Shown here: positions 1 to 64,000 of the stretch, one piece after another | Position numbering within the stretch: the first letter of the stretch is position 1 | How the letters are laid out: each line of letters opens with the position of its first letter | Source of the DNA: Malania oleifera | Taxonomy: Eukaryota; Streptophyta; Magnoliopsida; Santalales; Ximeniaceae | Reading direction: 5' to 3' | Length of the DNA: 64,000 nucleotides | Assembly: GCF_029873635.1 (NCBI RefSeq) | Contig: NC_080423.1 | Location: 110,935,087-110,999,086, forward strand | The notes under the pieces: model-generated | Seen by the model: only the letters and a program-made list of their open reading frames with translations | Database searches by the model: none | Told to the model about the DNA's origin: nothing | Position numbers and translations under genes: made by a program

Positions 1-198
1 TCACATTTATTTTAATATATTAAATGATAATTCACAAAATTTCCATTTTATAGGAAAAAAAATCCTAATTTAAAAAAAGTTATCAATTTTAAAAAATAGA
101 ATAGTAATGATATTATTTGTGCGAATAATATCAATTTTTTAATTCTTATAAAATCACACAACACAACAGAAAAATAAGTTGAAGTGAAGTATTACGGA

Positions 199-700
199 TT
201 GTTTGATACCATTGTCAAAAATTATGAAAATGAAAACAAAAAATAAAATTTATAATTAGAAAAAGAAACTAAAAATTAGAAACCAACCATGTATTTTGTT
301 AATAGTTGTAAAACTAAAACAAATTAAAAATTTAATCAAAAAAATGCTCATTTTTCGTATTTAAATCTAATAAGATTTTAAAAATATGATTGAAATAATA
401 AAAGTACAAAATAACACAAATTAAAAAGGCTATAATTAGTTAACTTAATTATTATGTTTTCAAATTTTACTTTATAATAACAATCTTATGTATATGATAA
501 TTGAAAAATAGTAAAAAATATCTTGTAATTAACTTCTATCATTTTTAAATTTTCTACAAAATTTATATATTTTTTTATTTTAATTATATTTAAATTCATA
601 TGATACTTTTATTTTAATTTTAATTAAAAAGTGCATTTAAAAAAGATTTAATCTAAAAATATTATGGGTATTAGGTTGATAAAATAATTAAAAATAATAA
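199..700. mobile_element. hAT-type MITE copy A, upstream of the J-protein gene
   Basis: An AT-rich block opens with a GTTTGATACCATTGTCA-like terminus and continues with A-rich text that can be aligned by eye with the reverse complement of 16553..17234. Shared landmarks include an aaatgctcatttt block, an aattatatttaaattcat block and an 'ataggttg..aaaacaatt'-like block near the inner end. This left terminus is clear; the right terminus has decayed and I could not fix it. There is no coding capacity. The GTTTGGTATCA type of terminus is common in plant hAT-derived MITEs. Assignment to hAT is inference, because no 8-bp target duplication could be seen. Confidence 0.6.
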
Positions 701-833
701 ATTTTGATTTTTAATTCTTATAAATAATTTAAAATTAATAAAAAAATAACAATATAACTAAATATAATTTTATAATCTATTTATTCAGTCTATAGAAATC
801 ATAATAAAAAAAACTAAACATGCCTTTATTTAA

Positions 834-909
834 CTATGACATAAATTTAAAAGAAGATTTATCTTTTAACCGTGAAAAATGGTCAAAATGGGTTCTAAGG
901 GTGATCAAT

Positions 910-943
<34 letters not shown>

Positions 944-2005
944 TCCTCTTGGAAAACCTGCGCTTTCTTGTTGTAGTGAAGTTCACAGTGAAAGACCCGA
1001 TTGGGTTGGTGCGGCAGGAGAGGGAAGGTACCTTACCAAATGAACCTTGCACATTGAATTCCCTCAGCTTTTCATCTCTTCCAACTGTGAAATGTCGTCG
1101 GTCTGCAATCTGCATAGTCGTCCGGGTTCTTCTCACTTTCAGCTCAACTGCAGCATTTCCCCTTCTCTTCTCCTCCCATCACCCCCTTTTCTTTCGGATT
1201 TGAACGCTTCAACTTCATAGAGGTTAGCTGCCGCTGCTTCTTCTTCGTTTTTTTTTTTTTTTTTTTTTTTTGTGGGTTCTTCAAGCTATCATGGTCCTTG
1301 TGGTTTCCCTTTCGGATCCAATTCATATGTGCAAAAATCACATACTGAAGAGAGACCCATTCAGGGAAATGTCTTCCGCTGCTCTTTCCCAAATATTTCA
1401 ACATTAATATCCTTAGCTAAAAAATTATTGTTGTTCTTTTATTTTGCCCAAATTTGAGAGGGAACTTTTGGGGCTTCTGTTTTGTTTCATCTCAACTCTC
1501 AAAGGTCACATTTTTGTAACTATTCGTGTTAGAAAACTATTGCAATGATATGGTTTTTGTGCTCTGAGGACTGAGGGTTTATTTTTTTCTCACATTTTGT
1601 TTCAAGAAAGGATAGTAGTAATCATAATAGTATTATGACAATAATAGTAACAACAAGAACACCCACCAACACTTTCAAGCTCAAAGTATCATATGATGTG
1701 CTGGAAACTATAAACAAATAAATAGATGAAACTGCAGTGTGTATCAGTATTCACAAAATAGGAAATTAGAACCAAGCAAAAAGCCAAAAAATTCTTCGCT
1801 TGATTTAACGCATCTTAAAATGTCTTCAACCTCAATTGACTTTATAGAACTAAATAAAGTCTGCAGCAACAGTTGGGAGTCTGCTTGTTTGAATATCCTG
1901 GTTGATTTTGGAGGACAGGGTTATCTATTGAAGATCAAAGTGAAATGAGAGCTTATTTATTTATTTATTTATTTTTATTTGGCCAGAAGCTAACAGAGAA
2001 CTGAG
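834..2005 (+). promoter_or_regulatory. 5' flank and probable 5' UTR of the J-protein gene
   Basis: Base composition rises from the very AT-rich flank to a mixed, pyrimidine-rich segment starting near 890. It contains a (CT)n microsatellite at 913..942 and a poly-T run near 1247..1271. A good 3' splice site (TATTTATTTGGCCAG, ending at 1986) lies 19 bp before the ATG at 2006. This suggests a 5' UTR intron with its donor somewhere in 1200..1550, which would explain the gap between the CT-rich leader and the start codon. The short open frames here are low complexity and resemble nothing known to me. cDNA would settle the transcript start and the intron. Confidence 0.5.
913..942. repeat. (CT)n microsatellite in probable 5' UTR
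   Basis: About 15 uninterrupted CT units. Pyrimidine-rich microsatellites are common in plant 5' UTRs and core promoters. Position and strand fit the leader of the gene at 2006. Confidence 0.9.
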
Positions 2006-4192
2006 ATGAATTACAAGAAATCAGAAGCTCTTTGGGAAAAGGGCATTGCTGAAAAGATGATTATCAGCAATGATTATGTAGGTGCGAGGGACAGGTTACT
2101 TAAAGCCCAGCAGCTTTACCCACAGCTTGATCACGTTGGTCCAATGCTCTTGGTATGTGAGATACTATCCGCTTCCCTAAACAAGTTACGAGGCTACAAG
2201 ATCGATCACTACTGGGTTCTTCAGCTAGTACCCTCATCCACATTCCTTGAGGTTAACTGTCGATACCAGAAACTTCTTACCTTGCTGCTACCCCTCAAGA
2301 AAAAATTCCCTGGCACTGAATTGGCTTTAAAACTCTTACATGATGCATTCTCTGTGCTTTCAGACCAAAAAAAACGATTGGCATTTGATTCAAAGCGGAA
2401 GACTAGCTGGGAAGCTTATAAATCAGTGAACATTCGAGCATTCTGTCACAATATCCCGAATCAAGCAGCAATTGCTGTTCAAAGTTCTTCTTCTTCGAGT
2501 CAACCTCTGGATGGAAAGAAAAGACGTTTAGCAACAAAAGACTCTCCGGGGACTGTTGGAGAATTGAGACCCTCACCGCCAGCTACAGTTGAAGATCCAA
2601 GTTGCTCTTCTTCTGCTGTGAATTCCAAAGGGAGTGTGGAAGCGCATGGTGATATCCTTGCAGACAGTGTGAGTTTGCTAAAAGAGCAGCGTCCAATTGG
2701 TTCAGCTGGAAATTTATGTTCATCTTCAAGAGCAGTGGCTTGGAAGAAAATTGATCAAGATTTTTATGACTTCGAAATCAATAGAAAAGCTGAATTTTTG
2801 CAAGCTGGGCAGATCTGGGCTGTTCACTACTGGTCAAATGCACCTCAAAATCGTCGGTATGCACAAATCATCAGTTTTGAATCTGAAGCTTGTGTTGCAT
2901 GGTTGAAACCGATTCCAGTTACTTCAGGAGAGAGAAAATGGTGTGATATGGGCTTGCCTGTTGCTTGTGGTTCCTTCTATCTTGATTCAGAAATAAGTGA
3001 GTGGTTGAGCTGGCCTTCAGTTTTCTCTCATAATTGCTCATGGATTTGTGGGGTGACAGAGGAACAGGTGGAGATTTACCCAAAGAGAGGTGAGGTTTGG
3101 GCACTATACAAGGACTGGGACATTGATGAATGGGCCTTTAACCCTCAAACTGTCGAAGGATGCAAATTTCTGATTGTTGAGATCCTATCAGACTTCTCAA
3201 AATATGTGGGTGCAGATTGTGCATGTTTGGTGAAGGTGGATGGTTTCATGAGCATATTTCAAAGACAAACAGAGGACGGGCGTGCAGTCACTCTTCATAT
3301 CCACCCAGACAATTTGTTCATGTTTTCTCACAATGTCCCAGCATACAGGTTTGCTGTTGGAGAAATTGATAATGTGGCTGAGGGCGCTTTTGAGCTTGAC
3401 CAGTTGGCCGTGCCTCATGATACTATACAGTGTATGGATTCCCAAACGGTACTAAAGGAGGACATATCAACCTCTTTGCCTAGTTTTAGTTGCTCTGTTG
3501 AACGTGTTCCTTCTGTGCAACCATGCTTGGAAAGTGAGCCTTCAAAGCCTAAACAGTTACGGAATGATTTTTCCATAGGTCAGGTATGGGCTGTATACTC
3601 TGGAAATTCTCTGATGCCTCGGCAATATGCCCGGATAAATAGTGTGGTTTCAGAGAGACAAGTAGGTGTTACATTCTTAGAACCTCAACCTATTCTTGAT
3701 TGTGAAATCAATTGGAAGAAGGAAAATATCCCTTTCGTGTGTGGAATATTTAAGGTTGGTGGAATTGATGTTAACCTGGACATATCACAATTTTCTCATT
3801 CAGTAAAATTTCAAAAGAGTGCAACTAATCCTTTGTACCGGATCTTTCCAATGAAAGGGGAGATATGGGCTATTTATAGGGATTGGCATAACAAGTGGAA
3901 GCATTCTGACTATGAAAACTGCCAATGCCAAGTCGTCGAAGTTCTTTCAGCATTGCTGGAAGATAATTCTGTGGCTGTTGCCAAGCTGGTGGAGGTGAAG
4001 GGTTGTGGTACGTTCTTTTACAGGCAACAATGTGATGGGTTCGAACTTGCTCGGACAGTTTCAAGAGAAGAGATGCTTAGCTTCTCTCATCAAATTCCAG
4101 CTTTCAGAGTTCCAGGAATTGGGAAATATGGAATCCCAGAATGCTCTTGGCATTTGGAACCAAAGGCCCTCCCTCTTTCCAAAGGAACCTAA
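2006..4192 (+). CDS. J-like protein with two DUF3444 domains, HPD motif lost
   Basis: The protein has 728 aa in one uninterrupted exon, as is usual for this plant family. Residues 1-60 match the family's N-terminal helical region (A-R-x-x-L-x-K-A-Q-Q-L-Y-P-x-L). Residues about 66-128 are a J-domain with the conserved D-x-Y-x-V-L-Q start and the K-x-F-P-G-x-E-x-A segment. The HPD tripeptide that stimulates Hsp70 ATPase reads L-P-L at residues 95-97. A Ser-rich, low-complexity linker follows (about 150-245). DUF3444 domain 1 lies at about 249-450 and domain 2 at about 517-705. Each carries the G-Q-[IV]-W-A-V and G-E-[VI]-W-A-[LI]-Y-[KR]-D-W signatures and a [MF]-x-[SM]-F-S-H-x-[IV]-P-A-[FY]-R end. 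The start was chosen because the family N-terminus begins here and a splice acceptor lies just upstream. The function is unknown. Loss of HPD suggests it is not a standard Hsp70 co-chaperone (inference). The family is probably nuclear. Confidence 0.93.
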   Translation: MNYKKSEALWEKGIAEKMIISNDYVGARDRLLKAQQLYPQLDHVGPMLLVCEILSASLNKLRGYKIDHYWVLQLVPSSTFLEVNCRYQKLLTLLLPLKKKFPGTELALKLLHDAFSVLSDQKKRLAFDSKRKTSWEAYKSVNIRAFCHNIPNQAAIAVQSSSSSSQPLDGKKRRLATKDSPGTVGELRPSPPATVEDPSCSSSAVNSKGSVEAHGDILADSVSLLKEQRPIGSAGNLCSSSRAVAWKKIDQDFYDFEINRKAEFLQAGQIWAVHYWSNAPQNRRYAQIISFESEACVAWLKPIPVTSGERKWCDMGLPVACGSFYLDSEISEWLSWPSVFSHNCSWICGVTEEQVEIYPKRGEVWALYKDWDIDEWAFNPQTVEGCKFLIVEILSDFSKYVGADCACLVKVDGFMSIFQRQTEDGRAVTLHIHPDNLFMFSHNVPAYRFAVGEIDNVAEGAFELDQLAVPHDTIQCMDSQTVLKEDISTSLPSFSCSVERVPSVQPCLESEPSKPKQLRNDFSIGQVWAVYSGNSLMPRQYARINSVVSERQVGVTFLEPQPILDCEINWKKENIPFVCGIFKVGGIDVNLDISQFSHSVKFQKSATNPLYRIFPMKGEIWAIYRDWHNKWKHSDYENCQCQVVEVLSALLEDNSVAVAKLVEVKGCGTFFYRQQCDGFELARTVSREEMLSFSHQIPAFRVPGIGKYGIPECSWHLEPKALPLSKGT

Positions 4193-5319
4193 TTCCAGTA
4201 TAAACTCAAATGCCAATGCACTTTGTTATGTCCACTGTATCTCAATTTTTCTGTCCTCTTTGACTCATTGCTGAGCTATGATTTTTGTTGCACAATATCG
4301 TATTAACGCGAGACAGCTTTTTCTTCATCATCCCCTTTTCCTCCTTCATATAGGCTATTCAGAGAAAGCAGCCATAGTGTTGTAACGGTAAATCACCTGT
4401 TAGGTACTTGGAAGATTGGAATGGAGAGTGCATTGGAACATCAGGGAGCTCCAGGTCTCTGCTTAATACTTTCTTGCTAGCATGACCCCGACCTATTGAA
4501 GCATTCCACGATGGCTAATTGCTTGCTTTGAAGCCACCCCACAAGTTTAATGTGGCAGAAAATGTGTAATTAGGGAGTTTTTAAGGACCCAAAGCAAATG
4601 CATTGTGGCTTTTAAAGCAGTGTATTTAACTCATGTAGACATTTTTTTCACTCAAGAATGTGCATCTGGGTTTGGCTGCAATGTTAAACAAGAAACACAA
4701 TTTCGTTTGGCATATTTTCATGAGTACTTAACTAGATGTTTTGAGGAATTAGATGCCCTCTTAGAGTAGAATGTAGCTCCATCCATGAGAATGAAAAAGA
4801 AAAAAAAAAAGTAAGCTAAGTTTTGTGACAATTAAAGGGTTCTAAAAAATTCAAAATTCATGTAAGATTCTCAGGATGAATAAAGCTAGGCCATTTAAGA
4901 ATTTCAACTCACTCCCAGAAAATCCTAAGATTTATTGACGACAAAAATTAATTAACATCTACGTGATGGTAGAATATGAGGAGGAAACAGGTATCTCTTT
5001 GAAAGAATAGAATTTTGTTAAGTCAGTGAAGTCGCAACAACCATCCAAATATTTGATCTCAGCAAGTACAGCAAGCATTGGGGGAGAAATTATTGCAGTC
5101 CCATGCCAACTTCTTTGTTCAATCTTTAAATTTAAATCGCACAAAAATTTTACAACTAAATTATTGTCAATCCAAACCTAGTCATCTCACAGAGAACACC
5201 AAAATTTATAAAACAGATTAAGAAATTGTAAATACAAGGCCTTAAGAGGGACCACAAAATCCCTCAAATTTTGAACATGGAGTGAAAACCAATTATATCT
5301 ATGACTGCTTAAATGGTGC
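4193..5319. other. Intergenic space between two convergent genes
   Basis: This holds the 3' UTR of the J-protein gene (left) and of SRP68 (right). Both transcripts must end within about 1.1 kb. I see no further gene and no clear repeat. An A-rich run at about 4793..4810 is the only low-complexity feature. Confidence 0.6.
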
Positions 5320-8300
5320 TCATCGCCATAACCGACTTATGAAGCCCTTCTTGTCTTTCTTCATTCTGTTATCAAGAGATGGGAACTCAACAAAATTATA
5401 GGCAAGGTCAAGAACAATTGGATTGCGTGGGATTTTTTGGAATGCTGGAGGGAAGGGTTCAATGTGTGGAGCAGCCTTTGCATTTGAATCACCAACTGCA
5501 GACTCGTACACGTCCAGTTTCTCAGTAAGGAATATATCCGGCTGTAAAAAATTTTCGAAAAAAAAAAAAAAGTCAATCAAAAGAGCATGTTACACTCACC
5601 AACATAAAAATAAAAATGCAGAAAACTTTAGTATGAATCCCAACATGGAAGTAACATGCTTCGGAAAGGCATTACCAATACTAATCAACCAAAAAATAAA
5701 TAAACTATTCAATAGTTCATTCCAGTACGAGGATGCATCAATTGTAGCATTAAAGAAGCCCCCCACCTTTAATTCGGTGAAATCACTCCCTGAGTTTCTA
5801 TATACAATAAAAGTGAGAATGAGGGAACAAGCAAGGTCATCAATGTAAAATCTTTTAGTTAGACAGGTGTATAATTTTGTGCTTATTGCATGTTGGGTTT
5901 TTTTTTTTTAGTCACGAATTTTATTTGATCAAATAGAGTCCAATCTGGTGAGAGTATGTTTTCTCTTTCAGCTTAACTTTCTCTTCTCCTTTATCTTGCT
6001 TTGGCCCTCGGTTCATCACACCTAAATTAACTTTCTAAATTTACCAAAATTTCCAAAACAAAATAAAAATCCTGAATTCTGACTTTATAGGTATAATTGG
6101 GTTTTAATCAGTGATAGACAATGCTTTGGGTTCAAGTACGAAGCTGTAGGGAATTGCAATTCAAATAGGAGAGCTGGAGCACCAGCTCTGGACAAACAAC
6201 CTGAATATGGGGACAGGCTGGTTTGGAGGGGGATTGACATATATAAAAGAACACTTTGTTGATTCTGGAAATCAGCAGGATTGTTCTCTGCCCATGGGCA
6301 GGAACTTTGAAATTCATAAAGAGCAGAACAATGTAGTGGTGGATGAAATTCGGGATCATGAGAAAGATTATTCACCTTTACCTATTTTAATTGCTGGGGT
6401 TGAATCTGATATATTTGGAGGGGTAGCTGAAGGGAGAGGGTGTGTGTTGGAACAGAGTGGGGATTAATATTTAATACTAAGTTACAAAGTTGCTGGTTCT
6501 CATAAAACTGGGCAGCAAAGTATTGATTTAATGCAGACTTCTACAGGAAGAGTCTTGTGGCTGAGGGGAATTGGTGATTTTTAGAGCCTCTATGGGACAG
6601 GAGGGGCAACGGTTGTTAAAGAGATTGGGTTGTAAGTTAGTGAGTCCTCTAGGTTAAGATTTGAAGGTTGTTGACTAGTGTTGCTAGTAATTCAATGATT
6701 TGAGAGGTTTTTTTTTTTTTTTTGTATGTTCTTTTAGATGTTAAGGGATCATGTGGAACCACTTATGCAAAAGTGATTTTTAGAAAAAATGCTGAATTTA
6801 ATAAGTGCTGAATTGGAAAAATACTGAAAGTTATAAATGATGTTTGGTTGTATTTAAAATAAGTGTCATTTGGATACTTACTTTTATTATAGGGTACTAT
6901 ATGATTAATTTTAAATATATTTAAAATTACAAATATTAATATTTTTAATTAAAGTTTCCATTAATAATTATTTTAACTATATAAATTAAAATTTAAATAT
7001 TTTTCATTAAAGAATAATATAAGATTTTTATTTTTAATTAACAATAATGTTGTTATTAATGTATATTTATAACATATTACTATCATATTAAATTCTGATA
7101 AAGAAATAAAACTAATTAAATTCAAAATTTCAATTTATTTAATGTTAATTTAAATTAATAAATAATTCTTGTTCAATCCACAATTGAATTATAATAACTA
7201 ATATGTCATAATACATAGTTATTTTTAATCATATTAAAATAAAATAAAAAATATTTTATAATTAAAAATGTAAATGTTTTTTATATTAATTTTCTAATTA
7301 AAATTTAATTATTTCTATTAACTAAAATAATATAATATTATTTATTAATTAACAATAATCTTATTATTAACGTATATTTTTAAAACATATGATTATCACA
7401 TTAATTTATGTTAAAAATAGTACTAATAACTAAATTAAAAAAAATTAGTTTATTTAATATTAATTTAAATTTATGGATCATTCTTTTTATTCATTTCAGA
7501 ATTTGATTATATTTTATTAATAATTAATAGCTCATAATGCACAATAAAATAATATACAGTTATTTTTTAATTAATAATTATGTTAACTGTTATTTTTAAT
7601 CATATTTAAATATTTTTATCAATTAAAATATTATAATAATATTATTTTTTGATTAACAATAATCATGTTCTTAATTTATATTTATAATATATGATTATCA
7701 TATTAAATTATATTAAAATAACATTATTAATTAAATTAGTATTTTTAATTTTTATTACTACTTGAATTAATAGATGGTTCTTCTTCTTCATTCTAGAATT
7801 AAATTATGTTTCATTAATAATTAATATATTATAATACATAATAAAATAGTATATGATTATCTTCTATGTAGTTTTTAAATTATAAAATAGCCACTAAATT
7901 TTCTTATATTTACAAATTTGACCTTACTTACGGACAGTGCTACTTATAAGTGGCAAAAAAGCTATCTTCTATTGTTTCTAAAAAATTTACTTAAATAGTT
8001 CTCAAAAAAGTGGTTACGGAAAAGCACTTTACAAAGTGTTTATTATAGTACAAGTCAAACACTATTTTTTTAAAAGTGCTTATTTTAAGTGAAAAGTGAT
8101 ATAAGCAATTTTTTTAGGTGCTCGCAAACAGGGACTAAGGATCAAGGTTAAAAAGGCAGTTCACTTCAGTTTATGGACCTGAGAAGGCATTTGAGGAAGA
8201 TGGAATTAGAGCAGTGTTTGTGATGGAAAGAGATAAAACCTCTGGGCCAGATGGGCTTTTCTAAGGTTTGTTGGGACTTTTTTTTCTTTTTTTTAATAAA

Positions 8301-11300
8301 TAATAATGGTGGATAAAAGTGTTAACTCATATTTTATTACCCTCGGTCCTGCAAAAGACTGTTCAAAAATCTTGACCAAAGTTCTATCTGAGAGGTTTGC
8401 TGGTGTTGGGATGGAAACTATTTCTCATAATCAGATTGTTTTTATTGGTCATTGTCAGATTTTAGATGCAGTTTCAGTAGCAAATGTCATTGTGGACGAT
8501 AGTTTTAGATGTTAGGAGGAGGAGAAAGGTAGTGTTGATTCTTTTGAAATTTGATTTGAAAAATGTTATGAAGTTATGATCATGTAGCTGGGGTTTTTTG
8601 GATAAACTTTGGGATAGAAAGGGATTTGGGATGGAGTAGAGGAAGTGTACTAGAGGGTGCAATGGTCCATCTCTAGTTTTCTTGGTTTTAGAGAATGAAG
8701 AGGCCAAGTCATGGTTTCAATTAGAATGGTTGAGAGAGGAATCGGGTTTTGATATAAAGGATTAAGGTGGGTCATGAGGATTTGTCCATCTCAAATTTAC
8801 AACTTGCAGCATTTTCTCCCATACCAACAAAAACGACAGCTTCTTACCTGAGAAAATATGCGTGTTTCATTCCATCCACAGGCCCCAAAATACTGCAAAT
8901 ATGGCACAATTCCGTAATGCTTTATCTTCCTTTTTCCAACCAGAACCGATAAAATGAATTGCCAAAAACTCCTTCACTGTCTCTGGACAAACCCAACATT
9001 CCTCAACATAATTAAATAGCTTGTTCCAAATCCTCCAGGCACTGGATCAATTTTTCCAAGAGTAGCATTGTGGGAATTGTTATTGAATAGAGTACTCTTC
9101 CTTTTCTTCTTGCTAATATAGCAGTTGTGGTGTTTTTTTTCCCCATTACTTGGGGTGTTCCCCTAGGTAGTAATCCTACAGCTGCTTTTGGGGATCTAGC
9201 TTATGAGAGAGATTTTAAGAGGTTAGATAGATGCATAGCAGTTTTCTTTACTTTAGGTCATATTACTACCATTCAGGCTTGTCTCTCTTCTATTCCATTG
9301 TATTGTATGTCTGACTGTACCTGTTTAAGATTCTTGCGAGGGTGGCATGAGAGTAGAGACTGATGAGGGATTTTTTATGGTCCTGTGATGGTTAGAGAGT
9401 CTGATCATCACATAGGTTGGGGGATAGTGCACAGATTGGGGGATAGTGCACAGATCTAAGCAGGAGGGGATTTGGGTCTAGGTGATTTCGCGTCCAAAAC
9501 ATTTCCTTGATAGGGTAGTCATTATGCCATTTTCCTTTATAGTTAACTCTTTTTGCATAAAATAATTTGAGGTTTGGGTTCCATTGGAAGCTAAATGGAG
9601 TTAAAATTCTTATGTGAATCCTTGAAAATTTTCTTCATAGCTTTATAATTTTTTTTTCTCCATCGCTGGTGGTAATGGGGAGAGGATTTGATTTTGGGAA
9701 GATCACTAGAATTGGGAGGCTTGTTTGGCTCAAGTGCATCCGTCTTTTCTCTATCTTTCATGATACTCTGATTTCTCTGCAATAATGGGAATTTTAGTTT
9801 TTGGGAAACTTGACTGACAGAGAGATGAATGATCTTGTCTTTTGTTGAATGTGCTTGATTTGTTTTCTTGTCAGTTCGTCTTCACTTGATTCATGCTCCT
9901 AATTCCAATCCTTTTTAAAGCTAAAGTTCCTTAAATAGTAAAGGCTTTTACTTAGACACTGATATTTAATAAAACCAATACTACTGATTTGCTTCAGAAG
10001 AAAAAGACCAAGTAAGGCTCTGTCATCACCAGATGTATGTGTTCTTTGTTTTAGGAGTGAGGAGACATGTTCATTTTCTCACATTGTCCTTTTGCATGGA
10101 TTATTTGGTGTAACTTGTGCAGAGTTCTTGGTGAGAATTGAGTTTTTCTATCACAATCCCACATCAGACATATATTAGGGAGGTCTTGTCCATGTACAAA
10201 TGATTTAGGCTTTGAGGCACCTTTAAAGAGCAAAACCGTGAGGCCCATGGGCTAGAGCAAACAATAGCTCAATGCTATCGGGCCAAGACCATTACATTTG
10301 GTATCAAAGCCACACTAGGGTACTCTCATGTGGGTGGGTCCTACACAAAGATGTAAGTCCCACAAAGTTGTGGGCCACTCGGATGAGGGCATCAAAGATC
10401 AAAACAGAGAGCAAATCACAATCCCACATTAGGCAAGTACTAGGGAGATCACGGCCATATTCGGATGACTTGGGCTTCAACCTTAAAAGGTGCCTTATAT
10501 GGATCAAAATTGTAAGGCCCATGGGCCACAGCACAGGTATTACGTTTGGATGCTTTGTGTTGTTAATTTTAGAGGTTTGGATGGAAGGAGAGGAACTCCA
10601 CCTCTGATGCACTTAATGTCTTTATCATTTCACACACAGCCAGTCCCAAGCCTAAGTAAAGGAGGGTTGCATTAGGTAGCTAATAACCAGCATAAAATTT
10701 TTCAAATCACTATTACATGAATCCTTATTGAATATTGTTAGGGCATCCCCTACGAGCGACTTATTGCACTTGTACCACCCGGATGTACTGAAAGTGGGCA
10801 AGGGAGGGCTACGTTGTCGCCCCGAAACGACATGCCGTGTCGGCGTCTAGATACAATGTCAAATATGCAAGTGTTCTTGCATCATTCTGGACGTGGGCAG
10901 GTAAAGAAGTTAGTTCAAGAGATTAGGATTAGATTAGCAACTTGGAATATAGGGAGTCCAGTGTTTTAAAAGGTGTTCTTGAGGCGCGCCTCTTGATGCA
11001 TTTTGGGCCTAAAACGCCCTAAGGAGTTAGTAGAAATGCGTAATTCCTAAAAGGTGTACGCTTCAAGTGTAAAGTTTCGCCTTTTTACGCCTTAAATGCC
11101 AAGGTGTACGCCTTTCGAGACTCTTTGTTTATAACATATATTAAACAGGGCAAAACCCCGAATGCATCGAAAGCCCTATCCTCCCTCTCTCCCACAAAGC
11201 TTCCTTTGTTTTTCTCCCTCGAAGAAGCCTCCAACGAGTCTTCTCCTAGATGATAGCCTCTACTCTCTCTCCGACGATTCCTTCAGCACCTCCTCTCTCC

Positions 11301-14300
11301 AAAGACTCGACAGCTGCTTCCAACGATTCCTCCAAACTTCTCGTCTCTCTTCGACGAGTCGATGTTCCCTTCAAAACTCTAATCTACATCTGACGAATCC
11401 TTCTGATGTATTTTTTCCCTTCAACGAACCCTTCGGAGCTGTCGTCTCTTTGCAGTCTCTCGCCTCTCTCCGCGGCACTCTCACCCTCTTGTAATCTCTG
11501 CAACTATGTTGGCTGCAACTAGCTTGTAGAAATTAGACTCTTGAGACATTTTTAATTTGGCTTTTTCTTATGGCTCATACTTATTTTTTTTAATATATAT
11601 TGCTTGTGTTTGTTAGTTAAAAGTTAAAACTTAAAATTGGCCTATATGATATTAAAAAATTATTTTTTTATATTTTTCTCTATTATTTTAAAATTTTTCA
11701 CATTTTTTTATTATATATAAATTGATTTTATTTATTAATTATTTTAAAAAATATAGTCCCAAAATGCTTACGCCTCAAGGCTTACGCCTCGCCACGTGGA
11801 GGGTAAAACGCCTCGCCTTACACCTTCGCCTTTTAAAACACTAATAAAGACACTTACGAGTAAAAGCATGGAAATTATGGACACAATGATTAGAAGAAAA
11901 ATTAATATAATCTGCTTTCAAGAAACTAAGTGGGTTGGGGGAGAAAGTTAAAGAAATTGATAAACCAAGATTTAAACTTTGGTATAATGGAAAAGAAAAA
12001 CATAAGAATGGGGTAAGAATTATTGTAGACAAAAACTTAAAAGATAGCGTTATAGATGTAAATTGAGTAGGGGATAGAATTAAAATCAAAATGATCTTAG
12101 GCCAAGCGATAATAAATATCATTAGTGTTTATGCTCCTCAAATAGGCTTAACAAAAAAATCTTAAGAGCCAATTTTGGGAAGATATGGATAGTATTATAC
12201 AAGGCATATCAGGGACTCGGAAAATTTCCATAGGAGGAGATTTGAATGGATATGTTGGAAGGGATAATAAAGGTTATGAGAGGATACATGGAGGATATGG
12301 ATAATGGAGACAAAAATAAGCCAGAGGAGATGATCTTAAACTTCGCTATGTCATATGATTTTATTATAGTGAATACTTGCTTTAAAAAGAGAGAACACTT
12401 AATAACCTTTAAAAGTGGACAAAATAAAAGTTAAATAGTCCTTCTTCACTAGCAGGGTAGATCATTTATCATGCAAGGATTGTAAAGTTATTCCAGGTGA
12501 AAGCTTAAGCACACAACATAGAGTCCTAGTGTTAGATATATGTATTAAGAAATGAAAAAGAAAAGATAAAATAAACCAAGGTAAGAGGACTAGGTGGTGG
12601 AACCTAATGAGAGAAAATATAATAAAATTTAAATATAAAACAATCAAAGATGGTGATTGGACGATAGATTATGGGATAGATACAAATATTCTTTGGAGTA
12701 GGATAGTTAGCTCTATTAAAAAATAGCAAAAAAGATTTTAGATGAATCAAGTGAAAGATTCTCAAGTAGTAAGAAAGTTGGTGATGGCATAAAGATGTCC
12801 AAAAAGCCGTAAAAACAAGAAAAATAAAAAATGTGATATAAAAAGTGGTAAAAATGTAGAAACATGGATAACTTTGAAAAGCATAAATAGGCGTGAAAGG
12901 ATGCAAAAAAGGTCATTAGTGAAGCTAAACATAGATCATTTAATAATTTGTATGATAAATTAGATACAAAAAAAGGGGAAAGAGAAGTATTTAAACTTGC
13001 TAGAACAAGAGAAAGAAAGAGTAAGAACTTAGGTAATGTAAAATGTATAAAAAGTGAGGATAATATTGTTTTGGTATTAGAGTTAACGAAATTAAGTTGG
13101 CACTAAAAAAGATGAAAAATTGAAAAGCTATGGGACCGGATAACATCCCAATGCAAAAATGTAGAAACACGGAAAACTTTGAAAAGCATAAAGAGGCGTG
13201 AAATGATGCAAAAAAGGCCATTAGTGAAACTAAACATAGATCATTTAATAATTTGTACGATAAATTAGATACAAAAGAAGGGGAAAGAGATGTATTTAAA
13301 CTTGCTAGAGCAAGAGAAAGAAAGAGTAAGAACTTAGGTAATGTAAAATGTATAAAAGGTGAGGATAATATTGTTTTGGTATTAGAGTTAACGAAATTAA
13401 GTTGGCACTAAAAAAAATGAAAAATGGAAAAGTTATGGGACCGGATAACATCCCAATTGAAGTTTGGAAATACTTAGGTGATAATGATATTATATGGTTA
13501 ACTAATTTATTTAACACAATTATAAAAACTAAGACAATTCCAAATGAATGGAGGAAAAAAACCTTTAATACCTATATACAAAAATATAAGAGATATTCAA
13601 AATTGCAAGAACTATCGTGGAATTAAACTTATGAGTCATGCAATGAAGGTGTGGGAAAGGGTAGTTGAACAAAGATTAAGGCTAGAAACGAAGGTCTCAG
13701 AAAATCAATTTGATCTTATGCCCGGGACATCATACTACAAAAGCTATAAATCTGTTGAGAAGATTAATGGAAAAGTTTAGGGAAAAGAAGAGAGACTTGT
13801 AAATGGTATTTATTAACTTAGAGAAAACATATGGTGGGTTTTAGAAAAAAATGGTGTATGTAGTAAGTATACTTATGTCATTAAGGATATATACGACGGA
13901 GTAATGACAAGTATAAGGACAATAAATGGAGAGACCACACCAATCACCATAGGTGTACATCAAGGATATGCTTTGAGCCCTTATCTTTTCGCTTTAGTGA
14001 TAAATCAACTGACTAAGAGTATCCAAAATAAGGTTCCATGGTGTATGTTGTTTTCAGATAATATTGTATTGATTGATGAAACTAGAGGCAGAGTAGAGAC
14101 AAAGCTAAAATCATAGAGAGAAGCTTTGGAATCTAGAGACTTTAGGATAAGTAGAAATAAGACAGGATATATGAAATGTAATTTCAATAATAGTAGGAGG
14201 AATATTGGAGAGAAAGTTAAACTTAATGATGAAGAAATAAATAACACTTGTAGATTTCGATATCTAGGATCTATTATGCAGGCTGAAGGAGAAACTGAAG

Positions 14301-14833
14301 AGGATATAATGCATAGAGTGAAAGCAGATTGGGTAAAATGTAGAAGTGCTTTAAGTGTGCTTTGTGATCGTAGAATACCCTTAAAATTAAAAGGGAAGTT
14401 TTATAGGATGGCTATAAGATCAGCTATATGGATCAGAATGTTGGGCAACGAAAAAACATAATATCGAAAAAATAAAAATTGACGAGATGAGAATGCTTAG
14501 ATGGATGAGTGGTTTAACACTACAAGATAAATTAAGAAATGAATATATTCGCGGTAATTTAGGTGTAACTTTTATAGAAGATAAGATAAAGGAGGGATAA
14601 CTCAGATGGTTTGGGCACTTGCAATGAAGGCCACATAGTGCGCCAATGAGAAAGAGTGAGTTAGTTACTATGAGAGGCAGTGGAAGGGGTAGGGGTAGAC
14701 CTAAAATAATTTGGAATGAGATAGTAAGGATTTAATAGCCCTGAATTTGTCAAAAAAATGGTCCATGATCGCACAAATTGGCGGAAAATGATTCATATAG
14801 CCGACCCCATCTAGTGGGACTTAAGGCTTGGTT

Positions 14834-14864
<31 letters not shown>

Positions 14865-17800
14865 GAATGGAGGGAGAGGAAAAATTTGTGAAGATTCACA
14901 CTCCTTGACCAAAGTGATCTGCAAATGGCTTGTTTAGAATATTTCTCCCAAACAATTGCAGCAAGCTTGGATTGTGTTGCTTTGCTAGAGCTGTATTATA
15001 CATATTTTTCTTTTCTTTCCATTTGTTGTTTTTCATTGTCTTGTTGAAGGATGCCTTGTTCTCCATGCTGTCTTCTTTTTCTATTGTTGTACTTCTTTCT
15101 TCAGCTCTTTCTAATAGTCATAAAACTTAGCGTACGTGAACAAGGCGGAGACATGCAATATGCCAATATAACACAAAGCCCCCGCTCTAATCATCCAGCT
15201 GACAAAATCCATGGCTCATGTTCTAAAGGAAGCATTTTGAGGAATTGTCCAACTTTAAGCCATAGCTTCTTTTTTCTCGACTCACTAAAGACAGCACTAA
15301 CTCTGTAATACTAAATGTTCATAATATGTTTAGATCGGACAATACACATGTTTAGACAGTAGAAGTAGAAACCTAAAAACCTATGGCAATATAAACAGTA
15401 CCTTCTTGTTAGCTCCAGTCAATGATATAGTAGAAATTTTTTTGGACAGATTCTCTGGTGCCTTCTCCTCTTCCAAAACCCCATTGGCATGTTCTATACA
15501 ACTGTTGGATCTTGAGTTATCACGTAACATCTTCAACTCCTTAATCATTACCTGCAAAACAAATAAAATAAAATTTTAAAATTCTCAATCAGAATATTTT
15601 GAAATCAGTAAAAGCTAATGGTTCAGAAATCTCAAGTTATTAACTGAAACTAAGTCTTAGGCATGTTGATGCATCCTAAAGAAGAATTTATCAGACTGCA
15701 AGCACAGAGTCCAATACAAAAGAATGCAACCTGCACCTGTATGCTGAATGAATTAATAAGCCATTCCAGAAAATCCTGTTATGCCATTATTAGTTGTCTA
15801 AAATAAAATAAATAAAGAATATCAATGCCGATCATGAGCTTAGCAAACAAAGAAAGATTATCAACATTCAATCATAAGCATTTTGGTAAAAAGCACCAAT
15901 ACAAGCAACACACATTCCCTTTTTTGTACCTATGCAGGTGATGGGGGGTGGGGAATGGTTTGTGAAAGGAAATTCATAAATTCAATTGTAAAAGGAGTCA
16001 AAACAGTTATATGTAATGCAAAGCGCTGTTAATAATAGGAAGTCTACATGAAGCAATGTGTGTGGATACCTGATCAGAATTATCTGAATTTGGCATTTTT
16101 TGTAGGGCATCATCAGCGAGGGAACGAGCGCGACAATATAGTGCATATGCTTCTGCCCTCTTTCCAACCATACTGTATGATTTGGCTAAGTAGAAGCACC
16201 TGCCAACAACAAATTGGGAGCCCATTCAATTGACTGGAGCTGGGAAACAACACTTGAGACCCAGGCCACTCAGTTTATAAGATCTGAGAAATATCACTTG
16301 ATGCTAGAATGAAATTAGCAAAAGATAATCTTAATTTTACGTTTAAAAATGAATCCAAGACATTTTCGACAAGCTGAAACACCATGAATTTCAAGATCAC
16401 AATCTTCAAAACAGAAGCCCTCCATCATAGCTAGAATAATACTACCACAATGTCACAATGTAATACCTTTCAAATGGTTTAGGGAAAAAAAAAAGCAAGA
16501 AAAAAAAGTATATAAATCCAAATCTTTGTGGTGAAAAGAGGATTATTCAGCACCTGTTTAGTATTGTTACAGTTTTCTGTATTCTGTCTCTGTTTCTCCA
16601 CAATGAAGAAACAAGTTATAAAAACGCATTTATTTATATTGTCAGTTTTCCGTTTTTGCTGCCGGTTTTTAGCTATTCGCCAAAAAAATGAAAACTAGAT
16701 TTTACGGTTTTCAATTGTTTTGGCAACCTATTGCCAAAAATTTTAATATCTAGAAATAATTTTTTTGGATTAAATTATTCATTATATATACTTTTAAAAA
16801 TTCAAATCAATATTAAATGACCCTATGAATTTAAATATAATTAAAAGAAATATATATATATATATATAAATTTCAAAAAATATCAATAAAGGCAATTACA
16901 AAATAATTTTACTATTTTTTAATTGTCATGTCCAATAAAATTTTTATTGTAAAGTAAAATTTAAAAGTAGAACAAGTAAGTAAAATAATTATAACAAATT
17001 TTATTTTTATTATAGCAATTTTTTTAATGTGTATTATTTGTAATTTTATTATTTTAATCATATTTTTATAATATTGTTTGATTTAAAGATGAAAATGAGC
17101 ATTTTTTTAATTAAGTTTTTAATTTATATTAGTTTTATAAATATTATCCAACATATTGCTGGTTCCTAGTTTTTAGTTTCTGTTTCTGATTTTTTATTTT
17201 CATTTCTCTAATTTCTGACAGTGATACCAAACGGCCACTTGAGGAGCCACCAAAATTTTAAGGGGAGGTATTGAGGGAAGGAAGGAGCAATAAATAAAAA
17301 ATATGATTTAATCGTTGAAATACAAAGCTGCAGATAAATGTAGAAACAAGCAGATGGGCCATAAAATAACAATTTCAAATAAGACAATAGCCTACCCTTT
17401 GTTTTAAAGAACAAAATGCAAGAATTTTTTATAGCAAGATGGCCAATCTCACGGGCTAAACCACGATTGTACCACCGAAAATAAGATACTCCAAACACAC
17501 ATTCTTGATACTTTGCACAAATCAAATAGATCTAGGCCACCTAAATAATCTCCTGTGATATAATTAACCACATGTCGAACATATCGGCATAACAGTTATT
17601 TTATCATCTTTGAGTTGTCATAAAAAATATTCTAAAACCTCAAGTGTAGAGACCTGAAGAATTATAGTATTTAAATAATAAAAGATGAAGAAAAGGAAAT
17701 TTTAAAGGGAGTCACAGTAGGATCTCGTCGACAAATGCAAAGAATTCATCGACGAAGCGGCTTGTTGGGATCGTCAACGGGGACACATGTCTCGTTGACG

Positions 17801-20800
17801 AGAAATTATCAAGAGGGGTAATTTCAGGGTCTGAAATTCGTCGACGAACTCCCTTCTTGGCCTCGTCGACGAAATGACGAGGCCAGCTGTATAAATGGCT
17901 CGAACTCGAATTCAGTGACCATTTTTGCATGCAAACCTTTCCTCCCTCTCTCTCACTTCGTTCTCCACTCCTTCTCTCTATAAATCCGGCCCCGTTTTTT
18001 GCCGGTTCGCCGATCCGAAGCCGCCACGTTACTCCTGAGAAGGTTCTCTGCAAATCTGCTGGAGTGATTTGTTGGTTAGGCTAACTTAGGAATCATCCCA
18101 AAATTTGGATAAGTTAATTAATTTCAGCTTTATTAGGTTTTTGGTATTTCTGGACTAAGAAGAATATGTTAGGGAAGATAATACTGAAGTTTTGTTAGGA
18201 AAATATCAATTACAAGGTGTTGAGCTGGGGACCACACGGGTGTAATTTTGGAGTAATTTGTAGGATTTTCCATAAGTCAGGTAAGGGGATAAACTAAGTC
18301 AGAATTTTCATAAAATAATTAATTAAATATTCAGCTTTTATTTTCAAGGAAATTATATATGTTATAGAACTAAGTTTGGAAATATTACTATTAACAGGAA
18401 AACAATTTTAACATAGTTCAGCAGGGATTATGATTTTGTGTAAATTGTATGAATGGAACAGTATTCACTTTTGTGTGGCATGAGTATGAAATTCTATGAT
18501 TTTATGTAATATCAAAATATCATGTTTTCGGTATAAGCATGTTATTATTGTTTTTCAGGAAAATATTAAAAATGGTAAAGGGATTACAAACTATGAGTTT
18601 TATATGATATGTCAGCAAAAGGACCGTGGTTTTATATGATATGCCGGCGTAAGGGCCGTGGTTTTTATATGACATGCTATGCCGACATAAGGATTGTGAT
18701 TTACAAGATACAAAATGCCAGCGTAAGGGCCGTGAAAATGCGTAAGCTTCAGCATGTAATGCGTTAGCCATTTTAAATTTTGGTATTTTAGATCGAGCCT
18801 CAAGGTATTTTAAGCATGCATTGCCTTCAGGCGAGCCTCAAAGCGAGCCTTGATTGAGCCTTCTAAAACACTGGCTGGAAGAATGTAATTAATTAAATTG
18901 GTTCTCCATAGCAACCAAGCTTACTGGCCATCTTCTATATTTTTTTCTCAAGCTGTCATCTATGATCTAGAAAGAAAATTCAAAGCTTTTCTATGGAAAA
19001 GCAATGATTGGAATACTAGTGGGTGTGAATTGAACTAGAAGGAAGTCTCTATTCCAATTAAGGAAGCAGGCCTTGGAATCAAATTAATTTCAGAATGGAA
19101 TAAAGCTGCTACTGCCAAACTGATATGGTATTTATATACTTCTAAGAAGCTTCACTGGATAATTTGGATATATGCATATAAGCTGAAGGAGAAGAGCTTC
19201 AGGGCAGTTAGAGAAGTCTCTACAGATTCTTGGATTTGGAGGAAATTACTCAAATATCCTAATATCAAATATATTGTTGGAAATGGAAAAAGTATATACA
19301 CTCTTCATGAAAAATAGCATCCAAACAGCCCATTAATTGTGTATTATGGTCATCCCCTTCAGATTCAGCTTGTATTACAAAGATTGCTAGACAGTCAGAG
19401 TTAATCAATATCAAGATTGGAATTAACCAAGGAGGGAATCACAAAATGTTCAAATCCTGGAGAGCAATATTTCTTTTTATCCTGATGTCAGCAAGGAAGA
19501 CAGAATCAGCTGGGACTTACAGTTCATTGATAAATTTCCCATCTCTCTAGCATGGGAATCAATCAGAGAAAAAACTCTGTTATCCCTTGGGATAATCTAG
19601 TCTGGACAAAGCATGCCATTCCTAAACATACTTCCATTTATTGGCTAGCCATCAGAGATAGACTTCCTTTATTGGATAAACTGGTTAAGTGGGGAAGAAA
19701 TAGATGAGACTAAGTGTAGACTATGTGAAACTGGTGCTAAAACAAGAAGTCTGGTTTTCAATTGCAGTTTCGCCCAGACAGTTTACAGAAGAATCTCTAC
19801 TGAATTCAAATTTCAGAGGTTTATTATCTATTGGGATTCAAATCTTGAATCGCTATCTAAAATTGGTAGTTCTAATCCTGAAGAGGCTGTCAAGATATCT
19901 TGGCCTGCAGCAATTTATCACTTTTGCAAGTTGAGAAATTCAGTCCTTTTTACTGATATAATAGCTGATCCAGAGATTATCACTCAGAAAACATTAAAGA
20001 TGTGAAAGCTAGATTCATCAAGGTGAAAGGTTTTGATTTTCTGGCCTAAATTGTCACCATCTTTCTGACAATTTCACTTGCTGGCTAGTTATCAGTCATG
20101 TAACTGTTGTACTCTTCACCTTTTTGGTAATATATGCATCTTATCTTTTGCCTAGGAATAAAAGAGGTTCTCATTCATTGAGTTAAATCATGTTTCAAAA
20201 AGCCTATAATAATTTTGATGTTATCTAATGACTAAACCACATGCACTGTGTCATGACATTTAAAAATTAAACTGGAAAACCTAAAAATATTTCAAATAAG
20301 AATAATTTCAGATCAGGTTATTTAGTTTCACAAATGGGGCCTATGCAAAACAAGTCTGACCAGCAGCATCAAAATAGATCATAATAAGTGTACATCAAGG
20401 TTCTACTTTGAGTCTTTATATTTTTACTTTAGCGATTGATGAACTTTCACTAAATGAACTTATTAGGAATATCCAAAATGAGATCCCTTGGTGTATGTTG
20501 TTTGCAGATGATATTGTGTTGATTGATGATAGTAGGAGCAAAGTGGAATCAACGCTAGAACTTTGGAGAACCACTTTAGAGTCTAAAGGTCTTAGGGTAA
20601 GCAAGAGTAAGACAGAATATATGAAATGTATTTTCAGTAATATAAGTAGTAGTAGTGGAGAGAAGATTAAACTTGACAATCAATAAACTAATAGCACTAA
20701 TAGATTTAGATATTTTGAATCTATTATGAAAGGAGAAGGGAAAATTGAAGATGTAGTACATAGAATTAAAATATATTAGGTAAAATGGAGGAGTATGTCA

Positions 20801-23800
20801 AGTGTGTTGTGTGCTTGTAGAATACTCTTAAAATTAAAAGGAAAGTTTTATAAGATGGCAACTAAGAAACATGTACAAAAAATAAAAGTTGTTGAAATGT
20901 AAATGTTAAGGTGGATGAATGGTATAACATTAAAAGATAAAATAAGAAACGAGCATATATGCAATAATTTAGGCATAGCACCTACCAAAACAAGATAAGG
21001 GAGAGACCACTTAGATGGTTTGGGCATTTGAAACGCAGGCCTAGTAGGGCAATTATGAGGAGTGAATTAGTTATTTTTTTTACCATGAAAAGGGGTAGGA
21101 GTAGGCCTAAATAACTTGGAATGAGGTTGAGATAAAGGATTTAATAGCTCTTAATAGAGGAAAACACCTCAATTGGGTGAATTGGCAAAAAAAATTCATG
21201 TAGCCTACCCCAGCTAGTGGGCCTTAAGGCTTCTTCTTGTTGTCGTTGTTGTATGTTAACGTGTTTCTAATTCTTCTAGAAGAGATTTTCTTTTGTGAAA
21301 TAAATTAATAATAACTGAAAATTGAACCATAATGCAATAAGTATCCATTTCTACTCATTAAATAAACATTGTGTGGAAAATATTGATTAACTTTGGATTG
21401 CTAGATTAGCATTCAGAAATGAAAATATACCACATTTTGAATGTTCACAGTTCACACAAATTCATGGTTCGCTAAAGAGTTTAGTGTTTTCTGGAATCTA
21501 TAACCAAAAAGAATCAAACATGTTCTTCGAAGGAATTAAGAGGTGCAATCCACATACACATATGGTTGAAGTAACACCTTGAACCAGATTGCAAGAAGCA
21601 TTCAACAAACAAAACAAGAGTTTGGATGAAGGAAAACCTCTCCGCTCGGAAAGCCAAACTTTTCCCAGCACACTCTTCAGCAAATGCCACTTCTTCTGGT
21701 TTTCTATCTCTTCCAGAAGTAACTAAATCAGATAGATCAGCTGTACTCTGCCAAATTTTTTATAACAAATAAATAAATAATTCAAGTTCTGCAATCTATA
21801 TGTGGTGCTAGAATCTGTGAAGTTCAGAACTGTAGTCTAAAGCATTTTAGGTGACAGGCATGTCAAAATCAAAGTAACTACAAAGAGTGGCAGTCAACCT
21901 GTAATAAAAGATCATATAAGCGAACCAGCTCCTCAGGTTTAGCAACTTTCTGCTTCTGAATGCTGACCAACAATTGGTTCCTCTCAATGGTGCGTTGTCC
22001 TTTGACAGCACTTACAGCTTTGTCAAGGCCATATAAATTATCTTTCACATTTTCAGCATCACCTGCGGTGACCTAAATTATAAAGTTCGTCAGGAGCAGA
22101 GTATGGAAGGACATAAACATAAGAAAGATGCCCATGATTAAAATTTTTTTAACAGTGGAGAAGGATGTGCAAACAAAATGACCTCACTGTAAATAAGGAT
22201 GGCATCATATGAAATGGCTAATGCTACATACCAAATCGTTGCGAATGCAGCTCTTGGCCTCATCATATGCAATAAAAATCTTATCAAAAATGGCAAGTCT
22301 TTTCTCTGCTGGAAGTGAGTCCAATGCCGGACCATTCAGATCTTTCTCAAGTTCCTGAGCTGATCAAATTTGTCAAGCAATAAAAGAATCTTGAGACCGG
22401 GTTTAGATAGTCACTAGTAATTTCAGTAAGAAATAGCCCAGTAAATGATGAATTACTGGATTTTACATAAACTTTGAAACAGATACACCCCCAAATGGAA
22501 AACATAATGATAAAAAAATTTTAACAAGCAATGAAAGAACTGGAACATAATCCCTTGAAAGTAAAAGATGTTAAGATGTATTTTTAGGAGTAAAAAAGTT
22601 GTGCTTGCCATGTCCCATATTCCACTTGAAGGGATAAAAGGAGGCAAGATGAAGAACAAGCCACATGAATAAAAAAATTTGGATAAGACAACATTCCATG
22701 TTGATTAAGACCTGCATAGCATATAAAACAGGTAAAACAATAGTTTTTATCAACACTGCTCCAAACAGACAGAAGTAGAAATCTGAATTCTTTTGCTAGC
22801 CTAAAACAGCCCCACCTTCAACTTTAACACTTAATTTAGGAGCTCTATTCCAATTACAAGGACTGTCAACTCTGGACCAAACTTCGTTATCATATTGGAA
22901 AGCATACGAGCACACAATAACATTTATGCATGTTAGCTACTTATCATCATGAAGACAGATTGTAAGCCAAGTATATTATATGGATCAGGAAAACTGATGG
23001 TTGACCAAAAATACGTTCAGAAAATGAACCTGAAATGAGGAAGTTGAAATGGATGAGTGGCAACACAAGAAATGATGTGAAAGAGGAAAGAGAAGGGGAC
23101 AAAAAGAAGGTAGGGGCTGAGATAAGAAATAAGAAACAATTTTGGTATATGAGAGTTTCGCATAGCACCACTTCAAGATAAGAGGAGAAAACTGGCAGAT
23201 ATGGCTGAACTTGAACATATGCAATGGGTTGAACGTTGAACATAAGCGTTAGTTAAGAATAGTGACTTTTTTTTTTTTTGATAAGTAAATAAGTTTATTG
23301 ATATCAAAAAGAACACCAAATACACAAGAAGTGTACATGGGGTAAAAAAATCAAAAATAGAAATTACAAGAATCTAGTAACTCAAAAACAGAAGGAAATG
23401 ATTGGTTTCGCAAAGCAGCCAACCAATCCATCAAAGTTGTAAAGAAAAATAGCTTCAGGTCTGAAATGGATCTTTCCTTATCTTCAAAACACCTACTATT
23501 TCTCTCCCTCCAAAGACACCACAATAAACAGTGAGGACCTATCAACCAAATAAACCCATTTCGATAACGACCAAATCTGCCTTGCCAACATGCTAGAAGT
23601 CCCACTACAGATTGCAGCATAACCCAGCTCACTCCAAACAAATCCAACACCATAACCCACAAGTCCATTGCAACTGGACAATGAATAAAAGGATGATCAA
23701 CCGTCTCATTATTACACTTGCACATGTAGCACCAATCCAATATCCAAACCTTTCTTTTCGTAAATTGTCAATCATTAAGCATTTCCCTAAAGCAGCAGTC

Positions 23801-26800
23801 CAAACGAAAAAAGCTACTCTAGATGGAATTTTCGGTTTCCAAATACTTTTCCAAGGAAAGCCACAATCTTTGGAGCCCATTAAAATACCATAATAACCTT
23901 TAACCAAGAAACCCTTCTCCCTATCAGATTTCCAGCACATCTTATCCTCACTGAACCCCTTCACCTATGCACCCTATATGGTATCCATAAAACCAGTCAA
24001 GGCTTCTAATTCCCAAAGATGCATACCCCTAAAGAAACTTACATCCCAAAACAAGACTCCATTATCAACTTCATAAGCTCAGCCATGCTAGCTTCTTTAT
24101 CTCAGCTAAATCTATTGTATCAGGATAGCTGACTGCAAGAGACGTCTCACCACACCAATGGTCTTGCCAAAATTTCACCTTAGACCCATTTCCAATATCG
24201 TATATAATGTGGCCAGAAAAAGAAGGCCATCCCCGACTAATATTTTTCCACAAGCCAACACCATGTGGACCACTAACAAGCCTAGTACACCAACCACCCC
24301 ATTCACAGCCGTATTTCACCTCTATCACTTGCCTCCAAAAAGCAGCCTTCTTCATCCCAAATTTCCATAACCACTTCCCAAGCAAAGCTTCATTAAACTG
24401 TCTTACCTTCCTTATCCCCAAACCACCCGAAGAAATGGGAGAGCAAACAGTATCCCATTTAACCAAATGGAATTTTGGTTCATCACCAATGCCACCCCAT
24501 AAAAAATTCCTTTGAAGTTTCTCAATACGGTTAGCCACAGCAGCAGAATAGGAAATAAAGATAGAAAATAAGTGGGTAAATTAGATAGAGTGCTTTTAAT
24601 TAACGTAACTCTACCTCCCTTAGATAAGTACAAACGTTTCCACCCTGCTAACCTTCGTTCTATCTTCTCCAAAATTGGATTCCATATTGTCTTATCCTTG
24701 AATTTGGCTCCCAAAGGAAGACCCAAATATTTCATAGGAAGATTACCTTGTTTACAGCGAAGGACATGCAAGAATAAATCAAAATTAAACACCGTACCAG
24801 CAGGAACCAACTCTGACTTGCCCAAATTTATCTTTAAACCAGAGACCGCCTCAAACCACCAAAGAATCACACGGAGAAACAAAATCTGGTCCAGATCAGC
24901 GTCACAAAAAGTTAGAGTATCGTCCGCAAAGAGAAGATGAGACACCACCAAAGCTCTTCCCTCTATACGCCCCACACCAAAGCCTGACATGTGACCATCA
25001 TAGACAGCTTTATCCAACATTCTCCCCAGGGCTTCCATAACCAAGACAAACAACAGAGGAGACAATAGGTCACCTTGTCTTAACCCCCTAGAGCTCTCAA
25101 AAAACCCACAAGGAGTACCATTTATCAGAATGGAGAAACGAACTGTAGATATACAACAGAAAATCCACCGCCTCCATTTGGGAGAGAACCCACCCCGTTC
25201 TAGTAACTTCATAAGAAAACCCCAATTTACATGATCAAAAGCCTTCTCAACATCTAATTTGCAAAGTAGCCCTGGCACCCCAGTTTTCAATCTACTATCA
25301 AGGCATTCATTAGCAATAAGTACAGGGTCAAGAATCTGCCTGTTCCTCACAAAAGCATTCTGTGATGTTGAAATTATGTCTTCCATAACCGTGCAAAGTC
25401 TGGTGGCTAAGACCTTAGCAATGATCTTATAAACCCCCCCCCCCCCTGAACAACAGGACTGATAAGGCGAAAAATCCTTTACTTCAATTGCTTCATTTTT
25501 TTAGGAATGAGAGTGATGAAAGTAGCATTCAGGCTTTTCTCAAACTGGCATTTAGCAAAAAAATGATGGAACACAGCCATAAGGTTAGGTTTGAGAATCC
25601 CCCAACAAGCTTGGAAGAAAGCCATTGTAAATCCATCTAGTCCTGGCGATTTATCACCATTAAAATTTTTTATGACATCAAAAATTTCCGCCTCCTCAAA
25701 TGGTCTATCTAGCCAATCTGCATTATCACCAGATATTCTTGGAAATACTAAGACTTCTGGGAATGATCGACTAACTTGTTGCTCAGAGTATAAATTCATG
25801 AAAAATTGAGTGATGTAATCAGCAATCATACCTTGATCGGAAGACAAGGCACCATCAACCACAAGGCTCTCAATACCATTATTTCTTCTATTAGAATTAG
25901 CCATTCTATGGAAAGTTTTGGTATTTGCATCCCCCTCCTTCAAATGTAACACCCTAGACTTCTGCCTCCAACTAATCTCTTCTAAAAGAGTTAGCTTTTC
26001 AATATTGGTGCAGAGAGTAGCTTGTTCTAACTTTTCCTCAGCTGTTAAAGGATGAGTTTCCTCTCTAACATCCAAGTCATTCAATTTGTTCCAAAGTTGC
26101 TGTATCTTAACAGTGACATTCCCAAATTCCTCTTCGTTCCACTTTTTTAAATCGAACTTCAATGCTGCCAATTTCTTAGCTAGTATGAAACTAGGATTTC
26201 CTTGGAACGAATATGATGCCCACCACTCCTTCACTTTATCAACAAAGTTCTCCACCCTCAACCACATATTTTCAAAGCGAAAAGGAGTTCTACCTCTCCG
26301 ATGACTCCCCCCCCTCCAACAGAATTGGGTAATGATCAGAAAGTATTTTGGACAGCCTTCTCTGTGAAATTTGAGTGAAGTGGAAGATAGCCTATATTGA
26401 GTTGAGAAGAGAAAAAATTATAAATGCAATTAATCCCAAATAGTCAGGATATAAGGTTTGTTGTTGTTCTGTCCTTTTGGACAACATTGTATTTTTGCTT
26501 GCCCAACATTCCGATCCATATAAGAGAGCTGGTCTTATAACCATCCTGTAAAAATTCCTTTTTAATTCTAAGGGTATTCTATGATAACAAAACATGCCTA
26601 AAGCACTTCTCCATTTTATCCAGCCTGCTCTAACTCTAAGTATAACATCTTCTTCGATTTCTCCTTCAGCTTGCATAATAGATCCAAGGTATCAAAATCT
26701 AGTAGTGCTATTAATTTCTTGACCATCAAGTTTAATCTTTTCTCCAACATTCCTCCTACCATGATTGAAATTATATTTTAAATATTCTATCTTATCCTAA

Positions 26801-29800
26801 AACCTTTATATTCTAAAGCTTCTTTGCATAATCCTAAATTAGATTCCACTCTACCCCCAGTTTCATTAATCAAAACAATATCATTTGCAAACAACATACA
26901 TCATGGAACCTCATTTTGGACACTCCTATTAAGTTCGCTCATCACTAGTGTAAAAAGTTATGGGTTCATCCTTAATGTATACCTATTGTGATTCAAAATT
27001 CTACAAAACTCTCCACTTATAGTCCTAACTCTAGTCACTATAATCTTCTTAATTGTTGTCTCCCCGCCCATTCATCTTGATCAAGTTAAACAGGTGAATC
27101 CCAATCTGCACTGGTTCTTGTTTTTCAGGATTAAATCTACATCAATTATGGATATACCCAATTCACACTGGTTTTATATTTTATATGATCACACCTTGAA
27201 ATCACAAATCTTTCATGCAAAATGCGAAATGGTAGAAATAATGCCCCCCAATGACTGCTGAGTCGCAGCCCCCAAGGATTCTACCCATTGTCAACAAATG
27301 TGCAGGTTCATTAATGGCATGACTAAAATTCTTTAAAATTCTTTTGTCACATTATTGGGAGATTTAAATAATGGATGGAATATTCTATCCATTAAATAGA
27401 CTCCATTGGATAATTAGATTTGTTTTCTTGTTTTTTTCTCAAACATGGAGATGCATGAAGGTCAAAGCTATTTTTCCATCCCATTCTAGAACATATTTTA
27501 TAATAGCATAGCCAATAAAATACCCATCATGTTAATATGTATTCTGAAATTTCTGCCATGGATTTCCCTTACTTTTCCAATTTTAATATTTATTTTCATT
27601 TTTTAAGTTCATGCACAGTTTTGAGTTTCTTGCCTTATTATTTATGCTTTATTTTTCTTGTTTGAATTGCAATGAATTACATGACTTAAAAATGAAAACA
27701 GTTGCAAAATTTCTGTGTGGCCATTTATTTATTTTCTATTTTACATCAATGCTTTTGAACAAGTGAGGTTTTACTCAATGTTGTGTTCAGTGTGTATTGA
27801 CAATTTGACATAATGCAGTAGGATGCATAATGCTTTTGAAAAATTGTTGTTATTGTTGTTGTTGTATATAATGGAAGTTGCATTAAAATGAATGCAAGTC
27901 ATTTATATAATTCATTTGGACATTCAATGGAAGTTGCATTAGAATGAATGCACGTCTAGAGGACTTGTTTCGAGAGTTTGAAGAAGAAGATATGGTCCTT
28001 TCAGAAGAAATAAATCCAAATGCCGGTCAAGTTGAATATGATACTGCCCCATGACAACCACATGCCATGGCCTATAAGCATGATGAAATTGCTCGCAAGA
28101 TGTGGAACGATCATAGTAACTTGGATGGTTCTTAGTAACTAGTGTTACTATATCGTAATAGAGAATTGGGTTGGGTGAGAATGGGTGGGATACCAATTTT
28201 AGTGTGCAAAATTCATCAGTGAGCCCCTGGAGACCTATTTCTCATATTTATCCCTTATTTACGCTGCACATTAAGTATCTGGTGGGGACAGGTTCTTGGA
28301 TTCACTTTTGAAAAGATCCTTGGTTAGGAAATGGCATTTTAGCCACATCTTTTCCTCACCTCTTTCGTTTGAGCTCAAGGCAAAATAGTATGACTTCCTT
28401 CTTTGTCAGTGACTCAGGTAGCCCTCTGGTTTCATGGAAATTTTATTGCAGAAGATCTCTTAATGATAGAGAGCTATTGGAACTTTCCTCATTTTTGTCA
28501 TTATAGAACACTTGTCATCTTTCTTCAGCTAGGGATACTTGGTCTAGGGCTTTGGATCATGTGGGGGTGTATTCTTGCAAATCATTTTGAGTTTTTGACT
28601 CAATCCAATCTTCCCCCCCCCCCCCCTCTCCCAATATTCATTTATTTGGAAGGCCAAAGTCCCCCCAAAAAATTAAGGCTTTCATTTGATTGATTATGCT
28701 TTACAAAATCAGTACTAATAACCTATTGCAGATCGGGAGACCTTTGAAGGCCTTATCTCAAGATGTTTGCATGCTATGTCATTTGAAATCTGAAACAGCG
28801 CCTCATCTGTTTTTACAGTGTGATTATGCTTGGAGAATCTGGAATAAATTATTAGGTGTGATGGGAGAATCTTGGGTTTGGCCCTGCGTCAGTGGAGGAA
28901 TTGTTGTCTATTTCTTTTAAGGGGTTTGGAAGAAGGAAGAAAAGGGTTGCACTTGGGAAATGCAGCAATTTTGCAGTGTTGTGGCAATGATGGTTGGGGC
29001 CTAATGCACAGATTTTTTCACCGAGAAAATTGCATTGGCATCTGATTTGGGAGAAGGTTCACTACCCGGCCTCTTTATGGTGTGTTGGCTTCAGTTGCTT
29101 CAAGGGAGTTGGCTTATCCCAGTTTTCAATCTTATTAATTTATTTTTTTTCTGTATTATTCCAGAATTTTGAAGGGAAAAATCTTTTTCTCCTTTGTGTA
29201 AATTCTTCTCTTACCAATGAAATCTCTTCTTTTGTTATTAGGGGGAAAAAAACTATATCATAATAGAGAAACTATGTGATTTCCTTTTTGGCTATTGATA
29301 GATTATTCCAATTTGTAAGAATTAAGATCTAAGATGGCTTTTGTTATCTTTTCAGGAGCATGCAACTATTTTGGATTTTTTGGAATTTCTTAAATTTAAC
29401 TTTATTTATTTATCTATTTTCCTGGCAATAGTGGCATCCATTTCAATCTTTTTTTTGGATAAGAAGAAATGTAATATGAACTATCCAAAAGGATACATTA
29501 GAGGATAACAAGATGAGCTCCAAAGACCAAAAGAAAAGAAAATAGAGCAACTAGAGAGTTACATAATGCTGCCTTCAAATCCATAACCAGATCAGGCAGT
29601 GGCACACCCTAGAAAACCCAAAGGATGGACCCAAAAAGAGGCCAATACACTGCTCTATCCCACAACAAGCAAGGAGAGGTAAGATCCTTGAAAATTCTCA
29701 TGTTCCTTTATGGGTTCACAAAATAGCGAAAACCGCACCAGTGCCAAAAAAATCCTTCCTTCCTACTGCTACTGAAACCCCAACATCTCAACAATAGGAA

Positions 29801-32800
29801 ATCACCCATCACCTGACATCCAAGCTTCACGAAACAAGAAAAGAGGGCACTCATGGGATGCTTCCTTGCGATGAAGGAAGAGCTGAGAATTTGTACTGTT
29901 GGACTCACAGCACAACAGACATGTTAGGATTCAGGACCTTGAGAGTGCATTCAGTTTGGTGGCTAAGGTTTACAGACTGGACTGGATAGGCCTGTATGAT
30001 TATTATTCTCATCCCATGTTTGGATTAGGAGACATGGAATAGACTAATTATTAAAAAGATTAATATACCCCACAGAAAATGCAAGGTAAAATATAGAAGT
30101 TTTCACCGAAAAAGGGACAAGATTCTCTACTGCCTACTCCAGATCTCCAGGACTGACTTCTCCAGCAATCAGTTCTCTTGCAAAACAATGCTCAGATACC
30201 TACAATTGATCAAGGCAAAGACCTTGCTTCTGTTACCATACAGCAACACGGTCTCTGCTGCTTCCTCCAGATCAGCTGCAAGGCCACTGAGAGTAGTCTT
30301 AACAGACGCAGGCTGGTGGCACCTGAGGAAGTGGTTCAGCACCAACTGCACAAAGCTGTAGAACTTCTGAAGACAGAGAGACAATTCTCTGCTCTTTTTT
30401 CTATTGTTCTGGAAAAGACTATCACCACCTTTCTAGGAGTTTCTGCTGGAGAAGACAATCGGAGGTGAGGAGTTCCATCAGAGAAGATGATCGAGAAGGA
30501 TGGTTTCTGCTGGAGAAGAACAGGGGGAAGGGCCAATCCTTGTCCCTTTTTTTACTTTTGCTAGGCAAGGCTGGCGTGGGGAGGGGGGGGTTGGGTATCC
30601 CACATTAAAGGGCTAATAGTCCCTCATAGGCCAATCCTATTCTACTAGTATGGTGCACCAAACATGGGCTAAGAGTCCTTAGCCTAGCCTAGCCTAGCCT
30701 GTGAACCAACACACCCTGAAGGGCTTTCTAATCTGTAATACATGTGCATGTTAATCCTGTTCAGAATCACCATCTAATGAAAGTCTGAAACTTGAAAAGA
30801 ACCTTAGCCTTCCAAATGATGTGGCTCCATGGGGAAAAGGTGGGGGGAAGGAGATTAAAGGCATTCAAGAAATTGGATGAGGGTTGAACTATACCGGCTC
30901 CAGTTATCCTATTTGCTTTGATGATTAATACTAACTACTAAATCAGCAGCTTGATTTGCTTTGATGAATAGATGACTAGTTTTCACCATGTAAAGCCTTA
31001 AAACAACTTTATAAACAAAATAAGCCAACAGATACTCCAAGATATTTGATCTACATTCAAGAAAATGAATCACAACCTTTCAATCACTGCAATATGAACA
31101 TGCTTTTATCCCTTGCAGCCAAGCAGGAAACAAGTCATCTCTGAAAACTCCATATTCTGTACCAAAATCACCTCTAAAAGACTTTGGAAAATAAATTTTA
31201 ACAAAATAATCTCACACTGCAAAAAATAAAAGTAAAAATAAAAATGCCTCGGTGGGTTTGCTCGGATATCCTTAGAGATTATTCCAGAGGACGTTTAACA
31301 ATACTTCAGCCTAGGTGCTTATGTTAGCATTTTTATTTATTCTTATATTGGCAGAATGGGTAACTGGAAAATCAAAATTTTCTAGGTTTGTTCTAAGGAC
31401 CTTTCATGCAGCCACATCCCTTTGAAGTCAGTGCATCAATATCTTTAAGTGGGGCACAACACAAACCATCAGAAAAGCCTTGCACACTGGTTAACTAGAG
31501 TTGCAATAATAGCAAGTTCAAGCTAGAGAAGGATAGTTAGATAATGTGAACTACCATGTCAAGGAAAATCCATCGAATTTGAGGATGAGGGAGATGTTTG
31601 TATATACTAGAACAATTGATCAACTTATTGCTGTGCCTATTATTCTAATTTTAAAAAAAGAAATGTATCCAACCTTTCAAAATAGAAACCCGAGTTTTTG
31701 CATTGGAAATAGGAAATCTATGACCAAGCCAGTGAAACTCTGTCATAGACGCAGCCTGTTGAGACCTTGCCTCTGCCATCACAGCCTGCAAACCAAGATG
31801 GTGCATGGTATCAGAAAAAATAAAAGCAGCTAGTGTAAGACAAAGTGATAAGGAGAAATAACAAAACAGATGACCATTCTACCCCAACCTAAAACTTACA
31901 AGCAGTGCAATACACACATAGCAAATAAAGTACGTATCAGCACATCAGTCCAACATTACAAAACAAAATCAAGATAGATAACCAGTCCAACACAAAACTG
32001 GCCCATTGCCAGACTTTTGATGAAAATTGAAATGCTAAACAAAACCGATTGCACCAATAAAGATAATAAATAACTTAAATGAGTCAATGACAGAACCCTC
32101 CTGCTTGCCAATATTTAAAGGAGGAAAAAAAGTCTTAGAATTAAAATTGTTATCAAGAAAATGTCTCCAGAATTTAGAATGATGCAGCAATACAAAATGT
32201 CGGCAGATAATATCAAGGACTGGACTGATAAATGAGCTTCATCAAATGCAAAGTAATATCCTTATCAAAATTCATCAATGTTCCAAATGGGCAGCAACAC
32301 ACTTGAATATTGACAAAACATATGCTTCAAAGACAGTGAAAAATACAATACATACGACATGCATGGCTTACTGTTTGAAATAATCAGATTCACCTCCAGT
32401 TTAGCCTTGAAAAGGTCCAGCGCAGGTGTTTCCATTTCACCAATATGTAATAGATCAGAAGTTTGTAAGTTTGACTCGCCAATTTTATGCAGGCAATACC
32501 GGATACTTGGTTCTAACTCCTCAACACGCTCACGGCACAAAACTTGATTCTCCACATCTCCATATTTCCGAAGTTCCTCATAAACGGCCCTATTAAATTA
32601 ATATAGTTAGCCAGACAAAAATAAATATAAACCAAGCAGAATGCTAAGTCTAGCTGCTGTCCTCTGTTGGACCCTAGTTTCACCAAAGAGAAAAGGAGAA
32701 TAATCAAGTTTGCATTACAGAGATATTATGCATGTGTGCATTAGTGTGCATTACAGAGATTAGTATGAACCTGGCACTCTTGAAATTCATTAATGCAGTA

Positions 32801-35800
32801 TCCCAATTCCGATCTTGTTCAAACAACAGAGTCCCTTTCATGTAAGAGGCATAGGCCTACAAATTCGACATCGAAACGTGCTCAATTGAGAATGGACAAA
32901 GTCATGTCACATTTTCAGTAAGGGATAGAATACTGCTCAAAATGAAGACTACTATCTTAACATAAAAGAATTTCTATACTTAGTTAATGGCAATAGATGT
33001 TTAAAAATGAATAATCACAATGATATACATGATTAAACACATTGGCAGTTGCTAAATCTAATGCACCATTATCAAGGGCAAAAAGATATTCAAGGACATA
33101 ACATTTAAAAAAAAAAAAAACGTTCAGGTCAAGGTCAATCACGCAAGGCACATGCACCGAAGTGTCAATGTCATGTAAACACATCCAACTGGCCTTCTTA
33201 TGTATGAGTTGTAACCCATGCACTATCTCATAGAACTAGCCTAACTGTTATCAAATATTGAGCCGGCTGAAAGTCATAAAATCTCAATATTCTTATATTT
33301 AACATTTAAAAATGCCACTATCAAAATGTTGATTCCTTGCAAAATGTCAGACAGAAGACTTTGCATTTACCAATATAGACATTATTGTTCTATACAACTA
33401 TACATAATGTTGTACTTGTCAAAATTAATTACTTAAGCAATGAACTACAAAAATATTTGACATAATTTACAAACATTATATATGATTTCTTTTTGGAAAT
33501 TGATCATATGTATAGCTCCCTTTAACAATTTTTGGTTCTTAGCTAGTTTTTTTTTTTTTTTTTTTTTGCATTTTATCAAAATTTTCTCCCATATTTTCTC
33601 TTTCTCAATATTATCCCCCCTCCCCTCAGCATAAAACCCTAGTTTCATCCTTGCATGGTAAGGCTAGCAAAGGTGGGGAAGTGACACATGACGAAAGTAC
33701 CACTTTTCTGGAGCTTTGAGCATGGAAGAAAAGAATGTTAAATATTCCATCACATTGTCCCCCTTCTTGCACATTATGGTGATGGAGGTGTTGAGCCTCA
33801 TCTTGAAAAATATTACCAAAGGCAGGCACCTTAAAGGCCTCAGAGTTGGCAGGAATGGAAGGTCCATGGATGTGACAAATCTCTTGTACGTGGATGATAC
33901 CATCAATTTTTTGTGAGGATGACCCTCTCCATATTTTTTTTAGATAATAAAACAAATCCATTAAAAATAAACCATAATTACAATAAAATGAGGATAAGAA
34001 ATCCCCCAGCAAAAAGCACAAAAGAAAAAACAGGTAAAACTAACAAATTACATCAGATATGCTTGTCAAGCCCTTTGAATGTCAGACAGCAAAAAAACCC
34101 CAAAAACTCCAAAAATATGAGCCCAAAAAGAAGCAAGAAAAATAATTTCTCCCAAAGCAACCTTGGAGAAGTCTTTTGATCTTTAAAAACTCTAGCACTC
34201 CTTTTCACCCAAGATGACCACAGGATTTTTTTTTTTTTTAAAGCGCAGCACCAAAATATCCTTTCTCTCTCCTTCCAAAATCCCAAAATTTCACTTTCAA
34301 AAAATCCTGAATTGTAGCTAGAGCCACCCATTACTCACCAGTGTATGAAAACAAATTGTTCTACGTGCATCTTGCTACAAGGTTAGAGACAATATAAATA
34401 GTGGTCGTAATGAGCTTCTGTACAAGTTTTTCTCAAATAAAGTGGCAATCAACTTCAATGTGCTTTGTCCACTCATGGAAGACAGGGTTAGAGACAATAT
34501 AAATAGCAGCTCGATTATCATGCATCAACTCCATAGGCTGAGAATGTGGAAAACCTAGTTCTTTCAACATGTTCTTCAGCCAAACAAGTTCACATGTAGT
34601 GTGTGCGCCATAGCCCTATACTCTAACTCAACACTCAACCTGGCAACCACAGTTTGTTTCTTACTTTTCCAAAGCACCAAATTACCACCGACAAAGATAC
34701 AATACCAGGTTGTGGATCTTCAATCGGAAGGTGATCCGACTCAATCTGCATCTGTATATCCTTGAATATGAGTGTGACCCCAATCCTGATATAAGAGATC
34801 TCTCCCTAGTGCACCTTTGAGACGTCTCAAAAATGCGAATTATTTCATCTAAGTGACTTGTTCTCGAGGAATTGAGAAACTAACTCACAACACTTAATGC
34901 GAAGGATATATCAAGTCAAGTGACTGTGAGACCATTCAATTCCAACAAATATCTGGTATCAACCTAGGTTAGGCAACAAATCATCCATATCTGGCATTAA
35001 CTTACTATTAGGATTCATGGGTGTATCAACAGGTTTGGATCTCAACAACCCCGTCTCGTCTAAAAGATCAAGAACATACTTCCTCTATGACAGTTCCCGT
35101 ACAAGATCTCAATACTTTTATACCCACGAAGTACTTTAATGGTACCAAGTCTTTGGTCTGAAACTTACACTGTAGAAAAAGCTTTAGGCCCTGGAGTGAT
35201 CTACTACACACAGATGAAGGCCAAAGTCAAGTACTACAACACTAAAACAGCCAAATCATGCTCTTGGAGATTGTTTTAATTTATACAATGACTTCTTGAA
35301 CCAACATACTAAGATCGACTCCCCCTGAGCAACAAACCCAAGGGGTTGCTCCATATACCTCCTCATGAAGATCACCATGTAGGAAAGCATTTTTCACATC
35401 TAACTGATGTAGAGGCCAATGACAAGTGGTGGCAAAAGAAATGAACAAATGTACTACGGCAAGTTTAGCAACCGCGGAGAATGTGTCTAAATAATCCAAA
35501 CCATGCACCTAAGTATACCCCTTAGCAACAAGGCGGGCCTTCAAACGAGCCACAGAACCATCAAGTTTGACTTTCACATTGTACACCCAACAACAACCAC
35601 AGACTTATCAAGAGGAGGAGGTACCAAATACTAAGTATCATTATCATGTACTGCACACATCTCTTCAACCATTGTCGCCCTCCACCCAGAATGGGATAGG
35701 GGTTCAGAAATAGATCTTGGACAAGCAATAGAAGACGGAGTACTAACAAAATAGTAACAAGAGGGTGACAAGAAATCATAGCAAACAAAATTAGAGATCA

Positions 35801-38800
35801 GATAATGGGTACAAGTGTGTTAACCTTTTTAAACAGCTATTGGAGGATCAACATCACAAGAAATAAGATCATCCGACGAGGGAACTAGAGGCATAGTAGT
35901 AGAAGCTAGAGGAGGCACTTCCCCCTTGAGTCGTCATGTGTATACCTACGAATTGGGATGATTCAAGCAACGCGAAGGACTCAAACTAGATGAAGATGTA
36001 GGAGGATTTCGCACAGATACTAGGTTTGGATTTAGAAGGCAAGGCGGAGGAAGAGACTCGTCAAGGTCAACAAAACTCAAGGAATCAAAGTAGTATTGTG
36101 GAGATTCAAAAAAGTTAACATCAGCAGAGACAAAGAATCGATGTAAGGTAGAACTATAACATTGAATATCCCTTTTGAGCACAATATCACCCCAAAAGAC
36201 TTTGGGGACATTCATTTGATACAATAGGGTACGAGTGACTTCAAGAATATGCTTGTTTTTCTACTCTGCAAGTTCATTTTGTTGTGGAGTGTGGACACAA
36301 GAGAACTGATGGATCATACCAGAGTTAGTCATATAAGTATTGAATTGGGTACTGAAGTACACCTTTGCATTATCACTATGAAGTATCCTAACTGGCATGT
36401 CAAATTGAGTCTTTATTTGGGAACAAAAAGCACAAAAGATATCAAACAACTCGGAACGATCTTTCATTAAATATAACCAAGTCATCCTAGAGTAGTCATC
36501 AACAAATGTAACACAGTACCGAAACCCCAACTTTGATGTCACACGACTAGGACCCCAAATATCAAAATGGACAAGCATGAAAAGACTAACCACCCGTTTG
36601 TCGACTCGGGGAGCAAAGCGAACACGATGATGCTTGTCCAATTGACAGGGCTCACACTCAAGATTAGACATAGAATTCAACGTAAGAACTAGCTTTTTCA
36701 ACTTGTCCAAGAACAGATGACCAAAGCGACAATAAATTTGAAATGGTGTAGTTGCAATTATGTAGGCAATGGGTGGAGAAGGCAACTCAAAGTAGTAAAG
36801 TCCACGAGCCTCACATCCTGTACTAATTGTCTTTCCCGTCTTCAGATCCTAAATAACCACAGAATCAAGAAGGAATGTGATAGAACAATTTAGTGACTTT
36901 GTAAGCTTACTAACTGACATAAGATTGAAAGGAGATTTAGGAATGTAAAAAGCAGAAGAAAGAAAGATAGAAGGAATAGGATTTATGGCTCCTATCCCCT
37001 TAACAGTAATAGTGGACCCATCAGCAAAGGTAACTTGAAGGAGATTTTTAAGACATTGGAGATCAAAAAAGAAGTTGGTTGCACCTGTTATACAGTCAGT
37101 GGCAGCAGAATCGATAATCCAAAGGCTAGTAGGAAAGATACCAAATGACAAGCAGACTGTAGGACTACCTTTCTGGGCAAAAGAAGCAATGTGATAAGAT
37201 GCTTGCTGACACAATTGATACTATAGAAACCTTGAATACTCCTCTGATATAGTCACTGAATGCAGTTCACTCAAACAAATGGCTAACAAAGGAATCACAC
37301 TTTTGGGATTTGCAAACGTTGTCCCGACTCCCAACATTCACAAACTCAAACCAATGATCATAAGATTAATTGCAGAAACAATTGGAACAACCACGAACAA
37401 GGTGACCTACCATGAACAAGCCATAAATAAATCAGTACAAGGCTGCCATAGCACCAAGAAAATCATGCGCAGCTCCAAGAAAGCAACACTCAGCACTGGA
37501 ACAATTGGAGAGGTGAACCACCAAAACTACCATGAACAAATCACCAACAACCTCAGATGCAGCCCCAAAGAAAGCAACAATGCCACAGCCTCCACACACA
37601 CACACACACACACAAATCCTGCTTATGAGCACTGTCACTGCCCCAAGAAGGTCACCAATGACCGTTGCTAACACCAAACAACAACTAACAAACTACCATG
37701 AGTGCATTGTCTCAACAACGATTGGATCTTGGAGCAAAAACACATGCCTAACAGCTTGATATTTTGGTATATTGAAGGAATTAGAATAGTGAATCAAAAA
37801 ACACAGCAAATCCCACTGTTTCAGACCCAATAAACTCATTAACAATTGATAAACAGATTTACAAAGCATCAAACAACCATTCCTTAGGTCCCACACTGCC
37901 ACGGACGAGGTGAACAACTCACCAACGGATATAGTGCTGCCACAGCCTCACAAATGAACATATGAATGCTGCCACGGCTCCAAAAAACTCAGAAAGAAGC
38001 CTTCACAAGCCTTGAACAGACATTAATGAAATGCCATGAGCGCATAGTCAGAAAAATTCGAATTTTTTAGCAAAAACTGGCCTAACAGCTTGATAATATA
38101 GTCTAAAGAAGGAATCAGAGCATGGCAGAGTAAAAAGAAAAAAGAAATAGGTGACCAGAAATTCACTCACTCGCTGGCGCATGGGATTGGCCCTGCCGGC
38201 ATTTGGCCAGTGCATGGTGGCTCCTCCAGCGATGGGGTTTTGTGGGGTGAGTTGTCCGGCCAGGGGGGGTGGTGGTGGTTCTGTTTATGGGTGTATGGTT
38301 GATTTTTGTGAAATAATATGGGATGGAGGTGAATCTAGGAAGGACAGCCGCAGGAATGGAGTTTTCCAGCAACGGCTGAGGAGTGTAGGGTTTAGTTTGG
38401 ATCATGCTCTAATACCTTGTTTGAGTAATTGGATAAAATGAAAGACCTAAACAATGATAAGTCTCTCCCTCTATTTATAACATATGAAAGTACAATAGGA
38501 ATGACCATAACACCCTTAATAACTCACACTTATTACTATCAAAACTAACACAAAATAATAACAATGCTAAAATATTAAATAACCATTAACAGGGTCGTTA
38601 GGGAATTTTTGTTGCTGTTGCCAAATTCTGTAAGAGAACAAGGTTGAGCAACAAGGGTGAGAAGGAGCCTAGTCTGAGATGGAGAGATCATGAGAGGGAC
38701 AGAGACTACAATAGTTATTTTTGCCAAGAAACCTCAATTTGGACTTGAATTTCAATGCTACAAAAATATAAAAATTTCAATGTCAGCTCCAAGTTTCAAT

Positions 38801-41800
38801 TTTCATTTTTAAAAAGTGATGGAAATGAGTACTAAAAAATTTTTTTATGAAAACTTTAGAAATTGTTCATAGACATAATAATACAAGATATAAAACTAAA
38901 ATATTGTAAATAAGCATGTGGTGTGCAAGGTATAATATAATAAACATGTTAATATAAATAAATTCATTTGTATCAAGATAAGATATAATGAAATTCATAA
39001 ATCAGTTATATATTACTTACTAAGCAAATACAACTAATTCATATATAGAAGGTTGACTATAATGTTGTCATTAATGTGTGAGTTTGATTTTGCATAAAAT
39101 TTCAAGTCATAAAGCCATCACTCTTTTTTTGGTTTTTTTGATAAACAAAGAAATTATTAGAAAATGCTACCATTCAGGCCTTCTAGTGAGAAACTTTATT
39201 TTCAACAAAAAAAAAGACTTATACTTAGACAGAAATTTCAATTTGGAGGGCTTTGGATCTCAATTTCAATAAAAAGGAAATTTTGTTCCTTAGATTTAAA
39301 CAAACTTTGTTGTAAATTCAAGTTTTCAATTAATTTTAAATGATTTACAAAAAATTTGACCCTTGTTTCAATTTCAAGGGCATTGGAAAGCAATTTTTCA
39401 GCACAAATTTTAACATTTCAAAAAAATTTATGACTTTTGTAAAGGGTAAATTTGTCAAAACGATTCCGAAAAGGGCTCTGGCCAATCAAGCAACCTACAA
39501 AATGCTAATTCAGTTAGAGGTACTAAGAGACAATAGCTTTACCCAAAGAGCATCAGTTCAATCAAATGGCACCTAAATCTTGACCATTCAACAACTCTAG
39601 AGTTCCTTCTATAACTTAAATATTGAAATATAGAGATATGTACAGCTGGTGACACAAAATGCTAACATTAACAAACTAAAATATAAATTATCTTTCTAAA
39701 ACATCACTACAAGATTATAATACTTTACTAGTGCATGGTACTGTTCTGGAATGCTCATAATCATTCGAATGACTGACTTTCATAAAAAGGTATGTCAGAT
39801 CTAAATATACAATAAACAATTTAGGATGGCAGTTAAGGCACTGCAAAACCCTTCAAGAATTGGAAAGGATGGAAAATTACAACAAAATAAAGATAAAATG
39901 CAACTCAAAATGCATAAGGCTCAAATTCCATATGATCAGGACTCCAGGGAGGGCATGGCCCTTACCACCACACATTTGGAGAGGCTGTTTTGTGACTTGT
40001 GCTACTGACCTTCAGGCTTCAGGTTTGGGTGTAACTGTGCGACACCCTTATCATTGAGTGTAACAACAAAATCAAGATAATTAAAACAAAATTATCCTAC
40101 CTGTGAAATAACCATGGCAACATATGAAAAGCAATAAATAGAACTGATAGAGCTTGTAATTCTTAAAATGTCAACACACCTCAGCTTCTAAAGATGTTCT
40201 AGAATCTCCTTTGATTGAACACAGCTGTGAAAATAAAGTAGCCCATTTTACTGCCTTCCTCAGCCTACCAATTAAGTAGATGCGTTGGTGTGCATTTGGA
40301 CCATCTTGTAGCTGTTTTTTCTCCATGGCATGGCTCCAAGCCCTTTCTGCTGTGTAAAGAACTAGATGGAGAAACCTATTTTGGATCCAAATAATACAAG
40401 CAATTAAATATTCATTAACTGCAGAATTAACCATGTAAGTGCCCATTAGCTGTAGGGTTATCCATATAAATATTCATTACTATGTAGAGTTGAAAAGATG
40501 TTTTACAACTAACATACAGAAACTGATCCTAAAGATTGCTGTTTCCAAATCAAATATATAAAGAAAAAATTATCTAGTGCTCATTGTAGACATGCTGATG
40601 CTATGAAAAAACACGTTCAACAAAATGGATAAATAATATTTAAGAAGAAATAATACTCATTTTTTACAGACATTAGGTTTCTAATTCCAACGTAAAATGA
40701 CATCACAATTCAACCTGTGTTCCGACCGAGTATGTAGCATACACACATTTATGCTTCTTAGCCACAAAAACTAAAATGAAAGTGCATGCCATACATCTAC
40801 CAATATAAAAATTAAACAAGATGGAATATGTCAGCAGCCGCAATCACAAAACATATAGAATGGTTTATGGAAAACAAAAAAATTTTTTGATAAACTCTAA
40901 ATGAAACATACATCAACTTCATGGCTGATCTATTAAGATAACAGCATGCAAACATTTTGTTTTATGAGATGAACAGATTGCTGACTGCGAGAAGTATAGA
41001 TCTCAGTTCATTTTCGTACATAAATAAAAGAAACAACTGCATTTCCTGATAGTAATGCAAACCTAAATGCATCCATTTTGTTAAAAAAAAAATTGATAAC
41101 ATAACATAATATCCACTCGAAGTAACAGTACTCATTCCATTTGGATCAACATGTGATAACATAACATAATATCCACTAGAAGTAACAGTACTCATTCCAT
41201 TTGGATCAACATGCTTAAGCCTTTGACTAGAGAAAAAATACATGAAGAAACAACAGGCCTTAGCAAAACCTCGATGCCTCCTATGGTGTCATTTTTTATT
41301 TAAAATTTTCAAAATATTATTCTATATTGGTTTGAAGGAAGAAAGAAGTTATGGCTTGCAATTTACTTCAACTATAACCCAATTTGAACTATTCACTTAT
41401 GGAACATGCATCTCATGTGACACATACAGAATTTTTTACTGCGTAATCACTTTCTCATTCATTAGAACCCAACCCGAAATCTTCATTTATTTATCTTCTT
41501 AAATTCCCACATCAAAAGGAAAACTTAAAAGGTAGAGCAAACAGCTCAAATTCCCACATTTATGACCTTTTTTCTCTCTGTAAGTCCTCTTTGGAACCAA
41601 ATGAAGAATCAATACAATGTAGCTTGACTTCTTTCACATGGTCATTGAAAGTGTCATGACCCAAGCTTGTTCAGGGCATTATGCTGGCCTGTGACGGCTT
41701 GCCTCGTGTTCATGCAATGGGTTACCATCATGTAAATACTAGTATAGGGTTTATGCTTTGACTGTGTTTATGTCTTAGACTCTTAGTGTAAAATGGGAGT

Positions 41801-43377
41801 ATGACTCCTTAGACAATTTGATATCTCCTAATGTCAAAGCTAAAATAATATATAAAGATCTTTAGGGGAAGGTGAGTGTTTATCGCTCTTGTAAAACTCA
41901 CCAACATTTGTTAATAGTGTTTAGCCTACTTGCCTCCCTTGTTAATTACATGTTGCTTGTGAATACGTTGTTAATGAATTATGTTGCTTCAATGTTTATT
42001 GCTTGTTTGCCATTTGCATTCATGAATTGCTTACTGCTTCCACTTAGTCAACTATTGTGAATGTGTTTGTTGGTAAACCACAATAATTTTTGGCTAACTA
42101 GTTAAATAAGAGCGTTTTGGCTACTGCTGCATGTCCCTTCACCAGGTGTGAAATATCTGGCTAGTGGCACAAAGGAAGGTTTACAATAAAAGTTATGCTT
42201 GACGCTGTAATGAACAAATGAAAACATATAGGGTAAAATTAAACTGCAACCTCATATAATTACAAGTTTTAATCCCAACCTCCATTCACGAATCACAAAA
42301 AATAGTGCATTGTTGAGGTAAAGTAAAGAATGATCTTATATCTTATATCCAGTCCCCCAAAGTAAGGAGCCATATGGCCTAGGGACGCCCTTTTATACAT
42401 TTAAAATGATATAAAATTCAAAAGCATGATCCTTAGCAAAAATATATATATATCTATATAGCTATAAATTCTTTTCTACCATTTTTCTAAAAACCCAATG
42501 GGCCACTGCCTCCCACCCTAAGCAGTAGCATATTGACTAGCATTGACTTTCTCACTCTCACAAAGTCACAAGAAAACTTTCCATAATAAATGTGCATTTT
42601 CATCGAATTTGATAATTTTATTTTAATTAGCGGCTTCTAGCTTACTCTCTTGTAAAACTATAGAGGAAATATGGGCAGGAAAAATGGAAGAATTTTATTT
42701 GCTCAATTATATATAATATTTATGAATAACAATCACACCCGACTAATAAACAGAGGGGAGGGAATCATTCAAACAAACAAGGGCAACTGCACAACAAGAG
42801 CCATCAATTTTCAAGCAATGCACAAACCTCACTTCGGTGACGGTGGCTTCAGTGATGGCCCGTCGAGTATATTTACCCCGACCATGGGTAAATTTCAATG
42901 ATTTATACAGCCGCCTTAATCGAGCGGTGCAATACCTCCTGCAACTCACCAATTATATGTCTCAAAATAATGACGCCAAAAATCACTAATTAAACCCTAG
43001 ATAAAGCCTTCTATCGACCAACCTGCACAGCCGCTAGCTCCTATAAAGCAAATTAATCAATCAAAACCCTACCAGATTCGCACATACCGATATCGAGTAT
43101 AATCCCCGTGGCGTAATCCGTGCTGCATCTGAGCAGATTTCAAGAGCTGCAAAACTGACAACCAAACCAAAATGAAATCCAATCAAAACAAGCACCACAA
43201 ATTTTGGAAAACTAGTGGTTGCATGAGAAATATATATATATATATATATAAACAAATGTACATGAGAGAAAAAGTGGGAGCGAGACCATTGATTGAGAAC
43301 TTAGGGTTGATTTGATCTGAAGCATGTGATTTTGGAGCGTCAATTTCCATGGCCGATGCCTCACTTTCCTTCCCCAT
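5320..43377 (-). CDS. SRP68: Signal recognition particle subunit SRP68, 13 coding exons over 38 kb
   Basis: SRP68 binds SRP RNA and SRP72 in the particle that brings ribosomes making secretory proteins to the ER. Exons, 5' to 3' on the minus strand: 43377..43287, 43154..43088, 42938..42828, 40375..40180, 32856..32771, 32589..32394, 31785..31674, 22359..22232, 22072..21899, 21747..21638, 16199..16070, 15551..15402, 5541..5320 (stop at 5322..5320). Every intron is GT-AG, phases agree at each junction, and the sum is 1,773 bp (590 aa); I recall Arabidopsis SRP68 as about 600 aa. Diagnostic segments are [13 protein letters not shown] (exon 3), [10 protein letters not shown] (exon 4), [12 protein letters not shown] (exon 6), C-F-Y-L-A-K-S-Y (exon 11) and [11 protein letters not shown] (exon 13). 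Residues about 50-250 are the helical RNA-binding domain. The C-terminal exon should bind SRP72 by family knowledge. Introns 3, 4, 7, 10 and 12 are 2.5, 7.3, 9.3, 5.4 and 9.9 kb and mostly transposon-filled; the others are 0.13-0.6 kb. The gene looks functional. The 5' and 3' UTR limits are unknown. Confidence 0.95.
5542..6739. other. 3' part of SRP68 intron 12 without an assigned element
   Basis: It begins next to the exon 13 acceptor, which has a polypyrimidine tract with a poly-T run at about 5561..5573. From about 6085 to 6650 the composition becomes more balanced and could be the upstream part of the L1 that resumes at 8146, but I recognise no L1 motif in it. No gene is supported. Confidence 0.4.
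6740..8135. mobile_element. AT-rich MITE-like element with three internal repeats
   Basis: A block of extreme AT content is flanked by segments full of AAGTGCTTATTTT-like motifs on one side and their complement on the other. These form imperfect, long terminal inverted similarity. The right edge (tagg-tgctcgcaaacaggg, to about 8135) is of the plant MITE type. Inside are three diverged tandem units of about 305-310 bp, each starting at an ACAATAAT motif (near 7041, 7352 and 7656). There is no coding capacity. It probably inserted near the L1 that resumes at 8146. The class is uncertain. Confidence 0.45.
8146..10628 (+). mobile_element. Degraded L1-type LINE fragment in SRP68 intron 12
   Basis: A string of short frames matches plant L1 ORF2 in order. 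It starts with a pre-RT segment ending D-K-T-S-G-P-D-G (about 8195..8262). Next is RT text with K-V-L-S-E-R and Q-I-L-D-A-V-x-x-A-N-V (8306..8515), with the usual F-R-P-I-S-L block deleted. Then come a degraded palm, a [10 protein letters not shown] block (about 9150), and the C-terminal reverse-transcriptase zinc-binding region (about 9930..10110). Many frameshifts and stops are present. A TRIM-like element (10151..10544) interrupts its tail, and the RTE LINE begins just beyond. No endonuclease part is recognised, so it is truncated at the 5' end. Confidence 0.75.
10151..10544 (+). mobile_element. TRIM-like miniature LTR element nested in L1
   Basis: Two direct repeats (10151..10296 and 10416..10544) both begin TCACAATCCCACAT and share GGCCCATGGGC near the end and an ATTAC[AG] terminus. 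Just after the first is TGGTATCAAAGCCA (10299..10312), a primer-binding site for initiator tRNA-Met. Before the second is a purine-rich run. This LTR-PBS-short interior-purine tract-LTR layout at about 400 bp is that of a terminal-repeat retrotransposon in miniature. It is non-coding and old, since the two repeats are only about 70% alike by eye. Target duplications were not identified and the 5' edges do not show a clear TG, so the bounds are approximate. Confidence 0.55.
10960..11842. mobile_element. MITE-like insertion with AGTGTTTTAAAAGG terminal repeats
   Basis: A 14-bp perfect terminal inverted repeat is seen: AGTGTTTTAAAAGG at 10960..10973 and its complement at 11829..11842. The inner flanks are dense in GCGTAAG / ACGCC / GAGGCG motifs, like the subterminal repeats of DNA transposons. 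The element splits the RTE endonuclease: reading across it, G-S before and L-I-K-T after stay in frame, which proves insertion. The centre (about 11160..11500) is CT-rich and holds a 110-codon Ser/Leu/Pro-rich open frame unlike the flanks, perhaps captured host sequence. No transposase is present. No clean target duplication was found, so the superfamily is unassigned. Confidence 0.75.
12850..13458. repeat. 305-bp tandem duplication inside the RTE LINE
   Basis: Two adjacent copies (about 12850..13153 and 13154..13458) both run from AAAAATGTAGAAACA to a GGGACCGGATAACATCCCAA block. They are nearly identical, with scattered single differences. The period measured at the GTAGAAACA motif is 305 bp (12856 to 13161). 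It duplicates the linker between endonuclease and reverse transcriptase, so it arose after or during insertion of this copy. Confidence 0.9.
14865..15401. other. Intron 12 5' end, unassigned
   Basis: The stretch between the RTE tail and SRP68 exon 12. The first 250 bp are T-rich. I recognise no element and no gene. It contains the intron 12 donor region next to 15402. Confidence 0.5.
16553..17234. mobile_element. hAT-type MITE copy B in SRP68 intron 10
   Basis: The termini are imperfect inverted repeats: CCTGTTTAGTATTGTTACAG at the left and, on the opposite strand from the right end, CCGTTTGGTATCACTGTCAG. The 680-bp interior is AT-rich and non-coding, with a short (TA)n run near 16850. Its reverse complement matches copy A at 199..700 over most of its length. 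The family resembles hAT-derived MITEs with GTTTGGTATCA ends. Target duplication is not clear. Confidence 0.7.
17645..18745 (+). mobile_element. Chromovirus-family LTR fragment in SRP68 intron 10
   Basis: It starts TGTAGAGACC like the LTR at 48684..50777 read on its own strand. Then come the TTCGTCGACGAA array (about 17725..17885), a TATAAAT motif near 17891, a CT-rich leader and the conserved segment around CAAATCTGCTGGAGTG (about 18050). The 3' part reaches only the tandem-repeat zone with CCGGCGTAAGGGCCGTG units (about 18640..18740) and then stops, so it is a truncated LTR fossil. It is antisense to SRP68. Confidence 0.75.
17723..17885. repeat. TTCGTCGACGAA palindrome array in LTR fragment
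   Basis: About six copies of the 12-bp palindrome or one-step variants lie in 160 bp, just before a TATAAAT motif. The same array is found at 54450..54640, 57915..58135, and on the minus strand at 50500..50700 and 63350..63540. Confidence 0.85.
18880..20190 (+). mobile_element. L1-type LINE 3' fragment in SRP68 intron 10
   Basis: Frames match the C-terminal third of plant L1 ORF2. A segment after the RT palm reads [10 protein letters not shown] (about 18970) and G-L-G-I-K-L-I (about 19070). The zinc-binding region follows, with [14 protein letters not shown] (about 19643..19685) and a C-R-L-C-E-T-G motif with H-x-x-x-x-C-type spacing after it (about 19710..19770). The frames are broken repeatedly. 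The 5' two thirds of an L1 are absent. Orientation is antisense to SRP68. Confidence 0.75.
20378..21254 (+). mobile_element. RTE-clade LINE 3' fragment in SRP68 intron 10
   Basis: A 5'-truncated RTE begins in the H-Q-G-S-T-L-S region. It keeps the catalytic block [13 protein letters not shown] (about 20497..20530) in a 92-codon open frame, followed by E-Y-M-K-C-I-F. The rest of the C-terminus is frameshifted. The 3' end has the clade's CTAGTGGGCCTTAAGGCTT motif and an imperfect (TTG)n tail (about 21232..21254). Unlike the copy at 10630, the F-A-D-D box is intact here, but the copy is far too short to be active. Confidence 0.85.
22360..23268. other. 3' end of SRP68 intron 7, unassigned
   Basis: Unique-looking AT-rich intron sequence between the exon 8 acceptor and the L1 poly-A tail. 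No element or gene is recognised. Confidence 0.5.
23269..26390 (-). mobile_element. 5'-truncated L1-type LINE, longest copy in the window
   Basis: Read on the minus strand, it starts in the last part of the endonuclease ([11 protein letters not shown], about 26340..26300). A long linker frame follows (26267..25479, 262 codons) with [12 protein letters not shown] and K-S-P-G-L-D-G-F. The RT frame (25386..24415, 324 codons) has [22 protein letters not shown] and the catalytic [11 protein letters not shown]. The zinc-binding region is at 23740..23351. The 3' end is a poly-A (poly-T at 23269..23279 on +). Only a few frame breaks divide these blocks, one near a poly-C run at 25434..25446. It is relatively young and lies in the sense direction of SRP68 intron 7. 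Confidence 0.9.
26466..27070 (-). mobile_element. RTE-clade LINE fragment, minus strand
   Basis: On the minus strand it encodes RTE C-terminal text: [11 protein letters not shown] (about 26676), [18 protein letters not shown]. Upstream are remnants of the M-L-F-A-N-D-type catalytic region (about 26900). It directly abuts the L1 at 26390. The short stretch 26400..26469 between them carries a plus-oriented GTTTGTTGTTGTT tail that may belong to a separate small element. Confidence 0.7.
27071..27925. other. SRP68 intron 7, unassigned
   Basis: AT-rich sequence with a short imperfect (TTG)n run (27843..27865). No gene or family is recognised. It ends with the first of two 31-bp direct repeats (27870..27900 and 27926..27956, two differences). 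Confidence 0.45.
27926..28140 (+). pseudogene. Possible PIF/Harbinger transposase C-terminal remnant
   Basis: The + strand frame contains [16 protein letters not shown] and, after a stop, [14 protein letters not shown]. An acidic stretch followed by R-D-x-I-A-x-x-M-W-x-D-Y near the C-terminus is typical of plant PIF/Harbinger transposases. The fragment is about 65 codons and has no DDE residues. This assignment rests on that short motif only. Confidence 0.35.
28230..29255 (+). mobile_element. L1-type LINE 3' fragment in SRP68 intron 7
   Basis: Frames match the end of L1 ORF2. [17 protein letters not shown] appears about 28310..28365. The zinc-binding region follows with K-I-S-T-N-N-L-L-Q and [17 protein letters not shown] (about 28700..28820) plus Y-A-W-R-I-W. 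A poly-C run sits at 28613..28626. The fragment ends in a degraded A-rich tail near 29250. Frames are broken several times. Confidence 0.75.
29447..29935 (-). mobile_element. Probable L1 3' end, minus strand
   Basis: The + strand begins with poly-T and GGATAAGAAGAAATGTAAT, which mirrors the 3' tail of the L1 at 23269. Minus-strand frames are short and Cys/Phe rich (29908..29708), like decayed L1 C-termini. No diagnostic motif was found, so this is tentative. Confidence 0.4.
29945..30715. mobile_element. Putative MITE or non-autonomous DNA element
   Basis: Both edges carry related inverted text (left GTTTGGTGGCTAAGG, right CCTAGCCTAGCC...). Internal motifs CATGTTTGGATTAGG (left) and CACCAAACATGGG (right) also face each other. 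The interior has a low-complexity 96-codon frame of no known family. The termini are imperfect and no target duplication was fixed. Confidence 0.35.
30716..31673. other. 5' part of SRP68 intron 7, unassigned
   Basis: Mixed AT-rich intron sequence up to the exon 7 donor at 31673. I see no gene, no recognisable element and no clear repeat. Confidence 0.45.
32857..33704. other. 3' end of SRP68 intron 4, unassigned
   Basis: AT-rich intron sequence next to the exon 5 acceptor, with poly-A (about 33107..33120) and poly-T (about 33547..33568) runs. No element recognised. Confidence 0.5.
33705..33925 (+). mobile_element. Short L1 RT fragment
   Basis: A 66-codon frame starting at 33716 reads [14 protein letters not shown] and, near its end, [12 protein letters not shown]. 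This is the L1 RT region from the L-S-P-L-L-F block to the catalytic [FY]-x-D-D box. Both sides are cut off. Confidence 0.7.
33926..34335 (-). mobile_element. L1-type LINE 3' end, minus strand
   Basis: The minus-strand frame (34331..34053) has W-K-E-R and [17 protein letters not shown], the L1 tail block found downstream of the zinc-binding region. The minus-strand 3' end lies at a poly-A-like run near 33935. It abuts an opposite-strand L1 piece on the left and the copia element on the right. Confidence 0.6.
34340..38591 (-). mobile_element. Broken Ty1/copia element with short LTR in SRP68 intron 4
   Basis: Parts, in minus-strand order: a short 5' LTR (38591..38418), a primer-binding site (38416..38405), a leader/gag zone, protease-type text (about 37230..36850), a gag-pre-integrase and integrase zone (about 36785..36000), a reverse transcriptase zone (about 35600..35000), and RNase H-like text to about 34340. 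Order protease-integrase-RT is that of Ty1/copia. No 3' LTR was found, so the end is missing. It is clearly broken, with roughly ten or more breaks. It looks old. It has the same orientation as SRP68. Confidence 0.8.
38418..38591 (-). repeat. 174-bp 5' LTR of the copia element
   Basis: It is bounded by TG...CA on the minus strand (TGTTAATGG at the start, TCAAACA at the end). One base further is GGTATTAGAGCA, a primer-binding site of the initiator tRNA-Met type (38416..38405). A TATAAATAG motif lies on the minus strand near 38470..38480. Only one LTR is present. Confidence 0.6.
38592..40179. other. 5' part of SRP68 intron 4, unassigned
   Basis: AT-rich sequence with several imperfect 'ttcaatttcaa' runs between 38740 and 39420, where a diverged internal repetition may exist. 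No gene or family was recognised. Confidence 0.45.
40376..42827. other. SRP68 intron 3
   Basis: A 2.45-kb intron with a 60-bp tandem duplication (41095..41214) and no clear transposon. A TGTCATGACCC-led segment from about 41654 could be an old LTR edge, but no partner end was found. Confidence 0.55.
41095..41214. repeat. 60-bp exact tandem duplication in SRP68 intron 3
   Basis: Two adjacent 60-bp copies (41095..41154 and 41155..41214) start GATAACATAACATAATATCC. They differ at one internal base and at the last base. It is a recent local duplication without coding content. Confidence 0.97.
43229..43251. repeat. (TA)n microsatellite in SRP68 intron 1
   Basis: About 11 TA units lie 36 bp downstream of the exon 1 donor inside the 132-bp intron 1. 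Length variation is likely. Confidence 0.9.
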
Positions 43378-43736
43378 GATCCGTAAGAGCTTAGATCTGC
43401 GGGTGAGAATGGGGAATGGAGAGAAATATCAGGCGCCGGCGGCTTCCAGCCTCCGTCAGGCGGCGAGATGCGTCGGAAGGCGGCGCGCAGCCTTCACTGG
43501 GGTTCAAGCTGGCTGCTTTGGAACTGCGTTCTCTGTTTCAGTTGGAGAAGGATCGAGTCGCCATTTTCAAAGGCATCCTTCGTTAAGGTTACGGTTCGGG
43601 TTCATCCATATGATTCAATAACCGGGCGGCATTTTCTGAACCCGTTTAATTCAATTAGAAATAAGTTTTTTTACTGCTTTTTTAAAAATATTTTCTAATA
43701 TAAAATATTTTTGAGTTTCGTTTGCAACTCAAAAAG

Positions 43737-43739
<3 letters not shown>
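43378..43739 (-). promoter_or_regulatory. Probable 5' UTR and proximal promoter of SRP68
   Basis: Directly upstream of the SRP68 start codon (ATG at 43377, minus strand) the sequence is GC-rich to about 43640, unlike the flanks. This is typical of a housekeeping-gene leader and core promoter. A + strand open frame here (43349..43621) is the antisense of exon 1 and the leader and is not taken as a gene. No certain TATA box was identified. Confidence 0.5.

Positions 43740-43773
<34 letters not shown>
43740..43773. repeat. (TA)n microsatellite
   Basis: About 17 TA units at the upstream edge of the SRP68 promoter region, followed by a strongly AT-rich stretch to about 44000. Confidence 0.95.
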
Positions 43774-43779
<6 letters not shown>

Positions 43780-46191
43780 ATTCACATTTTTTTGTTTAAT
43801 TATAAAAAAAAATAAAAATTATATCAAATCTATAACCAAATTTTTTATTTTACAAATTTTTAATATTTATTTTTTCTTAATTTTTAGTCATATTCAAAAT
43901 TAAATTTATTTTTATAGTAATTAATAGATAAGAAAAGTATAAGAAAAAATAAATTTTCTTATTTTCCTTTCCTTTATTTTTTCCAAACAAAATCCTTGGT
44001 CTAAACGTATTTTTTAAAAAAATGAATCATATCAAAGAAAAATGTATGAAAACAATGCTGATGTCTACTTTGTAAGTAAAACGGAAAATATATGTAGAAG
44101 TAGGAATAACATCAATATAGTACCAAGGGAGTATTTGAGATAAAAATCAACTAATTTGATATTTCTTAATGAGAATCATGAACCCAAGTATACCGTCCTA
44201 TAGTACTTTTGAAGGTTTGTTGAGCATAGCAACAAATATTAGAATGAAAATGGAACAATGATATATGTAGTTGTCAGTAAGAAGGCTACAATTGTTGTGA
44301 GTTCCAAAGATAAATAAAATATTCTTAAATCTTGAAAATCAATGAGAAAAGGCAATAAGTTCAATTTTAAAAATAGCAGGAGTTTTTACTTATCCATGTA
44401 ATTACAAAAAAATATCAATATTTGAATAAATATAAAAAAAAAAATGAGTGTAAATAGTATATGTGTAAATAGTATATGATTAGATGCACTTGCATTAGAT
44501 TAGCCATCCAATCGACCATTGATTCATGCCAGACTAGAAAAAATGCAAATAGAGAGGTTATAAGCAAACTATATTGCTATGGTCATTACAACTCCAAAAT
44601 AAATGTTATGTAATTTCCTTCTTTGATATATGCACGCGAAAACTTGTTTAAGCACCCAACATGTGTATGAAATACCATTAGAATAAGGAAAAAAAATATT
44701 TTGCTTCTATGTAAGTGTGAAATTTAGGCATTGGTAGCAAACTCCACTGAGTAGTCTAAATTAAGTCTTAGTCATAAGAAGATTTTATCAAACTCTGGTT
44801 GTCGTTGTTGCGGTACGTGTATCCCTTACTATAAGAGAATTGCACATTTGCATTAGACTTCTAAAAAATGGTAAGTCTTGGAATGTGTTGAAAGAAACAT
44901 AGGGTTGGGTGTGACTTATAACATTAAGCCGACAATAGTAATACAAGATGGCAGTAGAAGGGCGAGTAGTGAGCTACCTATTGATGTGTAGCTAATTCTT
45001 ATTTGAAAATGAGCGAGCGGGCGAGCGAGAGAGAGACAAGTAGCGTAAAGATAATAAGATGACTTAGTAACTTTTCCACGTGGGCAACATGCCATTCACA
45101 ATAGAACTAGATGATTAGAGTCCAAAGTGTAATTGTCGATTCTTCTCAAATTATACCCCCAAAAAGTCATGTTAATGGGTACAAGAGACTAATACTGCTT
45201 GTAGATATCCTTCTTAATTAAACTACGACGACTGGCTTTGGAGATTGGCACCAATCTCCACTATCTATACCAAATTAGAAGACATCATCAAATTTTTATT
45301 AGTGTGGTTGTATTAAAAATGTCCCTTACTAAGAGAGAACTACTTATTTATAATAGACTTTCAAATGATGGTAGCCTCAAAATTTGTAGGAAAAACTATA
45401 GATTTGAGACAACAATTTGCAATATGAGATGGTAGTATCAATATGGAGATGAGTTATAAGTACCAATGTGTATTCAATCCCAGTTTGAAACACACACACA
45501 CATACATGCAATTTGTCATTTATAAAGGATGTTGTGAAATCATGCCTTAGGGTTACATGTGCATAGAAAACAAATAAAAAAATAGAGAAAATCAAAAGAG
45601 AGAAGAAGAACAATGAATTTACGTGTTTCAATAATGTGTTTAATTCCACGGAGCCCTTGTACAATTTTCACTGTCGTCATATAAAAACTACCTTAGGGTT
45701 TCAACCATCAACTACAATATGCATATATAACCCAGCATGAAAATTTCAAAATACTCTCATATGATAATATAATTACATTGCACCCTGCCGTAAACAAATT
45801 GCATCGTTCGATGAGGGGGTTTCACTCCACCCCCGACACCATCCCCATTGCACCCCTACTAGGTTTGGTTTAAGTATACAATGAGCTTTCGTTTGACAAA
45901 CTTCAAGTGGATAGCCCCTTAAATATAAATCATAGCATGCTTCAAGTGGATAATCACTCAGAATACAAGTCATAACTAAATAAAGGAACTAAGCGCTTGA
46001 TGATTAATGTACATGCAATTATTTAAGATTTTTGAATTAAACCCCCAAAAGTTGTTAGCAAATGTCTTGTCAATAGATAGAAGAGACAAAAATTGCAAAA
46101 TAGTTATCCATCTTAATTAAAGTCCAATCACTAGCTAAACTTTTTAAACCGTGCAAATATTGAACTCCGGTAACACGATGAAGCAACTTTG
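43774..46191. other. Unassigned AT-rich spacer with diverged repeats
   Basis: No gene is supported. Two segments (about 44815..44960 and 45306..45440) look like diverged copies of each other. Both pass through 'tcccttact..agagaa', a run of 'attagactt..aaatgg', and a Gly-Lys-like tail. Around 45620..45860 there is text similar in style to LTR leader regions (cacggagccc, then an A-rich run). The region may be old LTR-element debris, but I cannot name a family. Confidence 0.35.
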
Positions 46192-47847
46192 TGTTGGGGA
46201 TAGAATTAGTATGCCCAAGATCCAATCTAACATAGTTTGAACACATTTTTTATCAATAGCTTTGATTAATAGCAGTTTTATTATTTAGTCATTTAATTAA
46301 CTAAATAAAGATCTTTGATTAAATTTATAGGCTTGTCATTTTGATGGAGATTGTGATAATGAGAGTTAGACCTTTTACTACTTAATCTTCATTGTCATTG
46401 GTCATAGGATCATTAATATTAGGACATTATTGATCCAGTTAGATCAATACATATGTGGTGGTCTTTATAAGATAGAGATTAGTTGATCTCATTAACTAAA
46501 TTACATATATAAATTATGCATATGAAGATATGATCATTGAACTGACTCAATTGAAATATTCTTAATGGTTAAAATTACCATCAAACTGTCAATATGATAT
46601 TTTATTGAGGAATATAATGCAAGAATTTTTTTTTACCCAAGATATTCATAGTAATTAACATGTTATTTATCGTACTTTGATTCTGAACATCTATTGCCTT
46701 AGAGTGATAATTGAAAGGATATTGGGTATGATTTAATACTTGTAGAATTAATGATTGATCGAGATGGAATCCGTCAACTTTTGGTAATGAGTTTGAGCTC
46801 TATGTTGTCATTAATCATAACGACAAATTAAGACCTTGGCCAAGGCAATTGAATGAAAAAAGAAAATGAGTTTCTTATGTCACTCATTAGTCAGTTATAA
46901 TAGACATAGAACACAGTAGGTTACCTATTGGGACTTGACAGTTGGACCATATCTTAGGGTATACCCGGAGCTGTAATAATAGAAAAAAATACTGCATTAT
47001 TCTTTTACGGAACGTAATTGTGTACTTTATGCTATATGGTCATTAAGGAGTGTTGGTAGACGACGACCTTTATTAGTATATTAGTTTGACCAACTTACTA
47101 CGGGTTTAGTATTGAACCTATGGGGTTGCACACTAATGAGTTTTCTGATCTTTGCTGGTAGATTATCTATTTTATTATTTGATAATTAAATTTGATAATT
47201 TAATTTAGTCAAATAAATAAAATTTTTAGTCTAAATGGAATATTATTATATTTTTGGCTAGCACCGAGAATATAATTAATATTAGAGACAAAATGATGAT
47301 TTCCTATTTAAAATAGAAATTTGATAACATCTCTTGGTTATTTCATGGACAAAAATAATTTGCCAATATATATGTATATTGTTATGAAATAAATATGGTG
47401 ACTATCAATCACAATGTCATGTGCACCCTTCATATCCCATCTTATTGATTGTCCTGTGCACTCTTCATATTCCATCTCATTGATTGAAGAAGAAGCAAAG
47501 GAAAATAAAAAGGCTCCTCCAGCTAGAAAACAAAGAGGCGCAAAGGAAAATATAAAGGTTAGGAGATTAGATAAGGTTGTTACACTTGCAACAAGTAATT
47601 CTATTAAAAAACCAAGAGATGTAGCACAGAGATATTTCAGTTTGTCTATCGTTTCCATTGATCAAATGGTTGATTACAAATGTCAGTTTCGGTATGAATA
47701 GACATAAAATATTCGTTCTATCGAAGAATTTTTATTTCCAATATTTGTTCCCACGTATGTTGTTTCAATATTTAGAATAATTTTAAACGCAAATAGATTT
47801 ATCTTTGATTGTTTTAATCTTCTGTTGCATGTTTTGAATGCCTAACA
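46192..47847 (+). repeat. 1.66-kb 5' LTR of the copia element
   Basis: The ends are TGTTGGGG and CCTAACA, an inverted pair with one mismatch in the first seven bases (TGTTGGG/TGTTAGG). Nine bases after the end is TGGTATCAAAGCCA, the initiator tRNA-Met primer-binding site. No second LTR is in the window, so its age cannot be estimated from an LTR pair. Confidence 0.75.
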
Positions 47848-47856
47848 ATCCCACAG

Positions 47857-47870
47857 TGGTATCAAAGCCA
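47857..47870 (+). promoter_or_regulatory. Retroelement primer-binding site
   Basis: TGGTATCAAAGCCA is complementary to the 3' end of plant initiator tRNA-Met (usual site TGGTATCAGAGC). It lies 9 bases after the LTR terminal CA. Confidence 0.8.
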
Positions 47871-48683
47871 GTTTTGTGTTTAAATTATTTTACCAAAATT
47901 TGGTGTTTTTTAAAATATGTTTGCCAATATATATATACATATTTGTGGCAAAACAACCAAGCATCATTTGAAATGGAAAAGTATTTTTAAATTCAAACCA
48001 TGCTATTCACGTCACACTTGTGTAGAATTGCAATATGTTTTTAATGTTATTGAAGCATATGATGTTAATAATAATAGCATGAAAAAAATATTTTAGTAAA
48101 TTCAAGTTAGATGTGATATAATGATTTATTCTAATTATTACATGTGATGCATTTAAAAATAAAATGAAATTTAACATACTGATTTTTTTTAATTGTTACA
48201 TGCATACTTGTACTTCAAATAATTTTGAATTATTCATTACATGTGATGTAAATTAATTTAGGACAAATTGCATGTAGACAACCTAAATTTAAATTCATAT
48301 GTTTTTGGTAATTAGGTCACTATGTTATTAAAATTGTTTTAATAATTTTTCTCTCCCATTGAAAATTAAGTTTTTGGACAATAAAATATAAGATATTTTA
48401 TTATAAAGCTTTCCACCAAAATAAATAGTTACATTTGTTTCTTGTTTACAAGGAGCAGTCTGACAACTGGGAGACTTGTAGTTCAAAAAATAAAATAAAA
48501 TTATTTATTGCATTTAACGCATGCATGGAAAGAATTATTCAATTTAATACTATGCGCCTAAACTACCCTAGGGAGTATGACATTTAATTGATTCTTTGCC
48601 ATAGTGATGCACGAACTCAACTATGCTAATAGGAACGACTTGACAATCGGGGGACTATTTCGTATGGAGCTAATTATGGAAGT

Positions 48684-50398
48684 TGTAACGACCTGCTTAA
48701 CTTACTACATAATCAACCGTATTAATCATTATTAAATACCCTGATACCATTAACTAATGAGATAATAATGTCAACCCGAACCCGTGGGTAACGGGGACAC
48801 ACCTGTCATACACAACGGAAACTTAGGAAGCAGTAAACATAAATTTCATTCATCAAACCATAATATACATTATACTAAAGTTACCTACATTCCACTATAA
48901 TACTGTATATGTACAATCCCCAAAACATCAAAAGATATATCTAGAACCTTACAACAAAAACCTACTGATCCTAACTCAAAAACTCACCCTTCTAGCGGGG
49001 TAGTATAGGCTATCTCAACGGCGGGCTCGATCCGCCTGTCTCTCTGGGTCCTTTGAAATGGTTTAAGTTAGGGTGGGACACCTCTCAGTAAGGGAAATAA
49101 ACTAAATATAGTTGTGTGGCAACATGAATATTTACGTGCTATATTAGATATATAATAAATGTCACATACTTGATGAGTTATGTATTACCCCCCATGACGA
49201 GTTATGCAACCCGAAGGCGGGACCCGACAATGGCTGGCCCACCACTGCCGAGTCAAAAATGTTTGTAAGTGTGATGGGCCTACCGCACTTTGATTTGAAT
49301 TTCCACGTGGATGTCTACAACTCTACACTAAAATTCATATCGACTATCCATCTCCCACCCCCTTTACTAGCAGGGACAGTTAACACAAGTCTGAACTGAA
49401 CTAAATTGTATAGCTATGGTACCGTGCTCTTGGAACTGATATGAACTATCATCCGTGTTCTAATAACATACAGTACATGATAATATACTGTTTTAACATA
49501 AATAGATTGATAGCATTTTCTATAATAACATAAATAACTACAGCCTTGCGCCGATTACATTCATAAGTGCAACCTTGCGCCGAAAACATGCATAATTACG
49601 GCCTTGCGCATCTATCAATCCCGACCTTGTGCCGAACATATCATACATACTGATCTGAATAAATGTACTATATTTTATATATTCTGAAATCATAGTTTAC
49701 TATATTATCATGTTATTCCTGAAAATAGCTGCAAACATGTTTTTTTGTGTAAAATTGACTTAACACAATACAATATGCGTAAAATAATATTCATGCCACA
49801 CAAATTGAATAAAATCATGAATTCTATTTCGAAATCACATTTCGTGACATTTCATACCAAAAATATACATTCCTATGTAACAGCAATATTTTCCCAAATA
49901 TACGTTTTCACAAATATGCTCATATATAACACATGCTTTCTGAAAATTATTCTACTATCAAGTAATAATAATTTTTATGAAAAATTACTGCTTTAGTTTA
50001 CTCCCTTACCTGACTACTAGAAAGCCCCCACAATGTCTAGTCCTAATAATAATTTTTATGAAAAATTACTGTTTTAGTTTACTTCTTTACCCAACTACTG
50101 GAAAACCCTTACAATGTCTAGTCCTACACCCGCAGGGTTTCCCGTTCAACACCTTGAAAACAACATCTCTCTGAACAAAACTTCAGTATTTCTTCAAGTA
50201 CTACATTTTTTACAACTGTAGGAAAGTCAAATACTAAATAAAAAATCTTACTCTGAATTTGGGATGGAGCCCAATTTAACCCTACCAACGATCCACTCCA
50301 GCAGACTTGAAGAGAACTTTCTCAGGAGTGTCGTGGTGGCCTCGGATCATCGAATTGGCAAGAAACCAGCCCAAAATCTTAGAGAGAAGGGAGAGGGG

Positions 50399-50453
<55 letters not shown>

Positions 50454-50777
50454 TTCTTCGCGCAATTTATGCAAAAAATCGAGTTTAAGCTAGTTATACA
50501 CCTGCCCTCGTCAACGAGCCACATCACTTCGTTGACGAGGCCACGAAGGAAGTTCGTCGAAGAATGCTTATTCCTCGTCGATGAAATTCAAAGCTGAAAA
50601 TAGTCTCTCGATATCTTCTTGTCAACGAGACACATGTTCTCGTTGATGATCTCATCAAGCGTGTTCGTCGACAAACATGCTATGTTCATTGACGAGACCC
50701 CTATTTAAATTCCAAATTTAATTCCTTTTCTCTCCTCCTCTTATTATTAAATTACGATAATTATTCGGGTCTCTACA
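48684..50777 (-). mobile_element. Solo LTR of the Ty3/gypsy chromovirus-like family
   Basis: On + it runs from TGTAACGACC to GGTCTCTACA. It is flanked by a perfect 5-bp target duplication GAAGT (48679..48683 and 50778..50782). On its own strand it carries the TTCGTCGACGAA-type array (about 50700..50500), a CT/GA-rich leader (GA run 50407..50449) and the conserved CAAGTCTGCTGGAGTGG segment (about 50310). No internal genes remain, so it is the product of LTR-LTR recombination. It sits in the leader of the copia element. Confidence 0.9.
50407..50449. repeat. (GA)n microsatellite inside solo LTR
   Basis: About 20 GA units, the expanded form of the LTR's CT-rich leader on the minus strand. Open frames through it are low-complexity artefacts. 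Confidence 0.9.
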
Positions 50778-53700
50778 GAAGTTGTATAGAGATACAATTT
50801 GTAAAAGTACTTACTATTAAAATATGTATGAGAAATGACTTGACTACCAAGGGACTCGTTCATATTGTTAGAAGATTCCTATACTCCACTAAAGAAAACA
50901 GAGTTTTATATCACTACAATGAGGGCGACGTAGTTCATGTTATTAGTGAAAATATCATTTAGATAAAAGCTTATGTCTTTATTATGTAGTGTTCTTACAT
51001 TATTTTATTTTTCCTAATCTCATAATTCTCCAAATGTTTAATATAACACTACACGGTATAGTTGGTATCAGCAAATTGGTTTGACCAAATTTTGATGATT
51101 GGTACCGAAATTTGAGAATTGTTCTCATGCATGAAAAATTTATCGATATAATTGATGAGTCCCTCAAAGAAGCCCTATCCTTGGATGATACTAAGGCTAC
51201 CTAGGATTTTCAAAAATACTTGGAAAAAAGTCTTACTACCAAATGCATCATACTGACATCTATAAGGTATGAACTTCAGAGGAAATATCAGGATATGAAT
51301 CCACATGCAATCATCGAACATCTTAAGAAGATGTATGGTGCACAAAGCAGGACAGTTAGATACCAACTATCTAAGACTTTATTTAAATCCAGACTGACTG
51401 TGAGCTCTCAAGTTGGGTACATGTGATCAATATGATTGATCTTATTGAACAACTTGAGAAGTTGGGGTGCACACTTGGCAAGGAGCTTTCTCAAGATTTG
51501 ATCTTATAGTCACTACCTAGTTCCTTTTCATAATTCATTGTTAACTAGGACATGAATAAAATGAGTTGTGATCTTCATGAGATGCTCACTATGTTGGTTG
51601 ATTATTATGAGAATCAAATTGCATGTGAGAAGAATAAAGGAACAATCACGTTGGTTGGCAGTTATTCCAAAAGGACGGGTAAGGGTAGGAAAAAAACCTA
51701 AGAAGAAGCCTATTGCGCCTAAAGGTGGTGTGACCAAACCTAATGGCAAAGAGGGCAAAGCTAATCAAGTTGATAGTGAATGTTTCTTTTGCAAGAAGAG
51801 AGGTCATTGGAAGAGAAATTGCAAGGAGTATCTTGCATCTTTGAAGAAGCCAGGTGAGACTTTCATGAAAAATGTATTAGATACTGGCAATAGTTTTAAC
51901 ATATGCAATATGTTGTAGGGACTTCAAATCAGTGAGAGGTTGAAGAAAGGAGAAGCTAATCTTCAAGTTTGGAATGGTGCAAATGTTGCAGCCCTAGCTG
52001 TAGGATCAATTTATCTAATAATGCCTATGGGCAAAGTACTCGTGTTAGAAAATTTCTATTATGTTCCGAAATTTGTTTCAAACATAATTTCAATTTCTAT
52101 GTTGGACAAGTGTGGTTTTCGCATTGTTTTCAATAATAACATTTGCTCTATTTATCTTAATGATGATTTATATGTGAATGATTATCTCCAACATGGTATT
52201 TATGTCTTGCTTAATGTACATGCTAATTCGATTATGCATGTTCCTTGTCTTAAGAGAAAAAGAGATGCTCAAGTGAATCAAATGTATCTTTGGCACTGTA
52301 GGCTTGGTCATATTGGAGAGAAAATAATTAACAAGTTGCACAAGGAGGGTTACCTTGAAAATTATGATTATAAATCATATCCAACTTGTGAATCTTATCT
52401 CAAAGGGAAAATAACCAAATATCTATTTGTTGGAATTGGAGAAAGAACTTCTAAATTATTGGGACTAATTCATTCAAATGTTTGTGGACCCATGAAAATT
52501 CAAGCCAACGGAGGATATTCTTACTTTATCACATTCACTGACGATATGTCAAGATATGGATTTGTGTATCATATGAAACACAAATTTGATTCATTTGAAA
52601 TGTTCAAAAGATTTCGTAGTGAAGTTGAAAATCATACTAGTAAAAATATCAAAATACTGAGAACTGATAGAGGAGGATAATATCTTAGCAATGATTTTAT
52701 TGGATATCTCAAAGAGAATGGGATTCTTTAACAGTGGACACCTCCTGGAACACCACAACATAATGATGTGTATGAAAGAAGGAATCAAACCTTATTAAAT
52801 ATGGTGAGGTCCATGATGAGGTTCACTGATCTTCCAATAAATTTTTAGGGACATGCTTTAGAAACAACAACATATTTGTTAAATAAAGTTCCCACAAACT
52901 CAGTCTCTATGACACCATATGAGATATGGAAAGGACGTAAACCAAGCCTTAAGCATATTAAAGTTTGGGGTTGTCCAACTTATGTTACGAGATTGCAAAT
53001 GGACAAACTTGATTCAAGGTCTGATAAGTGTAGATTCATTGGGTATCCCAAAGAAACAATGGGATAGTATTTCTATCACCCTTTTGACCATAAAGTGTTT
53101 GTGGCTAGATGAGTAACCTTTTTGGGAAGGGAATTTCTTTTAGAAGGAAATCAGGGTGAAGAAATGGAACTTGATGAAGTTCAAGAAACTAATGAATCTA
53201 CACAAGAGCTTTTAAGATGCAAGTTGAGCAACCCATACTAAATGTTATGAAGTTGACAGATAGGTTGCCATCTTCAACAGTTGAAGTTCAATAACCAATT
53301 ATGGTTCAAGAACAGGTTAGTGAACCAGTTGTAGATCCAATTGAGCAACAACCAAATCCAGTGCAAGGTGAGCAAGTTGTACACAGACGTCTTAGAAAGT
53401 CTAGTCGACAACGTTATGCACCAAATAAATTAAATTTGATCGTGCAAGATGAATCACAAAATGAGGTTGATCATAATGATGATGACCCTAAAACCTCTGA
53501 AAAGGCTATACAAAGTTATGACTGTAAGAAATGACAACAAGCTATGGAATTTGAAATGGAATCCATGAAGGTTAACAAATTATGGATTTTGGTTTAGACT
53601 TCAAAGGATACCAAACCTATTGGATGTAAATGAGTTTATAAGAAAAATATTGGAGCAAACGGAAAGGAGGAGACCTACAAAGCCCGTCTTGTTGCCAAGG

Positions 53701-54367
53701 GATATTGTCAAAAAGAAGGAATTGACTATGAAGAAACTTTCTCTCCCGTGGCAATGCTCAAATCAATTCAAATTCTATTTGCTATTGCATCATACTATGA
53801 TTATGAAATATGGCAAGTGGACATGAAAACAATTTTCCTTAATGGTTAGATGAAAGAGGATGTGTATATGACACAACTTGAAGGTTTCATATCCCCGTCT
53901 AATCATAATAAAGTTTGCAAGCTACAAAGATCTATTTATGGATTAAAGCAAGCTTCTAGGAGTTGGAATATTCGTTTTAACAAGACAATTGAAAAATTCA
54001 ACTTTGTTAGATGTGAAGAAGAACCTTGTGTGTACAAAAAGGCAAGGGGGAGCACGATTATTTTCTTAGTGTTGTATGTTGACGATATATTACTCATTGG
54101 GAATGACATACCAGCATTACAAAATACTAAGATTTGGCTATCTAAACAATTCTCCATGAAAGAGTTGGGAGAAACAACTTATATGTTGGGAATAAAGATC
54201 TATAGAGATAAATCTAATAAGTTGCTTAGGCTTTTGCAGTCTTTGTACATTGATGTCATCTTAAAGAGGTATAACATGGAAAATTCCAAAAAAACCTTTC
54301 TACCAATAGGCACTAGAATTACTCTTAATAAGGAGGATTGTCCTAAAACACCTTAAGAGAGAGAACG

Positions 54368-55732
54368 TGTAACGACCTGAATTTTAAATGAAATTTAAAT
54401 GATAAAAGAAAAGGGAAATGGAAGTTGCGAAAAGAAGGGATGCTGCCAAGCTTCGTCGACGAACACAAGGTTTCGTTGACGAAGGTTTTAAAGATTTTGT
54501 CGACGAACACAGGGCTTCGTCGATGAGAAAATACCGAGAGGGGTTATGAGGCAGCCTGAATTTCGTCGATGAATACAGGGTCTCGTTGACGAAATTTGTG
54601 AAGGACTCATCGACGAAGAACGGGCTCATCGACGAAATCCTCTGTTTTATATATATGAAAATTCGGATAATTTAAGCTTCTTAAAGAAGTTAACACACTC
54701 TCTCTCTCTCTCTCTCTCTCTCCCCTTCGTCTCAATCTCTCTCTCTCTCTCTCTCTTCATTTTTGGGCTATTTTTAAGCCGGATCGACAATCTGAAGTCA
54801 CCACGACGCTCCTGGCGGAGTTCTCTCCAAATCTGCTGGAGTGGATCATGGGAGAAAGCTAGTTGGAAATCATCCCAGAGTTGAGGTAAAACTTTTTAAG
54901 CCATATTTGGTCTTGCGCTAGTTATAAGAAATGGTGTGTGCATGAAAATACTGAAGTTTAATATTGGGGGCTTTCAGTTTTAGGGTATTGGTTAGGGAAC
55001 CCCTCGGGTGTTAAACTTGAATGCTTTTGGGTAAAAACTTTTTACTCAATATTTGAGTTTTTGACAGTTGAGGAAAATATTGTATGCTTGGAAATATTGA
55101 ACTTTAATTCTGAGATTTTTCATTTTCAGGGTGTTGAGTTAGGAACCATGCGGGTGCGGAGTAGTTTTATTAGGGGCATTACAGGAATCAGGTAAGGAGA
55201 TAAACTAAACTAGTTTTTATTTTTGAGAAAATGCTTATATATATATGTTCTATATTTGCAAAATATTGTGAAAATGATCGTATGTTGAATATGTGGAAAA
55301 TCTGTTGTGTGGCATGAGTAAAATGTTAAGAAATACTGTTTTTGGGAATGTGAATGATATGGGTTTTTATGATGGGAAAACCGGCGTACGGGCCGAGATA
55401 TTTTTATACATATATGATTTGCCGACGTACAGGCCGAGCCATGTGATTTGCCAGCGTACGGGCTGGGCTATGTGATTTACCAGCGTACGGGCTGGGCTAT
55501 GTGATTTGCCAGCGTACGGGCTGGGCTATGTGATTTGCCGGTGTACGGGCCGAGCTATGTGATTTTCCGGCGTACGGATCGAGCTATGTGATTTCCCAGC
55601 GTACGGGCTGTGCTATGTGATTTGTCAGCGTACGGGTCGTGCTATGTTAAAATGTGTAATCCCGGCGTATGGGCCGTGCTATGTTAAAAAGTGTAATACC
55701 GACATACGGGCCGATGATTTTCATGATACACG

Positions 55733-55764
<32 letters not shown>

Positions 55765-56712
55765 AATGATATGATCAATGTGAAAATGAATGATATGAGA
55801 TATCTATGTATCACGATTTTAGTATATGTATAAGATATCAGAACCTGGTTGGCTTGGTCTAGGCTAGCACTTGCACGGTACCGTTGCTATGTGTCCATGG
55901 TCCTCGTGATCATGATATTTGTGTTAACGCCGCTGTACGGAGTGGTCTGATATTGGATGGTCGATGTGGTTATTTCAAGAAGTGTGCTGTTATCGCCCCT
56001 GGTGTACGGACCAGACTAGGTAGACCTATCGGACCTACAAACTAGACTATTGACTTAGCAGTGATCGGCCAACCATTGTCAGGTCCCGCCTTCGAGCCAC
56101 ACAACCCAGTCATGTAGGGGTAATACATGACAGCAGCCATCTAACCTACCAGGATTGTTTTATGATATTATTATTACGATATGAGATGAGATATGTTTAT
56201 GAAATGCAGTATGTTCTACCATGTTTTGATGTACTTATGTTTTCCCATATTTGATAAACAGTATTGAATATGTTATGTATGGTATATGTAGAACATAGAA
56301 TACTCATGTTGCCACACACTAGTATTAGTTTATTTCCCTTACTGAGAGGTGTCTCACCCCAAATTTCATAAACTTTTCAGGAACCCCAGATAGAAGAGCG
56401 GGAAAAGCCCCGCTAATATAGAGCAGTTATCTACCCTTGTTGGAAAGGTGAGTCTTGGTAGGGATAGTTAGATTTTTGTGGGAATTGTCCCTCGATTTAT
56501 TTTTGGGATGTATATATACTGAGAGATAGTGTTTGTAGTACTCTAGTATGTGTTATGCACATTATGAGGAGATGTATATAATTTATACTTTCTGCTGCGT
56601 AGGTTTCTGCCGTATGTTTTGTTATATTCCTAGTACCCACGGGTCCAGGTGGATGATGACCTGCTGAGCTGGATTGTGGGATATGTAATATTGATTGTGT
56701 GATGTTGATTTT

Positions 56713-56748
<36 letters not shown>

Positions 56749-56768
56749 AAAATGATTAGGTCGTGACA
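54368..56768 (+). mobile_element. Solo LTR nested in the copia reverse transcriptase/RNase H linker
   Basis: It runs from TGTAACGACCTGA to TTAGGTCGTGACA, 13-bp inverted termini with few differences. The flanking 5-bp words are GAACG and AAATG, matching at three of five with two transition-type differences, as expected from a decayed target duplication. Inside, in order, are the TTCGTCGACGAA-type array (about 54450..54640), a TATATATA motif (about 54646), a CT-rich leader, a CAAATCTGCTGGAGTGG segment (about 54825), an 11-unit 29-bp repeat (55381..55720), a CTTACTGAGAGGTGTCTCACC block (about 56340) and an ACCCACGGGTCCAGGTGGA block (about 56635). The copia sequence resumes immediately after it. 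Confidence 0.88.
55381..55720. repeat. 29-bp tandem repeat inside solo LTR
   Basis: Eleven units of consensus GATTTGCC(A/G)GCGTACGGGC followed by a variable tail ending in CTATGT. The period is 29 bp in the central units (55450 to about 55625) and is looser at both ends. It has no CRISPR-like unique spacers. A related repeat occurs in the LTRs at 58740..58985 and about 18600..18740. Confidence 0.9.
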
Positions 56769-56828
56769 AAATGCATGAGTAGAATCCCATATGCTAGCGC
56801 AGTGGGAGCTATCATGTATGATAGGAAT

Positions 56829-57545
56829 GGTGTATTCCTAGGAGGTGGGGTGAATTGGGTATTTAAATTTTTTTTTCCTAAGTTAGGTTCAAATCCGCAA
56901 ATAGTATTTTACAACCTAGGGTTTGTATAAGCAAATACCAATTACCCAACAAAATTTAACTGAGCATATATTTAAAACAATATAGCAGTCTCAGTATTTC
57001 TCAATCATTCATAATATTTAAAACATGCATAACATTCACTATACATCAACTATAAACATGCATGTGTGGGAAAATATAATGCAAAAATTAAAAAGTGTAA
57101 GGAAGATAAAATGGACACAGTATTTTTATCGAAGTTCGGCCAAACTAGCCTACGTCCTCACCTCAAGCTAACCAGTAAAAGGATTGCACTAAATGCTCAC
57201 TTAACTGGCAAAGCGATGCCGTTTACACTATCCTTATAGGGCGGAGACTCCCCAACTCAAATTACAGGGTTGAGGAACAACCAGTACACCTTACGAGGTG
57301 GTGTCATCTCAGCTCAATCACCAAGTTGAGCCAAATTGTGCACACGTTATAGGATTGTGCAAATCCTAGTTCTCCTAAACAAGTCTAAACCAATTCGACA
57401 CTCTTAACAATGAATGAAGAACTTAAATTATTTTGGGAGGATTTTCTCTTTAATTGTTGGTTTGAAAATGAGTAATGAAGGGGCATATATAGAGTATGGG
57501 GAAAATATGACTGTTTAGGATATGAAGGGTATTTTCATTTTTTAG
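56829..57545. mobile_element. Possible copia (SIRE-like) LTR fragment
   Basis: It starts TGTATTCCTAGGAGGTGGGG, a sequence style seen at the 5' end of SIRE-type copia LTRs (tcctagaggggggtgaat). It contains the TATCGAAGTTCGGCC and CCTACGTCCTC text typical of such LTRs near 57130. The other end was not found. It is a fossil fragment of tentative identity. Confidence 0.45.
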
Positions 57546-60016
57546 GATCATCTCGAGATAGAACTTAGCAAGCTTCGGGGCAGGGTGATAGCTAGTTTCT
57601 GTTTGTGAGTGTCTGTAAGAAATCTAATGTATTTAAGTTATGTTTGAAGTCCCTGAATATGTAATATGGTTATATGGATTGAGTTAGTTTTCTTTCTTTT
57701 GGTTGGGATATAATATGGATATTAGGAGACTTCTATGTATGTTAGCAGTTTAGAACTTTGGTAATATATTTGGAAGATGTATCATTTATTTTCGCTGCTT
57801 TTATATAATGAATATGGCATCAGGAACAATAGGTTTCTAATCTAACGACTCGAAGAATAATGGTATTTAAATAATAAAAGAAAGGGAAATGGAAATCGGA
57901 AACAGAAGGAGCCCGTCGACGACGTTGCATTTTGAAAAGGATAAATCTCAGGAATCTTTTAGCTCCTCTTCGACGAATACAGGGGATTCGTCGACGAAAA
58001 TATAATTGAGCTCGTCGACGAGGAAATACCAAGGGGATGATTTTGGGTTTTCTGAGTTTCGTCGACGAAAGGGAGAGTTCGTCAACAAATTTTATATTAA
58101 TCTCGTCGACGAGGTGACGTGGCTCGTCAACGAAGGCCACGGTTTAAATAGGCCTAAAGTTTATTTTTGGCCGAAATTTTCTGCGCAGATCATTTCTTTC
58201 TCCTACCCTTCGGTCCCTCCTCCTTTTTTCTTCGATTTTGGACCGGATTTCCGCTGGTTCGACGATCTGGTGCCGCCACGACGCTCTTGGAAAAGTTCTC
58301 TGCAAGTCTGTCGGAGCGGATCGTCGGTGGGGCTGAAGTGGAAACCATACCAAATCTAGGGTAAGGCTTTCTACTCAATATTTGGATTTTTGACAGTTGA
58401 GGAAAGCGTAGTACGCGTAGGAATACTGAACTTTAGTTCTGGGAAATTCCCTTTTTAAGGTGTTGAATAGGAAATCCTATGGGTGCGAGACAGATTTTCT
58501 TAGGGGCTTTTCAAGAATCAGGTAAGGGGATAAATAAAGCTAGTATTTTATAAAAATAAGTATATTGTTATAGCATTCGATTTCAGAAAATAAATATATT
58601 TATTTATGATTTATATATTTGGGAAAATATTATTGAAAATGATGGTATGTTGAATATGCGAAAAACCTGTTAGTGTGACATGAGTAAAAATTGCTGTTTT
58701 CTGGGAATGTGTGAATGATACGGATTTTTATAATGGAAAATCAGCATATGGGCCGAGATTTTGATATATTTGCCAACGTACAGGCTGAGCTATGTGTATG
58801 ATTTGCCGACGTATGGGCCGAGCTATGTGTATGATATGCTAGCATACGAGTTGAGTTATGGATATGTTTGCCGGCGTACGGGCCTAGCTATGGATGTGAT
58901 TTTTCAGCGTACGGGTTGTGCTATAATTTGCCAGCGTACGAGCTGAGTTATGATAAAATGTGTAATACTGGCGTATGGGCTGATGATTTTCATGATATAT
59001 GTGTAAATATGCAAAATGATATGAATGATTTGATAATTAATGATATGAAATATTCATGTATCACAGTTTCAGTATATGTTATATGATATCAGAACCTGGT
59101 TGGCTTGATCCAGGCTAGCACTTGCACGGTACTGTTGCTATGTGTCCATGGTCTTCGTGATCATGATATTTGTGTTAACACCGTTATACGGAGTGGTGTG
59201 AAATTTGATGGTCGATGTGATTTTTAAGAAGTGTGTGAGCGCCCCTAGTGTACGGACCAGGTCTGGCAGACTCGTCAGACTTACAGATTGTACTTTTGAC
59301 TTGGCAGTGGTGGACCAACCATTGTTAGGTCCTGCCTTCGGGTCACACAACCCAATCATGTGGGGGTAATACATGACAACAACCAGCTAACCTACCAGGA
59401 ATGTTTTGTATTATTATGATATGAGATGAAATATGTTTATGAAAATGCAGTATGTTCTGTCATGTTTTGATGATATATATGTTTTCCCATATTTGATATA
59501 ACAGTTACTGATTATGTTCTATATGATACATGTATAACACGGAATACTCATGTTGCCACACATTAGTAGTAGTTTATTTCCCTTACTGAGAGGTGTCTCA
59601 CCCCAAAATTTTATAAAATTTTTAGAAGCATTAGATAGGAGAGCGAGAAAAGCCCCGCTGATCTAGTACGGTAGATCTGCCCTTCTAGAAGGGTAAATAT
59701 TTTGATAGGGTCGAATGTATTTTGTGGAAATGGCCCTAAGACATCTTTTTGGATTGAGTATTGTATATATGTATACAATGATTGTAGTAACTCTGGTATT
59801 GTGATGTATGGTATAATAAGATGTATATGATTGTATGTTTCCTACTGCTTAGGCTTCAACTATATGTTCTGATATATCCCTGCTACCCACGGGTTCAGGT
59901 GGATTATGATCTGCTGAGATTTATGTTGTTGATTTTATAAAAAAAAATGTGGAAATTAAGTAGGTCATCACAACTAAAGTAGCACTCCGGGCCCCACGTG
60001 ACAAGTTGGGGCGTTA
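57546..60016 (+). mobile_element. Gypsy-type LTR fragment split by a solo LTR
   Basis: The 3' portion of an LTR lies at about 57546..57840. Its terminal part resumes after the inserted LTR at 59973..60016, ending CACTCCGGGCCCCACGTGAC and then GGGGCGTTACA. These end motifs are known to me from plant gypsy LTRs. The 5' half was not identified. Confidence 0.5.
57841..59972 (+). mobile_element. Solo LTR nested in another LTR fragment
   Basis: It runs from TCTAACGACTCG (decayed terminus) to GTAGGTCATCACA. The flanking words are TCTAA (57836..57840) and ACTAA (59973..59977), four of five matching, a probable 5-bp target duplication. The layout matches the other family members: TTCGTCGACGAA array (about 57915..58135), TTTAAATA motif (58142), CT-rich leader, CAAGTCTGTCGGAGCGG segment, 29-bp-type repeats (58740..58985), CTTACTGAGAGGTGTCTCACC block (about 59580) and ACCCACGGG block (about 59885). 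No internal genes. Confidence 0.85.
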
Positions 60017-60199
60017 CAGACCACCCTCCAAAAACCTATACATCCATTTGATTTTGAAGTACACAAAGATTGTTAACTCATCCAATGCTACTTTTTGCTA
60101 CGATATAAATCTCCTAAACAAAGTCTAATAAGAGTAGACATCAACTCATTACCAACAAAGAAAAAAAAAAACAAGCCTAATTAGAAAAACAAAGAAAAT

Positions 60200-61359
60200 A
60201 AGGCATTTGGTTTGGTGTAGACCAAACCATCGACGATTTGGTGGGGGCGTAGAAAATTGTAGACAGTTTTGTAATTACTGTGGCTCGGTTAAGGGTAAAA
60301 TGGTGAAAATGTTTGGTTAAAAAGCCAAATTGTCGACAATTTTAAGAAAACTGTCGACAATTTTAATGGTTTTGTCTGGCAGTAGTTTCTACATAAGCAT
60401 CTTGCAGCTTATTTTTTTAAGAAATTAAAATCTCTATCTCCTCTCTCCTAGCCTGCGGCTTTCTCTCCTTTCTCTCCTTTCTCTCTTTGATTTCTCTCCG
60501 ATTTCAGCCCAAATTGATGATCAAATACCACTATGAGGTCCTAGGATCGACTCTTAGCCAGTTAATCAAAGCGAATTTTTGAATTAGGCATTTCAGACAC
60601 TACTCCAAGGCTGAGGTAAGGGAGATGAATTATTAGTTGTTTTACAATTTAACTAGTTTTGGAGTGTCTGGGCCTAGGAAATGTGAATATGATTATTATT
60701 CTGGGGTTGAACTGATTAAGGTGGGGTTTGTGAATACAGGATTTGTGCGAATGCCGCAAGTATTGGTTTAGGATACTTGTAGGCACGCTCTCAGTAAACG
60801 GGTAAGGGAAATAAGTTATGCCAATTAATTTTAGAAATTTTACCGGTTAAAGTGTAGTATAAGATTATGAGATATTAGTATATGATTTTTTGGATATTAC
60901 AAGATATGAAAATTATGGGCATGAAAATTTATGATTTTTCAAATGATATGCATATTCGAGAAAATTCAGAAATTTGGGTTGCATGAAAAACCCTATAGAT
61001 GATATATTATTTTCATAGAACAAAAAATATAATTTTCCCATACAGTAATAAAATACAATTTTTCCATTCAAATTATAGTATTATGAGCATTACTCAAATT
61101 GTGTGGCATTAGAAATACTAGTTTAGTACAGAGTTTTAATACAAAATTTCATGCAACTTTTACAGAACCATGATATTATAGTTATTACAGAACCATGATA
61201 TTTTAGTTATTGCAAAACCATGATATTACAGTTATTACAGAATCATGATATTTCATTTATTACAGAACCATGATATTACCGTTATTACAGAACCATGATA
61301 TTTCAGTTATTACAAAATCATGGTATTTCAGTTTATACAGAATCATGGTAAAACAGTAA
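60200..61359 (+). mobile_element. Truncated LTR-like fragment
   Basis: It has the same kind of layout as the other LTRs: GTCGACAATTTT motifs (60325..60362), a CT-rich leader (about 60435..60500), a GAGGTAAGGGAGATG block (about 60613) and an AACGGGTAAGGGAAATAA block (about 60795). The sequence differs from the main family. It ends in a minisatellite that is cut by the chromovirus LTR at 61360. Confidence 0.45.
61162..61359. repeat. 25-bp minisatellite, eight units
   Basis: Units of consensus ACAGAACCATGATATTTCAG plus TTATT start at 61162, 61187, 61212, 61237, 61262, 61287, 61312 and 61337. The last is cut two bases short by the LTR starting at 61360. Confidence 0.95.
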
Positions 61360-63245
61360 TGTAACACTTGCTATTTATTCAACATTTTTTTTTTATTTCT
61401 AAATATAATAAATGTCATCTATCTAAAATACTGATAATAACATCCCAGACCCAAGGAGCACTGAGGAAACTTTGTCTGTCATACATAACTAAGCAGTGGT
61501 ACAAAAAACTAGGAACTACTATATACAATACAATAGTTGGATACTATAGAGCTCTGAAATATATTTATAGCACAAAATACCCAGTGACAACATCCCAAAA
61601 CAAGCTACCCCAAACCACTGGCATAAAAAATAATACACCTACCCTTCCTACTAGGGTAGCTCAAGACAATCTCTAACAACGAGTCTGATCTGCTCGTCTA
61701 GCGGGGTTTCTTGAAAAATAATAAGTCACTGGGATGCGACAACACTCAGTAAGTGGAAATATGCTATTACTAGTGTGTGGCGTCTGAGTTAAATATTTAA
61801 AATACTGAAATAATACTGTAATATGAGAAAATTGATAAACTGTACAAAATATATATCTATCATGTAATCTTTAAAATATAACTGTGTATTTGGGTTTGCT
61901 ATCTAAAGGTATTGCTAATATAATAGTATAGACTGCTGTTGTGTGATATGTCTGTACATAGGAACTTCTTTTATACCCTAGGATCTGTATATCATGATAT
62001 ATCCCCTCATGATAGGGTTGTGCTGCCCGTAGGCTGGACTTACTATGGTTGGCCCTCTAGGTAAGTCAATCTTTATCATCTGCCAATCTGTAATGATCTA
62101 TGAAGATCCTAGCCCACTGTAATCACTCTGGGCTATCTCAAACCTCTATCATCGTCTAACCGGCTACCTCAACCCAGCATGCTGGGGAAACTGCAAATCT
62201 CTCATAGCACGGTTAGACTGAATCCGCATGCTATTTGAGTCATGTGGTTGCCTGTGTCTGAAACTAGCAACGATATTGTACTCTGCTGTAAATATATCTA
62301 TCTATAATTTCCACAGGGATCTGATATCATGTAATACTATATACATATATAAACATATACTCATCGTGCTGCTTTTAACATGATTTCAAAAACAACCATA
62401 ACACTATAATTCTGAGTTGTATTATCTGAGATATCTGACTGAAATATATATTATTTGTCTCTAACATCTGTGTTTTTTATTTGTACTATCTGTAATATCT
62501 GTATAAAATATATGTATACTCTGTATATAATATACGTATACTTTGTATATAATATCTGTAATCTCTAAATAATCTGTTGTAGCATCTTGATGCTATAACT
62601 ATATAATCTATCTAAATAAACTGTCTGAATGTTATGGTTTAGAAATCATGTTTTTCTAGGAAATACTGTAAGTCTTATTCATTGCTAATAATCTGAAACA
62701 TTTGAATATCTGTAATACTGTAAAATCTATATATATTGTACTGTAATAAACTCATGCCACACATATGAATAAACACAATCTCATGCTCAAGTTTTGTATT
62801 CTGCTATAAAAATAATATTCATAATTCTCTGAAAATATAATCTGATCTACATGCTTGTAAATACACATTTATAATCTTCTGTATACATATTAAAAATTGC
62901 TAGCATAGCATATTTCTCTTACCTTAAATCTAGAAAGCCCCTACTAAATTCTGGCCCTATACCCTCAGGGTTCCTAGCTCAACATCTTGAAAACAATATC
63001 CCCCAGAACAAAACATCCGTATTTTCTTACCTACAAAATTTCTTATTACTACAAGGAAGACATAATCTCCCTGGATTTGGGATGAATTCCAAACCAACTT
63101 TCCCCATGATCTGCTTCGGCAGATTTGCAAAGAACTTTGCTAGGAGCGTCGTGGCGGCCTCAGATCTTCAATTTGGTGAGAAATGGGGTTAGGAACGAAG
63201 AGAGAAAGGGAAGGGATCGTGAGAGAGAGAGAGGAGAGAGAGAGA

Positions 63246-63294
<49 letters not shown>

Positions 63295-63567
63295 GTTTCT
63301 GAGCTGAAGATTTGATTAAAAATATGAGTTTCAGCTATTTATAGGGCTGGATTCATCGACAAGACACGTCACCTCGTCGACGAGTCCTGTAAAAAGTTCG
63401 TCGACGAACCTGCACCCTTGTCGACGAGTTTCAGTCTGCCTTAAATCCTCTCTCGGTATCTTCTCGTCGACAAAATTGGACTTCGTCGACGAGATCCTGA
63501 AGAGCCCTTGTCGACGAGTCCCCTGTGTTCTTCAACGAGTCCTATAGAATTTTCTTGGACTATTACA
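61360..63567 (-). repeat. 2.2-kb 3' LTR of the chromovirus
   Basis: On the minus strand it begins TGTAATAGTCC right after the polypurine tract and ends AGCAAGTGTTACA. It contains the TTCGTCGACGAA-type array (about 63520..63350), a (GA)n-rich leader on + at about 63215..63290, and a GGGTATAGGGCCAGAATTT-like block (about 62965). The left flank is AGTAA (61355..61359); the partner target site is off the window. Confidence 0.8.
63215..63291. repeat. (GA)n microsatellite in chromovirus LTR
   Basis: An interrupted GA run of more than 70 bp, at the same LTR position as the GA run at 50407..50449. Confidence 0.9.
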
Positions 63568-64000
63568 TTCTCCCCTCCTTATAAAATTTCGTCCTCAAAA
63601 TTTACTATCTGTATTACCTTTTATCATCCCATGAAAGCAAATGGTCTACTTATTTTATTACTTACCTTTACTTGGGGCGGAGGAATACCGTGGTTATATA
63701 CTATGTTTTGAGAGATTACATATATAAAACTGAAACTATCTACTAAGTAAATCCATACATGTACCTGCAAAAGAAACTTATCTAACTATTATACCTTACC
63801 TGATCACCTTTATACCTCTTGGAACAACTGTGGGTATCTCTGTCTGATTTGCTCCTCGAGTTTCCAAGAAGCTTCCTCTATAGCATGATTCTTCCACAAA
63901 ACTTTAACTATCTGAATTTCTTTTATGTTTAATTCTTGTGTCTTTCTGTCTAATATATGTACTGGTGCTTCTTCATAAGCTAATGAATCTTTAAGCTTTA

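Follow-up and report, generated by a model that had tools for sequence, protein, structure and literature searches.

Can a gene keep its message intact when nearly all of its length is intron and its largest introns are crowded with the remains of transposable elements? SRP68, which belongs to the core of the eukaryotic SRP and binds 7SL RNA, raises this question in the window analysed here, by which we mean the whole 64,000-nt stretch of DNA. We propose, with a probability of roughly 0.9, that the locus is an ordinary and probably functional plant nuclear SRP68 gene, in which retrotransposons of the non-LTR and LTR kinds have enlarged introns 4, 7, 10 and 12 by inserting again and again and then decaying, while transcription passes through the elements and the U2 spliceosome takes out all 12 introns.

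The gene lies on the minus strand and runs from an ATG at 43377 to a TGA at 5320, a span of 38,058 bp. Joining exons from the window sequence gives 13 of them, all on the minus strand: exon 1 (43287-43377, beginning with the ATG), exon 2 (43088-43154), exon 3 (42828-42938), exon 4 (40180-40375), exon 5 (32771-32856), exon 6 (32394-32589), exon 7 (31674-31785), exon 8 (22232-22359), exon 9 (21899-22072), exon 10 (21638-21747), exon 11 (16070-16199), exon 12 (15402-15551) and exon 13 (5320-5541, ending with the TGA). The joined frame of 1,773 nt encodes 590 amino acids plus a stop, with neither a frameshift nor an internal stop. From first to last the introns measure 132, 149, 2452, 7323, 181, 608, 9314, 159, 151, 5438, 518 and 9860 bp, so that the fourth, seventh, tenth and twelfth together account for 31,935 of the 36,285 intronic bases. 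The original prediction had placed an in-phase, 13-exon gene for a 590-residue SRP68 at 5320-43377, and we reproduced it to the base; its further claims, that all introns have GT-AG ends and that coding DNA fills less than 5% of the span, agree with our values of 12/12 and 4.66%. Downstream, a single open frame at 2006-4192 (plus strand) encodes a 728-aa protein with DnaJ and DUF3444 domains and lies tail-to-tail with SRP68, the two stops being 1.1 kb apart. Scans of the whole window with Rfam at gathering thresholds and with ARAGORN returned no matches and no genes, respectively.

The 590-aa product matches the Pfam SRP68 profile (PF16969) over positions 1-564 of 565 with an E-value of 6e-156 and 521.1 bits against a cut-off of 26.1, a match complete enough to rule out chance, and the family assignment is thus settled by sequence match. 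Residues 14-583 align to the mammalian SRP68 of solved SRP particles, best to PDB 7nfx chain u (E 1.3e-84). In the same kind of comparison residues 17-222 match the 4p3e chain and residues 541-582 match 5m72, regions that we take to be the N-terminal RNA-binding domain and the C-terminal SRP72-binding segment. By sequence match, then, both regions are present in the protein. In a review, SRP68 is described as binding and bending SRP RNA and as mediating SRP72 binding (PMC8230904). A difference from the mammalian proteins is a linker in exon 9 that is 12 residues shorter here, the alignment showing gaps of 6 + 6 in a poorly conserved stretch. A comparison of exon 4 with viral contigs gave a single locus (L001) with 69% identity over 16 residues, which we judged from its length to be due to chance.

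What, then, fills the four large introns? We scanned 36 of the intronic open stretches with Pfam, of which 10 matched a transposable-element family (some of them deriving from one element) and 26 did not, and we compared eight element pieces from the window with the window itself by tblastn. Proteins of transposable elements are found in all four of introns 4, 7, 10 and 12, which range from 5.4 to 9.9 kb. At least seven LINE fragments had been predicted in these introns, and eight are supported by protein or DNA similarity. The clade names L1 and RTE that we use for them are our assumption, based on tail features rather than on a tree: an RTE-type LINE has a reverse transcriptase and, in place of poly(A), short simple repeats as its 3' tail.

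Intron 4 contains a LINE reverse-transcriptase fragment at 33755-33910 on the plus strand (tblastn E 6.5e-8), within an open stretch (33692-33913) that has no Pfam match, and a copia body at 34436-37220 on the minus strand, hence sense to SRP68, in which Pol_BBD (1.9e-12), RVT_2 (9.6e-14) and rve (9.1e-12) are recognizable in broken frames and rve precedes RVT_2. The low boundary of this body, at 34436 (about 34.4k), coincides with the edge of an open stretch that has no Pfam match. The copia element that had been predicted for these introns is thus present as a body, but self-comparison of the window detected no LTR pair flanking it. A second copia-type element lies upstream of the gene at 51940-54356 (plus strand) and is a distant relative of the intron-4 copy, with about 26-29% identity in the integrase part.

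In intron 7, an L1-type body sense to SRP68 occupies 23267-26417 on the minus strand (RVT_1 4.4e-27, zf-RVT 7.9e-9) and ends with an AATAAA at 23299 followed by a run of 13 A at 23279-23267; target duplications of at least 7 nt were sought around it and none was found. The same intron holds an RTE-like fragment at 26492-26993 (minus strand), which is inverted relative to its relatives in introns 10 and 12 (identity is 77% with the copy in intron 12, measured over 519 columns, and 73% with that in intron 10), and an L1-type fragment at 28162-28917 (plus strand; tblastn 3.3e-8, zf-RVT 7.9e-7). Intron 10 has an L1-type fragment at 19534-19704 (zf-RVT 1.2e-8) and an RTE-like fragment at 20378-21257 (RVT_1 1.7e-10, 71% to the intron-12 copy), both on the plus strand. 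Intron 12 carries, again on the plus strand, an RTE-like LINE of about 3.1 kb at 11757-14864 with a (TTG)10 tail, whose start at 11757 was placed by eye from an open stretch and whose RVT_1 match at 13817-14113 (E 2.8e-6) falls 2 bits under the Pfam cut-off, together with a reverse-transcriptase fragment at 8366-8509 that is the weakest of the eight (tblastn E 2.8e-4, no Pfam match). Among the three RTE-like copies, RVT_1 is found in two, one of these being the match 2 bits below the cut-off, and one copy has the (TTG)10 tail, another a TTG-rich but imperfect end, while the third lacks its 3' end. Element matches below the Pfam cut-off number three in all: RVT_1 at 13817-14113, zf-RVT at 23354-23767 and gag_pre-integrs at 36264-36848. 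We took matches to ACDC, Imm70, Tll0287-like and MLKL_N in intronic open stretches, all below their own cut-offs, as chance, and did not count as elements the tblastn matches at 9671-9760 (E 0.02), 18912-18959 (E 0.29) and 34280-34167 (E 0.64). The longest stop-free stretches in the introns are 362 aa on the minus strand (stretches of at least 35 aa considered) and 150 aa on the plus strand (at least 45 aa). No open frame of transposable-element length is left, which suggests that the insertions are dead.

Repeats other than these protein-bearing elements are also present. An LTR-like repeat of 0.67 kb in intron 10 (17645-18315, plus strand) is 66% identical to 50054-50777 in inverted orientation and belongs to a family with members at 54745-56668, 58209-59918, 50054-50777 and 62888-63471; its two long copies, in direct orientation, share 73% identity. 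An LTR piece and a TRIM had been named in the original prediction: the former corresponds to this repeat and its family at 50-63 kb, but the TRIM label is not established. In some copies of the family there is a 29-33 bp minisatellite with GCCAGCGTACGGGC (55411-55647, 58763-58952); intron 10 holds an array of related appearance with a 32-bp unit at 18597-18677. A second repeat in intron 10, 0.48 kb long and unassigned as to class and strand (16756-17232), is 73% identical to 201-665 in inverted orientation. This inverted pair is what we can set beside the MITEs that had been named, but that label is not established either: a strict scan for terminal repeats (exact 12-nt arms, near-pure A+T arms excluded, exact target duplication) gave no candidate, although decayed or AT-rich ends would escape it. 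Tandem duplications occur as well: a 305-bp unit, 95% alike, at 12850-13457, which is probably younger than the intron-12 LINE because it lies inside that element; a 60-bp unit, 98% alike, at 41094-41213 in intron 3; and a 297-bp unit present 1.9 times at 7303-7860 in a very AT-rich part of intron 12.

How could such introns be transcribed and removed? We envisage that introns 4, 7, 10 and 12 were enlarged as non-LTR and LTR retrotransposons repeatedly inserted and then decayed, that transcription of the SRP68 pre-mRNA presumably runs on through the elements, and that all 12 introns are presumably removed by the standard U2 spliceosome. We scored the splice sites with a crude matrix, to which all of the following values refer. 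The donors of introns 4, 7, 10 and 12 score 4.5, 2.7, 0.1 and 2.2, and are not consistently stronger than those of the other eight, which range from -3.3 to 4.1. In these four introns the true donor is matched or outscored by 3 of 495, 16 of 482, 19 of 215 and 9 of 382 internal GT sites, the 19 of 215 belonging to the intron-10 donor, GAG/GTTTTC; for the true acceptor the corresponding counts of AG sites are 12 of 374, 137 of 576, 0 of 257 and 27 of 491. Several sites are weak by this measure, and exon recognition over introns 7 and 12 is not accounted for by strong sites.

As for transcription, two studies describe a plant pathway for transcribing through heterochromatic introns: at tested Arabidopsis loci silencing matters for transcription past long intronic elements (PMC4417168), and in rice it is tied to IBM2 (PMC7145194). 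By analogy, silencing of the elements would be the likeliest aid to transcription past those in SRP68. The elements would then be silenced. Plants depend on an IBM2-type pathway for complete transcripts from some genes with heterochromatic introns, and SRP68 may be among its clients.

A first alternative is that intron 7 provides a second 3' end. Because the L1 body there lies on the gene's strand, its AATAAA and A tail could end some transcripts; reading on from exon 7 into intron 7 adds seven residues before a stop, giving a 293-aa protein that keeps residues 17-222 (the match to 4p3e) and lacks residues 541-582 (the match to 5m72), that is, a protein with the RNA-binding region and without the C-terminal segment. 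In Arabidopsis, loss of silencing is reported to be followed by premature polyadenylation at intronic elements (PMC4417168). We scanned introns 3, 4, 7, 10 and 12 for an AATAAA with a run of A8 no more than 40 nt behind it and found three sites, at 23299 in intron 7 and at 8338 and 5925 in intron 12, of which only that at 23299 lies at a LINE tail. The two others nevertheless argue against a special role for the first. So does the abundance of AATAAA itself: the introns are AT-rich, and a count made without a shuffle control gave 5 copies in intron 3, 2 in intron 4, 12 in intron 7, 11 in intron 10 and 18 in intron 12, which makes the motif by itself weak evidence; moreover, a transcript retaining so long a 3' end may be degraded. 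We regard this alternative as unlikely, though it fares best among those considered. It could be carried further into an epigenetic switch, in which lost silencing, for example under stress, would yield the 293-aa RNA-binding-only form; sitting on 7SL RNA but lacking the segment that binds SRP72, this form would reduce SRP function. We offer this as speculation with long odds against it.

A second alternative concerns the RTE-like copies. Those in introns 7 and 10 (or 12) are inverted relative to each other and might pair in the pre-mRNA and favour either back-splicing or skipping of a block of exons, 8-10 (412 nt) or 8-12 (692 nt). The predicted duplexes are far more stable than those of shuffled sequences: one reaches -355.6 against 30 shuffles with a mean of -130 and a best value of -150, and a second -538.2 against 30 shuffles with a mean of -159 and a best of -176, while for a control pair in the same orientation the value is -49.4, its shuffles averaging -58. 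However, the arms are only 73-77% identical, their longest perfect runs are 15 and 14 nt, and the intron-7 arm is 4.1 kb away from exon 8. Skipping of exons 8-10 or 8-12 would shift the frame and bring a stop near codon 290. Nor does the arrangement itself tell of selection, since three copies spread over three introns would include an opposed pair with a chance of 3/4. The nearest known case is in maize, where a review reports LINE1-like reverse-complementary pairs to be enriched alongside circRNAs, whereas such pairs are rare alongside those of rice, soybean and Arabidopsis (6.2, 2.7 and 0.3%; PMC6454147). The likeness to maize lies in inverted LINE copies in introns that flank a block of exons; the copies here differ in being RTE-like and 73-77% alike. 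Overall we find productive pairing unlikely.

Could the gene be a recently silenced copy, with its frame still intact, its expression lost, and another SRP68 elsewhere doing the work? Some weak splice sites (by the crude matrix), the 12-residue gap in exon 9 relative to mammalian SRP68, and the lower number of ESTs for large-intron genes in grapevine (PMC3058033) would be in keeping with this. The 1,773 nt without a stop or frameshift, the GT-AG ends kept in 12/12 introns and the match to nearly the whole PF16969 profile speak the other way, and we think such a history very improbable. We have, on the other hand, counted the weak sites and the exon-9 gap, together with large introns that are not promoter-proximal, against our preferred reading of an ordinary, probably functional gene. 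That the introns are misjoined repeats and the true gene is shorter is hardly credible, for although repeat-rich introns are difficult to assemble, the window contains zero N and the exons are in order on a single strand.

We return to the preferred reading, an ordinary gene with introns swollen by apparently dead retrotransposons, and ask how it compares with what is known. Among the papers listed by our literature search, no title concerned plant SRP68 gene structure. The original prediction presented this gene, which it took to be single-copy and essential, as a natural test of splicing; its gene model and element-filled introns hold, but the gene is one of very many such genes. By itself the locus is of small importance, one more cleanly mapped gene in a well-studied class, and its exact exon and element coordinates allow splicing, intronic poly(A) use and back-splicing to be scored at named sites in whatever RNA data the species may provide. 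We infer tolerance of the transposon load from the intact frame.

In the grapevine study (PMC3058033), 2,697 introns of 3-100 kb are reported in 2,563 genes, with more than 80% repeats including LINE and copia, and with no functional bias among the genes; the SRP68 introns share both the size class and the LINE and copia content of these Vitis vinifera introns. The same genes show signs of lower expression (46.0% against 32.8% represented by a single EST), which suggests that tolerance of the load may carry a cost. The position of the introns differs: in grapevine and rice (PMC3058033, PMC7145194), large or heterochromatic introns are mainly promoter-proximal, and in the 39 grapevine genes compared they are mostly 5', whereas in SRP68 the large introns are 4, 7, 10 and 12, with introns 1 and 2 short. 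Intronic heterochromatin is found in more than 10% of rice genes (PMC7145194). With the IBM2-dependent genes of Arabidopsis and rice, as described in PMC4417168 and PMC7145194, SRP68 shares long LINE and copia bodies in the introns of a coding gene; what defines those genes is a methylated intronic element and a full-length transcript that depends on IBM2. Taken against these systems, the transposon-swollen introns of SRP68 are a common condition of plant genomes and do not amount to a novel phenomenon.
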